A DNA stretch of 64,000 nt from Bradyrhizobium sp. Ash2021 (GTDB taxonomy: Bacteria; Pseudomonadota; Alphaproteobacteria; Rhizobiales; Xanthobacteraceae). The stretch is taken from positions 930,001 through 994,000 of the forward strand of contig NZ_CP100604.1 in NCBI RefSeq assembly GCF_031202265.1. Reading direction: 5' to 3'. The position numbers and the translations under genes are program-made. Positions 1 through 64,000 of this stretch are shown here, in pieces (the first letter of the stretch is position 1; each line of letters begins with the position of its first letter). The notes under the pieces were generated by a model that was not told where the DNA came from, did not search any database, and saw nothing but the letters and a program-made list of their open reading frames with translations.

Positions 1-100
1 CGCCAAAACCTGCGAATTGGGCCTTCGCCGGCATCGATGTCAGGGTGAACAGCAGCAATAGCGTGGCCGCCTGGCACACCACCTTGTCAGCTCCAGTCAT
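1..100 (-). CDS. N-terminus of an exported protein (cut by window edge)
   Basis: The ATG at 98-100 on the minus strand follows a GGGGAG ribosome-binding site at good spacing. The first 33 codons encode a clear Sec signal peptide: a short polar N-region, a Leu-rich core (ATLLLLFTLTS) and a likely signal-peptidase site after AKA, with mature protein starting QFAGFG. The rest lies outside the window, so no family can be named. It is the last minus-strand gene of a neighbouring unit. Confidence 0.6.
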   Translation of the reverse strand, partial: MTGADKVVCQAATLLLLFTLTSMPAKAQFAGFG

Positions 101-204
101 GGCAAAACTCCCCGTGCGCGGAGCCGCGGACGCGGCGCCATCCGGACGCACGCGGCAAGGCTAGGAGAGGGGGAGCGGCCAATCTGTGAGAAAGATCACG
201 TTCG

Positions 205-606
205 CTATGCTGCGGCGCGTCCCAGTGCCTTCTGCATCGCCAACGCGGCCTGATCCATCTGCGCGTTCATGTAAGGGCCAATTTCGTGCGGCAGCACGTC
301 GACGGTCCAGAGCAGCCGGCTGCGGCTGTCGCCATCGGCGATCACCTGCACCGACGCGCTGTGCTGCTTCAGGCGTTCGCTGATCACGGCATAGACCAGC
401 CGCCGCCTGGCGTCGTCGCAATCGACCAGCAGCTCGCGCGCCACGGTGCCGTTCGAGAACGTCACGATGCGCGCGTCGCCATCGAGTTTTGTGTCCAGCA
501 CGAAACCGGGCACCAGACGCGTATGCAGCGCGCCGAAATCGCGCACCGCATCCCAGACGTGATCGGGGCTTGCGTCGATGGCGATGTCTTTGTGGATGGA
601 AGCCAT
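205..606 (-). CDS. SRPBCC (polyketide cyclase/START-like) family protein
   Basis: The 133-residue protein has the layout of small SRPBCC proteins (Polyketide_cyc2 type): an opening beta strand followed by SPDHVWDAVRDFGALH, a central sheet, and a long C-terminal helix (residues about 112-130) that covers the hydrophobic cavity. Such proteins bind or process hydrophobic ligands in the cytoplasm, and nothing here shows which one. No signal peptide or membrane segment is present. It stands alone on the minus strand, with a dispersed repeat just upstream (639-719). Confidence 0.8.
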   Translation of the reverse strand: MASIHKDIAIDASPDHVWDAVRDFGALHTRLVPGFVLDTKLDGDARIVTFSNGTVARELLVDCDDARRRLVYAVISERLKQHSASVQVIADGDSRSRLLWTVDVLPHEIGPYMNAQMDQAALAMQKALGRAAA

Positions 607-638
607 ATGAGTGAGTCCTTTTCGCAGGTATGGGAATC

Positions 639-719
639 GTCATTGCGAGGAGCGAAGCGACGAAGCAATCCACTCTTCCTTGTGGCGCGATGGATTGCTT
701 CGCTTCGCTCGCAATGACG
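639..719. repeat. Dispersed palindromic repeat, Bradyrhizobium type
   Basis: The arms CGTCATTGCGAG (639-650) and CTCGCAATGACG (708-719) are inverted copies of each other, and the inner parts (GAAGCAATCCA and TGGATTGCTTCG) also pair, giving a long imperfect hairpin in intergenic DNA. Elements of this sequence recur at high copy in Bradyrhizobium-group genomes. It lies between the SRPBCC and VOC genes. Confidence 0.8.
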
Positions 720-736
720 CCGGTGGCAGCAGCGCG

Positions 737-1096
737 TCAGGTACAAACCGCCTCGACGTTGTTACCGTCGGGGTCGATCAGGAACGCGGCAAAATAGGTC
801 GGGCTGTAGTCCTTGCGATGGCCGGCCTCGCCATTATCGCGGCCGCCGGCTTTCAGCCCTTCGGCGTGAAATTTCTTGATGGCGGCGTGGTCCGGCGCGC
901 GGAAGGCGACGTGGGCGCCGGTGTTGGCTTTGCCCTTGTCTAGATGCAACCACAGTGCCGGCTCGCCCTTGGGGCCGAACCCCGCGCCTGCATCGTCGCG
1001 CGAGCACAGGACATAGCCGAGCGGCGCCAATGCCGCGGTGTAGAAGCGCACGCTGGCGTCGAGATTTCCGACGCGTAATCCGATGTGGTCGTACAT
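737..1096 (-). CDS. VOC family (glyoxalase/bleomycin-resistance fold) protein
   Basis: This 119-residue protein is one complete vicinal-oxygen-chelate module. It opens MYDHIGLRVGNLDASVRFY, has a mid-protein HVAFRAPD strand and ends with the usual FLIDPDGNNVEAVC. Candidate metal ligands are His4, the His of GAHVAF and the Glu of NNVEAV. VOC proteins are metal-dependent isomerases, dioxygenases or binding proteins, and the substrate cannot be read from sequence. It is cytosolic and apparently monocistronic. Confidence 0.85.
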   Translation of the reverse strand: MYDHIGLRVGNLDASVRFYTAALAPLGYVLCSRDDAGAGFGPKGEPALWLHLDKGKANTGAHVAFRAPDHAAIKKFHAEGLKAGGRDNGEAGHRKDYSPTYFAAFLIDPDGNNVEAVCT

Positions 1097-1148
1097 GATT
1101 TTCTCCAGTGAAACGCGCGAGATGCCGCGCGGCCTGGAGCAACCCTAG

Positions 1149-1988
1149 TCAGTGGAGCGCAAGCCGTTCTTGGAGAATCTTGCGGTCGCCCCGCGAAGCC
1201 CGGCGGAATTTCTGCGGCGAGGCGCCGGCGGCGCGGTGGAAGGTGCGAACAAAATTGGACAGATCGTTAAAGCCGACATCATAGGCGATATCGGTGATCG
1301 GGCTGTCGTCATCGGCCAGCCGCCGCGCCGCATGGCGCAGCCGCGAGCGCACCAGATATTGGTGCGGGGTCACCCCCAGTACGTCGGAGAACAGCCGCAG
1401 GAAATGGAACGGGCTGATGCCGGCCTGGGCGGCGGCATCCTCCAGCTCGATGGCCCGGTGCGAATTGGCGTCGATCCACAGCGCGGTTTCTACTGCGCGG
1501 CGGCGGTCTCTCAATGTCGCCGTCACGGGCCTGGGCGCGCGCCGGGAAACCACATCGACAAAACGGCTGGCGAACAGGTGCCCGACTTCGTCGAGACCCA
1601 CATCGCTGTTGCCACCTGCCGCCGTTTGCGCGCGTTCGCCCAGCACCATCAGTTCCGGCAGCGGCGGCACCGAGCCGACCTGCCAGATGTCCCTGTTGTC
1701 GCCGATCGTTTCAACCAGTTCCGGATCGAGGAAAAATGACAGGCATTCGTCGCCGATGACGTGGTCATGGGTGCAAATGTATTCGTCGCCGGGATGGCCG
1801 ACCAGGATCGATCCCGCCACCAGCTCGTGGAAGCGCCCCCGGCAATGGCAGCCGAAACTGCCCTTGCGGACATAGGAGATCGAATGACAGGCATATTGTT
1901 CCGCGAACGGCGCGTCGCCGGGCGCCGCCGTGCAGCGGAACTCGGACACGGAAATGCGTTTTCGCTGCAGCAGTGTCGTTCGGATCAT
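1149..1988 (-). CDS. AraC family transcriptional regulator (downstream of ogt)
   Basis: The 279-residue protein has an N-terminal cupin-like AraC sensor region (about 1-150, with a Cys/His-containing [16 protein letters not shown] segment) and two C-terminal helix-turn-helix motifs ([23 protein letters not shown] and [20 protein letters not shown]). The start is taken at [10 protein letters not shown] (1988); the longer frame upstream overlaps ogt and reads as Arg-rich non-protein sequence. It begins 10 bp after the ogt stop codon, so the two genes probably share a transcript, much like the separated halves of an Ada-type alkylation response. The inducer is not evident. Confidence 0.85.
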
Positions 1989-1998
1989 ACCGTCAAAT

Positions 1999-2577
1999 TT
2001 AGGTCTGCGGGCGCGGCGGCGCAACGGGCAGCAGCACGTCGAACAGGGTCTTGCTGGCGGTCGGGTGCGCGCCCTCGATCGAGAGCAGCCGGCGTTTGGA
2101 GATGGCGCCGCCGTTCGGCGAGATCTTGTCGGCATAGTGGCCGGCTTCGAGCACGCGATGGCAGGGCACGATGATCATGAAGGGATTGCGGCCGATCGCC
2201 TGCGCCACCGAATACACCGCGCCCGACGCGCGCAGATGGGACGCGACCTCGCCATAGGTGCGGGTTTCGCCGCGCGGGATGCTGCGGGCGAAGGCATAGA
2301 CGCGCTGGTTGAAGGTGGGGATGCCGGTCATATCCAGGGTCACGTCGGAAAGATCGGCGCTCCCGCCGCGCAGCAACTCGGCGATGCTCTCGATCGCGAT
2401 CCCGACATCCACTGGCGCGCGGGTTTCGCGGGCCTCGGGATAGAGCTGAAACAGCCGCCGCCTTGTGTCAATCTCGCGGGCTTCCGGGAGCTGCACGGCG
2501 ATGATGCCGCAATCGCCCCAGGCGATGCCGCAGCGGCCGATGCCGGTATCGAAAATGCTGTACGCACGCCCCGCCAT
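1999..2577 (-). CDS. ogt: Methylated-DNA--protein-cysteine methyltransferase
   Basis: This suicide repair enzyme moves the alkyl group from O6-alkylguanine in DNA to its own cysteine. The C-terminal half contains the active-site motif PCHRV and the helix-turn-helix segment [14 protein letters not shown], followed by the conserved IGRNPF. The N-terminal ribonuclease-like domain occupies about residues 1-90. The ATG at 2577 is preferred over a TTG three codons upstream because of the G-rich ribosome-binding stretch before it. An AraC regulator follows directly, which fits an alkylation-damage unit. Confidence 0.92.
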
Positions 2578-2711
2578 GACGCCCAACCCCCCGGGGCATC
2601 ATAACACCGTCACAGGCCGGCGCATCTGGAATCTTGGGGTTCGGTTAAGGGCTTGGCGCGGAGGGCGTGGGAACCGCTTGGCGGATCGCCCGGTCTCGGC
2701 TAATCAATGGG

Positions 2712-2760
2712 GAGCATGATCCGGAAAAGCGGATACCGGTTTTCCGAAAAGATCATGCTC
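2712..2760. repeat. Dispersed hairpin repeat (GCATGATCC...GATCATGC type)
   Basis: GAGCATGATC and GATCATGCTC form the outer arms, with inner arms CGGAAAA and TTTTCCG around a central ACCGG. It is the same element as 59313-59360 and 63129-63176, a common intergenic repeat of Bradyrhizobium-group genomes. It sits about 20 bp upstream of the tRNA-Gly gene and is the last such repeat before a stretch of more than 56 kb without one. Confidence 0.85.
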
Positions 2761-2777
2761 AAATAGAAGAGGCGAAT

Positions 2778-2851
2778 GCGGGCGTAGTTCAATGGTAGAA
2801 CGGCAGCTTCCCAAGCTGCATACGAGGGTTCGATTCCCTTCGCCCGCTCCA
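2778..2851 (+). tRNA. tRNA-Gly (anticodon CCC)
   Basis: A full cloverleaf can be drawn: acceptor stem GCGGGCG/CGCCCGC, a D arm with AGTTCAATGGTAGAA, an anticodon stem GCAGC/GCTGC around loop TTCCCAA (anticodon CCC), a T arm with GGTTCGATTCC, discriminator T and an encoded CCA end (2849-2851). Glycine tRNAs are frequent integration sites for genomic islands, which is relevant because the region downstream lacks the repeats seen on both flanks. Confidence 0.95.
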
Positions 2852-3003
2852 GCTACTTAGCCCGCTTTCAGGGGCAGGGTTTTGTCGTTGGTTTTGCACG
2901 TTATGTTCGCCTTTCGTTGAATTGCCGGATCAGGGCTTTGGTGGCCGCGCTGCGATCGACGTAGCGCCGGATGATCTTGATCCATGATCGCAGGCGGCGA
3001 ACG

Positions 3004-3321
3004 TTACTGTGACGTCTTGGCCTCTCTCTCGGTCCTCACGTCTCTCTCCATTTCGAGGCACGTCAGGAATTCGACATAGCTGGGGGTACCGTCGATGCCG
3101 GCTTCTTCGTTGCACTGGAATTTGGCGCTGGGACTAAATTGTATCCATTCTGCTTGAAGTTGGTTGCGTGCTTGGTTCTCATCGATAACGCACCTTTCCT
3201 CCATCTCCTTCGTACCGCCTTCGAGTTGGCACTCCCGCGCGATTTCAAATTGCGGTATGGCGTCCGCGATGGCGATGGGGTGCAGGGAAGTCAGGATAAT
3301 GATTGGTAGGTGGATCAGCAT
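3004..3321 (-). CDS. Small exported protein with four conserved-type cysteines
   Basis: The 105-residue protein starts with a hydrophobic signal sequence (MLIHLPIIILTSLHPIAIADA) and continues with a helical, charged domain carrying paired cysteines: REC, ERCVIDE, KFQCNEEA and LTCLEME. The pattern of Cys, a D/E-N-Q-A-R-N-Q-L helix, and GTPSYVEFLTCLEM resembles a family of uncharacterised periplasmic proteins common in Bradyrhizobium; this is from memory of the family's look. No function can be assigned. It stands alone just downstream of tRNA-Gly, on the opposite strand. Confidence 0.7.
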   Translation of the reverse strand: MLIHLPIIILTSLHPIAIADAIPQFEIARECQLEGGTKEMEERCVIDENQARNQLQAEWIQFSPSAKFQCNEEAGIDGTPSYVEFLTCLEMERDVRTEREAKTSQ

Positions 3322-3485
3322 CGTTATTCTCCGGGGCTCGTGATGTCATTGGGTCCGCAACGTCCGCCGGTGACCCGCGTCAAGACGAGTGTTGAACGTT
3401 TTGCGCAGGCTTATTGCCTTTGATCGTGCGTAAAGATCCGGCACGCCGAAGTGTCTGGTTCTCAAAAGGGCATTCTCAAGCGCCA

Positions 3486-3517
3486 GAAAAAGAAGTCGGG
3501 CTTATTGCCCGCCCGAC
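3486..3517 (-). terminator. Rho-independent terminator for the 3620-3835 gene
   Basis: Read on the minus strand, GTCGGGC (3517-3511) pairs with GCCCGAC (3501-3495) across a 9-nt loop and is followed by TTCTTTTT. It lies about 100 bp after the stop codon of the small exported protein gene. Confidence 0.6.
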
Positions 3518-3619
3518 CTCTGCGAGTGCGGTCACGTCAGCGTTCAGTCCGGACGGACATCGATCCGGATTTGTTGTTGCCACCGTCGAACGGCTACGCC
3601 GGTCCAAGACGCGGACGGA

Positions 3620-3835
3620 TCAATTAGCCGACACGGGTTCGCAGGGGGGACTGCTATCCCAGGGCTGTGTGGCAAATGCGCCGACGGCCGGAGCGGGGAC
3701 GCAGGCGCGCCCGTCGGACGTAGTGACCGCATTGGCCGGGTGCCGCGAGGTTACGTGGCCCTCGCGAGCCATCGCGGGAGTTGCAAGCGTGGCGGCGGCG
3801 AGCAGTGCAGTCGACAGAAGTTTGAGCGGGGTCAT
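3620..3835 (-). CDS. Small exported protein
   Basis: This 71-residue protein has a textbook signal peptide (MTPLKLLSTALLAAATLATP, cleavage after AMA) and a short mature chain with two Cys (GRACVPAP and SPPCEPV) and the phrase APAVGAFATQPW, a pattern I associate with small periplasmic proteins of Bradyrhizobium. The longer frame on the opposite strand over this DNA is rejected because it lacks protein-like composition. A terminator lies downstream. The function is unknown; the two cysteines could form one disulfide in the periplasm. Confidence 0.65.
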   Translation of the reverse strand: MTPLKLLSTALLAAATLATPAMAREGHVTSRHPANAVTTSDGRACVPAPAVGAFATQPWDSSPPCEPVSAN

Positions 3836-3985
3836 TCGATTTCTCCCTTGGGTATGAAAGCCAACAGCGTTTGGCTCCTCTATGGAGATGGAGTAACGAC
3901 CAGCCGATCAAAGTCACAATTCCTCACCTCGTTTCAACGCCGCGTGAGATCGGTGCGTCGTGCGATGGCAGAAACCTGCTTGGAA

Positions 3986-4007
3986 TTCTAAATTGGTTTT
4001 TAATTGA
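3986..4007 (+). promoter_or_regulatory. CTRAA box A, upstream of first RND operon
   Basis: The element reads TTCTAAA-N5-TTTTAATTGA in the plus direction and matches the shared 22-bp box (CTRAA-N5-WTTTARTKG) at both half-sites. It lies in the 467-bp gap 3836-4302, which otherwise shows nothing recognisable. The next plus-strand gene is the RND transporter at 4303, about 295 bp away. The -10 candidate 20 bp on (CATTGT) is weak. Confidence 0.6.
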
Positions 4008-4302
4008 GAACGTGTCGGTCTCCGACCATTGTTAGAGCGGCATCTGGCCCCTGTTCTGTTGCCGGAAGTTTTCGGTGGGGCGACCCTCCAGAGAAAATAC
4101 CTGGGAAACTCTCAAGGCGTGGTCGTGGAAAAGTTCGCGCACGCAACGGCTGACTATGTCGGGTGGTAAAGATGTTCTGTTCTCACGCTCCTTTGTCCGC
4201 AAACGCATCCGTCCCGATTGACGGCCATGACGGAATGAAAATGTCTCGTAGCCGACTCCCGTCGTAGGGCCTCTTTTGCGGGCTGCGCTGCAAGGATAAA
4301 TC

Positions 4303-7300
4303 ATGGGCATTGTTCGTTTTGCGCTGAGGTTTCCGCATACTTTCTATGTGCTGGCAGCTCTGATCCTGTTTCTCGGTGTCGCCGCCATCCGATCGATGCC
4401 GACCGATATTTTTCCGGAAATCCGCATTCCCGTGGTGACTGTCATATGGCAGTACACCGGCCTCACCACGCCGGAAATGGAACAGCGCGTCAGCACCTAC
4501 AGCCAATATTCCATCAGCGCCAACGTCAACGGCATCAAAAACATGGAAGCGCAGACCCTCAATGGTCTGTCGATCCAGAAGATCTACTTCCAGCCGGACG
4601 TCAATCTCGACCTCGCTATCGCGCAAATCGTGTCTGCGACCAATGCCATCCGCGCCCTGATGCCGCCCGGCATCCAGCCGCCAATCGTCGTGCAGTTCAA
4701 TGCGTCCAGCGTTCCGGTTCTGCAGCTCAGTCTCAATTCGGACAGCCTGAACGAGCAGCAACTCTACGATTTCGGCATCTATCGCGTTCGTCAGCAATTG
4801 GCCCCGGTTCCCGGCGTCACCCTGCCGACGCCGGCGGGCGGCAAATATCGCCAGATCATGGTCGATATCGACCCGGACAAGCTGCTTTCCCGGGGACTGA
4901 CGCCGCTCGACATCGTCAATGCGGTCAATACGCAAAACCTCACGCTGCCGTCGGGAACGGCGAAGATCGGCGACACCCAATATACGGTGCGAACCAACGC
5001 CACGCCGGCGTCGATCAACGACCTCAACATGATACCGGTCAAGTTCGCCAACGGCGCCACCATTTTATTGAAGGACGTGGCGCAGGTCCGCGACGGGGCG
5101 CTGGTGCAGCAGAACATCGTGCGCGAGGATGGCCGCCGCTCGGTTCTGCTTAGCGTGATCAAGAACGGCAATGCGTCGACGCTGGCGGTCGTCAACGGCG
5201 TGAAGAACGCGCTGCAGGCGATCCGCTCCTCCGCACCGGCCGGACTCAAGGTCAACGAGCTGTTCGACCAGTCGATCTTCGTTACAAACTCGGTCACCGG
5301 CGTGTTGCGTGAAGGCGCCATCGCGGCGGGCCTCACCGCGCTGATGATCCTTGTCTTCCTTGGTTCGTGGCGATCGACGCTGGTCGTGATGATCTCAATT
5401 CCGCTGGCGATCCTGTCGTCGCTCGTGGTGCTGTATTTTCTGGGCGAAACGTTGAACACCATGACCCTCGGCGGCCTTGCGCTGGCGGTCGGCATCCTGG
5501 TCGACGATTCGACCGTGACCATCGAGAATACCCACCGGCTGTGGACCGAAGAGGGCATGCCGCTCTCTGAGGCGACGCTGCATGGCGCCGCCGAAATCGC
5601 GGTGCCGACGCTGGTTTCGACGCTTGCCATCAGCTGCGTGTTCACCTCGGTGGTGTTCCTCGACGGACCAGCCAAGTACCTGTTCACGCCGCTGGGACTT
5701 GCCGTCGTATTTGCGATGCTGGCTTCTTACGGATTGTCGCGGACGCTAACGCCGATCACGATCGGCCTGCTGCTCAAGGGCGAACGTCATCACGCAGAGG
5801 ATGGAGCCCCGAGGGGCTTCTTCTCGCGGATGACCGCCGCATTCGAGCGCGGGTTCGAGCACCTGCGTAATGGATACGCGAAATTGCTGGCAACGCTGCT
5901 TCGGCGGAGGGCTATCGTTCCGGTCGTCGTCGTCCTGATGCTCAGTCTCGGCACGGTGATGCTGTTATTCGTTGGCCGGGACTTTTTCCCGCTCATCGAC
6001 GGCGGCCAGATCCAGCTCCACGTTCGTGCTCCCGCCGGCACCCGTATCGAAAGCACCGAAGCGATTTTTCAGGCGGTTGAGGACAAGATTCGCGAGGTCA
6101 TTCCGGAAAAGGACCGCTCCCTGATCGTCGACAATATTGGACTGCCGGCGCGAGCCTTCAATCTGGCGTTCGCCGACGGCTCAACGATCGGGATCAACGA
6201 CGGCGTCATCCAGGTAGCGCTCAAGGAGGGCCACAAACCAACCGCCGATTACGTCAAGAAATTGCGTCAGGTGCTGCCCGCCGCATTCCCGGAGGACGTA
6301 TTCTATTTCCAGGCGGCCGATATCGTAACGCAGATTCTGAACTTCGGACTGCCGGCGCAGATAGACGTCCGGACGGTGGGCTACGACAAGAACAACCTTT
6401 CGGTTGCAAGGGAGCTCCGTCAACGCCTCGCCGCAATTCCAGGCATCGTCGACGCGCATCTGCAGCAGGAAGTCGACGCGCCGGCGTTCTACGCCCAGAT
6501 CGACCGGACGCGCGCTGCGCAGCTTGGCCTCAATGCCAGCACCGTGGCGACCAACATCAATGTCAGCCTGAGCTCGTCGGAGCAGGTTTCGCCTAACTTC
6601 TGGACCGATCCGACCTCGGGGATTCCGTATTATCTGGCTGTGCAGACGCCGGAGTACAAAGTCAACTCGCTCAATGCGCTCGCGAACACGCCGGTTTCCA
6701 CTTCGTTGGCGGTGAGTGGGCAAACGGTCCCTGGCATGCTGAGCAATGTCGCGACGTTCAAGCGGGACAAGGTCGCCACCAATTCCAACCAGACCAACAT
6801 TCAGCCGGTTTTCGACGTCTATGCCAGCGTGCAGGGCCGCGATCTCGGCAGTGTTGCAGCCGACATCAACAAGGTGACGACTGAGCTGCAGAAGGAACTG
6901 AAGCCCGGCAATTCAATTCAGGTAATCGGCCAGATCCAGAGCATGAACGACTCGTTCCGGAATCTGGGTATCGGGCTGCTGTTCGCCGCGGTCTTCGTCT
7001 ATCTGCTGATGGTTGTGAACTATCAGACCTTCGGCGATCCGTTCGTGGTGATCCTGGCCCTGCCGGCGACACTCTGCGGCATCGTCACGATGCTGTTCAT
7101 CACCGGTACCACGCTGAACGTGCCGTCGCTTATGGGAGCGATCATGGCAGTCGGCGTCGCCTCAGCGAACTCGATCCTGCTCGTGACCTTCGCGCGCGAG
7201 CAGCAGCTGAAAGGGCACTCCGCCTTTGAGGCCGCTCTGAGTGCCGGCCACACCCGAATCCGCCCCGTGCTGATGACCGCCGCCGCGATGATCGTCGGCA

Positions 7301-7479
7301 TGATCCCGATGGCGATCGGTGGCGCCGGCGAGGAACAGAACGCTGCGCTCGCGCGCGCCGTCATCGGCGGCCTCTTGTTCGCGACACCGACCACGTTGCT
7401 GATCGTGCCTTACCTGTTCGCCATGCTGCGCAAGGGCAACGACGGAAAGCCTCACCATGGCGTATTCGAGGAAGCTTAG
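4303..7479 (+). CDS. RND efflux transporter permease, HAE/AcrB-like
   Basis: This 1058-residue inner-membrane proton/substrate antiporter shows the two-fold RND layout: TM1 near residues 13-33, a large periplasmic loop, TM2-6 at about 335-490, TM7 near 545, a second periplasmic loop and TM8-12 from about 885. The Asp pair of TM4 that relays protons is present (Asp401-Asp402 in GILVDD). The TM10 Lys of AcrB (GLSAKN) is replaced: the aligned segment is GVASAN, with Ala955. The start has an AAGGA site 6 nt upstream. The adaptor gene follows after 2 bp and an exported Ser/Thr-rich protein after that; no TolC-type gene is present. Box A lies upstream. The substrate is unknown. Confidence 0.9.
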   Translation: MGIVRFALRFPHTFYVLAALILFLGVAAIRSMPTDIFPEIRIPVVTVIWQYTGLTTPEMEQRVSTYSQYSISANVNGIKNMEAQTLNGLSIQKIYFQPDVNLDLAIAQIVSATNAIRALMPPGIQPPIVVQFNASSVPVLQLSLNSDSLNEQQLYDFGIYRVRQQLAPVPGVTLPTPAGGKYRQIMVDIDPDKLLSRGLTPLDIVNAVNTQNLTLPSGTAKIGDTQYTVRTNATPASINDLNMIPVKFANGATILLKDVAQVRDGALVQQNIVREDGRRSVLLSVIKNGNASTLAVVNGVKNALQAIRSSAPAGLKVNELFDQSIFVTNSVTGVLREGAIAAGLTALMILVFLGSWRSTLVVMISIPLAILSSLVVLYFLGETLNTMTLGGLALAVGILVDDSTVTIENTHRLWTEEGMPLSEATLHGAAEIAVPTLVSTLAISCVFTSVVFLDGPAKYLFTPLGLAVVFAMLASYGLSRTLTPITIGLLLKGERHHAEDGAPRGFFSRMTAAFERGFEHLRNGYAKLLATLLRRRAIVPVVVVLMLSLGTVMLLFVGRDFFPLIDGGQIQLHVRAPAGTRIESTEAIFQAVEDKIREVIPEKDRSLIVDNIGLPARAFNLAFADGSTIGINDGVIQVALKEGHKPTADYVKKLRQVLPAAFPEDVFYFQAADIVTQILNFGLPAQIDVRTVGYDKNNLSVARELRQRLAAIPGIVDAHLQQEVDAPAFYAQIDRTRAAQLGLNASTVATNINVSLSSSEQVSPNFWTDPTSGIPYYLAVQTPEYKVNSLNALANTPVSTSLAVSGQTVPGMLSNVATFKRDKVATNSNQTNIQPVFDVYASVQGRDLGSVAADINKVTTELQKELKPGNSIQVIGQIQSMNDSFRNLGIGLLFAAVFVYLLMVVNYQTFGDPFVVILALPATLCGIVTMLFITGTTLNVPSLMGAIMAVGVASANSILLVTFAREQQLKGHSAFEAALSAGHTRIRPVLMTAAAMIVGMIPMAIGGAGEEQNAALARAVIGGLLFATPTTLLIVPYLFAMLRKGNDGKPHHGVFEEA

Positions 7480-7481
7480 GA

Positions 7482-8750
7482 ATGACCGAGACTCGTGTGC
7501 GGCCGAAAACTGAAGTGCCGAAGGACCGGCCTGATCCGGAAACCGATCGTGTTGTTACGTTGCCGAACGCTGCGCCCAAGCGGCGAGGTTACGGAGGCGC
7601 GCTATTCGGGGCAAGCGCGCTGCTGCTGCTCGCAGGCGGCCTTGCGGTAGGAGGTTGGCGCCACTACCAGGCCGAGTTCGACGTCGCGGCTACCGCGCAA
7701 CAGAGCCGTACCCTGGTTCCCGACGTTCGCGTGGGTACGATTCGCGCCAGCGATAGTAAAATTACCGTCACCTTGCCGGCGACGACGACCGCATTCGAAG
7801 CGGCGAATATTTTTGCGCGCACCAACGGCTACATCGAAAAACGCTACGTCGACATCGGCGATCGGGTCAAGGCCGGAGCCCTGTTGGCAGAGATTACCGC
7901 CCCTGAGCTCGACCACCAGATTACGCAGGCCCAGGCGACGCTGGCCCAGAACCAGGCCACGTTGCAGCAAACACAGGCAAGTCGTGAGCTCGCCGAAGTC
8001 ACCAACGGGCGCGATAGCAAGCTCGTCAAGCAGGGATGGCTCACGCTTCAGCAAGGCGACAACGATCGCCTGACCCTGCAGGCGCAACAGGCAGCGGTCG
8101 GCGTAGCTCAGTCGAATATCGCCGCCCAGGAGGCGCAGATTCGAATCCTCGAGCAGGAGAAGGCCTACCAGCGCGTCGTGGCGCCATTCGACGGCGTGAT
8201 CACACAGCGCAACATCGACAATGGCAGCCTGGTGACGTCCGGATCGACCTTCATGTTCACGCTGATGCACCCTGATGTGATCCGTACCCAGGTGTTCGTC
8301 CCCCAGGATGAGGCCTTTGGGCTTGGGCCCGGCGTCGATGCAGTGGTTCGTGTCCCGGAAATTCCGGACCGGAGTTTTCCCGGCAAGGTCACGCGGATCG
8401 CGAGCGCGTTGCAGCCCGGGAGCCGGACGCTGCTGACCGAGATCGACGTCCCCAATCCGGACGGTGCGCTCAGCCCCGGGATCTATTGCACGGTCGAGCT
8501 GCTTATTCCGCGCAAGACACCATCGATGACGATACCGGCCGATGCGGTCGTATTCGATCAGAACGGCCTGCATGTCGCGGTCGTCAAGGACGGCACCGCC
8601 CATCTGCAAAAGATCACGATCGCGCGCGACTTCGGCACGGAGGTCGAAGTGCACGACGGCGTCAAGCCGGGCGATCAGGTCATCCTCAATCCGATGGTGA
8701 ATCTGGCGGAAGGCAGCAAGGTCGCGGCGCGCAAGGCGCAGACAAGCTAG
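7482..8750 (+). CDS. RND periplasmic adaptor subunit (membrane fusion protein)
   Basis: The 422-residue adaptor is anchored by one N-terminal membrane segment (about residues 40-58). It then shows the MFP order: a first lipoyl half (YIEKRYVDIGDRVKAGALLAEI), a long Gln/Ala-rich coiled hairpin (about 145-220), a second lipoyl half (VVAPFDGVITQRNIDNGSLV), a beta-barrel and a membrane-proximal domain. The hairpin should contact an outer-membrane channel encoded elsewhere. It is co-transcribed with the RND permease (ATG 2 bp after its stop codon). Confidence 0.9.
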   Translation: MTETRVRPKTEVPKDRPDPETDRVVTLPNAAPKRRGYGGALFGASALLLLAGGLAVGGWRHYQAEFDVAATAQQSRTLVPDVRVGTIRASDSKITVTLPATTTAFEAANIFARTNGYIEKRYVDIGDRVKAGALLAEITAPELDHQITQAQATLAQNQATLQQTQASRELAEVTNGRDSKLVKQGWLTLQQGDNDRLTLQAQQAAVGVAQSNIAAQEAQIRILEQEKAYQRVVAPFDGVITQRNIDNGSLVTSGSTFMFTLMHPDVIRTQVFVPQDEAFGLGPGVDAVVRVPEIPDRSFPGKVTRIASALQPGSRTLLTEIDVPNPDGALSPGIYCTVELLIPRKTPSMTIPADAVVFDQNGLHVAVVKDGTAHLQKITIARDFGTEVEVHDGVKPGDQVILNPMVNLAEGSKVAARKAQTS

Positions 8751-8774
8751 ATCGGCGCAGCGGAGGGACGGGCG

Positions 8775-9812
8775 ATGCACCGCTTGCTGTTGACAATGGC
8801 GACGCTGCTGTTAGGCGCTCATGCGAGCCTGGCGCAAGTCTCCACCATGGGCACCACTGCCATGGGCCTTTCATCGACGCCGGGAACGATCGTGACCTCC
8901 CCGCTCTTTGGCCCGAGTCCGTTCTCCGCGGCCACACAGCCAGGCGCACCCGACACGACGCTGGCGCCGGTACCGCTGGCTTCTGATCCCACGCTTCCGG
9001 GGACGGTCGTGACCTGTTCCACACCGACAGGGCAAATCACGCCTGGAACTCCCGCGGTGCCAGTTACTTCCCTGTCGTCAATGGCCGGCACAATCGGAAC
9101 GACGCCATCGATAGCCGCGGCGCCGACGATGTCGGCAGCACCAGCTGCGTCTTCCGCATCTATAGTTGGAAACACGGCCACCGCATCATTCATCGGAAGC
9201 ACGACCACACCATTTCTGCCGCTGTCCGCACAACCGGCTACGTCATTCATCACGGATTTTCCCGGCACGACCATACCGGCGCCGCAGCCGCCCGCAGTGC
9301 CACCTCTGCCGGCACCTTCCATTACGCCGATGCCCGTACCAACATCATCGACGGCGCTGAGCACAATCTCCACATCCATGCCGGGCACAATAGCCACGAT
9401 GACGGCACCGACCATGACGATGTCACCGACTGCGACGATGCCTGCGGCATTGGGAACAATTGCCACGCCAACCGTCATCACGACGACTGGGACCGTCTCG
9501 CCGTCGAGCCCGATTGGCAGTCCTTCGACTACCGTATGCAGCTCCATGCCGGGAGGTCCGCCGACCAATGGCACGGCTCTGCCGCTCTCGACGCCGGCAA
9601 TTCCGGCGAACCCGCCGCCCGGCACGATTCAGCAGGACATCGCGCAGCTTGGCGGAACCAGCATCGATCCGACAGCGGCGGTTATGCCAACGCCGAACAC
9701 GTCGGCATGCGCCGAGAGCAGGACGATGAACCTGGCGACGCCCGGCACGACGGCACCGGCCAACGCCACGGGCGCCGCGGCGACGCCGGGCGTATCGCCG
9801 CCGGGCTGCTGA
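8775..9812 (+). CDS. Exported Thr/Ser/Pro/Gly-rich low-complexity protein (STR1)
   Basis: A signal peptide (MHRLLLTMATLLLGAHASLA, then QVSTMG) is followed by about 320 residues dominated by Thr, Ser, Pro, Ala and Gly, with repeated MPGT(I/T)-like phrases and four widely spaced Cys (VTCSTPTG, TVCSSMPGG, SACAESR and the C-terminal PPGC). No enzyme fold or membrane segment is visible. It follows the adaptor gene by 24 bp with a GGAGGG ribosome-binding site, so it belongs to the pump operon. Two proteins of the same type (43321-44016 and 44105-44989) accompany the other RND pump, which argues for a role in pump assembly or as an envelope/cell-wall element. The frame on the opposite strand is a shadow. 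Confidence 0.75.
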   Translation: MHRLLLTMATLLLGAHASLAQVSTMGTTAMGLSSTPGTIVTSPLFGPSPFSAATQPGAPDTTLAPVPLASDPTLPGTVVTCSTPTGQITPGTPAVPVTSLSSMAGTIGTTPSIAAAPTMSAAPAASSASIVGNTATASFIGSTTTPFLPLSAQPATSFITDFPGTTIPAPQPPAVPPLPAPSITPMPVPTSSTALSTISTSMPGTIATMTAPTMTMSPTATMPAALGTIATPTVITTTGTVSPSSPIGSPSTTVCSSMPGGPPTNGTALPLSTPAIPANPPPGTIQQDIAQLGGTSIDPTAAVMPTPNTSACAESRTMNLATPGTTAPANATGAAATPGVSPPGC

Positions 9813-9891
9813 CTGGTCCAATCCTTGAACCTGATCCGCGAACAGTCGTCCACGCTTTGATCGACCCGCCACGGCAATTCTAGAATGCTAT

Positions 9892-9913
9892 TTATAAAAT
9901 GCTATTTAATGGT
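9892..9913 (+). promoter_or_regulatory. CTRAA box N, upstream of OmpR-type two-component genes
   Basis: TTATAAA-N5-ATTTAATGGT matches the box consensus at 17 of 22 positions against the copy at 55781. A TATTTT hexamer starts 20 bp after ATGG (9933-9938). The element lies in the 361-bp gap 9813-10174. The next plus-strand start is the response regulator at 10175, so the leader would be long. The rest of the gap is GC-rich and shows nothing else. Confidence 0.55.
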
Positions 9914-10174
9914 GCGGCTCATTCATGAGGGCTATTTTTTTAGCGAGCGGCCCCACCGCGCTTGCCCCCTCAGGCGGTGGGCAGATGCCGCCGAGCGGAC
10001 GGCGACGCCACGCCTTTTGCCCCCGAAAGGCGGGCGGCGCTGTCCGGCTCCCTTCGGGAGAAGCCAATGACAGTTGCGGGTCGTTGAATGGCAGCGGTCT
10101 CGGGCAAGCGGGCAGTCGTGGAAACAGCAACCTCAAACCCTGCGACGGTCTTCGCCGCAGTCGGGAATCGATTG

Positions 10175-10852
10175 ATGACAAAATTGTTGCTGATCGAGGA
10201 TGACAGCGAGACGGCTGAGGAAATCACAGCCGAACTGGCCGACCGCGGTTTTGAAATCGAGTGGTCGGCCAACGGTATAGAAGGCCTCGACAAGGCACGA
10301 TCTTCTCGGCCGGACGCCATGATCGTCGATCGGCTGCTGCCCGGAATGGACGGCCTTACGGTCATCGAAGCGCTCCGGAAGGACCAGGTGCGCACGCCGG
10401 TACTGGTGCTGAGTGCGCTCGGCGCGGTGGATGACCGCGTGCGCGGATTGCGGATGGGCGGCGACGACTATCTCACCAAACCGTTCGCGATCGTCGAGCT
10501 CGTCGCCAGAGTGGAGGCGTTGCTGCGCAGACCCGCGGAATCGCGCGACACGACGTTGCGGGTAGGACCGCTGGAACTGGATCTGATCGAGCGCACCGCC
10601 AAACGCGGCGACCGGGTGATCGATCTTTTGCCGCGTGAGTTTCGCTTGCTCGAATATATGATGCAACGTAGCGACCAGCTGCTGACGCGAGCTATGCTTT
10701 TGGAGGAGGTCTGGAACTACAAATTCGTTCCGGCAACGAACCTGGTGGACGTGCATATGGGGCGGCTGCGTCACAAGGTGGACGGACCGGAAGAAGTGCC
10801 GATGATCCACAATGTTCGCGGTGCCGGCTTTATCCTTCGCACCGGACCATAG
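10175..10852 (+). CDS. OmpR/PhoB family response regulator
   Basis: This is a 226-residue receiver plus winged-helix regulator. The receiver has the acidic pair IEDD, phosphoacceptor Asp52 (MIVDRLLPG) and the conserved Lys of LTKPF. The C-terminal DNA-binding domain (about 125-222) contains LLPREFRLLEYMMQR and VDVHMGRLRHKVD. The start is set at MTKLLLIEDD because the upstream extension is not receiver-like. A histidine kinase gene follows after 85 bp. Its DNA-binding domain is closely similar to that of the receiver-less protein at 17353-18195. Location after the pump operon suggests, but does not prove, pump control. Confidence 0.92.
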   Translation: MTKLLLIEDDSETAEEITAELADRGFEIEWSANGIEGLDKARSSRPDAMIVDRLLPGMDGLTVIEALRKDQVRTPVLVLSALGAVDDRVRGLRMGGDDYLTKPFAIVELVARVEALLRRPAESRDTTLRVGPLELDLIERTAKRGDRVIDLLPREFRLLEYMMQRSDQLLTRAMLLEEVWNYKFVPATNLVDVHMGRLRHKVDGPEEVPMIHNVRGAGFILRTGP

Positions 10853-10937
10853 GGCTCCGATGGCCGGGGGGCAACGCGCCGCCGCGGGCATTAAGCCGCC
10901 GCGGGCATTAAATAGAATGTGCACGCGGCGAGATCAG

Positions 10938-12302
10938 ATGCTTCAGGCGCAAATCATACGTTCAATTACCTTCCGTCGAGCGCTGGCGGTGACCGGCGCA
11001 TTCGCGGTTTTCGTCATCGCGCTGTTCGGATTCATCTACTGGCAGACCGATCAATACCTGATCGCGCGATCTGACCGAATGATCGCGAGGCAACTCAACG
11101 TTATCTCGGCGTTGCCCGGTGAACGACGGTTGGATGCAATCGACGAGCATCTAAGGCAGGATTCCCGTGGCGTTCAATATGCCGGGTTGTTCGCCGCGGA
11201 TGGCCGCCGGATAACGGGCAATCTGGAACAGTTCCCACCAGGGCTCCAGATGAATGATTCGGTCCAGAGCCTCTCGGTCGTCCGAACGCTGCCGACCGGT
11301 CGAGAGACGCGCGCGATCCGCGCGATCGCCCGCCGAATGCCGAATGGCGATGCGCTGGCGATCGGACGAGAGGTCGACGAAACCAGGGAAATTTCCCATG
11401 TTGTCGGTCAGGCACTTGCGCTGGGTCTGTTGCCGGCGTTTTGCCTGTGCCTGCTGGCTGGTGCGTGGTTGAGCATGCGGGCTCAGGAGCGCGTCGAAGA
11501 CGTAAATCAGCATGTTCAGCGTATCATCGCCGGCGATCTGCGTGAGCGGCTTCCGCACCGTGACGTCGACGATCCGTTTTCGAGGCTCGCGTCCATCGTC
11601 AATGGCATGCTTGATGAAATGGAAACGATGATCCACGCGCTCGCCGGGGTAGGCAACGACATCGCCCATGATTTACGCACGCCGCTGACGCGGGCGCGGC
11701 TCGCTCTCGAGCGCGGCCGCACCAACGCAACGACGATGGAACAGCTCCAGGCGGTTGCAGACAAGGCGGTCGCGAACATCGATCAGTCGCTGACGATCAT
11801 CACGGCTCTGTTGCGCCTGGCCGCAATCGAGAACAGCCGGCGGTCGGCGGCCTTCGGTAATGTCCCATTGCACGAAATGCTGCGCGAGGTCTGCGATATC
11901 TACGAACCGATCGCCGAAAACAAGAATATCAGCTTGCGGGTCGATGTGGGACACCGGCTTTACGTGCGCGGTGACCGGGATCTCTTGCTCGAAGCGGTCG
12001 CCAATCTCGTCGACAATGCCATCAAGTTTACGCCCGAAGGCGGCAAGGTGGATATCGAACTGTTGCGTGGCGATGGCGAAACCATCGTGCGCGTGACCGA
12101 TACTGGCCCCGGCATCAGTGAGCAGGAGCGCGAGGCGGTGCTGCGGCGTTTCTACCGCTCCGACAAGATCCGAAGTACGCCGGGCGTGGGCCTTGGCCTG
12201 AATCTGGTGGCCGCGATCGTGAAGTTGCACGGCTTTCGTCTCGTGATCCACTCCGGCCAGGGCGGTCGGTTGGAGATCATTTGTCCCGACAGGCATGAGT
12301 GA
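10938..12302 (+). CDS. HAMP-containing sensor histidine kinase
   Basis: The 454-residue membrane kinase has TM1 at about residues 14-34, a periplasmic sensor of about 120 residues, TM2 near 155-175, a HAMP linker, a HisKA domain with His244 (DIAHDLRTPL) and an HATPase domain (NLVDNAIKF, DTGPGIS, GVGLGLNLV). The start MLQAQIIRS is chosen for its GGCGAG site; an ATG seven codons upstream is possible. It is the partner of the response regulator immediately upstream. The short periplasmic domain gives no clue to the signal. Confidence 0.9.
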   Translation: MLQAQIIRSITFRRALAVTGAFAVFVIALFGFIYWQTDQYLIARSDRMIARQLNVISALPGERRLDAIDEHLRQDSRGVQYAGLFAADGRRITGNLEQFPPGLQMNDSVQSLSVVRTLPTGRETRAIRAIARRMPNGDALAIGREVDETREISHVVGQALALGLLPAFCLCLLAGAWLSMRAQERVEDVNQHVQRIIAGDLRERLPHRDVDDPFSRLASIVNGMLDEMETMIHALAGVGNDIAHDLRTPLTRARLALERGRTNATTMEQLQAVADKAVANIDQSLTIITALLRLAAIENSRRSAAFGNVPLHEMLREVCDIYEPIAENKNISLRVDVGHRLYVRGDRDLLLEAVANLVDNAIKFTPEGGKVDIELLRGDGETIVRVTDTGPGISEQEREAVLRRFYRSDKIRSTPGVGLGLNLVAAIVKLHGFRLVIHSGQGGRLEIICPDRHE

Positions 12303-12394
12303 ACAGCGCGACCTCGGCGCGCCCGGGGGGCGGACGAACTGAGGGTGAGGGCTTCTTCTTGCTGTTAGAAGCAGGAGTCAGGATCTGGTAGCTG

Positions 12395-12658
12395 CTACTG
12401 GCCGACACCTCGGCCTTGCCATCGCCAATGCTCATCATCGCGAACTGCGGGTGCATAGCATTCGGCGGCGAGGCCCGAAGCGGTCGCCTCACACTGCGCG
12501 TAGCTCGTGAAGCTGCAATCCGTCCCGCCTTCGGCATATTCGAGACAGTCATGTCCGGGGGGAACTATGGGGCCCGCCTTCGCAGTTCCCGTTGCGCCGA
12601 AAGCCACAACTGAGAGAGCAGTTACTGCAGCGATCGCTGTCATCGAAATTATCTTCAT
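12395..12658 (-). CDS. DUF3551 family small exported protein
   Basis: This 87-residue protein has a signal peptide ending near AKA-GPIV and then the compact DUF3551 pattern: CLEY, GGTDCSFTSYAQCEATASGL and ECY. The four cysteines and the SYAQC-ATASG core are characteristic of this family, found as small exported proteins in Rhizobiales, usually in many copies and with unknown role. It stands alone on the minus strand beyond the end of the histidine kinase gene. Confidence 0.8.
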   Translation of the reverse strand: MKIISMTAIAAVTALSVVAFGATGTAKAGPIVPPGHDCLEYAEGGTDCSFTSYAQCEATASGLAAECYAPAVRDDEHWRWQGRGVGQ

Positions 12659-12847
12659 ATCCAGTCGTCATTGTCCTGGATGCCCACTCTCAACATGGAG
12701 ATTGGCGAGCGCGAAAGCCATTATAAAGAAAATAATCTTGGCTAACTCACCAGAATCAACGGCAAGGCGCCAGCGCCTTGCATCTGATTCCGTGATCGGC
12801 GACTCCCAACGGAGTGCTGCGGCGAGGGTCTTGGCCGCTTCCATCGC

Positions 12848-12894
12848 GCTTAAAAACGAATTTAGTGGGACGATCGAGATTGTCTCTTATCTAC
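12848..12894 (+). promoter_or_regulatory. CTRAA box B with -10 element
   Basis: The box at 12848-12869 reads GCTTAAA-N5-ATTTAGTGGG. A -10-like TATCTA begins 20 bp after GTGG (12889-12894), and the ATG of the small exported protein at 12934 lies 65 bp beyond the box. This is one of the copies with the standard spacing. Confidence 0.65.
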
Positions 12895-12933
12895 AGGTCG
12901 AGGGACACAACGATCTACACGAAGGACACAAAT

Positions 12934-13170
12934 ATGAAACTCACCACAATCGCATTGGCTACCGCGTTCGCCCTCTCGGGGACGGCCGCCTTTGCAAACA
13001 CGCATCATCATAAAGCGGTCGCGAGGGCTGATCGCGATGCCGTCGGTATGGTCCATCTGCATTCGAACTACGGCAACCCGAACGGTAATCCGGACGGTCC
13101 GACGACATTGAGCGGCACCGGAGACTCTTCGTTCGGCGGCTCGTCGCCCGGTACCAGCGGCTACAACTAA
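12934..13170 (+). CDS. Small exported His/Gly/Ser-rich protein
   Basis: This 78-residue protein has a clear signal peptide (MKLTTIALATAFALSGTAAFA) followed by an HHH motif and a Gly/Asn/Pro/Ser-rich tail (NYGNPNGNPDGP, GDSSFGGSSPGTSGYN). The ATG at 12934 has a GAAGGA site 6 nt upstream; longer frames start inside the promoter. No domain is recognised. It is one of several tiny exported proteins in this window controlled by a CTRAA box (12848). Confidence 0.75.
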   Translation: MKLTTIALATAFALSGTAAFANTHHHKAVARADRDAVGMVHLHSNYGNPNGNPDGPTTLSGTGDSSFGGSSPGTSGYN

Positions 13171-13239
13171 GAAACAGCCCCGCACTTGCGTGGGCTGACG
13201 GTCTAGGCGACGCTCATGGGCGAAGGTGCTCACGTTGAA

Positions 13240-13265
13240 GGCGAAGCTGCTTCGGCAGCTTCGCC
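13240..13265. terminator. Strong stem-loop between convergent genes
   Basis: GGCGAAGCTGC and GCAGCTTCGCC form a perfect 11-bp stem closed by a TTCG tetraloop. It lies between the convergent ends of the 13170 and 13336 genes and probably stops transcription from both sides, although no long T-run follows. Confidence 0.6.
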
Positions 13266-13335
13266 TCGCTGATTTTGGAAACTCGCAACCGAGCAGGACG
13301 GTGAAGCATCTGGCTCGCGCAACTGAGCGGCGAGG

Positions 13336-14598
13336 CTATCCGCTGGCCGCGATCGTCTGCGCAAGCTGCTCGCCGGGCTGACAGTCTATTCCGAGCGGGA
13401 GCTCGAGCTCCTGCCAAACCGAAACCAAGGCGTCAGCCAACTGTTGGATCAGCCGAACATCGTGCGCAGGGGTGGGGGTAATCCGCAGTCGCTCGGTGCC
13501 TCTGGCAACCGTCGGGTAATTGATCGGCTGGATGTAGATCCCGTGCCGTTCAAGCAGAAGATCGCTCGCCCGCTTGCACAGGTCGGGATTGCCGACCATG
13601 ACCGGCACGATATGCGTCTCGGTCGCCAGCACCGGCAGGCCGGCCTTTCGTAGCACCGCCTTGGTCGCCGCCACGGCGGCGCGCTGACCTGCGCGCTCTA
13701 CGTCCGACGTCTTGAGATGGGCGATCGAGGCAGTCGCAGCCGCCGCCACTGCGGGAGGCAAGGCTGTTGTGAAGATGAATCCGGGAGCATGGGATCGGAC
13801 CGCGTCCACGACCGCGTTGCTGGCGGCGATGTAGCCGCCGAGCGTCCCGAAGGCCTTGGCAAGCGTTCCCTCGATGACATCGATGCGTGCCATAACGCCG
13901 TGTTGCTCGGCAAACCCCGCGCCGCGCGGCCCATACATGCCAACGGCATGGACCTCGTCCAGATAGGTCATCGCGTCATAGCGCTGTGCAAGATCGCAGA
14001 TTGCCTCGAGTGGAGCGACGTCGCCGTCCATCGAATAGACACTCTCGAACACGATCAGTTTCGGGTGGTCGGGCGCTGCGCGCGAGAGCAACTCCTCCAG
14101 ATGCTCAAGATCGTTGTGGCGCCAGATCTGCCTGGCACAGCCCGCGGCACGCATACCTTCGATCATCGAATTATGGTTGAGCGCATCGGACAGGATCAGG
14201 CAGTCCGGAAGGAGCCTCGCGATCGTCGCGATGCCCGTGTGGTTGGAAACATAGCCAGATGTGAAAACGAGAGCTGCTTCCTTGCCATGCAGGTCGGCAA
14301 GCTCTGCCTCCAGCTGTACCAGCGCCCGATTCGTGCCCGAGATGTTGCGCGTTCCGCCCGCGCCCGCGCCCATTGTGCGGGCGGCGGTGCACATCGCTTC
14401 GATTACCTTCGGATGTTGGCCCATGCCGAGATAGTCGTTCGAGCACCAGACAACGACATTCCGCGCGCCGCTTGGGCTGTTCCAGAGCGCATGAGGGAAC
14501 TGTCCCGCTTTGCGCTCCAGGTCGGCGAAGGTGCGATAGCGGCGCTCGCGTTTCAGCACAGCAATGGCGGATTGAAAGCTTCCGTTATAGTCGAACAT
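13336..14598 (-). CDS. hemA: 5-aminolevulinate synthase
   Basis: It condenses glycine and succinyl-CoA to 5-aminolevulinate, the first step of the C4 tetrapyrrole pathway of alphaproteobacteria. The 420-residue protein is full length and shows the family landmarks: [55 protein letters not shown], and the pyridoxal-phosphate Lys248 in [12 protein letters not shown]. Its location a few hundred bases from a haem catalase gene on the same strand suggests matched haem supply. Alphaproteobacteria often carry two synthase genes (hemA and hemT), and this could be the accessory one. Confidence 0.93.
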
Positions 14599-14734
14599 TC
14601 CTGGGAACCTCTCGGGATCGGACTATACAGCGGGTATCTCGCCGATCACGGCGCGCGGCGCCAGCGCTGATGAACACGAACGAAAATGTACCGATGAACT
14701 CCGCAAGGAGCTTGGGTGCAATCTGTTTGGACAT
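14585..14734 (-). pseudogene. Aquaporin/MIP channel N-terminal remnant
   Basis: From ATG 14734 the frame encodes MSKQIAPKLLAEFIGTFSFV and continues FISAGAA, the first transmembrane helix typical of MIP channels (LLAEFIGTF-x-x-VF), then runs into Arg-rich sequence without membrane segments and stops overlapping the hemA start. About 27 codons look homologous and the rest of a normal 230-residue channel is missing. It is best read as a decayed gene left after a deletion between catalase and hemA. The match is from motif recognition only. Confidence 0.5.
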
Positions 14735-14835
14735 CATGGACTCCAAAGTTGAGACTGACGGCTTGGCGCGGTTTCGCCAGCGGTACGTTGGTCGGGACGG
14801 CTGGCAGCGTGGCTGAACGCCGCCAGCCGGCGGAC

Positions 14836-16311
14836 CTATTCCGCGGCGATCGTCTGCGGTCGGAAGTCGATGCCCAGTGCCTTCGCGACGCCAGCGCCAT
14901 AGGCCGGATCTGCTTTGGTACAATTGGCGATGTGGCGCTCCTGAATGTGCTTGGCCGTACCGCCGACCTGACGAGCCGTATTGTCAAACAGCGTTTGCTG
15001 CTGGGCGGGAGTCATCTTGCGAAAAAGATCGCCCGGCTGCTGCCAGTGATCGTCATCGACCCGATGGTCCCAATGCTGGGCCGCACCTTCGATCTCCAAC
15101 GGCGGCTCGTTAAGCTGCGGCTGATCGATCCACTCGCCCCGGCTATTGGGGAAGTAGGTCGGAGTTCCGCCGAGATTGCCGTCAGTGCGCATCGCGCCGT
15201 CACGATGATAGCTGTGGAATGGACATTTTGGTGCGTTGACCGGGATGTGGTGGTGATTGACCCCCAGGCGATACCGTTGCGCGTCTCCATAGGAGAACAG
15301 GCGCGCCTGCAGCATCTTGTCGGGCGAATAGCTGATGCCTGGCACGATGTTGGCAGGCGAGAACGCCGCTTGTTCGACCTCGGCGAAGACGTTTTCGGGA
15401 TTTCGGTGGAGCTCAAAAAATCCCACCTCGATCAGCGGGAAGTCGCCCTTTGGCCAGACCTTCGTCAGGTCGAAGGGGTTGAATGGGAAGGCCTTCGCCT
15501 GGGCGTCCGTCATCACCTGGATGAAGAGCGTCCAGCGCGGCAAATTGCCTGCCTCGATGCTTCCGTAAAGATCGCGCTGATGGCTCTCGCGATCCTTGCC
15601 CACGAGCGCTTCGGCTTCCGCGTCCGTCAGGTTCTGGATGCCCTGCTGGCTGCGGAAATGGAACTTGACCCAGATGCGCTCGTTTGCGGCGTTGAGGAAA
15701 CTATAGGTGTGGCTGCCGAAGCCGTGCATGTGGCGGAAGCTCTTCGGGATGCCGCGCTCGCTCATGACGATCGTGACCTGATGCAGAGCTTCCGGCAGCA
15801 GCGTCCAGAAGTCCCAGTTGTTGTCAGCACTGCGCATACCGGTTCGCGGATCACGCTTGATGGCGTGATTGAGATCGGGAAAGCGCAGGGGATCGCGGAA
15901 GAAGAATACCGGGGTGTTGTTTCCCACGACGTCCCAGTTGCCCTCCTCAGTATAGAACTTGAGCGCGAAGCCGCGGATATCACGTTCGGCGTCCGCGGCG
16001 CCGCGCTCGCCTGCGACGGTGGAGAAGCGGGCGAACATCGGCGTCTGCTTGCCGATCTTGGAGAAAAGCTTCGCCTTGGTGTAGCGGGTGATGTCGTGCG
16101 TGACGGTAAAGGTGCCATGGGCGCCGGAGCCCTTGGCGTGCATGCGGCGCTCGGGAATCACTTCGCGGTGGAAATGGGCCAGCTTCTCGATCAGCCAGAC
16201 ATCCTGCAGCAGCGCCGGCCCTCGCGGCCCGGCGGTCTGAATGTTGAGATTGTCCGTGACCGGGGTACCGGACGCATGGGCCAGCGGTGGGCGTTTGGTC
16301 TCATTGCTCAT
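14836..16311 (-). CDS. katA: Monofunctional haem catalase
   Basis: This 491-residue clade-3 size catalase removes hydrogen peroxide. The distal catalytic His58 sits in [13 protein letters not shown], the Asn in [16 protein letters not shown], and the proximal haem Tyr in [15 protein letters not shown], so all key residues are present. There is no signal peptide, so it is cytosolic. It lies 16 bp after the agmatinase gene and seems to be the last gene of a GST / winged-helix regulator / agmatinase / catalase run on the minus strand. Confidence 0.95.
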
Positions 16312-16327
16312 TGAGTTGCTCCTTGGG

Positions 16328-17356
16328 TCACGGTTGAACGGGTTGCAGGAATGATTGCGCTACGGCCCGGGGCTGCCTGCCGCGTCGCTTGGCGCGTTCG
16401 TGAAAAATGGATCCGATGAAGTCGAGGCTGGTTCGTGCGGCAAGCAGCGAGGTGATCCCGGAAGGATCGTAAGGCGGCGAAACCTCGACAAAATCGGCGC
16501 CGACGACCTCGAACCGTCTGGCGACCTCGCGGAGAATGTCCTTGCCCTCGTAGTAGCTGAAGCCGCCGTGGCTGATCGTGGCCGTTCCCGGTGCGATCGA
16601 CGGATCGAAGCTGTCGATGTCGATCGAGACATAGACGCGCTCGCCGTCGGGAATGTGCGCGAGAGACGCGGCGACGCCCTGGGCCCGGAGCTTGCGCAAG
16701 GGTACGACGTGCGTGCCATAAGCCTTTGCCGCTTCCCAATCCTTCCGGCTCACCGCGGCCATGTTGTGCGGTCCTAGCGTGGTGATGCCCTTGACATGCC
16801 GCATCTCGGACGCCCGTCGCATCGGGCTGCCGTGGCCCCAGGTGATGCCGTTGCGCTCGTCGATGAAATCGAAATGCGCATCCAGATGGACAATGTGGAT
16901 CGGCTTCTCGTTCGAGAACGCGGCGACAGTCGCCATCGTGATCGCGTGGTCGCCGCCCAGGATATAAGGCATGGTTTTGGCGTCGAGCAGGGCGCGCACG
17001 GCCTGCTCGGCGTTGGCCAGGCTGCGCTTTGTGTCGGCGTAGATCACGTCGCTGTCGCCGGCGTCGACGATCTTTACTTCGGCGGGGGTCAGGTAGGTGA
17101 CTTCGTCCTCGAAATCGAACACGCCCTCCGTCCCGAAGCCGTGAAACATCGAAACCTCGCGGATGGCGCGCGGCCCGAAACGTGTGCCAACCCGATAGCT
17201 CGATGCTGTGTCGATCGGGATCCCGAGGACGGCGACGTCGGCTCCGTCGAGCTTATCCCAGTCGGGGCAAGCCGGTTGGCGAGCAAAGGTTGCCAGACCG
17301 ACGAAGGGCAAGTCCATCCGGTCGGGTGTGTTGCGGCTGGTGTTATCGGCGGTCAT
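16328..17356 (-). CDS. speB: Agmatinase/ureohydrolase
   Basis: The 342-residue protein belongs to the arginase/agmatinase family and probably hydrolyses agmatine to putrescine and urea. The metal-binding signatures are complete: [15 protein letters not shown] and [16 protein letters not shown]. The N-terminal extension of about 35 residues before [13 protein letters not shown] is common in proteobacterial agmatinases. The ATG overlaps the stop codon of the winged-helix gene by 4 bp, so the two are translationally coupled. Related guanidino acids are possible substrates. Putrescine production would fit an oxidative or acid stress role with the adjacent catalase. Confidence 0.88.
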
Positions 17357-18195
17357 TGCGAAATCCCTTCCAAGAGCTTCTGCGATCTGTCTTCGACGTC
17401 CGGATTGCCTGATCGTTCGGCAGGTTTCGACGGTGAACCCCGCGACAGGGGAGTCGCACTGAGAACGAAGCCGGCGCCGCGCACGTTGCGGATCATGGGG
17501 AACTCGTTCGACCCGTCGACCTTGCGACGCAGCCGGCCCATGTGAACATCGACAAGGTTCGTTTCGGGGACGAATTTATAGTTCCATACTTCCTTCAGGA
17601 GAGTTTCCCGCGTCAGCAACTTGTCGTTCCGTTGCATCATGTACTTGAGCAATTGAAATTCGCGCGGTCGTAGATCGATCTTACGATCGCCACGCTTCGC
17701 AGCTCGATCCATCAGATCGAGCTCCAGTGATCCCACGCGCAGCACGGTTTCGTTTAACCGCGCTTGCAGCCGGACCAAGGGTTCTCCGCTCGATATCAAT
17801 TCAACGGTCGCGAGCGGCCGCGTGCAGGTGGCCTCCTCTCGGAGAGGCGTTCCGCGCATCCGGTCAACCATCTTCTCAAGCGTGATCGACAGCAGCGAAC
17901 GAATGTCGGCGCCATTGGAGACAAGATCGGATCGCACTTCAACGGGCACATCGTTGAGGCGGAAACGAACCAGAATGGGCAAGCCGTCGACATCGGCCAG
18001 CAGCTCCGAGGTTTCATCCTGCAACGCGGGCGGCATCTGCGTGCCCCGAGCAGAGCCTCGATGCTGTCCAAGTCTGGTTGGTGAACTTAGCAAATGTATT
18101 GAGGCTGATCTCAGCTCCGAAGTCCTCGAATCGGCACTGATGAATACCGAATTCATCCGATCGGGTTTGTTGCGGCTGGCGCTATGAGCTCTCAT
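17353..18195 (-). CDS. OmpR-type winged-helix protein without a receiver domain
   Basis: The C-terminal part (about residues 150-250) is a complete Trans_reg_C domain (LRPREFQLLKYMMQR and VDVHMGRLRRKVDG) very like that of the response regulator at 10175-10852. The first 150 residues have no receiver: there is no acidic pair, phosphoacceptor or LTKP. Instead there is a region with ETSELLADVDGLPILVRFRL and a long helix. So this is an orphan DNA-binding regulator with an unfamiliar input domain. AAGGA precedes the ATG at 18195. It lies 60 bp after gst and overlaps agmatinase by 4 bp, so it may control that operon. Confidence 0.8.
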   Translation of the reverse strand: MRAHSASRNKPDRMNSVFISADSRTSELRSASIHLLSSPTRLGQHRGSARGTQMPPALQDETSELLADVDGLPILVRFRLNDVPVEVRSDLVSNGADIRSLLSITLEKMVDRMRGTPLREEATCTRPLATVELISSGEPLVRLQARLNETVLRVGSLELDLMDRAAKRGDRKIDLRPREFQLLKYMMQRNDKLLTRETLLKEVWNYKFVPETNLVDVHMGRLRRKVDGSNEFPMIRNVRGAGFVLSATPLSRGSPSKPAERSGNPDVEDRSQKLLEGISQ

Positions 18196-18255
18196 TGTAG
18201 TGTCCTTTTCACCGACCGCGCGGATTCGCCTCCGGCGGCCGGATTGGTTGATTGT

Positions 18256-18897
18256 TCAGCAGATCTCGTCGGCTATTCCTTCTTGCTCGTAGGCGCGGCG
18301 AACCGAGTGGAGGCTCGTCACCCTGTCGAGCAGCTTTGAGATGTTGGGACGCGAACGCGGCGGCTGAGCCATCGGGCGGGCCCAACGCGAGAGCATGACT
18401 AGATAGAAATCGACGGCGCTGAGCCTTTTGCCGAGAAACAGCGGGCCGTTAGCCTTGAGATGATCTTCGATAATGTCGAGAAACCGGCTGGCGCGCACTT
18501 CGGCGCCGCGCTTGACGGCGTCGGCCGCGGAGGCATCCTTGCCGGCCAGACGATCCGGATATTGCCAGATCATCAGTTCCTCCTGCAGCGAGTTCGTCAG
18601 GAAGGTCAGCCACTGGTAAAACTTGGCGCGCTCAGGCGTTCCGACCTGAGGGGCGAGCGCTGCGTCAGCATGCTGATCGACGAGATGGAGCACGATAGCG
18701 GCGGCTTCGGACATGATCAGTTGGCCGTCAACCAAAGTGGGGATCCGTCCGTTCGGATTGATCTTGAGATATTCCCTGGACTTCTGGGCGTTCTTGGCTC
18801 GATCAACGAGGACGAGGTCATATGGGACTCCGATCTCTTCGAGCAGCATGTGCGGCGCAGCGTTGGCATTCGCTGGGTAATAGTGCAGCTGGTACAT
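18256..18897 (-). CDS. Glutathione S-transferase
   Basis: The 213-residue protein has the N-terminal thioredoxin-like GST domain (LHYYPANANAAPHMLLEE, cis-Pro segment RIPTLVDG, MSEAAAIVLHLVD) and a helical C-terminal domain with LFLGKRLSAVDFYLVML. It conjugates or reduces with glutathione in the cytoplasm; the substrate is unknown. The first motif lacks the usual Ser/Tyr right after the first strand, and the catalytic residue could be the Asn/Ala stretch or absent. It is the first gene of the minus-strand run to catalase and is preceded by the shared element at 18943-19010. Confidence 0.88.
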   Translation of the reverse strand: MYQLHYYPANANAAPHMLLEEIGVPYDLVLVDRAKNAQKSREYLKINPNGRIPTLVDGQLIMSEAAAIVLHLVDQHADAALAPQVGTPERAKFYQWLTFLTNSLQEELMIWQYPDRLAGKDASAADAVKRGAEVRASRFLDIIEDHLKANGPLFLGKRLSAVDFYLVMLSRWARPMAQPPRSRPNISKLLDRVTSLHSVRRAYEQEGIADEIC

Positions 18898-18942
18898 CGA
18901 CAGCTTCCTGGTTGGTGTTTCACTGCACCAGCAAATAAATCG

Positions 18943-19010
18943 ATGTGACGTTGGCTACAACGCTCGGCATCCGACGATTCCGGCCAAAGGCCCGGCTTAT
19001 TTGGCCGCGA
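18943..19010 (-). promoter_or_regulatory. Shared element with dyad GGCCAAA-N11-TTTGGCC, copy 1
   Basis: The dyad occupies 18982-19006, inside a block of about 65 bp that is nearly repeated at 52313-52381, including the phrase CATCCGACGATT beside the dyad and a GTTGGC-containing flank nearer the gene. It is 85-109 bp upstream of the gst start, in the same relation to its gene as the other copy. A regulator-binding site plus conserved promoter is the simplest reading. Confidence 0.65.
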
Positions 19011-19015
19011 AGGGG

Positions 19016-19255
19016 TCATGATGCCCGCGCCTGATTTTCGAGAAGCAAGACGGCGCATTTGCAGTGATCCGCGTAGCAATCGTGATCGCAGTAGACGAGG
19101 TGCGTCCCGATTTCTCGCAGGTAGCCTGCTCCGATTGGCTGAGCGCACATCACACAGGAGGATTGCGGGCGGGGCGTCCGGCCATTCACCAAGATGAATC
19201 TCACCTGGCGCCTCCCAGTGCGAAGCAAAGACGGCTCCCGAGGATGAGTTTGCAT
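19016..19255 (-). CDS. Small cysteine-rich (zinc-ribbon-like) protein
   Basis: This 79-residue basic protein has two cysteine pairs, SCVMCAQPIGAGYLREI and THLVYCDHDCYADHCKC, spaced like a treble-clef or zinc-ribbon fold. The phrase VNGRTPRPQSSC precedes the first pair. It is cytosolic. A second cysteine-rich mini-protein (19336-19521) lies just upstream on the same strand, so they may be co-transcribed. The start MQTHPREP is the only Met near the conserved part. Nucleic-acid or protein binding is a guess based on the cysteine pattern. Confidence 0.6.
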   Translation of the reverse strand: MQTHPREPSLLRTGRRQVRFILVNGRTPRPQSSCVMCAQPIGAGYLREIGTHLVYCDHDCYADHCKCAVLLLENQARAS

Positions 19256-19335
19256 AAGAGTTTCACTGCGTAAGCTCCCTGCTCCGGAATCCCGAACTTT
19301 GGAAAATTGCCGCGGGAGTTTCGCCGCGACCGTTG

Positions 19336-19521
19336 TCAGGCAGCGTGGAGTTGACGTAACCATCTGCGGTCGCCGTCCTGGCGTGTCTTGAAGCGGACAG
19401 CGCACTTTCTTGAACAGAGGGCAGTTCGCCAGCAGTAGTACCGAACGAGGCCAAACTTCCCGTCGCAGATCGCGCAACGCTTGGCTTCGCAGTTCCAGCG
19501 ATATTGGGGAATGTTGCGCAT
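19336..19521 (-). CDS. Small cysteine-rich protein
   Basis: The 61-residue protein opens MRNIPQYRWNCEAKRCAICD and continues KFGLVRYYCWRTALCSRKCAVRFKTR. The pairs CAIC and CSRKC suggest a single zinc-binding knuckle, and the C-terminal tail is basic (RRWLRQL). It precedes another cysteine-rich mini-protein on the same strand by 80 bp. Both look like small zinc proteins of unknown role found in Bradyrhizobium. The DNA from 19522 to 20237 (about 715 bp) shows no convincing gene, only the inverted repeat at 19914-19983. Confidence 0.55.
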   Translation of the reverse strand: MRNIPQYRWNCEAKRCAICDGKFGLVRYYCWRTALCSRKCAVRFKTRQDGDRRWLRQLHAA

Positions 19522-19913
19522 TGTTGCCTCCTGTGGGCTTTGCGTGGGTAATGGTTTGTGCTCACGTCGCGTTGGCCGTCGTAGGTCGCGCAGACGTGAA
19601 GAACACCTTCGGGGTCGTAACGGCCTGCCAAATCTCGCTGCGTATAGGGACGTCGGACGCAGAGCTTGACCCTCATCTGCGGGCCCCCATGGCGACGCAG
19701 CAGGCGTTCCTTGCCGTGACAGGCGGATATAACGTGATCCCGCCGATCGGGCTCGTTACGGTTGCGTTCGGTATCTTTGGCCGGGATCGTTGACATGTTG
19801 TCGCCTGCAATCGGCTCTTCCGATTAGCAGCGAGACTAAGAGGATTGAGACCGCCGGCTCAATCGTACGTGGGTACTCGGACGCTATAGAACGGGATCGG
19901 GGGATCTATACGG

Positions 19914-19983
19914 AGGTTTATGGTGGTGTTCGCCGCTGGGACCCGACCTTCCCGGGACGTCAGCGGCGAACACCACGTAAATC
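19914..19983. repeat. Long inverted repeat in a 715-bp gene-free stretch
   Basis: Perfect 15-nt arms TGGTGTTCGCCGCTG (19924-19938) and CAGCGGCGAACACCA (19961-19975) enclose a 22-nt spacer. The outer flanks GGTTTATGG and CGTAAATC extend the pairing with one bulge to about 23 bp. There is no T-run after it and no gene ends next to it. It could be a small-RNA hairpin, a remnant of a miniature transposon or a protein-binding dyad. Confidence 0.7.
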
Positions 19984-20237
19984 GAAGAAGAGCGCCGTTC
20001 GTCACACGCGGCGAATGACAGATGGCCAGGTCTTCCAAGACTCAACCGCGCGGTGTTTCTGCTCTGCAGCACTCGGCGATCCGCCTGTAGGCCATCGCCC
20101 AATTGGATAGTTGGGGAATTCCGACAGGTTAGCATCGGGCCAATCAACCGCCGGACGCCTGCTCGTGTGCCAGTTAGCGTAATTCCGGTTGGGCAGCGAC
20201 TGGCGATCTGACGCAACACTCGATTAGCCGGTCGAAG

Positions 20238-20477
20238 TCAGAACGCACTCTTGTATCGCGCGAGTGCGCTTGGGCTACCATAGACCCACATGGGCTCGTC
20301 GCATTGGCTTGGGCCGTGGTCGGTCATGCAGGCAGCGCTCCAGGGAGGAGCTGCGACCTCGCGGCCCGGGCTTCCGTATGCTTGCGGCAAAGAGCGATGT
20401 TCGTTCGTTCGCGCTTGAGCCGTAGCTGACACCGCCAGCGACAGCAGCGATGCTGCCAGTAAGTATCTCATCTTCAT
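20238..20477 (-). CDS. Small exported protein
   Basis: The 79-residue protein starts MKMRYLLAASLLSLAVSATA with a signal-peptidase site after QA, followed by a short mature part with two Cys (SAACMTDHGPSQCDEPMWVYGSP). AAGGAG sits 7 nt before the ATG at 20477; a second in-frame ATG lies two codons in. The motif CMTDHGPS-x-C-x-EPMWVYGSP looks like a family of small periplasmic proteins in Bradyrhizobium. Function unknown. It is divergent from the sensor kinase gene. Confidence 0.7.
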   Translation of the reverse strand: MKMRYLLAASLLSLAVSATAQARTNEHRSLPQAYGSPGREVAAPPWSAACMTDHGPSQCDEPMWVYGSPSALARYKSAF

Positions 20478-20801
20478 CGTTCGGCTCCTTGATTGTGGGT
20501 CTGAAGCGACCGTTGGATCGAGGTCGCTCGCGTCGATTGTGCGTAGGCAATCGATCAGAGTGCGCTCCAGGGGCCGGAATTGCCTGCGCGAGATTGCGGC
20601 GTTTGGTTCGATTTTGCGCAGATTTGTCCAGAGTTTCGAGCACCTTCGGCCCGGGAACCACCAATGCCGCGCCGCGGCGGAGGCAATCGAATTGCCAAAT
20701 TTCCTCAAAATCCTCTAATCTTGCCCGGAGGCGCGGGACGCTCTGGAAATGATGAGCAGCCGGATCACAAATGTCTCGAATTGAGCCCACCAAACCCGTC
20801 G

Positions 20802-20850
20802 GCTTGGGCATGGTCGGCCGTTGGATCGTGGAAGCTCACGAGGGTTGGGC
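20802..20850 (+). pseudogene. Remnant of a histidine-kinase C-terminus
   Basis: In the frame that leads into the kinase at 20918, this DNA encodes GLGMVGRWIVEAHEGW, closely resembling the G2 box and end of that kinase's own ATPase domain (GLGMGLSICRSIVEAHGG at 23491-23545). At DNA level GATCGTGGAAGCTCACG is identical in both places. It appears to be the 3-prime scar of a duplicated or recombined kinase gene just upstream of the present one. The rest of the 440-bp gap 20478-20917 shows no gene. Confidence 0.5.
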
Positions 20851-20917
20851 AGGGCGTCGTTATACGCCTCGGCGGCGGTCAGCGGTCTCACTACGCGAAG
20901 CGGGACGGGCAAGGAAA

Positions 20918-23629
20918 ATGACCAAACCCAATCTCTCTCACTGGCCGACCTCCCCCACGGTCTCTCACTACGCAATGGCGGTCTTGTCAGTCGCCGTGGC
21001 GATAATTGCTGCGGAGATCATGACACGTTTACTGAATACTGAACCCATCGCATTGTCGATGCTCTGCGCTGTTATTTTCGCTGCATGGTTTGGTGGCTTC
21101 AGCCCGGCATTGTTGGCGATCGCACTCGCCCTTTTGGCATTCCACTATTACCTGTTGCCTCCAATCAATTCATTTACCTGGAAGCACAATTTGCTCGCGG
21201 GAGGTGTTTCGGAAGTTCCACGTCTGATTTTGTTTTCCATTACGTCTCTCTTTGTTGCATTCATGCTTTCGGCGCAGAGAGAAGCGACAAAAGCCCTTCG
21301 GCGTTCCAGCGGTGACCTGCAAGCAGCGGTGGAGGACCAAAAGCGGATTGAGGCTGCACTGCTTCAGAGCGAAATGCATCTGACCGAAGCGCAGAGATTG
21401 AGCCGTACCGGCAGCTTTGGATGGAATGTCTCAAGCGGAGAAATCTTCTGGTCAGACGAAACCTTCCGAATCTTCCAGTTCGACCACGCGACGAAACCGA
21501 CCGTGGAATTGATCGTCCAGCGCACCCATCCGGAAGATCGCGCCGCCGTGCAACAGACCATTGATCAAGCTTCCATCGATGGTAAGGATTTCGACCACGA
21601 ATATCGATTGTTGATGCCGGATGGCTCGGTCAAACACGTCCACGCCGTGGCCCGCGCGGTACGGGATGCGTCGGGTGGCGTCGAGTTTCGAGGGGCGGTG
21701 ACGGATGTTACGTTTGCAAAGGAAACCGAACGGAAACTGCGACGCAGCGAGGCCTATTTGGCCGAATCCGAGCGTTTGAGTCGCACAGGCAGTTGGGCGT
21801 GGGATGTGCGGCGGCGAGAGTTCGTGTTTCGGTCTCCCGAAGCGCACCGCCTGTTGGGACTCGATCCGGAACGGGACGCTGCACCAGCGCAACCCCTATG
21901 GGATTGCGTTCACCGCGAAGACAGGGACCGGGTTGTCGAAATGGTGCGGCAGGCTCGCCGAGAGAAAACGGACTTCGAAGGCGACTATCGCATCGTTCTT
22001 CCGGACGGTTCGACAAGATACGTGCATGCCGTAGGACATCCAGTTCTCAGTGATGACGGTGAAGTGACCGAGTTGGTTGGTACACACGTCGATGTCACCG
22101 AGCAGCACCTCGCAAACGTGGCGCTGCAAGAAGCCGTTGACGAAATCAAGAAATCCGAAGACCGCCTTCGACTGGTCATCGACACCATCCCGACGCTGGT
22201 CTGGCGCGCTGGACCCGAGGGGATCCTCGATTTCCTCAATCAGCCGGCCCTGGTCTATACCGGCATCTCATTGGACCAGGCCGCGACTGCCTGGCCTCGC
22301 GCGTTTCATCCCGACGACAAGAAGGGCATGTTGGTGAAGTGGAGTGCCATACGGGAGTCCGGTATACGTGGCGAGCTTGAAGCCCGGCTCAGGCGTTTCG
22401 ATGGCGAATATCGCTGGTTTTTGTTCCAGGCCGTGCCGCTGCGCGATCAGTCGGGCAACATTGTTAAATGGTACGGCTCGTCAACCGACATCGAGGACCG
22501 CAAGCGAGCCGAGGAACAATTGCGGCGAAGCGAGGCCAAATTGACCGAAGCACAGCGGGTGAGCCAGACCGGCAGCTTCGGCTGGAATGTCTCAAGCGGA
22601 GAACGCTTCGGATCCAAGGAATTTTTCAGGATCCTTGGATACGAAAATCCGCGTTCAGTCACCTCCGACATGGCTCTTCAACGCGTCCATCCGGAAGATC
22701 GTGCTTTCGTGGAGCAAACGATTGACCGCGCGTCCCGCGACGGAAAGGACGCCCAATACGAACATCGATTGCTGATGCCTGACGGCTCAGTCAAGCATGT
22801 CAGTGTTGTCGCTCATGCTGTCAGGGATCAAGCGGGTCAACTGGAATTTATTGGGGCGATGGTGGATGTCACTTCGACCAGACGGGCCGAAGAGAAGCTG
22901 CACAACACGCAGGCGGAACTCGCGCATGTGGCGCGCGTCACGGCGCTGGGCGAACTGACCGCCTCCATCGCCCATGAGGTGAATCAGCCGCTTGCCGCCG
23001 TCGTCGCCAACGCGGACGCATGCCTGCGCTGGCTCGATCGCGAAACTCCCGATTTGGCCGCCGCTCGCCGTTCGGCGGAATGGGTCATAGACGATGCCAG
23101 CCGGGCGAGCGAGGTGGTCCGGCGTGTCCGCGCGCTCGCGAACAAGACCGACATTGAGAAGGTGCCGCTCGACCTCAATAACGTCGTCAGGGAGGTCATC
23201 GCGCTGGTACAGCGTGAGCTGGGCAGCCATCGGGTATCCCTGCGAATGGAATTGGAACCGACCCTGCCCAGGATCCTTGGTGATCGAGTCCAGCTACAGC
23301 AGGTGATTATCAACCTGGTGATGAACGGTATTGAGGCAATGCAGCCGGTCACGGATCGGCCGCGCGAATTGGTGGTCCGATCAGGCCAGGACGAGACAGA
23401 CCAAGTGCTCTTGAGCGTAACAGATTGCGGCGTCGGGATCTCGGCCGAGAACGCAAACCGGCTCTTCAACGCCTTCTTCACCACCAAGGCCAGCGGCCTG
23501 GGAATGGGGCTTTCGATCTGCCGTTCGATCGTGGAAGCTCACGGGGGACGTCTGTCAGTTTCCGGCAATGAAGGGCCCGGTGCGACGTTTCAATTCGTCC
23601 TGCCCTTGCATCAAGAGGATGCGCTATGA
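20918..23629 (+). CDS. PAS-rich sensor histidine kinase with DUF4118-type membrane domain
   Basis: The 903-residue kinase starts at MTKPNLSHW (AAGGA 6 nt upstream). Order: membrane block of about four helices (about residues 20-125, KdpD-like DUF4118, with AAWFGGFSPALLAI and FHYYLLPP); four PAS/PAC units (about 150-280, 280-400, 405-530, 540-655); HisKA with His686 (SIAHEVNQPLAAV); HATPase with NLVMNGIEAM, DCGVGIS and GLGMGLSICRSIVE. PAS1 and PAS4 are close copies (LTEAQR-x-S-x-TGSFGWNVSSGE in both), a recent internal duplication. It overlaps the FixJ-type regulator by 4 bp and sits before a sulfite-oxidase-like pair. Confidence 0.9.
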   Translation: MTKPNLSHWPTSPTVSHYAMAVLSVAVAIIAAEIMTRLLNTEPIALSMLCAVIFAAWFGGFSPALLAIALALLAFHYYLLPPINSFTWKHNLLAGGVSEVPRLILFSITSLFVAFMLSAQREATKALRRSSGDLQAAVEDQKRIEAALLQSEMHLTEAQRLSRTGSFGWNVSSGEIFWSDETFRIFQFDHATKPTVELIVQRTHPEDRAAVQQTIDQASIDGKDFDHEYRLLMPDGSVKHVHAVARAVRDASGGVEFRGAVTDVTFAKETERKLRRSEAYLAESERLSRTGSWAWDVRRREFVFRSPEAHRLLGLDPERDAAPAQPLWDCVHREDRDRVVEMVRQARREKTDFEGDYRIVLPDGSTRYVHAVGHPVLSDDGEVTELVGTHVDVTEQHLANVALQEAVDEIKKSEDRLRLVIDTIPTLVWRAGPEGILDFLNQPALVYTGISLDQAATAWPRAFHPDDKKGMLVKWSAIRESGIRGELEARLRRFDGEYRWFLFQAVPLRDQSGNIVKWYGSSTDIEDRKRAEEQLRRSEAKLTEAQRVSQTGSFGWNVSSGERFGSKEFFRILGYENPRSVTSDMALQRVHPEDRAFVEQTIDRASRDGKDAQYEHRLLMPDGSVKHVSVVAHAVRDQAGQLEFIGAMVDVTSTRRAEEKLHNTQAELAHVARVTALGELTASIAHEVNQPLAAVVANADACLRWLDRETPDLAAARRSAEWVIDDASRASEVVRRVRALANKTDIEKVPLDLNNVVREVIALVQRELGSHRVSLRMELEPTLPRILGDRVQLQQVIINLVMNGIEAMQPVTDRPRELVVRSGQDETDQVLLSVTDCGVGISAENANRLFNAFFTTKASGLGMGLSICRSIVEAHGGRLSVSGNEGPGATFQFVLPLHQEDAL

Positions 23630-24285
23630 CCGAGCGGGCCAAATCATCGCATGAACCCGGTGACGCCAAGGAACCGATCGTTATCGTCATCGACGACGAC
23701 GCATCGATGCGCAGGGCGCTGACCAATCTTTTTCAATCCGTGGGATTGGCGGTCGAGGTGTTCGGTTCGGCGTCCGAAATGTTGCAAGCCAAGCTTCCAG
23801 ATGTCGCCAGCTGCCTTGTACTTGACATCAGGTTGCCCGGATTGAGCGGGCTGGACTTTCAAACCGAACTGGCCAAGGCGAACATTCAGATTCCGATCAT
23901 CTTCATGACCGGCCATGGAGACGTTCCGATGACCGTCAGGGCCATGAAGGGTGGAGCGGTCGATTTTCTAACCAAACCGCTTCGCGACCAGGACATGCTG
24001 GACGCTGTGATGACGGCTATTGAACGGGATCGCAAGAGGCGCGAAGCAGACAGGATTGTAGCGAACTTGCAGGCACATTTTGAAGCCTTGACCCCTCGCG
24101 AGCGGGAAATTCTGGCATTGGTATCGACGGGCCTCTTGAACAAACAGATAGCCGCCGAACTCGGACTGGCCGAGATTACCGTGAAGATCCATCGGGGACA
24201 CGTTATGAGGAAGATGGGTGCGAAATCGCTGGCCGATTTGCTGAAAAAGGCCGAAGCGCTGGGAATTAGCCGCTCCAAGCGCTAG
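23626..24285 (+). CDS. FixJ-type response regulator (receiver + LuxR HTH)
   Basis: The 219-residue regulator has acidic triad IDDD, phosphoacceptor Asp67 (CLVLDIRLPG), the conserved Thr/Lys (FMTGHGD, FLTKPL) and a C-terminal LuxR HTH (LTPREREILALV, NKQIAAELGLAEITVKIHRGHVM). ATGA overlap with the kinase gene shows they are one system. LuxR-type regulators bind dyads centred near -42, so this is a candidate for the factor acting at the CTRAA boxes, though no box precedes this operon itself. The sulfite-oxidase-like gene lies 226 bp downstream. Confidence 0.92.
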   Translation: MTERAKSSHEPGDAKEPIVIVIDDDASMRRALTNLFQSVGLAVEVFGSASEMLQAKLPDVASCLVLDIRLPGLSGLDFQTELAKANIQIPIIFMTGHGDVPMTVRAMKGGAVDFLTKPLRDQDMLDAVMTAIERDRKRREADRIVANLQAHFEALTPREREILALVSTGLLNKQIAAELGLAEITVKIHRGHVMRKMGAKSLADLLKKAEALGISRSKR

Positions 24286-24511
24286 TGCATTTTTGGGGCG
24301 CCGGCGAAGGCGGCCTCCGGACGCGGACAGCCGGGCTAAACTAAAGTATGAGGAGCCCAAACCAACATGACGTTCAGGCCAACTCTTGTAGGTCGAGCCG
24401 TTCGCACCAAATAGGCGTATCAACCAAGACCTGATGAACGAGCCGATCCGCCGACGCTTCTCGGCCGCACGATTGGTCTTCGGTTGGCAACAAACACCCG
24501 GGAGGATTTCA

Positions 24512-25747
24512 ATGGCGGAGAAGGGCGCTTTCCAACGCTTGATTTCGCGAAGGCGACTGCTTGCCGAAGCAAGCGCGGCAGCCGCGGTTCTCTCACGGCC
24601 AGCATGGGCGCAAAAGATGATTAGTCTTCCGCTGCCCGGCGGTCCCGGAGAGCGGGAGGTCACGACCGCCTTTCCGCAGAAGGGACCGATGATCCTGCAG
24701 CGGACTCGTCCCCCGCTGCTGGAAACTCCCTTTGAGGTTTTCGACAAGGGTGTCTTTACCCCCAACGATCAATTCTATGTGCGTTGGCACTGGGCGCTCA
24801 TCCCGACTGAGATCGACCCCGGCGCGTTCAGGCTGACCGTACGCGGCCATGTGAACCAAACATTGTCGCTATCGCTGAATGATATCCTCCACGGGTTGCC
24901 GGGCGTTGAATTGGCCGCGGTGAACCAATGCTCCGGCAACTCGCGCGGCTTCTTCCAGCCTCGCGTGTCCGGCGGAGAATGGTCGAATGGCGCCATGGGC
25001 AATGCGCTCTGGACGGGGGTGCGTCTAAGGGACGTGCTGGACAAGGCTGGCGTGAGGCCGGGCGCCGTGCAGGTGCGCTTCAAAGGGCTCGACGAGCCCG
25101 TGGTGGAGGATGCGCCGCATTTCATGAAATCGCTCGAGATCGACCACGCGCGCGATGGCGAGGTGATGATCGCCTACGCAATGAATGGCGAGCAACTGCC
25201 GCTGTTGAACGGATTTCCGCTGCGACTGGTCGTGCCCGGCTGGTATGCGACCTATTGGGTCAAGATGCTGAACGATATCGAGGTGCTGGATCAACCCGAC
25301 GTCAATTATTGGACAAAGGTTGCCTACACCATTCCCGACACGCCGCACGCCAGCATCAAGCCGGGCGAAACAGGCGTGCGGATGATACCGATCAATCGGA
25401 TGGTCCCCAGATCCTTCGTCACAAACATTGCGTCAGGCAGTAAGGTTAGCGCCACTACATCAACGACGGTGCGCGGCATCGCATTAGGCGGCGATTGTGG
25501 CGTGGCGGCGGTGGATTTCTCAATCGACCGGGGCCAAAGCTGGCATCAGGCGCAACTCGAGAAAGACGAAGGCAAATACGGATTTCGGCAGTGGCAGACC
25601 CAATTAACGCTGCCAGCTCCCGGTAAATACGACTTGTTGGTCCGATGCACCAACAGCAACGGCGTGGCCCAACCCGACGCGCCAAACTGGAATCCGGCCG
25701 GTTTCATGCGCAACGTCACCGAATCGATCGAAGTCGTTGCGGTTTGA
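24512..25747 (+). CDS. Sulfite-oxidase-family molybdoenzyme, SorA-like
   Basis: The 411-residue periplasmic enzyme has a twin-arginine signal (SRRRLLAEASAAAAVLSRPA, cleavage after WA), the molybdopterin domain with the Mo-ligand Cys140 in VNQCSGNSRGFF, and a C-terminal Mo-co dimerisation domain (VAAVDFSIDRGQSW). The family oxidises sulfite or related compounds. The start MAEKGAFQ is chosen for a GGAGG site 7 nt upstream. A small cytochrome c follows, as in SorAB sulfite dehydrogenases, and the kinase/FixJ pair upstream probably regulates it. Only weak similarity to a CTRAA box is seen at 24333. Confidence 0.88.
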   Translation: MAEKGAFQRLISRRRLLAEASAAAAVLSRPAWAQKMISLPLPGGPGEREVTTAFPQKGPMILQRTRPPLLETPFEVFDKGVFTPNDQFYVRWHWALIPTEIDPGAFRLTVRGHVNQTLSLSLNDILHGLPGVELAAVNQCSGNSRGFFQPRVSGGEWSNGAMGNALWTGVRLRDVLDKAGVRPGAVQVRFKGLDEPVVEDAPHFMKSLEIDHARDGEVMIAYAMNGEQLPLLNGFPLRLVVPGWYATYWVKMLNDIEVLDQPDVNYWTKVAYTIPDTPHASIKPGETGVRMIPINRMVPRSFVTNIASGSKVSATTSTTVRGIALGGDCGVAAVDFSIDRGQSWHQAQLEKDEGKYGFRQWQTQLTLPAPGKYDLLVRCTNSNGVAQPDAPNWNPAGFMRNVTESIEVVAV

Positions 25748-25760
25748 TGGAGTATGTTCG

Positions 25761-26093
25761 ATGTTACGCTATTTGCTGCCGATCGCCGTTGTTGTGAGTT
25801 TCGGGTCAATTCCTCCCGTCGCGCACGGCGCTCCGCCATTCGAACTGAAGCCCGTCAAGGTCGATCTACCAGACAACAATAGCATGTTTCCAGCCGGCCA
25901 GGGTTCGGACGCGATCAACAACAACTGCCTTGCCTGTCACTCGGCTGACATGGTGTTGAACCAGCCCGCGATGTCGAAGCAGTCCTGGGCAGCGGAGGTG
26001 AGCAAGATGATCAACAACTATAAGGCTCCGGTAGCCCCGGAAGATGTCGGACCGATCGTCGAGTATTTGGCCGCCCTCAAGGGCGCGAAATAG
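25761..26093 (+). CDS. Small periplasmic cytochrome c, SorB-like
   Basis: The 110-residue cytochrome has a signal peptide (MLRYLLPIAVVVSFGSIPPV, cleavage near AHG) and one haem site CLACH (Cys56). A likely distal Met lies in NQPAMSKQSW, and the C-terminal helix VGPIVEYLAALKG is typical. It begins 13 bp after the molybdoenzyme stop codon and should take electrons from it, as the cytochrome subunit does in SorAB. The short length fits a class I mono-haem protein. Confidence 0.88.
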   Translation: MLRYLLPIAVVVSFGSIPPVAHGAPPFELKPVKVDLPDNNSMFPAGQGSDAINNNCLACHSADMVLNQPAMSKQSWAAEVSKMINNYKAPVAPEDVGPIVEYLAALKGAK

Positions 26094-26257
26094 ACGCTGG
26101 TCCTTGGTCAATCAAGAGACCGAATGCTTGTGGCTTGCGTAGTGGTTTTTGGGGGTCACAAACCTCGGTATGATTTCACAATCCTGCCTGGCGGGCCACT
26201 TTTGTGTTGAGGCAGCGCCAAAGCAAGCACCTTGCCACCGTGTCAGGAAGGCCCATC

Positions 26258-26647
26258 TTGTCAACTCTTTCGGTGATTTCAGTCATTGACGATGATGCAT
26301 CTGTCCGGACCGCGACCAATAATCTTCTCAGCTCGCATGGATACCTGGTCCATACATTCGCGTCGGCCGAGGAGTTTTTGCAGTCGGCCCGTCTAAGCGA
26401 CTCGTCATGTGTCATCGCGGATGTGCAGATGCCCGCCATGAGCGGCTTGGATCTTCTGAGCCATATGCGCGCCCAGGGGTACGTCGCGCCGTTTATCTTT
26501 ATCACGGCTTTTCCCGAAGACAGCGTCCGCGCCCGCGCCCTGAAGGCCGGAGCCATTTGCTTCCTGGCCAAGCCCTTCGCCGGACCCGCCTTGATCAACT
26601 GCGTCGAAGCTGCCGTTAATCGACATCCCGGCAGAACCAGCAAGTAG
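26258..26647 (+). CDS. Single-domain response regulator (receiver only)
   Basis: The 129-residue protein is a lone receiver of the FixJ subtype: VIDDDASVR, phosphoacceptor Asp55 (CVIADVQMPAMSGLD), FITAFPED and the Lys of FLAKPF. There is no output domain, so it may act as a phosphate sink or protein-binding switch for the PAS kinase nearby. The TTG at 26258 is preferred because AGGAAGG lies 6 nt upstream; the ATG at 26204 would add 18 residues of non-receiver sequence. Confidence 0.85.
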   Translation: MSTLSVISVIDDDASVRTATNNLLSSHGYLVHTFASAEEFLQSARLSDSSCVIADVQMPAMSGLDLLSHMRAQGYVAPFIFITAFPEDSVRARALKAGAICFLAKPFAGPALINCVEAAVNRHPGRTSK

Positions 26648-26750
26648 GACGGTCTCGGCGACCACGAACGTGATGCCGTCCCAAGGCGTCGCTGACATGG
26701 GTGGGCTCGACGGCCAACACTCGGCCTCGATGCGCAACAGGCAGCCCGTA

Positions 26751-27545
26751 TTACGTTGCGTAGTGAAAACCGACCTGTTGCAACTCGGGCAGCGTGCCAG
26801 TGGCCCCTGGAATTAGAACGGCGCCGTCCGCCAGATGGTTGGTCAGTTCCGCGGCAAGCGCGGCATGAGAGAGCTTATCAGGGTTGATGCCGAATTTGAT
26901 GAGGGCCGCTGCGTGTTCCCAGATTGCATTGTGGCAGGACATGAAAACAACGCCGCGCCGCATCAGTGCAGGTATCGAATTATCCTCACTGGAGAAGGGG
27001 CCCGCCGGGTCCTCATAGTTGGCGGAATCGGCGGCCGCCAACTTCCGATCGATGATCGGTGTATTGGTCTTGAATTCGTCGCCGGCCAGGCTCGTGAGCC
27101 GGTACTTGTCCCAAATGGCCTGATCGTAGAGCGCAAGCTGCGCCGTACCGTGGGTCACCGAAACGGCGAGAAAATCCGGATGTTTGAACGACCAGATCTG
27201 CGAATTGAGCGCGTTGCGCATCAGGTTCAGCCAGGGCCCTCCGATGTCGGTGTTGTCCCAGGCCTGCCTTGGCGCAGGCCGATAGGAGAGCACCTCCGTC
27301 AATGCTTCGTAATCCCATTGCTCCTGATGGTCTAGGATCATCGGCACGGTTTTGAAATCGCGACGGCGCGGCGCTTGCGCCAGGCGTTTCTTCAATGCGT
27401 CAAGGTGGGTGGCACCGGAAGGTATCAACGCGGATTCGACGGTCGCTGTTCCGGACTGAGCCCGGGCCGATGCAAGGCCGATCGCGCTTGTGGCCAGACT
27501 CAAAGCCAATGTTCTCAATACACCCCTTCTTCCGGCGACGACATT
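26751..27545 (-). CDS. Exported DsrE-like protein
   Basis: The N-terminus carries an RR-type export signal (GRRGVLRTLALSLATSAIGL, cleavage near ARA). The mature part ends with a DsrE/F-like core: GVVFMSCHNAIWEHAAALI and VLIPGATGTLPELQQVGFHY, keeping one conserved-position Cys. DsrE-like proteins handle persulfide sulfur, which fits the sulfite-oxidase genes nearby. A GTG at 27545 with AGGAG upstream is preferred; an ATG at 27608 adds 21 residues and would overlap half a CTRAA box (ATTTAATGG, 27604-27612 on the minus strand). Confidence 0.6.
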   Translation of the reverse strand, partial: NVVAGRRGVLRTLALSLATSAIGLASARAQSGTATVESALIPSGATHLDALKKRLAQAPRRRDFKTVPMILDHQEQWDYEALTEVLSYRPAPRQAWDNTDIGGPWLNLMRNALNSQIWSFKHPDFLAVSVTHGTAQLALYDQAIWDKYRLTSLAGDEFKTNTPIIDRKLAAADSANYEDPAGPFSSEDNSIPALMRRGVVFMSCHNAIWEHAAALIKFGINPDKLSHAALAAELTNHLADGAVLIPGATGTLPELQQVGFHYAT

Positions 27546-27731
27546 CACGGCCGCTATCTCCTGCTTGTAGCTATCAGGCAGATAGGCAGCGGGGTTGTTC
27601 GACACCATTAAATCTTTTGAGCGAGATCAGTGCGCGAACGTCCGCACCAAAGTGCTTTCTCAAACAGAAGTTACTGGCGCAACTGCAACTGGATTCCGAT
27701 GTACCTCACATCATCCTACAAGGAGGCCAAG

Positions 27732-27992
27732 ATGAAACTAGCATTGATTGGCGCCGCCGCCGTTGCTGCGGCAGCTTTCGCAACTCCTGCTCTCGCGCAG
27801 GCAGTTATCGAAGACCCCGGCTATTGCGCGCAGTTCGACCCTGACGCAAACTGCCAGAATCTGGGAGCGGGCAATCCGTACGACGATGGCGGCAACTACC
27901 GCAACTGGCAGAACGGGTACGCCATTATGTCGCATCAAGCGGCCGAGCCCGATGCATACCGCTATCATGGCGGACCCAAATCAAACGATTGA
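27732..27992 (+). CDS. Small exported protein ending Y-x-GGPKS
   Basis: The 86-residue protein has a signal peptide (MKLALIGAAAVAAAAFATPA, cleavage after LAQ-A or ALA) and a short mature chain with two Cys (GYCAQFDPDANCQNL), an Asn/Tyr/Gly-rich stretch and the terminal motif RYHGGPKSND. The same ending (RYQGGPKSR) occurs in the exported protein at 51993-52259, so they are members of one small-protein family. AAGGAGG lies 5 nt before the ATG. A 10-bp stem-loop follows (28037). Function unknown. Confidence 0.75.
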   Translation: MKLALIGAAAVAAAAFATPALAQAVIEDPGYCAQFDPDANCQNLGAGNPYDDGGNYRNWQNGYAIMSHQAAEPDAYRYHGGPKSND

Positions 27993-28036
27993 CAACACAG
28001 CCTCGCCCCCTTCGAGAGAGCGTCCGAACGTGAACG

Positions 28037-28063
28037 CAGAGGTGGGGATTTCGCCCACCTCTG
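28037..28063 (+). terminator. Stem-loop after the 27732-27992 gene
   Basis: CAGAGGTGGG and CCCACCTCTG form a perfect 10-bp stem around a 7-nt loop, 45 bp after the stop codon. No T-run follows, so it may act as an mRNA-stabilising hairpin or a factor-assisted terminator. Confidence 0.5.
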
Positions 28064-28160
28064 ACGGCATGGCCGCAGCCCCAACTCTGCCTGACAACAG
28101 GTTAGTTTGTCCGCCTGGCCATCGCATGCGTTATAGGTGGTGCTGGTTCCCCTTCTGAGT

Positions 28161-29075
28161 TTAGTCGTCTCGATGACGCCGATATTCGGTCGGCGTAAGT
28201 CCTGTGAACCTGCGAAATGCCCTGGTGAATGAACTCGTCTCGCGGAAGCCGATCTGGATGCCGATCTGCGTCACCGAGAGCGATCGCCTCTGCAACAGGC
28301 TCCTGGCGCGATCCATCCTCCGGGCCATATGGTAGCGATGCGGAGGCATGCTGAAGGATTGCGTGAAGGCGCGCGCGAAGTGATAGAGACTCAGATCGGC
28401 GAGTGCTGCCAGAGCGGCCAACGAAATCTCCTCCGCGAGATGCTCCTCGATGAATTCCACCACGCGTTTTTGCTGCCACACCGGCAAGCCGCCACGTAGT
28501 GGCTTGGCCGCAGCGGATGTCGCTCGTTCCAATCGCATGATTTCGTGCATCAGTACGAGGCTCAGGGCCTCCGCATATTCGCGGCTCCATGGGTCGGAAT
28601 TCCCGACCTCGGCCTTGAGTTTAAGCGCCGTGTCCCAGACCGCTTGATCGAAGAAGAACAGGCGTGGGCTGATCGCAGGGCAGGTGATGCCGGATCCTGG
28701 ATCAAACAACTGATCCTGCAAATCGATATAGAAATAGGTGACGCGCGTCAGCACCCGCGGCGTCTGCCACCCGTAGAACCGATGCCCGGCCGGCACCAGG
28801 CTGAGCTTCCAATTGAACTCGCGCAGGGTCGATTTTGGCAAGCCCTCGATGAGCGTCTCGCCGTCATCTCGTTCCGCGCGTTCGTAAGCGATCAGCAAAT
28901 GTCTTCGCGCCCGAAAGCCGTATTCGAAAGTCTCGCGCCGGGTAATTCTCACGTTGTCCGCCTGTATTGCGCCCCAAGTCGTTAGTCGGCGGCGGGCGAT
29001 ATCAGGCGGCGAAATGTCGACGATCGGTGGGGGTGAGGCACGAAAATCGGAGCGACTAATGCCGACGTCACTCAT
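28161..29075 (-). CDS. AraC family transcriptional regulator under a CTRAA box
   Basis: The 304-residue regulator has an N-terminal sensor domain (about 1-190) of the kind with YGFRARRHLLIAYERAERDDG and FFFDQAVWDTALKL, and a C-terminal AraC DNA-binding domain with both HTH units (ISLAALAALADLSLYHFARAF and VTQIGIQIGFRETSSFTRAF). The start at 29075 is picked for GGGAG 5 nt upstream; longer frames run through the promoter. A CTRAA box with good -10 spacing lies 80 bp upstream (29155-29176), so the gene is a regulon member and may autoregulate. It is divergent from the 29382 oxidoreductase. Confidence 0.85.
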   Translation of the reverse strand: MSDVGISRSDFRASPPPIVDISPPDIARRRLTTWGAIQADNVRITRRETFEYGFRARRHLLIAYERAERDDGETLIEGLPKSTLREFNWKLSLVPAGHRFYGWQTPRVLTRVTYFYIDLQDQLFDPGSGITCPAISPRLFFFDQAVWDTALKLKAEVGNSDPWSREYAEALSLVLMHEIMRLERATSAAAKPLRGGLPVWQQKRVVEFIEEHLAEEISLAALAALADLSLYHFARAFTQSFSMPPHRYHMARRMDRARSLLQRRSLSVTQIGIQIGFRETSSFTRAFRRFTGLTPTEYRRHRDD

Positions 29076-29130
29076 TCGTTCTCCCGACATTCGCATCCTT
29101 GCGCCTTCATGAGAATTGAAGTCAGGGCCT

Positions 29131-29176
29131 AGACTATGCGGATGGATTGTTGGGACCATTAAATTTGGGTTCAGAT
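29131..29176 (-). promoter_or_regulatory. CTRAA box C with -10 element
   Basis: On the minus strand the box (29176-29155) reads ATCTGAA-N5-ATTTAATGGT and is followed 19 bp later by TAGTCT (29136-29131). The AraC start codon is at 29075. Right beside it, 29176-29197 on the plus strand (CTAAA-N5-TTTTATTCG after AG) is a weaker copy pointing at the divergent oxidoreductase gene. Confidence 0.65.
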
Positions 29177-29381
29177 AGCTAAATTCGATTTTATTCGCGG
29201 CAACAGGCGCGAGCCTCCGGACGGAACATGCACCTTGACGAGTGCCTGGTTGGGCCATCTTCAGGAATCCAAGCAAGAAGACGTAAGGCGCGGCAAGCTG
29301 AGACAAGCGCCGGCCCCGTTAGTCACCAGTTGTTGGCGTGTGTTCGTCGCACGATGCGGCTGGACCCGGTTAGGAACCTCT

Positions 29382-30389
29382 ATGTCCAAGCATGAACCTT
29401 GCTCTCCTTTCGCTCCTCCCTCCCGCGAGCACTCCGGCGTCTCGAGATCGACCGCTACCGGCTGGTCGGCGCTGGGAGAAATCGGCTTTGTCGGCCTTGG
29501 TCACATGGGAAGGCCGATGGCCGCAAACCTCGCGGCCGCCGGACGACGGGTGATTGCATATGTCCGCCGCTCGGATCAACTCGGTGAGCTCGAGGCGCTC
29601 GGTCTCAGCCCGACGACGGATATCGGCGACTTGCTCGACTGTGACGTCGTCATCAGCATGTTGCCGGACGACGATGCCGTAAGCGAAGTCGTATTCGGTC
29701 GCCGCGACGACGATCTGGATGGTCTGGCCGCGGGTTTAATGCCCGGCGCGATCCACCTGTCGATGAGCACAATTAGCACGGCGGCCGCGTCGGTCCTGGC
29801 GAGCGAGCATACGCGGCACGGGCAGGGTTACGTCGCTGCGCCGGTGTTCGGGAATCCGGATGCCGCCAAGGCGCGCCAGCTGTTCATCGTTGCCGCTGGC
29901 GCCCCGGCCGATATCGAGCGTTGCCGGCCGGTCCTCGACAGCCTCGGACAACGGACTTTTACAGTCGGTTCCGACCCAGGAGACGCAAACCTCTTCAAGC
30001 TGCTCGGCAATATGATGAGCGCAACGGCACTGGAGATGCTCGGAGAAGTCGTCGCCGTCGTCCGCAAGCGCGGGCTGGATCCGCAGCCGTTCATCGACAT
30101 TATGACGAGCGCGATGTTCGGTGGACGCGCGCACAGGATTTATGGCGACAAGATTGCCAAGCAGGTCTACACGCCCGGATTCGTCTTGCCCCTCGTGCTG
30201 AAGGATGTGCGCTTGGCGCTCGCGGAGGCAGAGAAGGCCGGCGCTCCGATGCCATCGGTGGGAGTCGTTCGTGACCGGCTGATCTCGGGTATCGCGCGTG
30301 GTTACGGCGACCTTGACTGGACCGCCCTCGGGCTTATCGCCGCCGAGGAGGCGGGGCTCTACGCCGTGCCCTCGGTCACTGCCGGTTGA
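29382..30389 (+). CDS. NAD(P)-dependent beta-hydroxyacid dehydrogenase family protein
   Basis: This 335-residue member of the 6-phosphogluconate / 3-hydroxyisobutyrate dehydrogenase superfamily has the Rossmann signature IGFVGLGHMGRPMAANLAAAG, then VVISMLPDDDAV, the substrate-binding motif with STISTAAAS and VAAPVFGNPDAA, and the catalytic Lys in FKLLGNMM. It probably reduces or oxidises a small 3-hydroxy acid or glyoxylate-type substrate; the exact one is open. The start MSKHEPCS follows an AGGAA site. An aldo/keto reductase gene follows after 61 bp. Confidence 0.85.
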   Translation: MSKHEPCSPFAPPSREHSGVSRSTATGWSALGEIGFVGLGHMGRPMAANLAAAGRRVIAYVRRSDQLGELEALGLSPTTDIGDLLDCDVVISMLPDDDAVSEVVFGRRDDDLDGLAAGLMPGAIHLSMSTISTAAASVLASEHTRHGQGYVAAPVFGNPDAAKARQLFIVAAGAPADIERCRPVLDSLGQRTFTVGSDPGDANLFKLLGNMMSATALEMLGEVVAVVRKRGLDPQPFIDIMTSAMFGGRAHRIYGDKIAKQVYTPGFVLPLVLKDVRLALAEAEKAGAPMPSVGVVRDRLISGIARGYGDLDWTALGLIAAEEAGLYAVPSVTAG

Positions 30390-30450
30390 GGTTGGACTTG
30401 TCTGCCACCCACAGTCCCAAGGCGCACGCACTCAAGGAAAGAACAGGATC

Positions 30451-31476
30451 ATGGCTCGTCAAGCAGAAGCTCTCAAAATGAACATGGAACGCACCGACAT
30501 TCAGGGCACGTCGCTCAAGGTGTCGCCTGTCGCTATTGGGACTTGGGCCATCGGCGGGTGGATGTGGGGTGGAACCGACGAAGCTGAATCGATCGCTACC
30601 ATCCAGGCCGCTTTCGAGCATGGGATCAACGTTGTCGACACGGCCCCGGTCTATGGATTCGGCCGCTCGGAAGAGATCGTTGGCAGGGCGATCGCCGAAA
30701 GCGGGCTACGCTCGAGCGTGATTATCGCCACCAAGGTCGGACTTCAATGGGAGGGTGGGAGGGTATCTCGCAACGCCAGTCGTGCCCGCATCATGCGGGA
30801 GGTCGAAGATTCGTTGCGCCGGCTTCAGACCGATTACATTGACATCTATCAGGTTCATTGGCCCGACCCGCTGATTACGATCGAAGAAACCGCCGATGCA
30901 ATGCACATGCTGTTCGCGCAAGGGAAGATCCGCGCCATCGGCGTGAGCAATTTTTCGGTCGGCCAGATGGAACGGTTTCGCCGCATTGCGCCGCTGCATG
31001 TACTGCAGCCGCCGTACAATTTGTTCGAACGCGGAATCGAGGCCGACCTTCTGCCCTACTGCCAGAAACATGGAATTGCGATGCTGGGATATGGGGCGTT
31101 GTGCCGCGGCCTTTTGTCCGGAAGGATGCAGGCGAACACGATTTTCGAGGGCGACGATCTGAGGCGTTCCGACCCGAAGTTCCTAAAACCTCGGTACGCA
31201 CAATACTTGGCCGCCGTGGGCAAGCTCGACCGCCTCGCACAACGGTTCGGCAAGCGCGTTATCCACCTGGCGGTCCGCTGGATGCTGGACCAAGGCATCA
31301 CGACAGCATTGTGGGGGGCGCGTCGTCCCGATCAGTTGCAGCCGGTCGACGAGGTGACTGGCTGGTCGCTCGATCCTTCTGCCAAGGCCGAGATCGATCG
31401 GATCCTGCGCGAGACCATCGCCGATCCGGTCGGCCCTGAATTCATGGCGCCGCCCGCACGAAACGTCGCAGCGTGA
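30451..31476 (+). CDS. Aldo/keto reductase
   Basis: The 341-residue (beta/alpha)8 NADPH-dependent reductase has the AKR tetrad: Asp of INVVDTAPVYG, Tyr of the same segment, Lys of IIATKVGLQ and His of YQVHWPDP. The C-terminal cofactor region includes ALWGARRPDQL. It reduces aldehydes or ketones in the cytosol. It lies in an apparent two-gene unit with the beta-hydroxyacid dehydrogenase, suggesting joint handling of a carbonyl or hydroxyacid intermediate. An alternative start is the MNMERTD Met at 30478. Confidence 0.9.
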   Translation: MARQAEALKMNMERTDIQGTSLKVSPVAIGTWAIGGWMWGGTDEAESIATIQAAFEHGINVVDTAPVYGFGRSEEIVGRAIAESGLRSSVIIATKVGLQWEGGRVSRNASRARIMREVEDSLRRLQTDYIDIYQVHWPDPLITIEETADAMHMLFAQGKIRAIGVSNFSVGQMERFRRIAPLHVLQPPYNLFERGIEADLLPYCQKHGIAMLGYGALCRGLLSGRMQANTIFEGDDLRRSDPKFLKPRYAQYLAAVGKLDRLAQRFGKRVIHLAVRWMLDQGITTALWGARRPDQLQPVDEVTGWSLDPSAKAEIDRILRETIADPVGPEFMAPPARNVAA

Positions 31477-31569
31477 CGCAAAGCGACGCCAAGCAATTGC
31501 TGCTCGATGATTCTCTTGATCCGCTCGTTGAAATGCGGGGTCGCGCCACCGGTCTGGTTTGAGCTTGAA

Positions 31570-31615
31570 ACCTAACGGCGAATTTAATGGTCCGCGGTTG
31601 TCCCGTTGTTACCTT
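31570..31615 (+). promoter_or_regulatory. CTRAA box D with -10 element
   Basis: The box at 31570-31591 reads ACCTAAC-N5-ATTTAATGGT; TACCTT (31610-31615) begins 20 bp after ATGG. The first start codon in the same direction is the mini-ORF at 31738 and then the truncated cydB at 31806. So a functional-looking promoter now drives a decayed oxidase gene. Confidence 0.6.
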
Positions 31616-31714
31616 CACATAATGGCCCTCGTCTCCACGATCGACTTCAAGAGCCAGGGTCATCCGAACCGGCTGATGTCGCAGGCCGATGAAGAACAAA
31701 TTCAGGAACCAAGC

Positions 31715-31850
31715 TACGTCATCGCTGGAGAATAGCCATGTTCATGCTCTGGCTCTCGCTTTTTGCCGCCAGCATTTTGCTCTACGTCATCGCAGGAAGA
31801 TAGCCATGGTCATGTTCTGGGTCTCGCTTTTGGCCATCAGCATTCTGCTT
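31715..31850 (+). repeat. 68-bp imperfect tandem duplication of the cydB start region
   Basis: Units 31715-31782 and 31783-31850 both begin TACGTCATCGC, contain a ribosome-binding site and ATAGCCATG start, and encode the first helix of CydB (MFMLWLSLFAASILLY and MVMFWVSLLAISILLY). They differ at scattered positions, mostly silent or conservative. Confidence 0.75.
31738..31803 (+). CDS. 21-residue membrane mini-ORF (duplicated cydB start)
   Basis: ATG at 31738 with GGAG upstream opens a frame encoding MFMLWLSLFAASILLYVIAG plus Arg, then TAG. It is a duplicate of the first transmembrane helix of CydB made by the 68-bp tandem repeat. It could be translated as a single-helix peptide, similar in size to the small CydX-type subunits, but more likely it is a by-product of the duplication. 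Confidence 0.35.
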   Translation: MFMLWLSLFAASILLYVIAGR

Positions 31851-32018
31851 TACGTGCTGCTTGACGGTGTCGATCTCGGCGTCGGCTTGCTGTTCGGATT
31901 GGCGACCGGCGAATCCAGGCGTGGCGCGATGCTGAGCGCCGTCGCGCCGATCTGGGACGGCAACGAGACCTGGCTGGTGGTCGCCCGCGGTTATAGGCTC
32001 AAGCCGCGCTTGTGCTGA
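31806..32018 (+). pseudogene. cydB: Truncated cytochrome bd oxidase subunit II
   Basis: The frame begins MVMFWVSLLAISILLYVLLD and continues GVDLGVGLLFGLATG, then MLSAVAPIWDGNETWLVVA: the conserved N-terminus of CydB through the WDGNETWL motif, about 61 of some 335 residues. It then runs into GYRLKPRLC, which is the 3-prime end of the opposing thioesterase gene, and stops. No cydA or rest of cydB is present. A deletion fused the start of cydB to the thioesterase gene end near 31985-31998. Confidence 0.75.
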
Positions 32019-32415
32019 GTTGCTTCACGCCGAAGCGCTTCTCGAACTCCACCATGTTAACGATGCCGCGGCGATGGGTGCCGTCACCGATCTTGCGGTC
32101 GCCATCCCAGGCTTCGACCTCGAACACGACGCTCTTGCGGTCGATCTCGAGGACGCGAGCAGTGGTACGGACCGTGCGGCCGACCGGCGTTGCGGCGAGA
32201 TGGCGGACTTTCACGTCCATGCCGACGCTTACAAAGCCGTCTGGAAGATGGCGAGCAATCGCGGAGCCTGACGCCATTTCCATATGCAGGATCATGATAG
32301 GCGTGGCGTAGACCCGCGGCATATCAGCCACGAAATGAGCGACCGTCATCACCGATGTGACGGTCACGGTCATCTCGGCGGCCATACCGACCCTGACGTT
32401 ACTGAGCGCAAGCAT
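31999..32415 (-). CDS. Thioesterase family protein (FlK-like hotdog)
   Basis: This 138-residue hotdog-fold protein has strands with VRVGMAAEMTVTVTSVMTVAHF, MEMASGSAIARHL and SVGMDVKVRHLAATPVG, the layout of fluoroacetyl-CoA thioesterase-like proteins that hydrolyse small acyl-CoAs. The Thr/Glu/His catalytic set could be the Thr of SVMTVAHF, the Glu of HMEMAS and the His of KVRHLA. The C-terminus overlaps the cydB remnant on the other strand. It is cytosolic and monocistronic. Confidence 0.8.
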   Translation of the reverse strand: MLALSNVRVGMAAEMTVTVTSVMTVAHFVADMPRVYATPIMILHMEMASGSAIARHLPDGFVSVGMDVKVRHLAATPVGRTVRTTARVLEIDRKSVVFEVEAWDGDRKIGDGTHRRGIVNMVEFEKRFGVKQLSTSAA

Positions 32416-32505
32416 ATGTTCCTCGTCCGCGATTCGTGTGGACTGACGGCCTTTCCGGCATCAGAAGTGACTGTGGTGCCGGAGATCTTGTTTTGCCGTT
32501 GCGAT

Positions 32506-33753
32506 CTATGATTTAGGCATCACGCCCGGGGCGTTCTCCGGCCATTTTGCGATGGTCGCTTCGTCGACATTCAGATGCTGGGCAACCAGCGCCGGCGGCG
32601 TATGCGTCAGCCAGTTCGACAGGGAAACCTCTTCATAACGCGAGGCCCTGAAGACCGCGACAAAGACCATGTCCGTGTCGCCGACATTCTCGACGTAATG
32701 CCCCAGGTTCTTCTTGACGTAGCCGATGTCTCCGGGATTGAAATCCATCGTCATCGCGTTCGGTCCGGTATTGAACACGGTCATGCGTGCTTTGCCCTTG
32801 ATATAATACTGCCATTCGTCGGCGTTCGGATGCCAGTGCATCTCGCGGACGCCACCCGGACGAACCGTCACCAGCGCGGCGGCAATCCTCGTCGAGACCA
32901 TGAAGTTGTTGCTGTCGGCAATCCGCACGTCGCCGGCCTCGGATTGCTTCGTCGGAGCTGACGATCCAAGCCTGAAGATGAAGGGATGGGGCGGAACGCC
33001 CCCGGTCTTGCTGACGGCGGCGCGGTCCGATGTCAGATCGCCGGGCAGCGTTCCCTGGAAGATCCAGAGGTTTTGCAGCGGAATGTTGGCGAACGTCTTG
33101 GCCGGAACGCCAAAATTCTTGGCAAGCACCTCGGGAGGGGTATGGGCGAACCAGTCGGTCACCAATAGCGTATTGAACTCGCTGGCGTCGCCGTCGTCAA
33201 AGCAGATCACAAATTCGCAGCCGTCCGGGCCGAGCCCCTGCAACGAATGCGGCTGGCCTGCGGGGAAATACCACAGATCGCCCTCATTGACGTCCGCGAT
33301 GTATGGCCGGCCCTCGGCGTCGAGAACCGTCACGCGGCAACTGCCGTACGTCATGATCGCCCACTCCGCCGCCTGATGCCAGTGCAACTCCCTGATACCG
33401 CCGGCCGTCAACCGCATGTTGACTCCCGTGATCGTGTCGGAAATCGCAAAATCCTTCTGCGTCACCTGGCGCGCCCAGCCGCCGTTCTGGACCCGCTTTG
33501 GCGCATTGTTGAATGAGGCCCAGTCCATCGGCATGCCGCCGACGTCGGTTGCCGGCGGAAATTGCGCCGAGGGAAACTGGTTGCCGATGGCCTCGCTTTG
33601 TGGGCCAGGATCCCTGAGAGTTCCCGGAGCTTTGGCGTTGACAGCGCCTTGCGGCGGCTGGTCCGGGTTACCAAAGGAGGCAGCGCGTGCTGCGCTCGCG
33701 GTCATCACAGCACCCGCAGCGGATACCGCCAACACATCCCGTCTCGAAAACAT
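32506..33753 (-). CDS. oxdC: Oxalate decarboxylase family bicupin, exported
   Basis: The 415-residue protein has a twin-arginine signal (MFSRRDVLAVSAAGAVMTAS, cleavage after ARA) and two cupin domains, each with a Mn-type set: RELHWHQAAEW in the first and REMHWHPNADEWQYY in the second. The active-site lid of the first cupin reads DGDASEFNTLLVTDWFAHTP, aligning with the SENST lid of Bacillus OxdC and keeping its Glu, which favours decarboxylase (oxalate to formate and CO2) over oxidase. CTRAA box E lies 64 bp upstream. Formate made in the periplasm could feed the formate-dehydrogenase-like enzyme at 45458. Confidence 0.88.
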   Translation of the reverse strand: MFSRRDVLAVSAAGAVMTASAARAASFGNPDQPPQGAVNAKAPGTLRDPGPQSEAIGNQFPSAQFPPATDVGGMPMDWASFNNAPKRVQNGGWARQVTQKDFAISDTITGVNMRLTAGGIRELHWHQAAEWAIMTYGSCRVTVLDAEGRPYIADVNEGDLWYFPAGQPHSLQGLGPDGCEFVICFDDGDASEFNTLLVTDWFAHTPPEVLAKNFGVPAKTFANIPLQNLWIFQGTLPGDLTSDRAAVSKTGGVPPHPFIFRLGSSAPTKQSEAGDVRIADSNNFMVSTRIAAALVTVRPGGVREMHWHPNADEWQYYIKGKARMTVFNTGPNAMTMDFNPGDIGYVKKNLGHYVENVGDTDMVFVAVFRASRYEEVSLSNWLTHTPPALVAQHLNVDEATIAKWPENAPGVMPKS

Positions 33754-33792
33754 AGTTGTCGCTCCTCTAAAAATTAAACTGCGCGTACATCA

Positions 33793-33838
33793 AAGATAGT
33801 TTCACGATTATCGTGAGCCATTAAATTAGCGTTCAGAA
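33793..33838 (-). promoter_or_regulatory. CTRAA box E with -10 element
   Basis: Minus-strand box (33838-33817) TTCTGAA-N5-ATTTAATGGC, followed 19 bp later by TATCTT (33798-33793). The predicted transcript starts about 30 nt before the oxalate decarboxylase ATG at 33753. This is one of the closest matches to consensus and spacing. Confidence 0.7.
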
Positions 33839-33904
33839 TGTCTTGCGGATCGAGCCGACATGAATATGCCGAGCGTCAATTCCGGGGCCGGGTGCTGTTG
33901 GTGT

Positions 33905-34420
33905 TCAGGTCCGACGCGGACGTCCGGGTCGGTACACACGGATTTCGACGACGCCGTGGTTGAGAGCCTGATGACATGAATTGCATGCGTCGGTCAGATC
34001 AGCATAGGCTTGGGTAAACGCGGTGGCGTCTTTCGATTGGATCGCGCTCCTCAATTCCTTGAACGGCTGCTCCGTCACAGAGGCGATCATGTCCGGAAAA
34101 GAGACGTCGTGTTCGACCGGATGGGCGTGCCCGAGGCGATCGAACGCGCCATGCAGATTTCCAAGCTCGTAGGCTGCAAACTCCCAGTTTCCATCCTGCT
34201 CGGCCCGCCAGAGCCGCTCGTGCCGCGGTTGAATCGTCGCGATCATGAGGTCACTGATACTCGGGAGATAATCGTTAGCGTGAGGAGAAGGTGGCGTCGC
34301 CTCAGGTCCCGCAGCCAGGCCGCGCGAGGTCGCAAGACCGATCGCGACGGCCGCAGCAATCGCGATCGTGGCAACTACGATCGGGCGGCGCTGACTGCTT
34401 GCTGCTTCTTTCCCGGTCAT
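33905..34420 (-). CDS. Periplasmic c-type cytochrome, class II-like
   Basis: The 171-residue protein has an N-terminal export segment (IVVATIAIAAAVAIGLATS) and a helical domain whose only haem motif, CNSCH (residues 146-150), lies close to the C-terminus as in four-helix cytochromes c-prime. Its ATG overlaps the paoC stop codon by 4 bp, so it is the last gene of the aldehyde-oxidase operon and the likely electron acceptor for that enzyme. The start MTGKEAASS is fixed by this overlap. Confidence 0.8.
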   Translation of the reverse strand: MTGKEAASSQRRPIVVATIAIAAAVAIGLATSRGLAAGPEATPPSPHANDYLPSISDLMIATIQPRHERLWRAEQDGNWEFAAYELGNLHGAFDRLGHAHPVEHDVSFPDMIASVTEQPFKELRSAIQSKDATAFTQAYADLTDACNSCHQALNHGVVEIRVYRPGRPRRT

Positions 34421-36621
34421 GCACGCATCGGCAGGCCGGAAAGCAGCTTGTCGAGCGTGATTGGATAATTCCGAATCCGGACGCCGCACGCGTTGTAGAC
34501 CGCGTTGCCGATCGAGGCGCCGGCGCCGCAGATTCCAAGTTCACCGATCCCCTTGCTCTTTAGCGGATTGGACTTGTCGTCCAGTTCGGAAAGAAACATG
34601 GCGTCGATGGCCGGAATATCGGCGTGCACCGGTACCAGGTATTCGGCGAGATCCCGATTGACGAAATAGCCGAAGCGGGGATCGAGCGTCATGCCTTCGT
34701 GCAGCGCGGCACCGACGCCGAATACCATTCCGCCGATCGCCTGAGACCGCGCCGTCTTGGCGTTTAGCACACGGCCGGCGGTGAATACGCCGAGCATGCG
34801 CCGCACTCGTACCTCGCCGGTATCTTCATCGACGCCGACTTCAGCGAAATGCGCGCCGTAGGATTGTTGCGAGAAATCCTGCGCGGTGCGTCCCGGCCTG
34901 ATCTCCCCGTCGGCTTCGATACCACCGCCCGCGATGAGCTTCGTCAGCGGGATGGATTGCTCCTCGAATTCGATGCTGCCGTTGGCAAAGTGAGCGGTCC
35001 GGGCGTCCATGCTGGCCAATTGCGCGAGCTTTTCACGCAACACCTGGCAAGCCTCGAACAGGGCCGAGCCCGAGCTGCCTGAGCCGTACGAGCCTCCCGA
35101 GCCCGCAGCTTCCGGAAAGTTGGTATCGCCGAGTTCGACCCGGATACGTTCCATCGGCAGTCCGAGCATGTCGGCGGTGATCTGCGCCAGGATGGTATAA
35201 GTTCCGGTGCCGATGTCGGTCATCGCCATTCGCACGGTGGCGAGACCATCGGAATCCAGTCGGACATTGGCCTTGGAAAGCCGAAGCGGGTTGCCGCGTG
35301 TCGCCGCGGCCATGCCCATTCCCACCAGCCAGCGCCCGTCGCGGATCTGGCCCGGCTTTGGATTGCGCTTGTCCCACCCAAAGCGACGGGCACCTTCCTG
35401 CATGCAGGCAATCAAATGACGACTCGAAAACGGGATGTGTTTTTCCGGGTCTTCGCCCGGCTCGTTTCGAATGCGTAATTCGATCGGATCGAGATTGAGC
35501 TTTTCGGCGAGTTCGTCCATCGCACATTCGAGTGCCATCAGCCCGACAGATTCGCCCGGGGCACGCATCGAGGACGCGACCGGAATATCCAGCGGCACGA
35601 GACGATGTCGTGTCAGCCGATTGGGACCGGCATAGAGCGTACGGGTCTGCAGGGCCGCGCCCTCATAGGTTTGCTCGCTGGGTAAATTGCCGGAGAATAC
35701 ATCGTGGCCGATCGCTTGAATGCGGCCATCGCGATCGGTGCCCAGGCGCAGCCGCTGGATCGTGTCGGAGCGGTGGGTCGTGACGTGAAAGATCTGCTGG
35801 CGCGTCAGCGCGACTTTCACCGGCCGCTTGAGTTCCCGCGCGGCGATCGCCGCCAGGACAGCATCGGCATTGACCCAGAGTTTGCCGCCGAAACCGCCGC
35901 CGATGAACGGGCTGATCAGGCGTATGTTCTCGACGGGAATTTTCAGGGTTGTCGCGATGACCTGCTGACCCTGATTGAGCATCTGGTTGGCGGTATGCAG
36001 GATCAATTTGTCGCCGTCCCACATCGCCAGAGTGGCATGCGGTTCCATCATCGCATGGCTTTGCAATGGGGTGGCATAGGTCACATCGAGCTGCACCGGG
36101 GCGCTGGCGAACGCGCCCGCGAAATCGCCTACCGCACTGTCGGCGGGCTGACTATCGCTGGGCCGCGGAACGCGTGCCGCACCGAGGTTGGCGCGGAGCG
36201 CATATTTTCCGACCGCCCGATCATATTTGATGTCCACGAGATAAGCGGCCGCTCTGGCCTCCTCGAAACTCTCGGCGATCACGAAGGCAACCGGCTGGCC
36301 GTAGCGCGTCACCTGCGGCCCCGTGAGCACCGGATGCGCTTCACGGTGATTGCCGGTGCCCTGCGCAGGCGCGTTGTGATGGGTGACAACCAGCACGACG
36401 CCCGGAGCCTTCTCCGCGGCGCGTGTGTCGATTGATCGGATCGTTCCTTTCCCGATCGAAGCTTCGACCACAAAGCCATAGAGCACGTTGTCCTGTTGCA
36501 TCTCATAGGCATAACGCGCCCCGCCGGTGACCTTCATTCGGCCGTCGACGCGGTCGAGCGGCTTGCCGACCAGGCCCTGTGCGTCGAGTGCATTGCTGCA
36601 GACGGGTGAATTCATTTCCAT
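34417..36621 (-). CDS. paoC: Periplasmic aldehyde oxidase, molybdopterin subunit (PaoC type)
   Basis: The 734-residue xanthine-oxidase-family large subunit binds the molybdenum cofactor and oxidises aldehydes to acids. Landmarks: GKPLDRVDGRMKVTGGARYA at the N-terminus, FIGGGFGGKLW, the substrate-site region with MRAPGESVGLMALE, SGGSYGSGSSG near the cofactor, and catalytic Glu694 in GIGELGICGAGA. Length equals that of E. coli PaoC. It is the third gene of a paoABC order and is followed by a cytochrome c gene. No signal peptide, consistent with export by piggy-back on the Tat-tagged small subunit. Confidence 0.88.
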   Translation of the reverse strand: MEMNSPVCSNALDAQGLVGKPLDRVDGRMKVTGGARYAYEMQQDNVLYGFVVEASIGKGTIRSIDTRAAEKAPGVVLVVTHHNAPAQGTGNHREAHPVLTGPQVTRYGQPVAFVIAESFEEARAAAYLVDIKYDRAVGKYALRANLGAARVPRPSDSQPADSAVGDFAGAFASAPVQLDVTYATPLQSHAMMEPHATLAMWDGDKLILHTANQMLNQGQQVIATTLKIPVENIRLISPFIGGGFGGKLWVNADAVLAAIAARELKRPVKVALTRQQIFHVTTHRSDTIQRLRLGTDRDGRIQAIGHDVFSGNLPSEQTYEGAALQTRTLYAGPNRLTRHRLVPLDIPVASSMRAPGESVGLMALECAMDELAEKLNLDPIELRIRNEPGEDPEKHIPFSSRHLIACMQEGARRFGWDKRNPKPGQIRDGRWLVGMGMAAATRGNPLRLSKANVRLDSDGLATVRMAMTDIGTGTYTILAQITADMLGLPMERIRVELGDTNFPEAAGSGGSYGSGSSGSALFEACQVLREKLAQLASMDARTAHFANGSIEFEEQSIPLTKLIAGGGIEADGEIRPGRTAQDFSQQSYGAHFAEVGVDEDTGEVRVRRMLGVFTAGRVLNAKTARSQAIGGMVFGVGAALHEGMTLDPRFGYFVNRDLAEYLVPVHADIPAIDAMFLSELDDKSNPLKSKGIGELGICGAGASIGNAVYNACGVRIRNYPITLDKLLSGLPMRA

Positions 36622-36634
36622 GCACTCGTCTCCC

Positions 36635-37615
36635 TCAGGCCCGAGTCAACTCTGTCAGCACGCTGCGCAGCGTGCGCCGCGTCAGCGGTATCTTGAAATC
36701 ATTGCCGCCGAATGCGCTTGCACCTTCGAGAACCGCATCTGCCGCCGCATTGAAGGTGGTTGTGTTCGCAGAGGCATTGACCAGGGTTTGCTCCGCCGGC
36801 GGCGATCGCCAGGGTTTTGGCGCCAGTCCGCCGAATGCGAGACGGGCCGAGCGAATTCGGCCATGCATGCTATCGACGACCGCGGCGACTGAAACCAGCG
36901 CAAATGCGTAGGAGGCGCGATCGCGGACCTTGCGGTAGACCTGAATGCCGGGAGGCGGCGGAGGCAGCGTCACCGACGTAATGATTTCGCCTGGCTTCAG
37001 TGACGTCTCGATGTCCGGAGTTTTGTCGGGCAGGCGATGAAGTGCCCCGATCGGAATGACCCTGGTGTGGCCCTCGCCATTGACTGTCTCCACCTTGGCA
37101 TCGAGCGCCCGCATCGCCACCGCCATATCCGAGGGATGCGTCGCAATGCAGTGCTCGCTGGCGCCCAGGATCGCATGAATGCGATTGAACCCGGCAAGCG
37201 CCGCACAGCCGGAGCCGGGATTACGCTTGTTGCAGGGCTTGGTGACGTCATAGAAATAGTAGCAGCGGGTTCGCTGCAGCAGATTGCCGCCGGTCGTGGC
37301 CTTGTTGCGCAACTGCGCGCTTGCGCCAGCCAGCAGGGCGCGGCTCAAGACACCATAACGTTGCCGCACGCGCCAGTCAGCGGCGAGATCGCTGTTCCGA
37401 ACCAACGTTCCGATGCGCAAGCCGCCATCGGGCGTGTCTTCGATTTTGTCGAGCGACAGGCGGTTGATGTCGATCAACGTTGAGGGGGTCTCGACCTGCA
37501 ATTTCATCAGGTCGAGCAGATTAGTGCCGCCGGCAATGATTTTGGCGCCGGGCTTGATGGCAGCAGTGGCCGCCTGCGTGACGGAATCGGCGCGTTGATA
37601 GGTGAAAGCCTTCAT
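36635..37615 (-). CDS. paoB: Aldehyde oxidase FAD subunit with extra Fe-S cluster (PaoB type)
   Basis: The 326-residue CO-dehydrogenase-flavoprotein-like subunit has the FAD motifs [11 protein letters not shown] and [12 protein letters not shown]. The insertion [20 protein letters not shown] with the following Cys is the segment that carries an additional [4Fe-4S] cluster in PaoB-type subunits and is absent from ordinary xanthine dehydrogenase FAD subunits. ATG overlaps the 2Fe-2S gene stop by 4 bp (start MKAFTYQRA). It passes electrons from the molybdenum subunit onward. Confidence 0.88.
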
Positions 37616-38277
37616 GTCGGCATTCCCGCGGCTTGTTTGATGGCCGCCACGATGTTGGGATAGGCCGCGCAGCGGCAGATGTTGCCGCTCATCCGCTCTC
37701 GAATTTCCGCATCGTTGAGTTCGGTGGGCGGGTGCGTCAGGTCCTCCGTTACATAGCTCGGCATGCCCAACCGGCTTTCGGCCAGCATTCCGACCGCGGA
37801 GCATATCTGCCCGGAAGTGCAGTAGCCGCACTGAAAGCCGTCATGTTCGACGAACGCCGCCTGCAGCGGATGCAGATCATCACCCCGTGCAAGCCCCTCG
37901 ATCGTGGTGATGGAGTGGCCATCGTGCATCGCCGCAAGCGTCAGGCAGGAGTTGATGCGGCGTCCATCGATCAGTACCGTGCAGGCGCCGCATTGGCCGT
38001 GATCGCAACCCTTCTTCGAACCGGTCAGCGCGAGGTGTTCGCGCAACGCGTCCAGCAATGTCGTGCGGGGATCCAGCGTCAGCGAATGAGGCTGGGCGTT
38101 GATCTGAAGTTCGACCTTCACGGGAGGCGGGAGCGGTTCGTTGTCATCGGCCTCGCCCGCCGCTAAAGCGGCACGTGGTAGCGTGGTCAGGAGCAGCGCA
38201 GTGGCTCCGGTCTCGATCACCGTGCGGCGGGTAACTTCAAATGCATTTGGCTCCGCATTAGGTTCGTGCTCGTCCAT
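37612..38277 (-). CDS. paoA: Aldehyde oxidase 2Fe-2S subunit with Tat signal (PaoA type)
   Basis: The 221-residue small subunit carries two [2Fe-2S] clusters: plant-type [16 protein letters not shown] with later CLTL, and the alpha-helical pair CGYCTSGQ and [10 protein letters not shown]. The N-terminus has a twin-arginine signal ([20 protein letters not shown]), which marks the whole complex as periplasmic, as in E. coli PaoABC. Gene order paoA-paoB-paoC-cytochrome with overlapping codons is a tight operon, preceded by a small cupin gene and CTRAA box F. Confidence 0.9.
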
Positions 38278-38374
38278 GATTGCTCCATGTTGACGAAGTC
38301 CGTGAAGGCTGCCTGCAGGAAGACATCAGGCTTACGGCCTGGTGTCTTCCTGCCGCTCGCAGGGACACCGCGGC

Positions 38375-38779
38375 TTACGGCCAGGTATCGTCCGGAAGAT
38401 TGACCACGATCGGCGTCGCGGTGCTGCGCACGACTACCCATCGAAACGGCCGCTGTTTCGACGGATTGATTTCCATGTGCGGCAGGAAGGCGGGGACATG
38501 AATGAAATCGCCGGCCTTTGCGCGCGCGACCGATTCGCCTCGTTCGCCCCAGCGGATTTCGCAGATGCCGGAGAGGACGTAGGCGATCGTCTCCTGTTCC
38601 CCGTGATGATGAATTCCCGTCCGCGATCCCGGCGCCACCTCGAACAAACCGCCCCAGATGGCCGACTCGATGCCGAGCGCCGGTGCGATGGCGGCGCGAC
38701 GCTCGGAGCCCGGCGTCTGCGCCGTTCCCCGATCGAATTCAGCCGGGCTGACGATGTGGATAGCGGCAGAGGTAGCCAT
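38375..38779 (-). CDS. Single-domain cupin protein
   Basis: The 134-residue cupin has the metal-site motif GIHHHGEQETIAYVLSG and a second-half GDFIHVPAFLPHMEIN. The N-terminal segment SAIWGGLFEVAPGS is typical of small cupins that bind or dismutate small acids. The ATG at 38779 follows GGGAC; a TTG five codons upstream is less likely. It is the first gene after CTRAA box F (59 bp upstream) and 97 bp before paoA, so it probably shares the aldehyde-oxidase transcript. Confidence 0.8.
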   Translation of the reverse strand: MATSAAIHIVSPAEFDRGTAQTPGSERRAAIAPALGIESAIWGGLFEVAPGSRTGIHHHGEQETIAYVLSGICEIRWGERGESVARAKAGDFIHVPAFLPHMEINPSKQRPFRWVVVRSTATPIVVNLPDDTWP

Positions 38780-38812
38780 GGCGTCCCGGATCAATTTGAA
38801 CCTTCAACCAGG

Positions 38813-38859
38813 AAGTTAAGCAGCAGCCGATGAGAGAGCCACTAAATTGGAGTTTAGTG
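38813..38859 (-). promoter_or_regulatory. CTRAA box F (perfect dyad) with -10 element
   Basis: This is the most symmetric copy: CACTAAA-N6-TTTAGTG on the minus strand (38859-38840, then GC), with a TAACTT hexamer (38818-38813) 20 bp on. The cupin start is at 38779. It should drive the cupin-paoABC-cytochrome operon. The rest of the 38780-38994 gap is featureless. Confidence 0.7.
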
Positions 38860-38994
38860 ATCCGCGACGAATTGAGCCGGAATCCTCCGGGAAGGAACTC
38901 GCAGCTTCCTTCCCCACCAAGTCATGATGATCGCTCAAGCTGATGCAGGTCGCGCGATCACCGAGAGCGCGGAGCAGCGTGCGTCAAGGAATGT

Positions 38995-41900
38995 TCATTC
39001 GGCCGGCGCCGCCTCTGCGATGCCGGGAGATGCCTGCTTCCGCTTGTGTCCGAACAGCCAGGTCTGTAGACGGTCGAGGTAGATATAGACGACCGGCGTC
39101 GTGTAGAGGGTGAGGACCTGCGACAGTGCGAGACCGCCGACGATGGCGTAGCCGAGCGGCTGTCGAATTTCCGAACCGACTCCTGTGCCAACCATCATTG
39201 GCACGCCACCGAGCAGCGCTGCCATCGTCGTCATCAGGATCGGTCGGAAGCGCATAATGCAGGCCTGGTAGATCGATTCCTCCGCCGTCAGGCCGTCGCT
39301 CTGTTCAACCTGCTGGGCGAAGTCGACCAGCATGATGCCGTTCTTCTTGACGATGCCGATAAGCAGTATCAGACCGACGATCGCAATCACGCTCAGATCG
39401 ACATGAACCGCCATCAGCAGCAGCAGCGCGCCGATGCCGGCCGAGGGCAGGGTGGAGATGATGGTGATCGGGTGGATCAGGCTCTCGTACAGCACGCCGA
39501 GAATGAGGTAGATGACGAAGAGCGAGGCGAGAATAAGGATCGGTGTGCTCTTCAGCGACGCTCCGAATGCCTGGGCGTTGCCCTGGAAGCTGGTCTGCAG
39601 CGAGAGCGGCGGGTGCAAATCTTTTTGAACGGCCTGAATGGCGCTTACGGCCTGGCCGATCGCGGTGCCCGGCGCGAGATTGAACGAGATCGTAACCGAC
39701 GGGAACTGGCCTGTGTGGTTGATCAGGAGCGGCGCGACCTTCACCACCGTATCGACCAGCGTGGATAACGGCACCTGCTGCCCGCTCGACGATTTGACAT
39801 AGATGCCGTTGAGCGCTTCTGGCCCATACTGAAACTTGGGATTGACCTCCAGGATAACATGGTACTGCTGCAGGGTCGTATAAATGGTCGAGACGATGCG
39901 CTGGCCGAAGGCGTCGCCAAGCGTGTTGTCGATCGTGTAGGGCAAGATGCCGTAGCTCGAGGCGACATCGCGCTTGATCGCGATGTCGAGCATTGGCCCG
40001 CCATTGAGTTGATCGGTGGTGACGTCGGTGATGCCGGGAACCGCCTTGATCTTGTCGAGGAATAGCGCCGACCAATGGTTGAGCTCGCCGGGATCGGCGT
40101 CGTTCAGGGTGTACTGGAATTGCGTCTTGTTTAGCCGTGCGCCGATGGTGATGTCCTGTGCGGCCTGCATATAAAGCGTTATGCCCTGAATCTTGGCGAG
40201 GTTGGTTCGCAGGCGGGCGATCACCTTTTCGATCGGGTCACGCTGATTAGCGGGCTTGAGCTGAATATAGGCGCGGCCGTCGTTGAGCGTGTAGACACCG
40301 CCCCCGGCACCCACGGCCGCTCCGACGGTGTCGACGGCCGGATCCCGCATGATGGCATCCTGAAGAGCCTGCTGGCGTTCCAGCATGGCCTGGTAGGATA
40401 TATCCTGCGCCGCCTCGGACTGCGCGATGATCAATCCGGTGTCTTGCTGGGGAAAGAATCCCTTGGGAATGATCACGTAGAGATATCCGGTCAGCGCGAC
40501 CGTACCGAACATCACCATCAGCGTGATGAACTTATGCCGTAGCACGATCTTGAGGCCTGCCTCATAGACGTGGAGCAGACCATCGAAGCCTCGCTCGGAC
40601 ATCCGGTAGAGCCATCCGTGCTCCTTGCGCTCCGGCTTGAGCAGATATGCGCACATCATCGGCGTGAGCGTCCGCGAGATTATCAGCGAGAGAACGAGGG
40701 CCACACTCACCGTCATCGCGAACTCGCGAAACAGCAATCCGACATAGCCGCTCATCAGGAATAGCGGAATGAACACGGCGATGAGCGAGAACGTGATCGC
40801 CATGACGGTGAAGCCGATCTCGCCAGACCCCTTCATCGCCGCATCGTACGGCGAGAGGCCCTCCTCTATGTGTCGTGTGATGTTCTCGATCTCGACGACG
40901 GCGTCGTCGACCACGAAGCCGACCGCGATCGACAAGGCCATCAGGGAAAGATTGTCGAGACTGTAGCCCATCTCGTAGAGCACCGCGAAGGTGCCGACCA
41001 GCGACAGCGGCACGGTGACGGCCGGGATAATGGTCGCCCAGAAACTGCGCAGGAATATGAAGATAACCATGATGACGAGAGCAACCGTCAGCAGCAATGT
41101 GAACTGCACGTCGGCGACCGATGCGCGGATGGTCTGGGTGCGGTCGGAAATGACGTCTACCTTGACGGCGGCCGGGATCGAGGCCTGGAGTACGGGCATC
41201 ATCTCCTTGACCCGCTTTACGGTTTCGATGACGTTGGCACCGGGCTGGCGCTGGATCGCCAGAATGATGGCCCGCTTCTTGTTGAACCAGGCGGAGATCA
41301 GCTCGTTCTCTCCCGCGCTGACGGCTCGGCCGATATCCTTGATTCGCACCGGCGACCCGTTGCGGTAGGCAATGATCAGGTCGGCGTATTTGTCGGGCTG
41401 GAACAGCTGATCGTTGGTGTTGATCGTGTAGGTCTGGCGCGGGCTGTTGAACGTGCCTTTGGGAAGGTCGACATTCGCCTGTCCGAGCACCGTGCGCACG
41501 TCTTCGAGGTTGATGCCGCGAGCCGCCAGAGCCTCTGGATCGACCTGCACACGGACGGTCGGCTGCTGCTCGCCTCCGACGCCCACGAGGCCGACGCCGG
41601 AGATCTGGGAGATCTTTTGCAGCAGAATATTTTGCGCATAGGCGTCGACGACGGTTAGCGGCAGGCTGTCCGAGGTGACGCCGAGCACCAGAATCGGCGT
41701 TTCAGCCGGATTGACCTTACGGATCAGCGGCGGGTACGGCAGGTTCTTCGGCAGATAGGCGTTCGCCGCGTTGATCGCCGACAACGTGTCTGCGACCGCC
41801 CCGTCGATGGGGCGATTCAAATCGAACTGCAGCGTGATCTGGGCATAGCCGAGTGCGCTCGACGACGTCATCTGGGTGAGGCCGGGGATCTCACCGAACT

Positions 41901-42108
41901 GCAACTCGAGCGGCGATGCCACCGTGGATGCCATGGTCTGCGGGTCGGCGCCCGGCAACTGCGCCGTGACCGTCAGCGTCGGATAGTTGACGTTCGGAAG
42001 CGACGCCACCGGCAACAGCGGATAGGCGATCAGACCGGCCACCAACAACCCCACCATCAGCAGAGCGGTCGCGATCGGCCGTTCGATGAACGGTGCCGAT
42101 ATGTTCAT
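38995..42108 (-). CDS. RND efflux transporter permease, MdtB/MdtC-like
   Basis: This 1037-residue inner-membrane transporter has the HAE1 RND layout. TM1 opens MNISAPFIERPIATALLMVG; TM4 carries Asp401-Asp402 (GFVVDDAVVEIEN) and TM10 keeps the proton-relay Lys922 (GIVKKNGIMLVDFA), unlike the first pump of the window. The start overlaps the adaptor stop by 4 bp. It is the last gene of the unit 44989 to 38995. As with the other pump, no outer-membrane channel gene is nearby. Substrates are unknown; relatives export drugs, bile salts or siderophores. Confidence 0.9.
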   Translation of the reverse strand: MNISAPFIERPIATALLMVGLLVAGLIAYPLLPVASLPNVNYPTLTVTAQLPGADPQTMASTVASPLELQFGEIPGLTQMTSSSALGYAQITLQFDLNRPIDGAVADTLSAINAANAYLPKNLPYPPLIRKVNPAETPILVLGVTSDSLPLTVVDAYAQNILLQKISQISGVGLVGVGGEQQPTVRVQVDPEALAARGINLEDVRTVLGQANVDLPKGTFNSPRQTYTINTNDQLFQPDKYADLIIAYRNGSPVRIKDIGRAVSAGENELISAWFNKKRAIILAIQRQPGANVIETVKRVKEMMPVLQASIPAAVKVDVISDRTQTIRASVADVQFTLLLTVALVIMVIFIFLRSFWATIIPAVTVPLSLVGTFAVLYEMGYSLDNLSLMALSIAVGFVVDDAVVEIENITRHIEEGLSPYDAAMKGSGEIGFTVMAITFSLIAVFIPLFLMSGYVGLLFREFAMTVSVALVLSLIISRTLTPMMCAYLLKPERKEHGWLYRMSERGFDGLLHVYEAGLKIVLRHKFITLMVMFGTVALTGYLYVIIPKGFFPQQDTGLIIAQSEAAQDISYQAMLERQQALQDAIMRDPAVDTVGAAVGAGGGVYTLNDGRAYIQLKPANQRDPIEKVIARLRTNLAKIQGITLYMQAAQDITIGARLNKTQFQYTLNDADPGELNHWSALFLDKIKAVPGITDVTTDQLNGGPMLDIAIKRDVASSYGILPYTIDNTLGDAFGQRIVSTIYTTLQQYHVILEVNPKFQYGPEALNGIYVKSSSGQQVPLSTLVDTVVKVAPLLINHTGQFPSVTISFNLAPGTAIGQAVSAIQAVQKDLHPPLSLQTSFQGNAQAFGASLKSTPILILASLFVIYLILGVLYESLIHPITIISTLPSAGIGALLLLMAVHVDLSVIAIVGLILLIGIVKKNGIMLVDFAQQVEQSDGLTAEESIYQACIMRFRPILMTTMAALLGGVPMMVGTGVGSEIRQPLGYAIVGGLALSQVLTLYTTPVVYIYLDRLQTWLFGHKRKQASPGIAEAAPAE

Positions 42109-43289
42109 GGTATGGGTGCCTGCATTGCGTCTTGTGCAGCTTGTTCTTCTGCCGCCTTGCCGTGGAGCAGCGTTACCTGAACGCCCGGCTGCAGCTTGTA
42201 TTGCCCATCAACCACGACCTGCTCGTTGGCCTTGAGGCCGGAATCGATCAGCGCCTGGCCGCCACTGATCTGTGCGACCTTGACCGGCCTGCTCTCGACC
42301 GTGTTGTTGGGATCAACGACGTAGACATAGGCTCCATTCGGGCCCTGTTGCGCGGCCGACGCTGCGACGGTCAGGCCATTATCCCTTGTATCGACGAGCA
42401 GCCGCGCGTTGACGAGTTGGCCCGGCCAGAGCCGGTTCGACTTGTTGGGAAAATTCGCCTTGAGCTGGATCGAGCCCGTTGTCTGCAGGATCTCGTTGTT
42501 GACGAGGCCGAGTTCGCCTTGATCGAGCAGGATCGTATCATCCTGGCTGTAGGCCAGCACCGGGAGCGGCGTCTTGGTTTTCTGCTGTTGCTGCTCGATT
42601 TGCGGCAGGCTGGTCTCCGGCAGCGTAAATATCAGCGAAATCGGATGCAGCTGCGTGACGACGACGAGGCCGTTCGTATTCGACGGGCTGATAATGTTTC
42701 CGACGTCGATCTGGCGAATGCCGACCACGCCATCAATCGGCGACGTCAGCCGCGTGTAGCTTAGCTGCACCTTCGCGGCGTCAATCAATGCCTGGTCGGC
42801 TTTGATAGCCGCGTTCAATTCCCCCACTTGCGCCTGTTGGGTCTCGAGCAATTGCGGAGTGGCCCAGCCCTTGTCTCCCAATGTGGTGTAGCGTTTCAGG
42901 TTGGCCTGGGCATTGATGAGCTGGGCCTGATCGCGTTCCAGGTTACCGGTGTATTGATCGATCAAGGCCTGATAGGGACGCGGATCGATCTGCGCGAGCA
43001 GGTCGCCGGCATGCACGGTTTGGCCTTCGGTGAAGTTGATGCTGATGATTTGTCCCTGGATCTGGGCGCGCACGACGTCGGTGTTATACGCAATCACCGT
43101 GCCGACGCCGGTAAGATAGATCGGCACGTCATGCTGGGCGACCACCCCGGCGACAATCGGAACGGCGGGTGGCGGAGCCGGCGCCGCAACGGCCTTCTCC
43201 AGGGGCACGATGTGCTTGAAGTACAGAAGGCCCCCGGCGGCAAGCGCCGCCGTCAATAGGGCAACAGGGATAAAGAATTTCTTTTTCAT
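42105..43289 (-). CDS. RND periplasmic adaptor subunit, MdtA-like
   Basis: The 394-residue adaptor has an N-terminal membrane anchor (FIPVALLTAALAAGGLLYF), a proline-rich linker, the first lipoyl half (GQIISINFTEGQTVHAGDLL), a coiled hairpin rich in Gln/Ala (about 115-175), the second lipoyl half (LTSPIDGVVGIRQIDVGNII), a beta-barrel and the membrane-proximal domain (VVVDGQYKLQPGVQV). It lies 31 bp after STR2 and overlaps the permease gene, so the four genes are co-transcribed. Confidence 0.9.
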   Translation of the reverse strand: MKKKFFIPVALLTAALAAGGLLYFKHIVPLEKAVAAPAPPPAVPIVAGVVAQHDVPIYLTGVGTVIAYNTDVVRAQIQGQIISINFTEGQTVHAGDLLAQIDPRPYQALIDQYTGNLERDQAQLINAQANLKRYTTLGDKGWATPQLLETQQAQVGELNAAIKADQALIDAAKVQLSYTRLTSPIDGVVGIRQIDVGNIISPSNTNGLVVVTQLHPISLIFTLPETSLPQIEQQQQKTKTPLPVLAYSQDDTILLDQGELGLVNNEILQTTGSIQLKANFPNKSNRLWPGQLVNARLLVDTRDNGLTVAASAAQQGPNGAYVYVVDPNNTVESRPVKVAQISGGQALIDSGLKANEQVVVDGQYKLQPGVQVTLLHGKAAEEQAAQDAMQAPIP

Positions 43290-43320
43290 GGCTACTCTCG
43301 CTCACAGATGAAAAAATGTT

Positions 43321-44016
43321 TCACGGGATGGTGCTTGTTGTCGTGGATGAAGCGGTGGGCATCGTCGGCGCCGCTGGCGCCGAAGCCACGCTACCCATTA
43401 GCGGCGATAGGCCTGTCGTCGGTACCGCCGCTGCGGAACTGACTCCAAGATTGCCAATTTCGTAAGACCCCAACGGAACGCCGGTTCGCGCGCCGCTGCT
43501 CGTCGGGGTCGGCGAGGTTGAAGTCGGCGTCGACGATGCGGCAAGGCTGCTTGAGCCCGAGCCGCACATCCCCGTCAATCCGGATGTTTCCAGCATTCCG
43601 GAGGATGTCGATATCCCTGACGTCGCCGAAATCGTCGACGACGTCGATATACCCGACGTCGCCGTGGGGCCCGACGTGGCCGAGCCAGGCGTCGTAGTTC
43701 CGGTCGCCATGGCCATTCCGCCGCCGTCGTAGGTGGTGGGGGATCCGAAAGTTCCCATTGGCGAAGTCGCAACCGTCGAACATGCCGCGCCGCTGGTTAC
43801 ACTCGGAATGGTAATTGTGCCCGTTAAGCCGTTGGGCACCTGACTGACGGAGGGTGATGCGCCCACCGCCAAGCCGTTCGGGCCGACTAGCGCGCCGGGA
43901 GCCATTCCAAGCGAAGAGGTGACGCCGAGTGGAGGCATGACCGTGTCGACCTGGGCAAAAGCCGTGGTGCTGCACAACAAGGGCAAGGCCGTCGCGACGA
44001 TCAGCAAGGACCTCAT
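43321..44016 (-). CDS. Exported Ser/Thr/Gly-rich low-complexity protein (STR2)
   Basis: A 231-residue protein with signal peptide MRSLLIVATALPLLCSTTA (cleavage FA-QVD) and a Ser/Thr/Gly/Pro mature chain. It contains TYDGGGMAMATG, a run of GIST-S-type repeats, MCGSGSSSLAASSTPTSTSP and GVPLGSYEIGNLGVSSA. These blocks are matched in order by STR3 just upstream, so the two genes are tandem duplicates. The Cys in AACSTVA and GMCGSG are conserved between them. The function is unknown. The position in the RND operon parallels STR1. Confidence 0.75.
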   Translation of the reverse strand: MRSLLIVATALPLLCSTTAFAQVDTVMPPLGVTSSLGMAPGALVGPNGLAVGASPSVSQVPNGLTGTITIPSVTSGAACSTVATSPMGTFGSPTTYDGGGMAMATGTTTPGSATSGPTATSGISTSSTISATSGISTSSGMLETSGLTGMCGSGSSSLAASSTPTSTSPTPTSSGARTGVPLGSYEIGNLGVSSAAAVPTTGLSPLMGSVASAPAAPTMPTASSTTTSTIP

Positions 44017-44104
44017 GGAAGTGTCTCCGGCATGAGCGCGAGGAATCCGCGGCGAGCGCACGCAGCGCAGCTTGCGATGCAGCGGAAGCGATGAGTTTCC
44101 ATTT

Positions 44105-44989
44105 TCATTGTCGCTGACAGATGATAAATTGCCTCAGCGTCCGCGCGCTGATCGACGTGCCGGGTACCCCGGCGGTCCCGGCGCCGGCGAAACTCCCGAC
44201 CCCGCTCGCGCCGGGCGCCGCGCACGCCGGATTGCTTGCGGTCGTCGCGGGTGAAGTCGTCGGTGAGACAGTGGGCATCGTTGGTACCACCGAACTCGGC
44301 CCCACGGTGCCCACGATGGGCAATACGCTTGGCACCGGTACCGGCGGTGTGGAACCGACGCCAAGATTGCCAATCTCGAAAGATCCCAACGGAATTCCGG
44401 TTCGAGCGCCGCCGCCTGGCACGGCTGGCGACGTTGAGGTTGGCATGGACGATGAAGCAATGCTGCTTGAGCCGGAGCCGCACATTCCCGACGTTCCCGA
44501 CGTGTCCAGCGTTCCTGACGATATCGGCATTTCCAACGTCTCCGAGGTTGCCGACGAGGTTGATGTTCCCGAATTTGCGGTGGTGCCCGAATTTGCGGCG
44601 GTGGCAGGCGCCGCACTTCCGGTTGCCGTTCCGCCGCCGTCGTAGGTCGCAGTCGATCCGTACATTCCCGATGACGATGTTCCCACGGTCGAACATGTCG
44701 TGCCGTTGCTTGTGATTGCGCCGCTGGTTGGTATTGCAATTGTGCCCGTCACGCCGCCTGTCGGAGCCGGACTGACTCCGGGTGATGTCACTTCGGTGGC
44801 GCCCAGCGGGATTCCGGTCGTGCCGACCAATCCATTGGAGCCCATACCAAGCGGAGAGGTGGCTCCCAGCGAAGGCACAGCCGTGAGCGGATCGAGCGGA
44901 TCTTCGACCTGGGCGAATGCAGGGTCGGCGCACAACAGGCACCAAGCTGTTAAGAGCGGAAGAAGCGCAGCAATCGCCGACAATTTCAT
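44105..44989 (-). CDS. Exported Ser/Thr/Gly/Pro-rich low-complexity protein (STR3)
   Basis: The 294-residue protein starts MKLSAIAALLPLLTAWCLLC with cleavage near FAQ-VED. Two copies of a (G)IPLG-x-x-E-(I/V) motif are seen: TGIPLGATEVTSPGVSP (about residues 60-77) and TGIPLGSFEIGNLGVGS (about 195-212). TYDGGGTATGS and MCGSGSSSIASSSMPTSTSP match STR2. A GGATAG site precedes the ATG. First gene of the second RND operon; a weak CTRAA box lies 200 bp upstream. Frames on the opposite strand are mirror artefacts of the repetitive composition. Confidence 0.75.
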   Translation of the reverse strand: MKLSAIAALLPLLTAWCLLCADPAFAQVEDPLDPLTAVPSLGATSPLGMGSNGLVGTTGIPLGATEVTSPGVSPAPTGGVTGTIAIPTSGAITSNGTTCSTVGTSSSGMYGSTATYDGGGTATGSAAPATAANSGTTANSGTSTSSATSETLEMPISSGTLDTSGTSGMCGSGSSSIASSSMPTSTSPAVPGGGARTGIPLGSFEIGNLGVGSTPPVPVPSVLPIVGTVGPSSVVPTMPTVSPTTSPATTASNPACAAPGASGVGSFAGAGTAGVPGTSISARTLRQFIICQRQ

Positions 44990-45190
44990 TGGCACTATCC
45001 TTTGGAAGCCCGCGTCGCTGCAGCGGGAGCGACCACCCGGAGCGAGTTCTTGTGACATCGGTCAATCCTGGCCCGTTCGGTGTCAGCGTTGGCACGTCGA
45101 GGAATGGCAGATCTGCTTGTTATGCTATGCCCGGTTTTAAACGGCTTCGGACAGTCTCACGGTTGAAAGTGGCCGGTCCCTCGCAACTCC

Positions 45191-45212
45191 TCAAGTAAAT
45201 ACGAGTTTATTC
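45191..45212 (-). promoter_or_regulatory. Weak CTRAA-like box O, upstream of second RND operon
   Basis: On the minus strand GAATAAA-N5-ATTTACTTGA matches 13-14 of 22 positions of the best box. A CACTTT hexamer lies 20 bp further. It is 200 bp upstream of STR3. The match is weaker than the others, so its membership is uncertain. Confidence 0.35.
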
Positions 45213-45332
45213 TCTGGCTTCGATCCAGCCGCAGTTGGTCGCGTATCCAGATTGAATGACTCGGAGTCGAATTCAGCGTGCTGAAATCACCGATGTGAAG
45301 AATTGGAGCGCGGACCGCTGCCGCTCTCGGAA

Positions 45333-45354
45333 ACCTAAAACATTGTTTAATTGA
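45333..45354 (+). promoter_or_regulatory. CTRAA box G, upstream of the FdhF/YdeP-like gene
   Basis: ACCTAAA-N5-GTTTAATTGA in the plus direction, 104 bp before the start at 45458. The centre (ACATTG) is nearly that of box I at 50043. A -10 candidate at the standard distance (GATGTC) is poor. The 468-bp gap 44990-45457 contains only this box, box O and leader sequence. Confidence 0.6.
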
Positions 45355-45457
45355 GCGGACCTTGTTCGCGCCCGATGTCCACAAACGTCTCTGATGCAAA
45401 ACCTCTATTCCGGGAAGTATCTCCCGGCCAAACATCACCGCGACGATGGAGTGCACA

Positions 45458-47794
45458 ATGAGCGAAGACGATGTCGTAGGCGTTGGCGACTATCAGGGCG
45501 CCGCAGCGGGATGGGGCGCTCTGAAAGCGGTCGCGGATGCCGTTCGCGGTCAGATGGATATCGTAAAGGAGACCCGCGGTCTCCTCAGCATGAACCAGCC
45601 GCATGGGTTCGATTGCCCAGGCTGCGCCTGGCCCGATCCGAAACATACCTCCTCGTTTGAGTTCTGCGAGAACGGCGCCAAAGCCGTCGCATGGGAAGCG
45701 ACCGCCAAACGGACGACCCCGGAATTCTTTGCCGCACACACGGTCAATGAGCTCTGGAAATGGTTGGACTTCGATCTGGAGAATGAGGGCCGCCTCACGC
45801 ATCCGATGGTCTATGACCAGCCGACCGACCGATACCTCCCGATTTCGTGGGACGAGGCGCTGGCAAAGATCGGCGCCGCGCTCCGTGCGTTGCCGCACCC
45901 CGATATGGCGGAGTTTTATACGTCCGGCAGGGCGTCCAATGAGGCGGCTTTTCTCTATCAGCTGTTCGCGCGGGAATACGGAACCAACAACTTTCCCGAT
46001 TGCTCGAACATGTGTCACGAGGCGACAAGCGTCGGCCTGCCCGAGTCGATAGGTGTTGGCAAGGGAACGGTGACCCTGGAGGATTTCGATCACTGCGACG
46101 CACTCTTTTGCATCGGCCATAATCCCGGGACCAATCACCCTCGCATGCTGACGACCCTGCGTGAGGTCTCAAAGCGGGGAGTGCCGATTATTGTCTTCAA
46201 CCCACTGCGCGAGCGCGGCCTGGAGCGGTTCACGTCACCGCAGCACCCCGTCGAGATGCTGACGCTGAACTCGACGCCGATTGCCTCGACCTACTATCTG
46301 GTGAAAGTCGGTGGCGATATCGCGGTGTTGAAAGGAATCATGAAGACGCTGTTGGCGCTCGATGCGAAAAACCTTGCCGATGGCGGTCCAGGTGTTCTCG
46401 ATCGTGACTTCATCAAGAATCATACCACCGGAATTGACGAACTGCTGGCTGATCTCGACGCGACCTCGTGGGACGCGATTGAGGAGGCCTCGGGTCTGTC
46501 GCGTTCAGATATCGAGTCCGTCGGCAATATTTACGCCAGGGCGGAGCGGGTCATTATCAATTACGGTATGGGCATCACCCAGCATCGGCACGGCACAGGC
46601 AATGTACAGCAGATCGCCAACCTGTTGATGCTCCGCGGTAATATCGGACGCAAGGGCGCCGGCATTTCTCCGCTGCGCGGTCACTCTAATGTGCAGGGGG
46701 ACCGCACGGTCGGCGTTACCGAGAGCCCGAATGACGGACTCCTGGACGGAATAGCCCGCGTGTTCGGATTCGACCCGCCACGCAACAAGGGCCACAATGC
46801 GATCGAAGCTGTCGAGGCGATCCGGGATGGACGCTCGAAGGCGTTGGTCTGTCTTGGCGGCAATCTTGCAGTTGCAATGTCCGATCCGGAAGTCACGTTC
46901 AATGCGATGAGGAACCTTGATCTCGCAGTGCATATTGCCACCAAGCTCAATCGCACCCATCTGCTGCTCGCGAAACAATCCTTCATTCTTCCCTGTCTGG
47001 GACGCACCGAGATTGATGTTCAGGCGAGCGGCCGCCAGTCGGTCACTGTGGAAGATTCAATGTCCATGGTCCACGCGTCACGCGGCGGACTGAAGCCGGC
47101 GTCCGAGCATCTCAGGTCGGAACCCGAAATCATCGCCGGGATGGCGTTGGCTACATTACCAGAAACCCGGGTCGGATGGGCGGACCTGGTTTCCGATTAC
47201 GGAAAGATTCGCGATTGCATCGAGGCGGTCTTCCCGGAGTTCGCCAACTTCAATGCTCGCATCAAGCGGCCGGGCGGATTTCGACTGTATGTTGCTGCAT
47301 CGGAACGAGAGTGGCTGACACCGACGAAGAGGGCAAATTTCTTCGTTTATCCCGGTCTCGATGAGGATCCGCGTGTCGCAGATCCAGAAGCTCTGACGCT
47401 TACGACGATCAGAAGTCACGATCAATACAACACGACGATCTACGGCCTAAATGACCGTTATCGCGGCATTACCGGGCGCCGCGACGTCGTGTTCGTCAAT
47501 GAGCGGGACCTCGCCAGCCGCGGCTTGAAGCACGGAGACCTCGTCGATATCAGCGTCGTGTCCGATGTGGGATCGGCATCAGGCGAGCGCGCTATGCGCA
47601 ACCTGACGGCGGTCGCCTACAATATCGCGCAGGGCTCGATCGCGGCCTATTATCCGGAGGCGAATGTCCTGGTTGCGCTCGATCGTTACGACGCCAAATC
47701 CGGAACCCCTTCCTACAAGTCGACGCCGGTTCTGCTCCATGCTTCGTCAAACCATGGGGTGTTGCGCCGATGGTTTCAGACCGCCGATGGATAG
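45458..47794 (+). CDS. FdhF/YdeP family molybdopterin oxidoreductase (formate-dehydrogenase-like)
   Basis: The 778-residue enzyme has the family opening SMNQPHGFDCPGCAWPD (Cys53, Cys56) and FCENGAKA (Cys70), which may bind an Fe-S cluster, then CSNMCHEATS (Cys186 possible Mo ligand), GHNPGTNHPRML, GMGITQHRHGTGNVQQIANL and RGNIGRKGAG. This family includes E. coli YdeP and a formate dehydrogenase (FDH4) of methylotrophs; formate oxidation is therefore likely but not certain. ATG 45458 has GGAG 6 nt upstream; an ATG 4 codons earlier is possible. fdhD, needed for sulfuration of such enzymes, is 2.4 kb away and also has a CTRAA box. Confidence 0.85.
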   Translation: MSEDDVVGVGDYQGAAAGWGALKAVADAVRGQMDIVKETRGLLSMNQPHGFDCPGCAWPDPKHTSSFEFCENGAKAVAWEATAKRTTPEFFAAHTVNELWKWLDFDLENEGRLTHPMVYDQPTDRYLPISWDEALAKIGAALRALPHPDMAEFYTSGRASNEAAFLYQLFAREYGTNNFPDCSNMCHEATSVGLPESIGVGKGTVTLEDFDHCDALFCIGHNPGTNHPRMLTTLREVSKRGVPIIVFNPLRERGLERFTSPQHPVEMLTLNSTPIASTYYLVKVGGDIAVLKGIMKTLLALDAKNLADGGPGVLDRDFIKNHTTGIDELLADLDATSWDAIEEASGLSRSDIESVGNIYARAERVIINYGMGITQHRHGTGNVQQIANLLMLRGNIGRKGAGISPLRGHSNVQGDRTVGVTESPNDGLLDGIARVFGFDPPRNKGHNAIEAVEAIRDGRSKALVCLGGNLAVAMSDPEVTFNAMRNLDLAVHIATKLNRTHLLLAKQSFILPCLGRTEIDVQASGRQSVTVEDSMSMVHASRGGLKPASEHLRSEPEIIAGMALATLPETRVGWADLVSDYGKIRDCIEAVFPEFANFNARIKRPGGFRLYVAASEREWLTPTKRANFFVYPGLDEDPRVADPEALTLTTIRSHDQYNTTIYGLNDRYRGITGRRDVVFVNERDLASRGLKHGDLVDISVVSDVGSASGERAMRNLTAVAYNIAQGSIAAYYPEANVLVALDRYDAKSGTPSYKSTPVLLHASSNHGVLRRWFQTADG

Positions 47795-47974
47795 AGCCGA
47801 AAATGGATGGTGAATTCTGCAAAGCCATCCGCCAGGAAACGCCGGCGAGCGCAGGAATGGAGGCAGGTGGATGATGTCCACGTCGCATGAAGCACTATAC
47901 GTGGAGTTTATGCGGGCCGATCCACGGCCCGATAATCTAAAGTCTTGAACGCGATCGGCTGATGGGCACTTGGT

Positions 47975-48907
47975 TTAGGTGCCCAAAGCCTCCTGCATCG
48001 CCGCCGGCGCATGTACGGTGAGGTTCCTGGCCGCTTTTCGTACTTTCTCGAACGCGCGCGCCTCGATTTGCCGGATCCGTTCGCGCGATACGTTGAATTG
48101 TGCCGCAAGCTCTTCGAGCGTCAGTGGTTGGTCGACCAGATGTCGCGCCTCGAAGATGCGACGTTCGCGGTCGTCCAGTACCTCGATCGCGGCGACCAGT
48201 GCCTTATGCTGACGTTCTTTTTCGTCCTGTTCGACAACGATGGCTTCCGGCGAGGGGGACTGATCAACGAGATAGTCCTGCCATTCGCCGGTTTCACCGT
48301 CCTCATGAAGCGGCGCATTGATGGACTTGTCGCCGCCAAGGCGCCGATTCATGTCGACGACATCGCGCTCCGCGACGTCGAGGCTCGTTGCAATCAGAGA
48401 GACCTGATCGGGGTGCAGGTCGCCACTTTCGAATGCGGCGATCTTGCCTTTTGCCGAGCGCAGTTTGAAAAATAGTTTCTTCTGGCTCATGGTCGTGCCG
48501 ATTTTCACAAGTGACCACGAACGCAGGATGTAATCCTGGATGGAAGCCCTGATCCACCAGATCGCATAGGTGGAGAAGCGAAAGCCCTTTTCCGGTTCAA
48601 AGCGATTGACTGCCTGCATCAGGCCGACGTTGCCTTCGGAGATGATTTCCGAAACGGGAAGACCGTAGCCGCGGTAGCCCATGGCGACTTTGGCGGCGAG
48701 ACGCAGATGACTTGTGACGAGCTGATTCGCGGCATCACGGTCGCCGTGCTCGCGCCAGCGTTTGGCGAGCCTGTACTCCTGGTCTCTTTCGAGCATCTCG
48801 AAGCGCCGGATGTCGTAGAGATAACCTTTGCCGCGTCCATTTCCGGCAAACGCTGGTGCGAGCCGTGTTCGAGTTGCGAGGCCCGCGAATTGTCCTTCAA
48901 TGCCCAT
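47975..48907 (-). CDS. rpoH: RpoH-type (sigma-32) RNA polymerase sigma factor
   Basis: The 310-residue sigma factor contains region 2 (LVTSHLRLAAKVAMGYRGYG, GFRFSTYAIWWIRASIQDYI), the RpoH-box signature QKKLFFKLR, and region 4 (LTLEELAAQFNVSRERIRQI). It directs polymerase to heat-shock-type promoters. Bradyrhizobium-group genomes carry several rpoH copies under different controls; this looks like an accessory one. MGIEGQF (48907) with GGAG 8 nt upstream is preferred over an ATG 12 codons earlier. Two overlapping CTRAA boxes lie upstream, so the factor would relay the box signal to further promoters. Confidence 0.88.
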   Translation of the reverse strand: MGIEGQFAGLATRTRLAPAFAGNGRGKGYLYDIRRFEMLERDQEYRLAKRWREHGDRDAANQLVTSHLRLAAKVAMGYRGYGLPVSEIISEGNVGLMQAVNRFEPEKGFRFSTYAIWWIRASIQDYILRSWSLVKIGTTMSQKKLFFKLRSAKGKIAAFESGDLHPDQVSLIATSLDVAERDVVDMNRRLGGDKSINAPLHEDGETGEWQDYLVDQSPSPEAIVVEQDEKERQHKALVAAIEVLDDRERRIFEARHLVDQPLTLEELAAQFNVSRERIRQIEARAFEKVRKAARNLTVHAPAAMQEALGT

Positions 48908-48966
48908 TTCAGTCACTCCGCCGTGAAAGTTAGCTTCCGCCATCTGAAACTTGAGCGGATCACTGA

Positions 48967-49032
48967 ATGATAGGCAAAGCGCGCGGGGGAGCCATTAAAA
49001 TGAGATTTAGGACATTAAATTCGAATTCACGT
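48967..49032 (-). promoter_or_regulatory. Tandem CTRAA boxes H1/H2 with -10 element
   Basis: H1 (49012-48991, TCCTAAA-N5-TTTTAATGGC) and H2 (49032-49011, ACGTGAA-N5-ATTTAATGTC) follow each other with a 20-bp period, two helical turns, on the minus strand. TATCAT (48972-48967) lies 19 bp after H1. The sigma-factor start is at 48907. It is the only promoter with two copies. Confidence 0.65.
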
Positions 49033-49311
49033 ACGCGGCTCGTTGTATGCGGCGGCCTGGCGCTTCTTGTTCGCTATTAAATAGCTACGTTGACATCATC
49101 AACGACAATGCCTGTGAAGCCGATCGAACCTCGTGCCGCCGAGCTCGCCGCTTCGGCGGCATCACGCTCGAATGGCGAAGGTTCGAGACTGCTATTCTTG
49201 TAAGTTGGGCCCACCCGGTAGACGTGGCGATCTGCTGTTCGCCAATTCTCCAGGTGAGTCCGTTAAGGCAGCGAAAGCCGCGCGCTCGCGACTTCCGGAT
49301 CGACCGACCAC

Positions 49312-49668
49312 TCAGTAGGTGCAGGTATACGGCCAGGTGCTCGACGTGTAATTCGGGTTATACGGGCAATCGAGGCCGTAGTTGTAGTAGCCGCCGACGA
49401 AATGACGCCGTCCAGCGCCAAAGTGATCGTGGTCCATGTGGGCAATGTGACCGGCGCCAAAGCCACCGACGTGGCCTCCGCCAAGACCTCCGATGTGACC
49501 ACCGCCAAATCCACCCATGTGACCTCCACCAAAACCGCCCATGTGGCCTCCGCCAAAGCCACCCATGTGGCCGCCGCCGCCGCCGCCTCCGCGAGCCTGT
49601 GCACCCGTGGCAACAAGGCTGCCGGCAAGCAGTGCGCTTGCCAAAATCATCATCGCTCGTCCTCGCAT
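49312..49668 (-). CDS. Exported Gly/His-rich repeat protein
   Basis: The 118-residue protein has a signal peptide (MRGRAMMILASALLAGSLVA, cleavage after AQA) followed by six octads of the type GGGH(M/I/V)GGF, an HMDHDHFGAGRRHF cluster and a Tyr/Asn/Cys-rich tail (GLDCPYNP ... WPYTCTY). The His density suggests metal binding in the periplasm; the repeat and Tyr tail also resemble small surface-layer or biofilm proteins. The repeats are 24 bp at DNA level. A frame on the other strand mirrors the repeat. Confidence 0.7.
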   Translation of the reverse strand: MRGRAMMILASALLAGSLVATGAQARGGGGGGGHMGGFGGGHMGGFGGGHMGGFGGGHIGGLGGGHVGGFGAGHIAHMDHDHFGAGRRHFVGGYYNYGLDCPYNPNYTSSTWPYTCTY

Positions 49669-49777
49669 AACATTCTCCATTTCGATGGGCGGACTTTCCG
49701 CCACAGGGCGTTGTCAGACGTTGGCGCGGTTCAGCAAAGTAAACGCCAACGTCGCGATGGACTGGATATGGGAATTG

Positions 49778-49978
49778 CTATTCTTCCCCCCTACTAAATT
49801 CTCTTTCAATCAACCAATGAATGCCCGCCTCACGAGAGCCAGGCAGGCGCGCCCGCGTATTGATCGAGTGTTGCTGCAGGCAGGCCGAGATTTCAGCCCT
49901 CGCAAAAAAAGACGGCGCGCACCCGCCTTGTTGAGGGGGCATGAAGCGCGGCGCGCGCCGTCCAGTCGACAGCCGCAT
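49778..49978 (-). CDS. Candidate small Arg-rich protein under box I
   Basis: A 66-residue frame starts at 49978 with CGAGG 7 nt upstream, exactly 65 bp beyond CTRAA box I, the same distance seen for confirmed genes. The translation (MRLSTGRRAPRFMPPQQGGC ...) has no recognisable domain or signal peptide and its composition is weak for a real protein. It is listed because the promoter geometry points to it; a noncoding transcript is equally possible. Confidence 0.25.
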   Translation of the reverse strand: MRLSTGRRAPRFMPPQQGGCAPSFFARAEISACLQQHSINTRARLPGSREAGIHWLIEREFSRGEE

Positions 49979-50017
49979 AATATCGCCTCGGGGGACAGGC
50001 GTGGCTGTTCTGAACGT

Positions 50018-50064
50018 GATCTACGCTTGCAGTGCTCATCGCGCCATTAAACAATGTTTCAGAA
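50018..50064 (-). promoter_or_regulatory. CTRAA box I with -10 element
   Basis: Minus-strand box (50064-50043) TTCTGAA-N5-GTTTAATGGC, with TAGATC (50023-50018) 19-20 bp on. It reads away from fdhD. The next secure minus-strand gene is the Gly/His-rich protein (start 49668); the candidate frame at 49978 is closer. Confidence 0.6.
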
Positions 50065-50141
50065 TCGATCCGCGTTGGTTCTGGTGACAGGTCCTGGAAC
50101 TGACCGTCGTTCTCCCTCTCGCTGTTGAATGAATGTCCGAA

Positions 50142-50163
50142 AGCTAAACCCGTTTTTAGTTGA
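50142..50163 (+). promoter_or_regulatory. CTRAA box J, upstream of fdhD
   Basis: AGCTAAA-N5-TTTTAGTTGA on the plus strand, 80 bp before the fdhD ATG at 50243. Together with box I, 80 bp away and opposite, it forms a divergent pair. The -10 at the standard distance is poor; TACTAC lies about 6 bp further. Confidence 0.6.
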
Positions 50164-50242
50164 GAAGGCTGCGTCAGGCAGCGACTGTACTACTTGGCGG
50201 GCTCTTGCTTCCCGGCGCGGCACGCCCTGAATGGAGCAACGC

Positions 50243-51052
50243 ATGATGGAACCTGCCCGAGTCGTTCCTCGCCGGATTTGGCGAGATGGCAGTCCGAGCG
50301 TCGGCAATCGTTCGGTTCCGGAAGAGACCGCGGTGGCGCTGACATATAATGGCGGGACCTATGCCGTCATGATGACGACGCCGCAGGATTTGGAGGATTT
50401 TGCGGTCGGCTTCAACCTCAGCGAAGGCGTCATCAGCGCTTCCAAGGATGTCGATTCGCTAAACATCATGTCTCTCGAAGATGGTATCGAACTGCGGATG
50501 TGGCTCAGCAAACCGAGGGCCGATCGCCTGCAGGAACGACGGCGGCACATCGCGGGGCCGACAGGGTGCGGATTGTGCGGCATAGAATCAGTCGCGGAAG
50601 CAATGCGTCCCGCGGCTGTTGTCGGGCGCGGCCCGCAATTTTCGCCCGAACAGGTCATGGCGGCCATGCAGGGCCTGTCATCGCGTCAAAAGCTCAACAT
50701 CGAGACGCGCGCAGTACATGCAGCTGCGTTCTGGAATGCCACGAGTGGTATTGTTGCGTTGCGCGAGGACGTTGGCCGCCATAATGCGCTCGACAAGCTG
50801 TCGGGTGCGCTGGCGCGTGCGTCTATTGTGGCGAGCGAGGGGATCATTCTTCTCACCAGCCGGGTGTCAGTGGAGATGGTGCAGAAGAGCGCTGCGATAG
50901 GTGCGCCCGTGATGGTGTCGGTGTCGGCACCAACCGCGCTGGCTGTTCGCATGGCGGACGCAGCGGGTATTACACTCGCCGCCATCGCACGCGCGGACGG
51001 ATTCGAAGTGTTTACGCATCCTGGTCGAATTTCAGATGAGCCATTGCGGTAA
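50243..51052 (+). CDS. fdhD: Formate dehydrogenase accessory sulfurtransferase
   Basis: FdhD carries sulfur from a desulfurase to the bis-MGD cofactor of formate dehydrogenases. The 269-residue protein has the two-Cys loop TGCGLCGIES (Cys109, Cys112), the N-terminal EETAVALTYNGGTYAVMM strand pair, TPQDLEDFAVGF and the C-terminal REDVGRHNALDKLSGAL and LTSRVSVEMVQKSA. GGAG 6 nt upstream favours ATG 50243; ATG 50231 is also in frame. It supports the FdhF/YdeP-like enzyme at 45458. Confidence 0.93.
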   Translation: MMEPARVVPRRIWRDGSPSVGNRSVPEETAVALTYNGGTYAVMMTTPQDLEDFAVGFNLSEGVISASKDVDSLNIMSLEDGIELRMWLSKPRADRLQERRRHIAGPTGCGLCGIESVAEAMRPAAVVGRGPQFSPEQVMAAMQGLSSRQKLNIETRAVHAAAFWNATSGIVALREDVGRHNALDKLSGALARASIVASEGIILLTSRVSVEMVQKSAAIGAPVMVSVSAPTALAVRMADAAGITLAAIARADGFEVFTHPGRISDEPLR

Positions 51053-51054
51053 TA

Positions 51055-51115
51055 ACGCGATAGTGACCTCTGCATGGATGGGGATGGTGTGCTCCAGCGC
51101 TCTCTCTCGGAGAGA
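51055..51115 (+). promoter_or_regulatory. Duplicated upstream region, copy 1 (ACGCGATAGTGA ... dyad)
   Basis: The 12-mer ACGCGATAGTGA (51055-51066) is followed 48 bp from its start by an inverted repeat TCTCTC-G-GAGAGA (51103-51115). The same arrangement at the same spacing occurs at 51535-51598 before the next small gene, so it is likely a shared regulatory region of the two small exported proteins. Confidence 0.5.
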
Positions 51116-51201
51116 ACGCGATCCGTCGAACGGCCGGATCATCGATCATACGAGCAGTTGTGTGTTGAAACCATAATGCCCACCGTTCCAGGGAGTCCAA
51201 G

Positions 51202-51477
51202 ATGCGAAAGCTCGTCGTTGCGACCATGGTATTCATTCGGGCCGGGATCTCTGCCAGTTATGCACGCGGCGGCATGCACGGCTTGATGGCCCCTGCGAAT
51301 CCAGCCGTGCCACCGTCACTGACACCAGATCCTCGTCTCATCGGGACCGCGCCTCTTCCGCCCCATCACCAGCCAACATCGGCCGACGTTTCCTCGCTTC
51401 CGAGTGCGATGCTCAAACTTGACCCTGAAGACGCTTCCGTGGATCGGACGATTGGAAACATCTGTCGAGGTTGTTGA
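51202..51477 (+). CDS. Small exported Pro-rich protein
   Basis: The 91-residue protein starts MRKLVVATMVFIRAGISASY with likely cleavage near YARG, and has a Pro/His/Ser-rich mature part (APLPPHHQPTSADV) and a C-terminal CRGC. GGGAG precedes the ATG. It is preceded by the duplicated region at 51055 and followed by a second short exported protein with a similar start (MRK...). No family recognised. Confidence 0.6.
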   Translation: MRKLVVATMVFIRAGISASYARGGMHGLMAPANPAVPPSLTPDPRLIGTAPLPPHHQPTSADVSSLPSAMLKLDPEDASVDRTIGNICRGC

Positions 51478-51534
51478 GTACAAGTGATCCCCATTGCCGG
51501 CCGATTGGAATGAAAAATCTGTGAACGAGGAATG

Positions 51535-51598
51535 ACGCGATAGTGAACTCATTTATTCGGCGAGGGCATCGTCCGACACCATCTCTATCCGGATAGAG
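51535..51598 (+). promoter_or_regulatory. Duplicated upstream region, copy 2 (ACGCGATAGTGA ... dyad)
   Basis: ACGCGATAGTGA at 51535-51546 and the perfect palindrome CTCTATCC-GGATAGAG at 51583-51598, 48 bp apart as in copy 1. The gene start at 51668 lies 122 bp after the 12-mer (136 bp in copy 1). Confidence 0.5.
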
Positions 51599-51667
51599 GC
51601 GCGCCGCCGTTGCAGTTGTTCGTGCCGGGGCGCTAGTGCCTTCGGAGACCATATACGGGAGACTACA

Positions 51668-51895
51668 ATGCGAAAGGCGGCTCTATCCATTCTTGCCACC
51701 TTGCTGATTGTCGGGTCGACAATCCAGATAGCCGCAGCCGCCGGGCGTTACACCCACAAATCGGATCGCGCGCGGGCGGCTGCAAGCCAGCAGTTCCGCA
51801 ACGCCAATGACTCCATGGCTTCGCCATCCGCGCAGCAGCAGGACTGGTCCGACTACAGTGAGGGACATGTGATCTCGGCGCCTGCCGGTCAGTGA
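51668..51895 (+). CDS. Small exported protein
   Basis: The 75-residue protein has signal peptide MRKAALSILATLLIVGSTIQ (cleavage after AAA) and a polar mature chain with Arg/Ser/Gln (SDRARAAASQQFRNANDSMA) ending DYSEGHVISAPAGQ. GGGAGA lies upstream of the ATG and a strong terminator follows. Its upstream region is a copy of that of the preceding small gene. Confidence 0.65.
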   Translation: MRKAALSILATLLIVGSTIQIAAAAGRYTHKSDRARAAASQQFRNANDSMASPSAQQQDWSDYSEGHVISAPAGQ

Positions 51896-51915
51896 TGCCG
51901 ATCTCACCAAACACG

Positions 51916-51943
51916 AAAAGCCCCGACCAGGTCGGGGCTTTTT
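51916..51943 (+). terminator. Rho-independent terminator
   Basis: AAAAGCCCCGAC pairs with GTCGGGGCTTTT across a CAG loop and runs into a T-tract, 20 bp after the stop codon of the 51668-51895 gene. It also works in the opposite direction (A-tract on the left), which would suit the convergent gene at 51993. Confidence 0.9.
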
Positions 51944-51992
51944 GTGACGTGACAACGCCACGAGAGTATTGTCCCTTGCGGTCGTACGGGCA

Positions 51993-52259
51993 TCACCGGG
52001 ATTTTGGCCCGCCCTGATACCGCCAAGTGGATGCATTGTCATTTGCATTCGTTGCCGGTTGCAAACCTGACCCGGATCCGTCGTCTGCGAGCGCAGAATT
52101 TGGATTGCCAAGCGAACTGCCAGACAGGTCCTGTGCACCCTGCATGGCTTCGTTCGGCCAATAGCTTTTGTCCGTGATTGTTGACCCCGCGTGGGCTGCG
52201 GTGGATATCGCCATCAGCCTCAGCAAGAGCGAAATTGTAAAAAGCGGCTTTGAAAGCAT
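51993..52259 (-). CDS. Small exported protein ending Y-x-GGPKS
   Basis: The 88-residue protein has signal peptide MLSKPLFTISLLLRLMAIST (cleavage after AHA) and a short polar mature chain ending WRYQGGPKSR, the same C-terminal motif as the protein at 27732-27992. GGAG lies 7 nt before the ATG. Upstream is the second copy of the GGCCAAA-N11-TTTGGCC element, so it is probably co-regulated with the GST gene at 18256. Divergent from the GlxA-type regulator. Confidence 0.7.
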   Translation of the reverse strand: MLSKPLFTISLLLRLMAISTAAHAGSTITDKSYWPNEAMQGAQDLSGSSLGNPNSALADDGSGSGLQPATNANDNASTWRYQGGPKSR

Positions 52260-52312
52260 TGTCGGGCTCCATCTCTGTCCTGTTCGAGTTTTCACTGGTC
52301 AGGAAATAGATC

Positions 52313-52381
52313 TGTGTTAGGTTGGCCGCAACACGGCTCATCCGACGATTTTGGCCAAAGGCCCGGCTAATTTGGCCGTGA
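52313..52381 (-). promoter_or_regulatory. Shared element with dyad GGCCAAA-N11-TTTGGCC, copy 2
   Basis: The dyad at 52353-52377 has the same 11-nt centre except one base as copy 1 (18982-19006). It is 94-118 bp upstream of the small exported protein and about 60 bp before the GlxA-type regulator on the other strand, so it could also control that gene. Confidence 0.65.
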
Positions 52382-52438
52382 ACGACTGCTGTAGCGAGAG
52401 GTGCCCTTTCCTGGGAAAGGCGGAGGAAAAACGGCAAA

Positions 52439-53413
52439 ATGGTTGCCAGGCCCGCGCAGAAACCCGTTGCCATCATCGTACCGCCGAACGCGCAATCTCT
52501 TGACGTGTCGGGGCCGCTGGATGCCTTTCTGGAAGCCAATCGCCAAGCATCCGGTGGACCTCTCTACGAGGTCCGGTTGGTAGCGACCGGCGCGCGCCGA
52601 ACAATCAAGGTAGGAGGCATGTCGCTCGTCGCGGATAGTTCGATCTTTGACGACGTCAGGTCAATCGACACGATGCTCGTGGCCGGAACGCCCGACTACG
52701 CCATCGCCTACAACAGCGGAGATATCCACGCCTGGCTGCGACGCCGTGCTCCGAAGACGCGGAGATATGGCTCGGTATGCACCGGTGCATTCTTTCTCGG
52801 TGCGTCAGGCCTCCTCGACGGAATGAGCGCGACGACGCATTGGCAGCATGCCGCCGAACTTGCCGAACGTTTTCCGGCCGCCAAGGTCGTGCCCGACCAG
52901 ATCTATGTTCAGGATGGCGCGCTCTACACGTCGGCCGGAGTGACCGCCGGCATCGATCTCGCATTGAAGCTGATCGAGGACGATCACGGGCGCGATCTTG
53001 CATTGACGGTCGCGCGTCGGCTGGTGGTCTTTTTAAAGCGTCCCGGCGGCCAATCGCAGTTCAGCGCGCATCTGGCAGCGCAGATGGCCGACGAGGGAAA
53101 GATTCGATCCCTGCAGCATTGGATTCTCGATCATCTCTCGCTCGATCTGAGCCTGGTTTCGCTGGCAAGTCGGGTCGCGATGAGCGTACGCAATTTTACG
53201 CGTGTGTTTCAGGACGAAACCGGCACCACGCCCGCGGACTTCGTCGAAATGGCGCGGGTCGATGCGGCGAGACGACTGCTCGAGGAGAGCGAAACCCCAT
53301 TGCAGCGCGTGGCGTCGCGCTGTGGCTTTAGCAGCCCGGATACGATGCGCCGCGCCTTCCTGCGAAGAATCGAAACCGGGCCTAGCGACTATCGGGAGCG
53401 ATTTCGACGGTGA
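52439..53413 (+). CDS. GlxA family AraC-type regulator with DJ-1/PfpI domain
   Basis: The 324-residue protein joins an N-terminal class-I glutamine-amidotransferase-like domain (about 8-185; SVCTGAFFLGASGLLDG contains the nucleophile-elbow Cys) to a C-terminal AraC DNA-binding domain (LSLVSLASRVAMSVRNFTRVF and LQRVASRCGFSSPDTMRRAF). Such regulators sense small metabolites. Being divergent from a gene with the GGCCAAA dyad, it is a good candidate to bind that dyad here and before gst. Confidence 0.9.
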   Translation: MVARPAQKPVAIIVPPNAQSLDVSGPLDAFLEANRQASGGPLYEVRLVATGARRTIKVGGMSLVADSSIFDDVRSIDTMLVAGTPDYAIAYNSGDIHAWLRRRAPKTRRYGSVCTGAFFLGASGLLDGMSATTHWQHAAELAERFPAAKVVPDQIYVQDGALYTSAGVTAGIDLALKLIEDDHGRDLALTVARRLVVFLKRPGGQSQFSAHLAAQMADEGKIRSLQHWILDHLSLDLSLVSLASRVAMSVRNFTRVFQDETGTTPADFVEMARVDAARRLLEESETPLQRVASRCGFSSPDTMRRAFLRRIETGPSDYRERFRR

Positions 53414-53579
53414 CGTCCGCGACGGCCGTCAAAGTCTGTCGAGAAGAAGGGTATCTGCCGGGCGAGATCAGCGAGCGTCCCCGCATGGCGTTTTCGTTGC
53501 GCCATGCGGGGTAGCTGCCCGATCAACTGGCTGGGTACGCGGGACCTGCCCATCGACGACACGGATGATACAGCGCCTG

Positions 53580-54944
53580 CTAAGTTGCCGGCTTTGGTGA
53601 AGAACCCGGTTGAAGCGACGACACCCGCCACACGGTGTTTCCGACATCGTCGGCGATGAGTAGTCCGCCGGTCCGGTCGACTGCCAAACCGACCGGCCTT
53701 CCGTGCGCGTGATTGTTCGCATCGAGGAAGCCCGTGACGACATCCTGTGGCGGGCCGCTAGGTCGTCCACCGCTGAAGGGCACGAAGACCACTTTGTAGC
53801 CGTTCAGAGGCGTTCGATTCCAGCTTCCGTGTTCGCCGACGAACGCACCGCCGCGGTAGTTTGCCGGAAGATCGGTGCCTGTGTACATGGCGACACCCAA
53901 CGGCGCCACGTGGGAGCTTAGCGCGTAGTCCGGCTTGATCGCTCTGGCCACCAGATCGGGCCGCTGCGGTACGATGCGGGGGTCCAGGTGCTGGCCGTAA
54001 TAGCTATAGGGCCAGCCATAGAAACCTCCGTCCTGCACCGAGGTCAGATAATCCGGAACCAGGTCGGGCCCGATCTCGTCGCGTTCGTTGGCGATGGCCC
54101 AGAGCTTGCCGGTCTCAGGTTCCCACTGCAGCCCGGTGGGATTACGGACTCCGCTGGCGAAGATACGATGCGCGCCCGACGCACGGTCGACCTCCCAGAT
54201 TGCAGCTCGTTCGTATTCGGCCCCGATTCCGTTTTCGCCAATGTTGCTGTTCGAGCCGACGCCGACATAGAGCTTGGAGCCGTCTGGACTGGCCAACAGA
54301 GCCTTCGTCCAGTGATGATCGATGGGCCCGCCAGGAAGATCGGTAAGCTTGGTGCCCGGCGCGGTGATGCTGGTTTGCCCGTCCTGGTAGGGATAGCGGA
54401 CGATCGCATCGGTGTTGGCGACGTAGAGATCGTGACCAACCAGGGCAACTCCAAAGGGCGAGTTGAGGTGGTCCAGAAACACGGTTCGCGTTTCAAAGCG
54501 GCCGTCACCATTCGCATCGCGCAGCAGCGTGATGCGATTGGCGTCCTTCGCCTTGGCGCCGGCGAACGACTGTACCCAGCCGGTGATGATGTCTTTTGGC
54601 CGGTAAACCGGCGCCTTCGGGCCGTTGCTCTCGACCACCAGCACGTCTCCATTGGGGAGGACGTAGAGGGACCGGGGGTGCTGAAGGCCGGTCGCCAATG
54701 CATGGACCTGCAATCCCTGCGGCACCGTGGGAGCCTCATCCTTTCCCCATCCGACCACCTTTGCGATTCGCATCGGCGGCATCAAATATTGCTGCACCTC
54801 GGGCAGCACGGGATTGGCGCCGATCTGCACTTTCGGATCGCCGGCATGATCGTCACAGCCGGCGAGTCCCAACCCGGCGACAGCGACGAGGATAGCGGCA
54901 ACACGCGGTAGCTTCGTCGAGCCTGCAATTCTGAGGGCGTGCAT
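53580..54944 (-). CDS. PQQ-dependent sugar dehydrogenase (GSDH/sorbosone type), lipoprotein
   Basis: The 454-residue soluble-type quinoprotein beta-propeller has a lipobox near the N-terminus (AGLGLAGCDD, Cys modified and anchored). Propeller landmarks include GLQHPRSLYVLPNGDVLVVE, NSPFGVALVGHDLYVAN, SNIGENGIGAEYERAAIWEVD, SGVRNPTGLQWEPETG and GEHGSWNRTPLNGYKVVFVP. It probably oxidises an aldose or a similar polyol in the periplasm. ATG 54944 with GGAGG 5 nt upstream starts 1 bp after the upstream stop codon; third gene behind CTRAA box K. Confidence 0.87.
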   Translation of the reverse strand: MHALRIAGSTKLPRVAAILVAVAGLGLAGCDDHAGDPKVQIGANPVLPEVQQYLMPPMRIAKVVGWGKDEAPTVPQGLQVHALATGLQHPRSLYVLPNGDVLVVESNGPKAPVYRPKDIITGWVQSFAGAKAKDANRITLLRDANGDGRFETRTVFLDHLNSPFGVALVGHDLYVANTDAIVRYPYQDGQTSITAPGTKLTDLPGGPIDHHWTKALLASPDGSKLYVGVGSNSNIGENGIGAEYERAAIWEVDRASGAHRIFASGVRNPTGLQWEPETGKLWAIANERDEIGPDLVPDYLTSVQDGGFYGWPYSYYGQHLDPRIVPQRPDLVARAIKPDYALSSHVAPLGVAMYTGTDLPANYRGGAFVGEHGSWNRTPLNGYKVVFVPFSGGRPSGPPQDVVTGFLDANNHAHGRPVGLAVDRTGGLLIADDVGNTVWRVSSLQPGSSPKPAT

Positions 54945-54945
54945 A

Positions 54946-55416
54946 TTATCCTCCAATACGATGGCGATTTGCCAGGGCCGCGGAAACTGCAGCCGTCAGC
55001 AAGAGAACGACGACGACCAGTCCGGAAAGCATCAGGCCGGTCGGTACCACTGCGGTGTAACCGTCGCGGCTGTGAACGAAGGCATTTATCAGCGCGAGCA
55101 GGACAGCGAGCGCGTAACCGACGGCGCGGGGCCAAGCCGGCCTGTCGATTCGTCTGCGGGCCGCCAGGTCGATTGCGTAAGCGACGGTGGCGAGGCCCGC
55201 CATGACCAGACCGGCGACGATCAGCCAGATGGAGAACCTCTCCCACAACACATCAGGCATCTGCCAGTAGACAAGATCGGTGACGAGCGCGCCGGTGAAA
55301 TAGGCGGCGGAAAACGACACCAGGATTTTGTGTATCGGTCGTCCACGACGCTTCCGGGTTGGCCTCAAATTGGCGTCGCCCATGAACGTCGCTTCCGTTA
55401 TCGTAGCGTGCTTCAT
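54946..55416 (-). CDS. DUF2231 family membrane protein
   Basis: The 156-residue protein has four transmembrane helices and the DUF2231 opening GRPIHKILVSFSAAYFTGAL, followed by DLVYWQ. DUF2231 proteins often accompany dehydrogenases or cytochromes and may serve as membrane haem or quinone partners. It sits between a small exported protein and the PQQ dehydrogenase in a tight unit (44 bp and 1 bp spacing). Confidence 0.85.
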   Translation of the reverse strand: MKHATITEATFMGDANLRPTRKRRGRPIHKILVSFSAAYFTGALVTDLVYWQMPDVLWERFSIWLIVAGLVMAGLATVAYAIDLAARRRIDRPAWPRAVGYALAVLLALINAFVHSRDGYTAVVPTGLMLSGLVVVVLLLTAAVSAALANRHRIGG

Positions 55417-55459
55417 GCGTCAATACTCCTGCTGCGCGAAACCGCGAGTTCTCTTCGTC

Positions 55460-55711
55460 TTACTTGAACTGCGGAATTGTCGGGACGGTTATGTGCGGCT
55501 GCGGCAGCGGCGCCAATTTGGAAGCGTTGCCGATGCCGCTCGGATCGACGTTCACATTGTTCAGCCCACCAGCGTTTGCAGGCCCCGCGGGAATTCCGTT
55601 GATGGGCACATTTCCTGAGCCTGCTCCACCCGCCATCCTTGCGTAGGAAGCGGCAGGGGCCGCCAGGAGAACGAGGAATGCGAGAGCGATTTTTGCAGAT
55701 GTGTTGGACAT
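55460..55711 (-). CDS. Small exported Gly/Asn/Pro-rich protein
   Basis: The 83-residue protein has signal peptide MSNTSAKIALAFLVLLAAPA (cleavage after SYA) and a Gly/Asn-rich mature chain (GGAGSGNVPINGIPAGP, GGLNNVNVDPSGIGNASKL) with a Pro-rich end. No Cys. It is the first gene after CTRAA box K (70 bp) and heads the PQQ-dehydrogenase operon. Function unknown. Confidence 0.7.
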   Translation of the reverse strand: MSNTSAKIALAFLVLLAAPAASYARMAGGAGSGNVPINGIPAGPANAGGLNNVNVDPSGIGNASKLAPLPQPHITVPTIPQFK

Positions 55712-55755
55712 GACGAGCCTCCATTGTTCAACGAGAGTGTTGGACGCGTAAGCCC

Positions 55756-55802
55756 GATGTAGGTCCGTCGATTCGACGACGCCATTAAATTGAAGTTTAG
55801 AA
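55756..55802 (-). promoter_or_regulatory. CTRAA box K with -10 element
   Basis: Minus-strand box (55802-55781) TTCTAAA-N5-ATTTAATGGC, the copy nearest to the consensus, with TACATC (55761-55756) 20 bp on and the small exported protein ATG at 55711. It should drive 55711 to 53580. Confidence 0.7.
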
Positions 55803-55913
55803 CAGCCAAGCAGAAAGCCAGTAGGCGGACCGACGCGCGTTCTCTTCTGCGCTTCCTCACCGACGCGCGCCTCGAAATGCGGAGCAAACTATCGAAGAAA
55901 AATCACTTTCGCG

Positions 55914-55959
55914 TTCTGAATTTCAATTTAGTGGGATGAGTGGAGTTTTGACTTACCTC
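55914..55959 (+). promoter_or_regulatory. CTRAA box L with -10 element
   Basis: Plus-strand box (55914-55935) TTCTGAA-N5-ATTTAGTGGG, TACCTC (55954-55959) 20 bp after GTGG, start of the BA14K-like gene at 56039. With box K it makes a divergent pair 111 bp apart. Confidence 0.7.
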
Positions 55960-56038
55960 CGTAGCGACGCACCTGAGCATTCAGGGCGAAAGCGAGAATT
56001 CCCCAATCTCGCTGCCAATCGAATTACGGAGAACAGCC

Positions 56039-56356
56039 ATGACCAGATTCAGGATCCTCGGTGCGGCGGCCATTCTTTCGCTGATGTCCGCAACGCCGGT
56101 ATTCGCGCAGGCGGCGATTCAGGAGCCAGGTGCGTTCGCGTTTTGCTACCCGAACAATGATGTTCTGAACGGCGGCCGGCCCACGCCGGCGGCGGGGTTG
56201 GACGCCAGGACGCCGGAGCTATTCGGCAGCGGCGACGCTTATGCCGCCATGGACAGCAGTGCAAATGGTGCGTCTTGCGCCCAGCGGTACCATTCCTATG
56301 ATCCGAACTCCGGGACGTTCCGCGGATATGATGGTCGCCGGCATCCGTGCGAGTGA
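56039..56356 (+). CDS. BA14K-like small exported protein
   Basis: The 105-residue protein has signal peptide MTRFRILGAAAILSLMSATP (cleavage after FAQ-A or VFA) and a C-terminal CAQRYHSYDPNSGTFRGYDG followed by RRHPC, the hallmark of BA14K-family proteins (C-x-x-RYRSYDP-x-SGT-x-x-GYDG-x-RHPC). The family is exported, immunoreactive in Brucella and lectin-like; its role here is unknown. Expressed from CTRAA box L. The following gap 56357-56644 shows nothing recognisable. Confidence 0.8.
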   Translation: MTRFRILGAAAILSLMSATPVFAQAAIQEPGAFAFCYPNNDVLNGGRPTPAAGLDARTPELFGSGDAYAAMDSSANGASCAQRYHSYDPNSGTFRGYDGRRHPCE

Positions 56357-56644
56357 ACTGGCACGAAGCATCGACAGAGGCGGCCGGGACTGGGCGCGGC
56401 AGATCGAGATGGCCCGCATCGGCGACGATGCGGCCATTCCATGAACCACGTTCAGGCGAGGACCGCGGGCAGGTGGCGTTCCGACCAGCGGCAATTTGAT
56501 CGCCGCAAGAATGATCCAAGGGTAGCAATCCCCGGCAAGCAGTGTCTTGCCCGGTGAACTACAATCAAGATGCCTTCGTTCTGCAATATTTGCGGGGCTT
56601 CATCGCATTAATTCTGCGCACTGATTTCGAGCGGAGGACGTACG

Positions 56645-57934
56645 ATGACCGAGCCAACCGACGACGGCAAGGGTCTTGCCGCGACTTCGCGCCGGCGATT
56701 TCTGCGTAACGGTGGCATTGTGGTGGGAGGGGTCGTCGTTGCGGGTGGTCTCGCCGGCAGCGAAGCATCGGCGGCAACGGGAAACGCCGACAACCTGCCG
56801 CCCAATGTCCCCGACTGGATGAAGACGCCTGGCGATCCCATGGGAAGCCAGCTTTACGGAATGCCTTCGTCATTCGAAAAGGATGTCATCAAGAACCTCC
56901 CGAAGAACCTGCCGCAATATTTGTCGGCATCCGGGCGAACGCCACTGCAGGATCTCGACGGCATCATCACGCCGAACGGCCTGTTCTATGAACGCCATCA
57001 CGGCGGGGTTCCCACCATCGATCCGGCGCAACATCGGCTGATGCTCCATGGCCTCGTCGACAAACCGCTGATCTTTACCATGGACGACATTCGGCGCTTT
57101 CCTTCCCAGTCGCACATCTATTTCCTCGAATGCTCGGGCAACCCCGGCTACAAGAAACCCTACGGCAAAACGGCGTCCGACCTTGTCGGTCTCCTGAGCT
57201 GTGCGGAATGGACCGGCGTAAGCCTCAAACTTGTTTTGCAAGAAGCGGGATTGCAGGCCGGGGCAAAATGGCTGATCGCCGAAGGCGCCGATGCCGCCGC
57301 GATGACGCGCAGCATTCCGATCGAAAAATGTCTCGAAGACGCGATGCTGGTGTACAGCCAGAATGGCGAGCGGCTGCGCCCGCAGCAAGGCTATCCACTG
57401 CGGCTGTTGTTGCCGGGATTCGAAGGCAACATGAACATCAAATGGCTGCGACGTCTGCGCGTCGCCGCCGAGCCCGCCTATTCGCGCGAGGAGACCTCGA
57501 AATATACGGACCTGATGCCGGACGGCTCGGCGCGCGAGTTCACATTCTATATGGAAGCGAAATCCATCATTACGCGACCCTCGGGCGGACAGCGGCTGAG
57601 CGCGCCTGGATTCCGTGAGATCAGCGGCATCGCCTGGAGCGGCCGCGGCAAGATCGGGCGTGTCGATGTCTCGGTCGATGATGGCAAGAGCTGGCAGGAG
57701 GCGCAGCTGCAGGAACCGGTGTTGACCCGGGCGGTGACCCGCTTCAGGCTTCCGTGGCATTGGGACGGCCAACCCGCCGTCATTCAAAGTCGCGCAATCG
57801 ATGAAACCGGCTACGTCCAGCCGACGCTGGCCGAACTTCTCGCGGTTCGCGGCGAGAACTATTTCTACCACAACAACGCGATCTGGCCTTGGCGGATCTC
57901 GGCCGGCGGTGAGGTGACCAATGCCAATGCGTGA
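56645..57934 (+). CDS. soxC: Sulfite-oxidase-family molybdoprotein, SoxC-like
   Basis: The 429-residue periplasmic protein has a Tat signal (SRRRFLRNGGIVVGGVVVAG), the SoxC phrase FYERHHGGVPTIDPAQHRLM, molybdenum Cys163 in FLECSGNPGY and the dimerisation domain with IGRVDVSVDDGKSW. SoxC is the Mo subunit of sulfane dehydrogenase, which oxidises the sulfane sulfur on SoxY. The cytochrome gene overlaps its end by 14 bp, as soxD does. No soxXYZAB genes are in the window, so the partner protein is unknown. Confidence 0.87.
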   Translation: MTEPTDDGKGLAATSRRRFLRNGGIVVGGVVVAGGLAGSEASAATGNADNLPPNVPDWMKTPGDPMGSQLYGMPSSFEKDVIKNLPKNLPQYLSASGRTPLQDLDGIITPNGLFYERHHGGVPTIDPAQHRLMLHGLVDKPLIFTMDDIRRFPSQSHIYFLECSGNPGYKKPYGKTASDLVGLLSCAEWTGVSLKLVLQEAGLQAGAKWLIAEGADAAAMTRSIPIEKCLEDAMLVYSQNGERLRPQQGYPLRLLLPGFEGNMNIKWLRRLRVAAEPAYSREETSKYTDLMPDGSAREFTFYMEAKSIITRPSGGQRLSAPGFREISGIAWSGRGKIGRVDVSVDDGKSWQEAQLQEPVLTRAVTRFRLPWHWDGQPAVIQSRAIDETGYVQPTLAELLAVRGENYFYHNNAIWPWRISAGGEVTNANA

Positions 57935-58496
57935 GCCTTGCATCGCAGCGTTCGCCTTATTTGCGCTTGCATGCGCGACACCTGCGCAGGCGCAAAGTAC
58001 CTACGGCATCGGGCGGGCTGCAACGCCGGCGGAGATCGCTGGTTGGAATATCGATGTCGATCGCGAGGGTGACAACCTTCCGCCGGGAAGCGGCAGCGTC
58101 AATCACGGCCGCGAGGTCTTCGATCGGCAATGTGCGGCTTGTCACGGCGCAAAGGGTGAGGGTGGCGTTGGCGATCGGCTTGTCGGCGGGCAGGGCACAC
58201 TCGCGACGCCAAATCCGGTGAGGACCGTCGGCAGCTATTGGCCGTACGCCCCGACATTATTCGATTATATCCGCCGCGCCATGCCGCAGAACGCGCCGCA
58301 ATCGCTAAGTAGCGAAGACGTTTATGCGGTCTCGGCTTACATTCTCCATCTGAACGGCCTGCTGCCGGCAGAGGCGACCCTCGACGCCAGGTCGCTAAGC
58401 GCGATCAAGATGCCGAATCGAAATATGTTCGTCGGCGATTCCCGGCCCGACATCAAAAATCCGGCATGCGTGACGGGGTGCGGAGGAAGCAAGTAA
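57921..58496 (+). CDS. soxD: SoxD-like c-type cytochrome
   Basis: The 191-residue protein has a signal peptide (CIAAFALFALACATPA, cleavage after AQA), the SoxD-type opening YGIGRAATPAEIAGWNIDVD, haem site CAACH (Cys71-His75), and distal Met in RRAMPQNAPQSL or IKMPNRNMF. It is about half the length of di-haem SoxD, being a short mono-haem version. Start ATG 57921 has GAGG 6 nt upstream inside soxC. It should be the electron acceptor of the SoxC-like protein. Confidence 0.87.
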   Translation: MPMREPCIAAFALFALACATPAQAQSTYGIGRAATPAEIAGWNIDVDREGDNLPPGSGSVNHGREVFDRQCAACHGAKGEGGVGDRLVGGQGTLATPNPVRTVGSYWPYAPTLFDYIRRAMPQNAPQSLSSEDVYAVSAYILHLNGLLPAEATLDARSLSAIKMPNRNMFVGDSRPDIKNPACVTGCGGSK

Positions 58497-58644
58497 AAAC
58501 CGGGTTTGCCAATAGTACGGGCGCACCCATCGACTAATACCTTGCCGCCCAGCGTGCCATCAGCTCTCAACCGGTAGACTCGCCGGCCGGATAAGGTGAG
58601 CCGAACGGACTTTCTGCGGCCTCTTTCGACGGGTCGATTGGGTC

Positions 58645-59103
58645 CTAGCCGGACTGCAACCCAAAGTCTTCGGCGACGACGCCGCCCGCCAGGATGAGAT
58701 GTCCGTCAATCGACCCTTCCGCGCTCAGGCTGGTCTCAAAGCGATAAAGGACGCCTGAGTACGTCCCCGTAATGACCTCCACGATTAGAACATCGTTTCC
58801 ATTCTGGTCGAGCAGTTTGCCGCCTGGCGGGAGGTCACTGGCGGGCGCAAGGGTCCCGTCGGGGCGCATGAAAAGCTGATCCTGGGTGCAGACGAGACTC
58901 CGCCCTGCATCGAAGACGATATAACAAATTGCCGGATGGAGCGTCCCCGGCGGCGTACTATGGATGAACGCCACCGCCACAGGGGTCCATGTCAAATGCG
59001 GCGCGCTGCCGGCGCCCGCCAGTACTTCGTTGCCGACTTTCAGATTCTCGATCGCGACCGTCCCCCCGGGTGTCGCGATCTCAGTCCCTGCAGCGAATGC
59101 CAT
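58645..59103 (-). CDS. Free-standing Hint (Hedgehog/intein) domain protein
   Basis: The 152-residue protein is a Hint fold: AAGTEIATPGGTVAIENLKVGNEVLAG at the start, the RSLVCTQDQLFMRPDGTLAPA block and a C-terminal DGHLILAGGVVAEDF. Hint domains normally start with a nucleophile Cys (C-F-x-x-GT). Here the aligned position is Ala2 (MAFAAGTE), so self-cleavage is not expected. No signal peptide or N-terminal partner domain is present. It could be a fragment that was once the C-terminal part of a large secreted protein. Confidence 0.75.
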   Translation of the reverse strand: MAFAAGTEIATPGGTVAIENLKVGNEVLAGAGSAPHLTWTPVAVAFIHSTPPGTLHPAICYIVFDAGRSLVCTQDQLFMRPDGTLAPASDLPPGGKLLDQNGNDVLIVEVITGTYSGVLYRFETSLSAEGSIDGHLILAGGVVAEDFGLQSG

Positions 59104-59312
59104 TTACTTTCTTTCCCTGGAGACTGGTATTCTTAGCACGGCCTTCCACAGGATGAAGGCCGCCGCTTTCAGCCTATCTTTCCCCGCCGATCCCGCGTAG
59201 GGTCGTTTCGTCGCAAGACGATGGCGCTGAAACTCTGAGCGGACCGCGGGCAGACCCGGGGGCAGTACCCGGCGCCTCCACCTTAGCAGCTTGAGCTTAA
59301 AGGTCTCATCTA

Positions 59313-59360
59313 GAGCATGATCCGGAAAATTGGGTACCGGTTTTCGGAAAAGATCATGCT
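59313..59360. repeat. Dispersed hairpin repeat, same family as 2712-2760
   Basis: GCATGATCCGGAAAA and the pairing TTTTCGGAAAAGATCATGC around ACCGG. First repeat of this family after a gap of more than 56 kb. The surrounding gene-free stretch 59104-59711 also holds the dyad and terminator at 59500-59620. Confidence 0.85.
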
Positions 59361-59499
59361 TAAACGTCAGGTGAGATCGATTACGCCGCAAGGCATGATC
59401 CCTAGGCTGCTATGGCGGGGGCGAACCAGGATCGATGGTCGTGAAGAAGCTCTGAATTGTGCTCGGCATGATACCGCCGTTATCGGGTCAAAAACCTAA

Positions 59500-59620
59500 A
59501 TGCAAACGATAACGTTGCATTGAACGAAGTGCGCCTCGCGGCGTAACCTGTTCGGGGTTGGTCCACCTGGCAACAGAACGGCCATTGCCGCGTCAACCCT
59601 CGGGTTGGCGCGGCTTTTAT
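59500..59620 (+). ncRNA. Possible small RNA with upstream dyad and terminator
   Basis: A dyad ATGCAA-N9-TTGCAT (59500-59520), of the form bound by LacI-type repressors, is followed by about 65 bp of GC-rich non-coding DNA and a strong terminator: GCCGCG-T-CAACC (59587-59598) pairs with GGTTG-G-CGCGGC, then TTTTATTT (59615-59622). No open frame fits. A short regulatory RNA ending at about 59620 is the simplest reading; transcription start unknown. Confidence 0.4.
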
Positions 59621-59711
59621 TTGTGGGCCGGTGCAGGCGTCGCGCGGTGACTTATGTTCCGGCCGCCGCCGTGCTAGACCATGGCCATGCCGCAAACATG
59701 GAGGTGAACGC

Positions 59712-60284
59712 GTGAACCAGGCGATCACTTCCCAGGACACCTCCCGAAACGGCTTACTGGCAATCGGCGGCGGCGGCGTGCTGTCCGGCGTCCTGACGCC
59801 GCTGCTGCCGCAACTGATCGACAGGGTCAGCGGCGGTCCCGGCGATCTGCGCATTGCGCTGGCGGCGATTCCGTTTGCCGTCCTCGTTTTCATCGTGGCT
59901 CGCCGCACCAGCGTCAATCCGTGGTGGGCGGCGCTGCTGGCGGCGATCGTGACCATGGTCGCATTCGTCTGCGCGGTGAATGCCGCGATCTTCATCGACG
60001 GGCAGGCCAACGGCGCCGACAAGATGATGCGCAATATCCTGGCCGGGCTCGCCGGCGGCTTCATCGGCAGCGCGATCATGGCGCTCGGGATCGGCCGGTT
60101 GCCTGCGGGCCCGCGCGACGTCGTGGCCTGGTTGCAGATGCTGATCACCGGCACGCTCGCTGGCGCGCTGCTGGCGCTCGACAATGCGCTCGGGCTCGAC
60201 CAGACGTCGGTGCTTTATCCGGTGTGGCAGGCCGGCGTCGCGGTCCGGCTGGCGATGGCGTTGCAGCGGAGAAGGCGCGGCTGA
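59712..60284 (+). CDS. Multi-pass membrane protein of unknown function
   Basis: The 190-residue protein has about five hydrophobic segments (LLAIGGGGVLSGVLTPLL, ALAAIPFAVLVFIVA, WWAALLAAIVTMVAFVC, ILAGLAGGFIGSAIMAL, MLITGTLAGALLAL) and short polar loops. GTG at 59712 with GGAGG 8-9 nt upstream is the best start. No domain recognised. It follows the probable small-RNA terminator and is separate from the genes after it. Confidence 0.7.
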   Translation: MNQAITSQDTSRNGLLAIGGGGVLSGVLTPLLPQLIDRVSGGPGDLRIALAAIPFAVLVFIVARRTSVNPWWAALLAAIVTMVAFVCAVNAAIFIDGQANGADKMMRNILAGLAGGFIGSAIMALGIGRLPAGPRDVVAWLQMLITGTLAGALLALDNALGLDQTSVLYPVWQAGVAVRLAMALQRRRRG

Positions 60285-60336
60285 CTGGTGGGTGGGGCGG
60301 ATTGTGCTTGCGCCAATCCGGCCCCACAAATCTTGC

Positions 60337-60702
60337 TCAGGCGCCCTGCGGGATCTGATCGAGGAAGCCGGTGATGTTGCGGATCCGCCCGTCCTTCAGG
60401 ATGACGAAATCCGTGCCCTTGATCGGGCTGTCGGCGCCCTCGGGGCCGAGCCCCCAGGAGAAGCGGACGCGATCGCCATAGCCGTTGGGCTCGCCGATCA
60501 GCTTGAACTTGAAATCCGGAAAGCGCTGCTGCACGCCCGCGATCAAGGCATCGACGCCGTCATGGCCGTCGCCTGACATCAGTGGGTCGACATATCTGGC
60601 GTCGCTGGTCCAGTTGGTCGCCAGCATCTCGCGGCGGCGGCTCGGCATCCGCTCGTTCCACAGCTCGATGTAGCGGTGGGCAATGGTCGTGTGGTCAGTC
60701 AT
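60337..60702 (-). CDS. NTF2/SnoaL-like family protein
   Basis: The 121-residue cone-shaped fold protein opens MTDHTTIAHRYIELWNERMP, has the mid-region YVDPLMSGDGHDGVDALIAG and closes with strands WGLGPEGADSPIKGTDFVIL. Most such proteins are small binding proteins or isomerases with a deep pocket. Cytosolic, monocistronic, ligand unknown. Confidence 0.82.
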   Translation of the reverse strand: MTDHTTIAHRYIELWNERMPSRRREMLATNWTSDARYVDPLMSGDGHDGVDALIAGVQQRFPDFKFKLIGEPNGYGDRVRFSWGLGPEGADSPIKGTDFVILKDGRIRNITGFLDQIPQGA

Positions 60703-60717
60703 GTTGCTCTCCTTCGT

Positions 60718-60775
60718 TAGAGCGTTTTCAAGCGAAGTGGATACCGGTTCGCGTGAAGAAAACGCGTCAAGACAA
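60718..60775. repeat. Dispersed repeat (AGCGTTTTC ... GAAAACGCGT type)
   Basis: GAGCGTTTTCAAGCGAAGTGG and the inverted part GCGTGAAGAAAACGCGTC flank an ACCGGTTCG core. The same element occurs at 61829-61885. It is another intergenic repeat of the Bradyrhizobium group. Confidence 0.8.
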
Positions 60776-60875
60776 AAACCAGAGCCGAACAGGCTCTGGC
60801 ACCGAATTTATTCGGCAGTTCGACTATCGAAGGTTCGCGCGCAGGGATCGATTACCTCGGAGGTCATGGCGCGCG

Positions 60876-61196
60876 CTACGGCGCGATATTGAGCACCGCC
60901 CTCATGTTGGGATGGAAGCGGCAATAATATTCGACCGTGCCGGCTTTCTTCAAAACCGATGTCACCGTCTTGTTCGGCGGTATCGTCAGGTCAAAATCGC
61001 CGTTCCGCGCGGTCGCGGTGTGGGCGAAGACATCCTTGTTGATCCATTCGATGGTGTCGCCGACCTTGGCCGAAGCCTCGGCCGGCGAGATCACGAGATT
61101 TTCCATGACGACCTGAATTGTCGCCGCATGTGCCGGGACGGCCAACGCTGCAAGCGCAAGCAGCGTCACGACGGAGAGATGCCGTCTCGACAACAT
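60876..61196 (-). CDS. Exported cupredoxin (blue-copper-like) protein
   Basis: The 106-residue protein has a signal peptide (MLSRRHLSVVTLLALAALAV, cleavage after AHA) and a cupredoxin domain with copper ligands in the classic order: His of FAHTATARNGDFD, then Cys, His and Met in YYCRFHPNM. It is an electron carrier or copper-binding protein of the periplasm. It follows a DUF4142 gene by 10 bp and both lie behind an ECF sigma gene. Confidence 0.9.
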   Translation of the reverse strand: MLSRRHLSVVTLLALAALAVPAHAATIQVVMENLVISPAEASAKVGDTIEWINKDVFAHTATARNGDFDLTIPPNKTVTSVLKKAGTVEYYCRFHPNMRAVLNIAP

Positions 61197-61206
61197 GGCG
61201 GGCTCC

Positions 61207-61728
61207 CTACTTCAGTTCGGCGGCGACGTGTTCGGCATGTTGCTCGTGGCCCTGAAAGATCTTCAGGCCGGTCTGCAGCAGGCTCTTCAGCTCGGGATTG
61301 CTGGCCGACGGAATCAACTGCGTCTCCAGCGCAGTGTTGACCGTCTTGTGGTAGGCCACTTCGTTGGCGACATAGGCCTTGTCGTAGTCGGCGCCCTTCA
61401 ACTTGCCGAGTTCGGCAAGCTTGTCGGCGGCCTGCTTCGACAGCGCCTTGCTGGTGTCGTTATCCTCCGGCGTCACATTGAGCTTCTTGACGAGGTCCAG
61501 CGCCTGCTTGTTGACGGCTTCATGGTCGCGCACCATGTCTTCGGCGAACGCCTTGACGTCCTTGTTGCCGGCTTTCGAGATCGCCTGCCTGGCGGCGGCG
61601 ATATCGATGACGCCGGCGGTGTAGGCGATATGCGCGATCTGCGGATCGGTGGGCTTGGCGCCTTCGGCGAGGGCGGCGCTGCCCAAAAGGCTCAATGCGG
61701 CGATAGCCGCGCTCAAACGAACGAACAT
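61207..61728 (-). CDS. DUF4142 family exported protein
   Basis: The 173-residue protein has a signal peptide (LSAAIAALSLLGSAALA) and a ferritin-like four-helix DUF4142 domain with KDVKAFAEDMVRDHEAVNKQ and YVANEVAYHKTVNTALE containing paired His/Glu-type residues. The family is exported and often stress-linked. The start MFVRLSAAI is chosen as the Met just before the signal peptide. Probably co-transcribed with the cupredoxin gene. Confidence 0.85.
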   Translation of the reverse strand: MFVRLSAAIAALSLLGSAALAEGAKPTDPQIAHIAYTAGVIDIAAARQAISKAGNKDVKAFAEDMVRDHEAVNKQALDLVKKLNVTPEDNDTSKALSKQAADKLAELGKLKGADYDKAYVANEVAYHKTVNTALETQLIPSASNPELKSLLQTGLKIFQGHEQHAEHVAAELK

Positions 61729-61828
61729 GATTTGACACTCCTGTGGCCTGCCGGAAACGGCCGGCGCCTGGTTGGTTGCACAGGAGTTGGATGGCGCTGA
61801 TGCGCGGAGGTTCCCGGAAAAATTATGC

Positions 61829-61885
61829 AAAGCGTTTTCGAGCGAAGTGGGTACCGGTTCGCATGAAGAAAACGCGTCAGACCAG
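61829..61885. repeat. Dispersed repeat, same family as 60718-60775
   Basis: AAAGCGTTTTCGAGCGAAGTGG and GAAGAAAACGCGTC around ACCGGTTCG. It lies between the ECF sigma gene end and the DUF4142 gene. Confidence 0.8.
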
Positions 61886-61887
61886 AA

Positions 61888-62571
61888 TCAGAAGCCCAGC
61901 CGCTTCAGCACCGCGTCGGTCAGCCGCTCGCAGCGCCTGCCGGCAAACGGAAACGCCTCCATTACCACGGGGCCGATTTTCTTCTCGACATTGTCGCGCA
62001 GCATGGTGCGGGCGCGATGCAGCCGCGTCTTCACGGTTTCCGGCTTCAGCCCGAGGATCTCGGCGGTTTCCTCGACATTCATGCCCTCGATCACGCGGGT
62101 GATGAAGACGAGACGAAACGCCTCGGGCAGCTCGTCGATCGCGTGTTCGACGACATGCTGAATTTCACGCTGGGCCATGGATTTTTCCGGATCGGCGGCG
62201 GCCGACAAGGGGAACTGGATGATTTGCGCTTCGAGCACGCGTTGCGGCAACGAACTCCACTCCACGCCCGGCCGCTGCCGGCGCAGCCGCCCGAGCGCCT
62301 CGTTCATGGCGATACGGGAAAGCCAGGTGGAAAGGCTGGAGTCGGCGCGGAACTGGTCCAGATGCGTGAATGCCCGGACATAGGTTTCCTGGACCACATC
62401 CTCGGCTTCGCTGTCGTTGCGCAATATGCCGCGGGCCAGCCGGAACAGCCTGCGATTGTTGGTCTGCATGATCGCGCGAACCGCGGCCTCGTCGCGGGAC
62501 CGCGCGCGCCGGACCAGTTCGGCGTCGATGGGGCCGCTCGGAACTGCGCGTGGGGCCTGGGTGTGACGCAT
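61888..62571 (-). CDS. ECF-type RNA polymerase sigma factor
   Basis: The 227-residue sigma-70 family factor has region 2 (LFRLARGILRNDSEAEDVVQ then TYVRAFTHLDQF, LSTWLSRIAMNEALGRLRRQ) and region 4 (LPEAFRLVFITRVIEGMNVE, LGLKPETVKTRLHRAR). A C-terminal tail of about 25 residues with FAGRRCERL has a Cys that could bind metal. No anti-sigma gene is next to it. The DUF4142 and cupredoxin genes downstream are probable targets. Confidence 0.9.
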   Translation of the reverse strand: MRHTQAPRAVPSGPIDAELVRRARSRDEAAVRAIMQTNNRRLFRLARGILRNDSEAEDVVQETYVRAFTHLDQFRADSSLSTWLSRIAMNEALGRLRRQRPGVEWSSLPQRVLEAQIIQFPLSAAADPEKSMAQREIQHVVEHAIDELPEAFRLVFITRVIEGMNVEETAEILGLKPETVKTRLHRARTMLRDNVEKKIGPVVMEAFPFAGRRCERLTDAVLKRLGF

Positions 62572-62743
62572 GATGGTTTTGCTCGATCTGATAAATGGTT
62601 ATCGAGGTATTAGATGCGGCCGTGCCGAACAGGTTCCCTGGTAAACTCCAAAAATTACGAATATCGCCGGAGAGGGGCCCAGACGCCGGCGCGCCTGAGC
62701 CCTGTTGTCCGATATTGGACCTAAGCCTGTGCGTTCGCCGGCG

Positions 62744-63094
62744 TCACTTCGCCGCGACCACCATGATTTCAACGCCATATTGCGGTGCGGCCAGCTTGGC
62801 TTCGACGGTGGCGCGCGCCGGCGTGTTTCCGGCCGATACCCAGCCGTCCCACACCGCGTTCATCTCGGCGAAGTTTTTCATGTCGGTGAGGTAGATCGTG
62901 GCCGTCAGCAGCTTCGATTTGTCGCTTCCGGCCTTGGCGAGATGGCTGTCGATGATCGAGAGCACCTCCTGCGTCTGCTTGGTCACGCTTTCGCCGGTCG
63001 CCTTGTGGGCCACGACCCCCGCGAGATAAACGGTGTTGCCGTGGACGACGACCTGGCTCATGCGCGGGCCGGTTTCGAAACGCTGGATGGTCAT
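62744..63094 (-). CDS. RidA family protein
   Basis: The 116-residue YjgF/RidA-type protein has NTVYLAGVVAHKATGESVTK, the helix TQEVLSIIDSHLAKAGSDKS, and the C-terminal ATVEAKLAAPQYGVEIMVVA. The family deaminates reactive enamines or imines; the Arg of canonical RidA (in ARA-x-VEV) is present as ARATVEA. Cytosolic, monocistronic. Confidence 0.88.
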   Translation of the reverse strand: MTIQRFETGPRMSQVVVHGNTVYLAGVVAHKATGESVTKQTQEVLSIIDSHLAKAGSDKSKLLTATIYLTDMKNFAEMNAVWDGWVSAGNTPARATVEAKLAAPQYGVEIMVVAAK

Positions 63095-63128
63095 ACTGCT
63101 CTCCTGATTGGTTGCGGCGACTGCTTAG

Positions 63129-63176
63129 CGCATGATCCGGAAAAGTGGAAACCGGTTTTCCGAAATGATCTAGCGC
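63129..63176. repeat. Dispersed hairpin repeat, same family as 2712-2760
   Basis: GCGCATGATCCGGAAAAGTGG and ACCGGTTTTCCGAAATGATC form the usual imperfect hairpin between the RidA gene and the esterase. Confidence 0.85.
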
Positions 63177-63233
63177 GTTGGCGCGCCATCGGCCACAGCG
63201 TTCGCCATGACGCCTGCCGGGATCACCCATGCA

Positions 63234-64000
63234 TTAGGGAAATTTTTTGAAAAACGCCCAGATCGTCTCGGCACCGTCGATGTCGTGGTTTTGCGGCCCG
63301 AAGAACGCGGTCGCGATGCCTGGAAAGCGCGCATCCGGCAAGTGGCTGGGCATGCGGTGGCCGCCGCCATTGACGCGATAGAGCACGGCATCGCGCCCCG
63401 GCGGGCAGTGCGACGAGATCAGCGTCACCGTGCTCCGGTCCGATTGATCGCGGTCGTCGAGATCGGTCGCGGCGGCATCCTGCGCCTCGCAGCCATTGAC
63501 GCGGCGCCAGAACGCCAGCGTCTTTTCGGCCGACCAAAATCCTTCCACCGCGAAGCGGCTGGCGCCCTTGCCGCCCTGATACGGAATCAGGGGATCGATC
63601 GTTCCGTTCATGATCAGCATCGGCACCGGGCGCGACGGGCGGCAGGCGCTGGCCGATTCGTCGGTGAGATTCATGATGACGCTGGCGGCCGCCGCGAACA
63701 GATCGGCACGCGCGCAAGCGAGCGTCATGGTCATCGCGCCGCCATTTGAGAGGCCGGTGACGTAAATCCGCTTCGGGTCCGCGGTGCCGTCAGCGACATA
63801 TTTCCCGATCAGGGCGACGATGAAGGCTGTGTCGTCGGTACCTTTCGGCGCTACGCGGCCGGCGCGCTTGCCGTGGGGCCGCAGATCGGCCCAGGCGCGA
63901 TTGAGGCCGTCGGGAAAGATCACGCCAAAACGCTCGCGTTTGGCGACCTCCGGCCATGAGGTTCGGGTCATGACGTCGGCGCCGGTCTGGGTATTGCCAT
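63234..64000 (-). CDS. PHB-depolymerase/LpqC-like esterase (5-prime end outside window)
   Basis: The visible 255 residues are an alpha/beta hydrolase of the esterase/PHB depolymerase family: GNTQTGADVMTRTSWPEVAK at the edge, KRIYVTGLSNGGAMTMTLAC with nucleophile Ser in GLSNG, MLIMNGTIDPLIPYQGG with the acidic residue, and the His of GGGHRMPSHLP. The reading frame continues past position 64000, where the signal peptide and first strands should be. It probably hydrolyses polyester or feruloyl-type esters outside the cytoplasm. Confidence 0.85.
   Translation of the reverse strand, partial: GNTQTGADVMTRTSWPEVAKRERFGVIFPDGLNRAWADLRPHGKRAGRVAPKGTDDTAFIVALIGKYVADGTADPKRIYVTGLSNGGAMTMTLACARADLFAAAASVIMNLTDESASACRPSRPVPMLIMNGTIDPLIPYQGGKGASRFAVEGFWSAEKTLAFWRRVNGCEAQDAAATDLDDRDQSDRSTVTLISSHCPPGRDAVLYRVNGGGHRMPSHLPDARFPGIATAFFGPQNHDIDGAETIWAFFKKFP

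What the first reader, a model, noticed from the sequence alone, without database searches (positions are those of the whole stretch)
3986..55959. A 22-bp box repeated at about 14 promoters defines an unlisted local regulon
Seen directly: copies of CTRAA-N5-WTTTARTKG at 3986, 9892, 12848, 29155 (minus), 31570, 33817 (minus), 38838 (minus), 45333, 48991 and 49011 (minus), 50043 (minus), 50142, 55781 (minus) and 55914, with a weak one at 45191. All are intergenic, and each points at a downstream start codon, mostly 59-104 bp away. The genes served are an RND pump, a two-component system, an AraC regulator, oxalate decarboxylase, cupin-paoABC, a formate-dehydrogenase-like gene, an RpoH-like sigma factor, fdhD, a PQQ dehydrogenase unit and small exported proteins. 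I know of no published box of this sequence. Inference: one regulator coordinates export, periplasmic oxidation and envelope proteins.
Basis: partly seen in the sequence, partly recalled or inferred. Interest (0 to 1): 0.9.

Follow-up and report, generated by a model that had tools for sequence, protein, structure and literature searches.

The report
Self-controlled two-component regulon in Bradyrhizobium
A short DNA box in front of about fifteen stress genes appears to be the landing site of one two-component signalling system, which seems also to control its own genes, an extra heat-shock-type sigma factor, and a set of pumps and acid-consuming enzymes.

Summary
In detail: 19 sites with at most 2 mismatches in the window, 1.15 expected. 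'One regulator' is supported, and the likely reader is the OmpR-family response regulator at 10175-10852 (kinase 10938-12302). In 117 genomes of the genus, 158 of 159 exact boxes lie in the 54 that carry its orthologue. The regulator's own upstream region has a box in 45 of 49 distinct orthologous copies and in 0 of 22 weaker relatives. In held-out genomes, 38 of 52 orthologues of box genes have the box against 4 of 92 orthologues of other block genes. The box keeps a fixed distance to a -10 element, centred near -42 as for a class II activator; 17 of 178 distinct sites have a second box exactly 20 bp upstream. AraC, LuxR-type and RpoH rivals are missing from many genomes that have boxes. Targets (oxalate decarboxylase, YdeP, FdhD, pumps, RpoH) suggest an EvgAS-like acid or envelope-stress response; the signal is inferred. 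There are no binding or expression data.

The parts
10175..10852 (+). OmpR/PhoB-family response regulator, inferred reader of the box
   Evidence: Response_reg + Trans_reg_C; co-occurrence; footprint upstream of orthologues
10938..12302 (+). cognate sensor histidine kinase; in the model two long helices (10-57, 148-197) enclose a five-strand domain, taken as periplasmic (inference)
   Evidence: HisKA and HATPase_c above cut-off, HAMP just below it; orthologues near the regulator in relatives; model
9894..9912 (+). box of the two-component operon (autoregulation)
3988..4006 (+). box before RND permease 4303-7479 and adaptor 7482-8750; 296 bp from the start, a weak case
   Evidence: orthologues in G019 and G028 have a box 96-97 bp away, G249 and G189 have none
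12850..12868 (+). box before small exported protein 12934-13170
27659..27677 (+). weaker box before small exported protein 27732-27992 (not in the finding)
   Evidence: score 18.6; higher scores at the orthologues in G015, G019, G053; 1 of 3 held-out orthologues reaches 10
29156..29174 (-). box before AraC-family regulator gene 28161-29090
29179..29197 (-). possible distal box of the araC promoter, 20 bp upstream of the proximal one when aligned on the minus strand; weak here (score 3.3)
   Evidence: (listed as a plus-strand match); stronger partners at the same spacing in G280, G051, G091
31572..31590 (+). box before a cytochrome-bd subunit II fragment (31689-32018)
   Evidence: relatives G019 and G280 have a box before a CydD-like protein
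33818..33836 (-). box before bicupin oxalate decarboxylase 32506-33753
   Evidence: 5 of 5 held-out orthologues
38839..38857 (-). box before cupin gene 38375-38779, upstream of paoABC-like genes 34417-38277
   Evidence: 4 of 4 held-out orthologues
45192..45210 (-). weak box (score 7.4); target unclear, possibly the second RND operon 38995-43289
   Evidence: similar weak sites 966-1125 bp before the adaptor gene in G015, G019, G028, G031
45335..45353 (+). box (score 14.8) before YdeP/FdhF-like oxidoreductase 45458-47794
   Evidence: score >=10 in 2 of 3 held-out orthologues
48992..49010 (-). proximal box before RpoH-like sigma factor 47975-48907
49012..49030 (-). distal box of the rpoH promoter, exactly 20 bp upstream
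   Evidence: also in G015, G019, G028, G031, G249, G280, G051, G091
49791..49809 (-). box (score 14.5) before Gly/His-rich exported protein 49312-49704(-) (not in the finding)
   Evidence: similar arrangement in G019
50044..50062 (-). box with no called gene close by; may also serve 49312-49704(-)
   Evidence: a like-spelled site in G249
50144..50162 (+). box (score 14.5) before fdhD 50243-51052
   Evidence: score >=10 in 3 of 3 held-out orthologues
55782..55800 (-). box before small exported protein 55460-55711, then DUF2231 and GSDH-like genes 53580-55416
55916..55934 (+). box before BA14K-type exported protein 56039-56356

Best explanation
The box is the operator of the OmpR-family response regulator encoded at 10175-10852. 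When its membrane kinase (10938-12302) senses a cell-surface stress, the phosphorylated regulator binds the box as a dimer. The box is centred near -42 and its 3' end takes the place of a -35 element, so the regulator recruits RNA polymerase as a class II activator. It activates its own operon, an RpoH-like sigma factor, an AraC regulator, efflux pumps, oxalate decarboxylase, YdeP, FdhD and small exported proteins. Some promoters (above all rpoH, and araC in relatives) carry two boxes 20 bp apart, two helical turns, so that two dimers can bind the same face. Shown by sequence: the box, its fixed -10, the link to the regulator gene, conservation and tandem spacing. Inferred: binding, activation rather than repression, dimer geometry, and the signal. 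Most likely signal: acid or carboxylic-acid stress at the envelope (about 0.4, conditional on the regulator and not part of the confidence below).
For: Co-occurrence: 158 of 159 boxes in 117 genomes lie in the 54 with the regulator orthologue (72% identity or more; other relatives about 50%), while the reversed control splits 9 to 4. Repeat outside the genus: 8 of 11 genomes with the regulator have a box (19 boxes), 2 of 220 without it (2 boxes); reversed control 1 and 12. Autoregulation: a matrix trained on 73 sites away from the regulator scores 10 or more upstream of 45 of 49 distinct orthologous copies (a 46th at 9.96; 27 at 20 or more) and of 0 of 22 weaker relatives, best 6.0. G005, G106 and G088 have only two exact boxes each, all within 0.9 kb upstream of the regulator, one facing it. 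At least 11 of the 21 genomes with one to three boxes have one within 1.2 kb of the regulator. Five of nine Acetobacteraceae orthologues (60-66%) have a box-like site upstream, four of them at 19.8-27.3. Held-out promoters: 38 of 52 against 4 of 92. Fixed -10 in held-out sites. Tandem boxes at exactly -20: 17 of 178 distinct sites, other spacings at most 2.
Against: No binding or expression data. 25 of 54 genomes with the orthologue lack an exact box; 16 of these were fetched, and 15 have a diverged version scoring 10 or more (the 16th 9.96) before the regulator, so specificity drifts. The second regulator copies in G000, G071 and G083 have no box upstream. 14 of 52 held-out orthologues scored below 10, including the RND permease (0 of 2) and cytochrome bd (0 of 4). 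Four of nine Acetobacteraceae loci score below 10, and the -10 there is not in register. Score 10 is not very strict: 6 of 63 distant loci (L148-L210) reach 10.7-11.9. The recognition helix differs from 2 of 2 boxless paralogues aligned, but boxless Pseudomonas and Burkholderia relatives share it. The LuxR-type regulator and the block RpoH also go with the box-rich genomes. Dyad or 11-bp direct repeat: not resolved.
Confidence: 0.87

Rival explanations
1. The box is read by the AraC-family regulator at 28161-29090 (asymmetric site, box before its own gene).
For: Box before araC in the window, G015, G019, G028, G031, G051, G091, G249 and G280, with a tandem partner in three of them; asymmetric flanks would suit a two-HTH protein.
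Against: Orthologue (80% or more) in 7 of 117 genomes; missing from G053 (28 boxes) and G025 (13 boxes), whose best relatives are 41% and 53%, and not found at that level in any of the 21 genomes with one to three boxes.
Confidence: 0.02
2. The box is read by the LuxR-type response regulator at 23626-24285 with the PAS kinase at 20975-23629.
For: Close orthologues (78% or more) in 10 of 117 genomes, all with boxes, among them all nine with six or more.
Against: No box scoring 10 before 3 of 3 held-out orthologues. Of the 21 genomes with one to three boxes only G022 has it at that level.
Confidence: 0.03
3. The box plus -10 is a promoter of the RpoH-like sigma factor at 47975-48907 rather than an activator site.
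For: Fixed spacing between box and -10; this RpoH type (70% or more) is in all nine genomes with six or more boxes.
Against: At 70% or more it is in only 2 of the 21 genomes with one to three boxes (G032, G116) and also in G105, which has no box. Tandem boxes lie 20 bp apart, too close for two promoters of this layout. The element does not resemble the sigma-32 promoter (recalled).
Confidence: 0.03
4. The regulator-box pair is right but the signal is not acid: copper, peroxide, an antimicrobial or an aldehyde, as in the related CusRS, HprRS and CopRS systems. (Compatible with the best explanation; concerns the signal only.)
For: Best NCBIfam models are cztR_silR_copR and cztS_silS_copS; several RND/MFS pumps, a ferritin-like protein and molybdoenzymes among targets.
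Against: Both scores are below the curated cut-offs (211.9 of 279.2; 190.8 of 292.55). No His or Cys column is conserved in 24 or more of 33 sensor domains (one His column in 19 of 33). Targets include proton-consuming decarboxylases (recalled chemistry) and YdeP.
Confidence: 0.45

Closest known systems
CusRS / HprRS / CopRS two-component systems (OmpR family)
   Same: Nearest curated families of both proteins. E. coli HprR binds, at lower affinity, near its own genes for autoregulation, and HprR and CusR recognise the same DNA sequence (passages of PMC8249747).
   Different: Below the family cut-offs; HprR and CusR are called single-target regulators in PMC8249747, whereas the six richest genomes here have 13-28 exact boxes; no strongly conserved His or Cys in the sensor.
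EvgAS acid-resistance regulon of E. coli
   Same: EvgA controls ydeP, the emrKY pump and the oxalate genes frc and oxc (passages of PMC4283999). Here the box serves ydeP, pumps, an oxalate decarboxylase and fdhD.
   Different: [quoted passage not shown] here the regulator is OmpR-type with a small sensor domain and a different, cupin-type oxalate enzyme. Convergent at most.
Acid-response operon of Rhizobium tropici (RTCIAT899_RS05450/05455)
   Same: A response regulator plus kinase operon needed for growth at low pH and induced more than 2-fold at pH 4.5 (passages of PMC5936775).
   Different: Its sequence was not compared, so whether it is an orthologue is open; no binding box was mentioned in the passages seen.
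EcfG/PhyR, ChvI, FixK and other alphaproteobacterial regulons (recalled)
   Same: Stress regulons with promoter boxes in related bacteria.
   Different: Their boxes, as recalled, differ from this one; not tested by any search.

Membership tests
OmpR/PhoB-family response regulator | receiver domain plus Trans_reg_C winged helix | tested here: met
   Pfam PF00072 and PF00486 above cut-off
OmpR/PhoB-family response regulator | binds tandem or paired half-sites of about 10-11 bp near the promoter | tested here: inconclusive
   Box fits an 11-bp direct repeat or a CTRAA-N6-TTTAR dyad; no binding assay
CopR/CusR/CzcR heavy-metal regulator (TIGR01387) | score above the curated cut-off | tested here: not met
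   211.9 bits, cut-off 279.2
CusS/CopS heavy-metal kinase (TIGR01386) | score above the curated cut-off | tested here: not met
   190.8 bits, cut-off 292.55
CusS/CopS heavy-metal kinase | conserved metal-binding His/Met/Cys in the sensor domain | tested here: not met
   in 33 sequences the only such columns at 50% or more are M48 (21) and H71 (19)
EvgAS | LuxR/NarL-type (GerE) output domain | tested here: not met
   Trans_reg_C, no GerE in the regulator
EvgAS-like acid regulon (by function) | induction by low pH | not testable with these tools
   no expression data
class II activator promoter | site centred near -41.5 at a fixed distance from the -10 | tested here: met
   -10 at one register in 82 aligned sites and in held-out sites; the start site itself is inferred
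sigma-32 (RpoH) promoter | sigma-32 type -35 and -10 | not tested
   only visual comparison with a recalled consensus

The most novel reading that the evidence does not exclude
Bradyrhizobium and relatives have independently built an EvgAS-like acid-resistance regulon around an OmpR-type two-component system. It couples oxalate decarboxylation (which consumes a proton and makes formate) to YdeP and FdhD, organic-acid efflux and a dedicated RpoH, and it spreads as a gene block whose promoters carry the regulator's own box. That would support the suggestion in PMC4283999 that YdeP removes formate to keep oxalate-based acid resistance running.
Probability: 0.35. Interest if true: 0.78.

Novelty: new member of a known kind. 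Interest (0 to 1): 0.63.

Why it matters
It assigns an operator, a regulator and a target list to a two-component system from sequence alone, with held-out tests; none of the titles and abstract starts listed by searches describes it. The system appears to control an extra sigma factor and a set of acid, formate and efflux genes in an agriculturally important genus that also lives in acid soils (recalled). [quoted passage not shown] The tandem 20-bp arrangement and fixed -10 give a clean promoter model.

Tried and rejected
Rejected: AraC, LuxR-type regulator and RpoH as readers (see rivals). CRP/FNR-type reader, considered because of the 5-N6-5 dyad near -42: no such domain appeared among the window proteins scanned (not every window gene was scanned), and the co-occurrence points to the OmpR-type regulator; not tested further. 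Dyad or direct repeat: purine choices at positions 2 and 15 look independent (77/40/35/21, and 5 others, of 178), which decides nothing. Foldseek on the kinase model (pTM 0.39) listed kinase cores and full-length kinases, CusS and HprS among them, which says nothing on the signal. Larger regulons in acetic acid bacteria: the relaxed pattern gave 12 matches in 16 distant genomes against 10 for the reversed pattern; three of the 12 are the box next to the regulator in Acetobacter. The candidate gene for box 45192 (44108-45058 minus) has no Pfam match. Rfam and tRNA scans explained no box. Papers: I saw passages only, in PMC10454721, PMC8249747, PMC4283999, PMC7046781, PMC5017713 and PMC5936775; all others only as listings with the start of the abstract (one search found none).

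The totals for genomes outside the genus, the counts over the 21 genomes with one to three boxes (the places of the G104 box were not listed) and the Acetobacteraceae and distant-locus counts I made by hand from printed rows. Searches examined 49 distinct orthologous copies, not all. One search printed 20 tandem rows of 185; one search recounts 17 of 178 after removing copies. One search kept tblastn hits of at least 50% identity over at least 55% of the query, starting within its first 40 residues and at least 150 bases from an edge; others were dropped, and 54946 was counted as a box gene although it is second in its operon. G051 and G091 are near relatives of each other, and the genomes in general are related, so counts are not independent events. 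My gene caller is home-made and missed at least one real gene (49312-49704 minus).


Full report
OBSERVATION. In the whole genome (9.70 Mb, window at C1:930001-994000) there are 17 exact sites, 8 of them in the window; with up to 1 mismatch 38 against 18 for the reversed pattern. Of 18 window sites checked, 17 overlap no called gene. A 22-position weight matrix trained on 73 exact sites (none near the regulator gene) finds 149 sites at score 17 or more in 789 kb of fetched loci, which were chosen for having boxes, and none in the same loci read backwards; 9 of the 149 fall inside called genes.

ANATOMY. Aligning 82 exact sites shows mostly T or C just before the box and a -10 element (C-T-A-n-n-T-T) at positions 37-43 counted from the first C; little else is conserved (0.3 bits or less at nearly all other flanking positions). 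In 56 held-out sites the -10 score peaks only at offsets 36 and 37 (36% and 14% of sites at 5 or more; 0-2% elsewhere). The 3' end of the box therefore stands where a -35 would be, and if transcription starts about 7 bp after the -10 the box centre is near -42, the position of a class II activator (inference from geometry). The box can be read as an imperfect dyad CTRAA-N6-TTTAR or as an 11-bp direct repeat; the data do not decide. Of 178 distinct sites scoring 20 or more, 17 have a second box of score 8 or more exactly 20 bp upstream; of the other spacings from 13 to 45 bp, -19 gives 2, -21 and -14 give 1 each, the rest none. These pairs recur at rpoH promoters, and in relatives at araC promoters; in the 20 rows printed, 14 distal boxes contain TCGAATTTA and 10 contain TRAATTCGAATTTA. 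In a Rhizobium genome with a 70% orthologue, two such boxes 20 bp apart (aligned by eye) stand before a malic enzyme next to the kinase.

WHO READS IT. In 117 genomes of the genus, exact boxes are absent or rare in most and abundant in nine (28, 18, 17, 15, 14, 13, 8, 6, 6). The OmpR-family regulator at 10175-10852 has a clear orthologue (72% or more) in 54 of the 117 and only about 50% relatives or none in the rest. Those 54 genomes hold 158 of 159 boxes; the reversed control splits 9 to 4; 29 of 30 genomes with a box have the orthologue (Fisher p 1.5e-11; the genomes are related, so the p-value overstates). Outside the genus, 8 of 11 genomes with the regulator have a box and 2 of 220 without it; the reversed control gives 1 and 12 matches. 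The regulator's own upstream region carries the box (score 10 or more) in 45 of 49 distinct orthologous copies, a 46th scoring 9.96, and in 0 of 22 weaker relatives. Three genomes (G005, G106, G088) have exactly two exact boxes; in all three both lie within 0.9 kb upstream of the regulator, one facing it and one facing away, in G005 and G088 towards a small Gly/His-rich exported protein. Of nine Acetobacteraceae orthologues (60-66%), five have a box-like site upstream, four of them at 19.8-27.3, but the -10 is not in register, and no larger set was found there. Competing regulators fit worse: see rivals.

TARGETS. In held-out genomes, 38 of 52 orthologues of the box genes have a box (score 10 or more) within 350 bp upstream against 4 of 92 orthologues of the other block genes; at 17 or more 31 against 1. 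By gene: regulator 8 of 10 (misses G201, G312), oxalate decarboxylase 5 of 5, cupin-paoABC 4 of 4, araC 4 of 4, rpoH 6 of 6 (two of them only 51-67% identical), fdhD 3 of 3, ydeP 2 of 3, exported proteins at 55460, 56039 and 12934 2 of 2, 2 of 2 and 1 of 1, that at 27732 1 of 3, RND permease 0 of 2, cytochrome-bd piece 0 of 4, DUF2231 0 of 3 (second gene of its operon). In single relatives a box precedes a CydD-like exporter gene, malonate decarboxylase mdcA (box 259 bp away with a called gene in between), a ferritin-like protein (Dps by my reading), DUF202, MFS and MMPL transporters, an EmrA-type adaptor (534 bp away) and an SBF-like transporter (373 bp away).

FUNCTION. The set resembles the E. 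coli EvgAS regulon, in which ydeP, emrKY and the oxalate genes frc and oxc are induced together; the authors of PMC4283999 suggest that YdeP could break down formate so that an oxalate cycle keeps consuming protons (passages). Here an oxalate decarboxylase (product formate, recalled), ydeP and fdhD share one box. This points to acid or carboxylic-acid stress, with an added RpoH and efflux for envelope damage. It is inference: the nearest curated families are metal or peroxide responders, though the scores are below cut-off and the sensor domain lacks strongly conserved His or Cys. The predicted sensor domain (helix, then five strands) gave no useful structural match. A regulator-kinase operon needed at low pH is reported in Rhizobium tropici (passages of PMC5936775); whether it is related was not tested.

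STATUS. Known kind (autoregulated two-component regulon), apparently undescribed member: none of the titles and abstract starts listed by searches describes this system or box; most subscription papers are not held. The genus name Bradyrhizobium is inferred: a same-genus genome has a contig equal in length to a record titled only Alphaproteobacteria bacterium, and the closest named records are Bradyrhizobium.

Noticed in passing
window 2778-2851 and 59191-59637: A tRNA-Gly and the two-piece tmRNA gene stand on either side of the box-bearing block, most of which has a slightly lower G+C (58-62%) than the window ends (62-63%); possible integration sites of a gene island.
   Followed up: no
G000:C1 636333/638232 and 1257682/1259581 (L001, L002, L011, L012): Two pairs of boxes with identical spelling and identical 1,899-bp spacing, so a segment seems duplicated in the genome.
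   Followed up: no
window 31689-32018: Cytochrome-bd subunit II fragment of 109 aa behind a box; in G019 and G280 a box stands before a CydD-like gene instead, so the oxidase module looks decayed here.
   Followed up: partly
L035:4300-5742, L068:3197-4630, L069:6061-7413, L048:12990-14357, L039:3827-5206, L044:8894-10243, L045:2812-4164: Further kinases 53-64% like the window's kinase lie in genomes with boxes, and in G019 and G028 a kinase gene of about 460 codons has a box before it. Several sensors may feed one regulator.
   Followed up: partly
G053 (28 boxes) and G025 (13 boxes): Here the boxes are scattered over the whole chromosome instead of clustered, as if the regulon had spread beyond the block.
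   Followed up: partly
G000:C1:2541675-2542343: A second copy of the regulator (84%) with no box directly upstream but a near-match at 2539431 before a small protein.
   Followed up: partly
G019 and G028, RpoH-like matches: Three block-type RpoH matches are flagged with one internal stop (G019 two, G028 one); described only.
   Followed up: no
window 24512-25747 and 56645-57934: Two sulfite-dehydrogenase-like molybdoenzymes (SorA-like and SoxC) lie in the block without a box of their own.
   Followed up: no
L041:8908-9153, L042:9013-9261, L043:8587-8835: An ORF of 81-82 codons is called between the two boxes upstream of the regulator in G005, G106 and G088; not studied.
   Followed up: no
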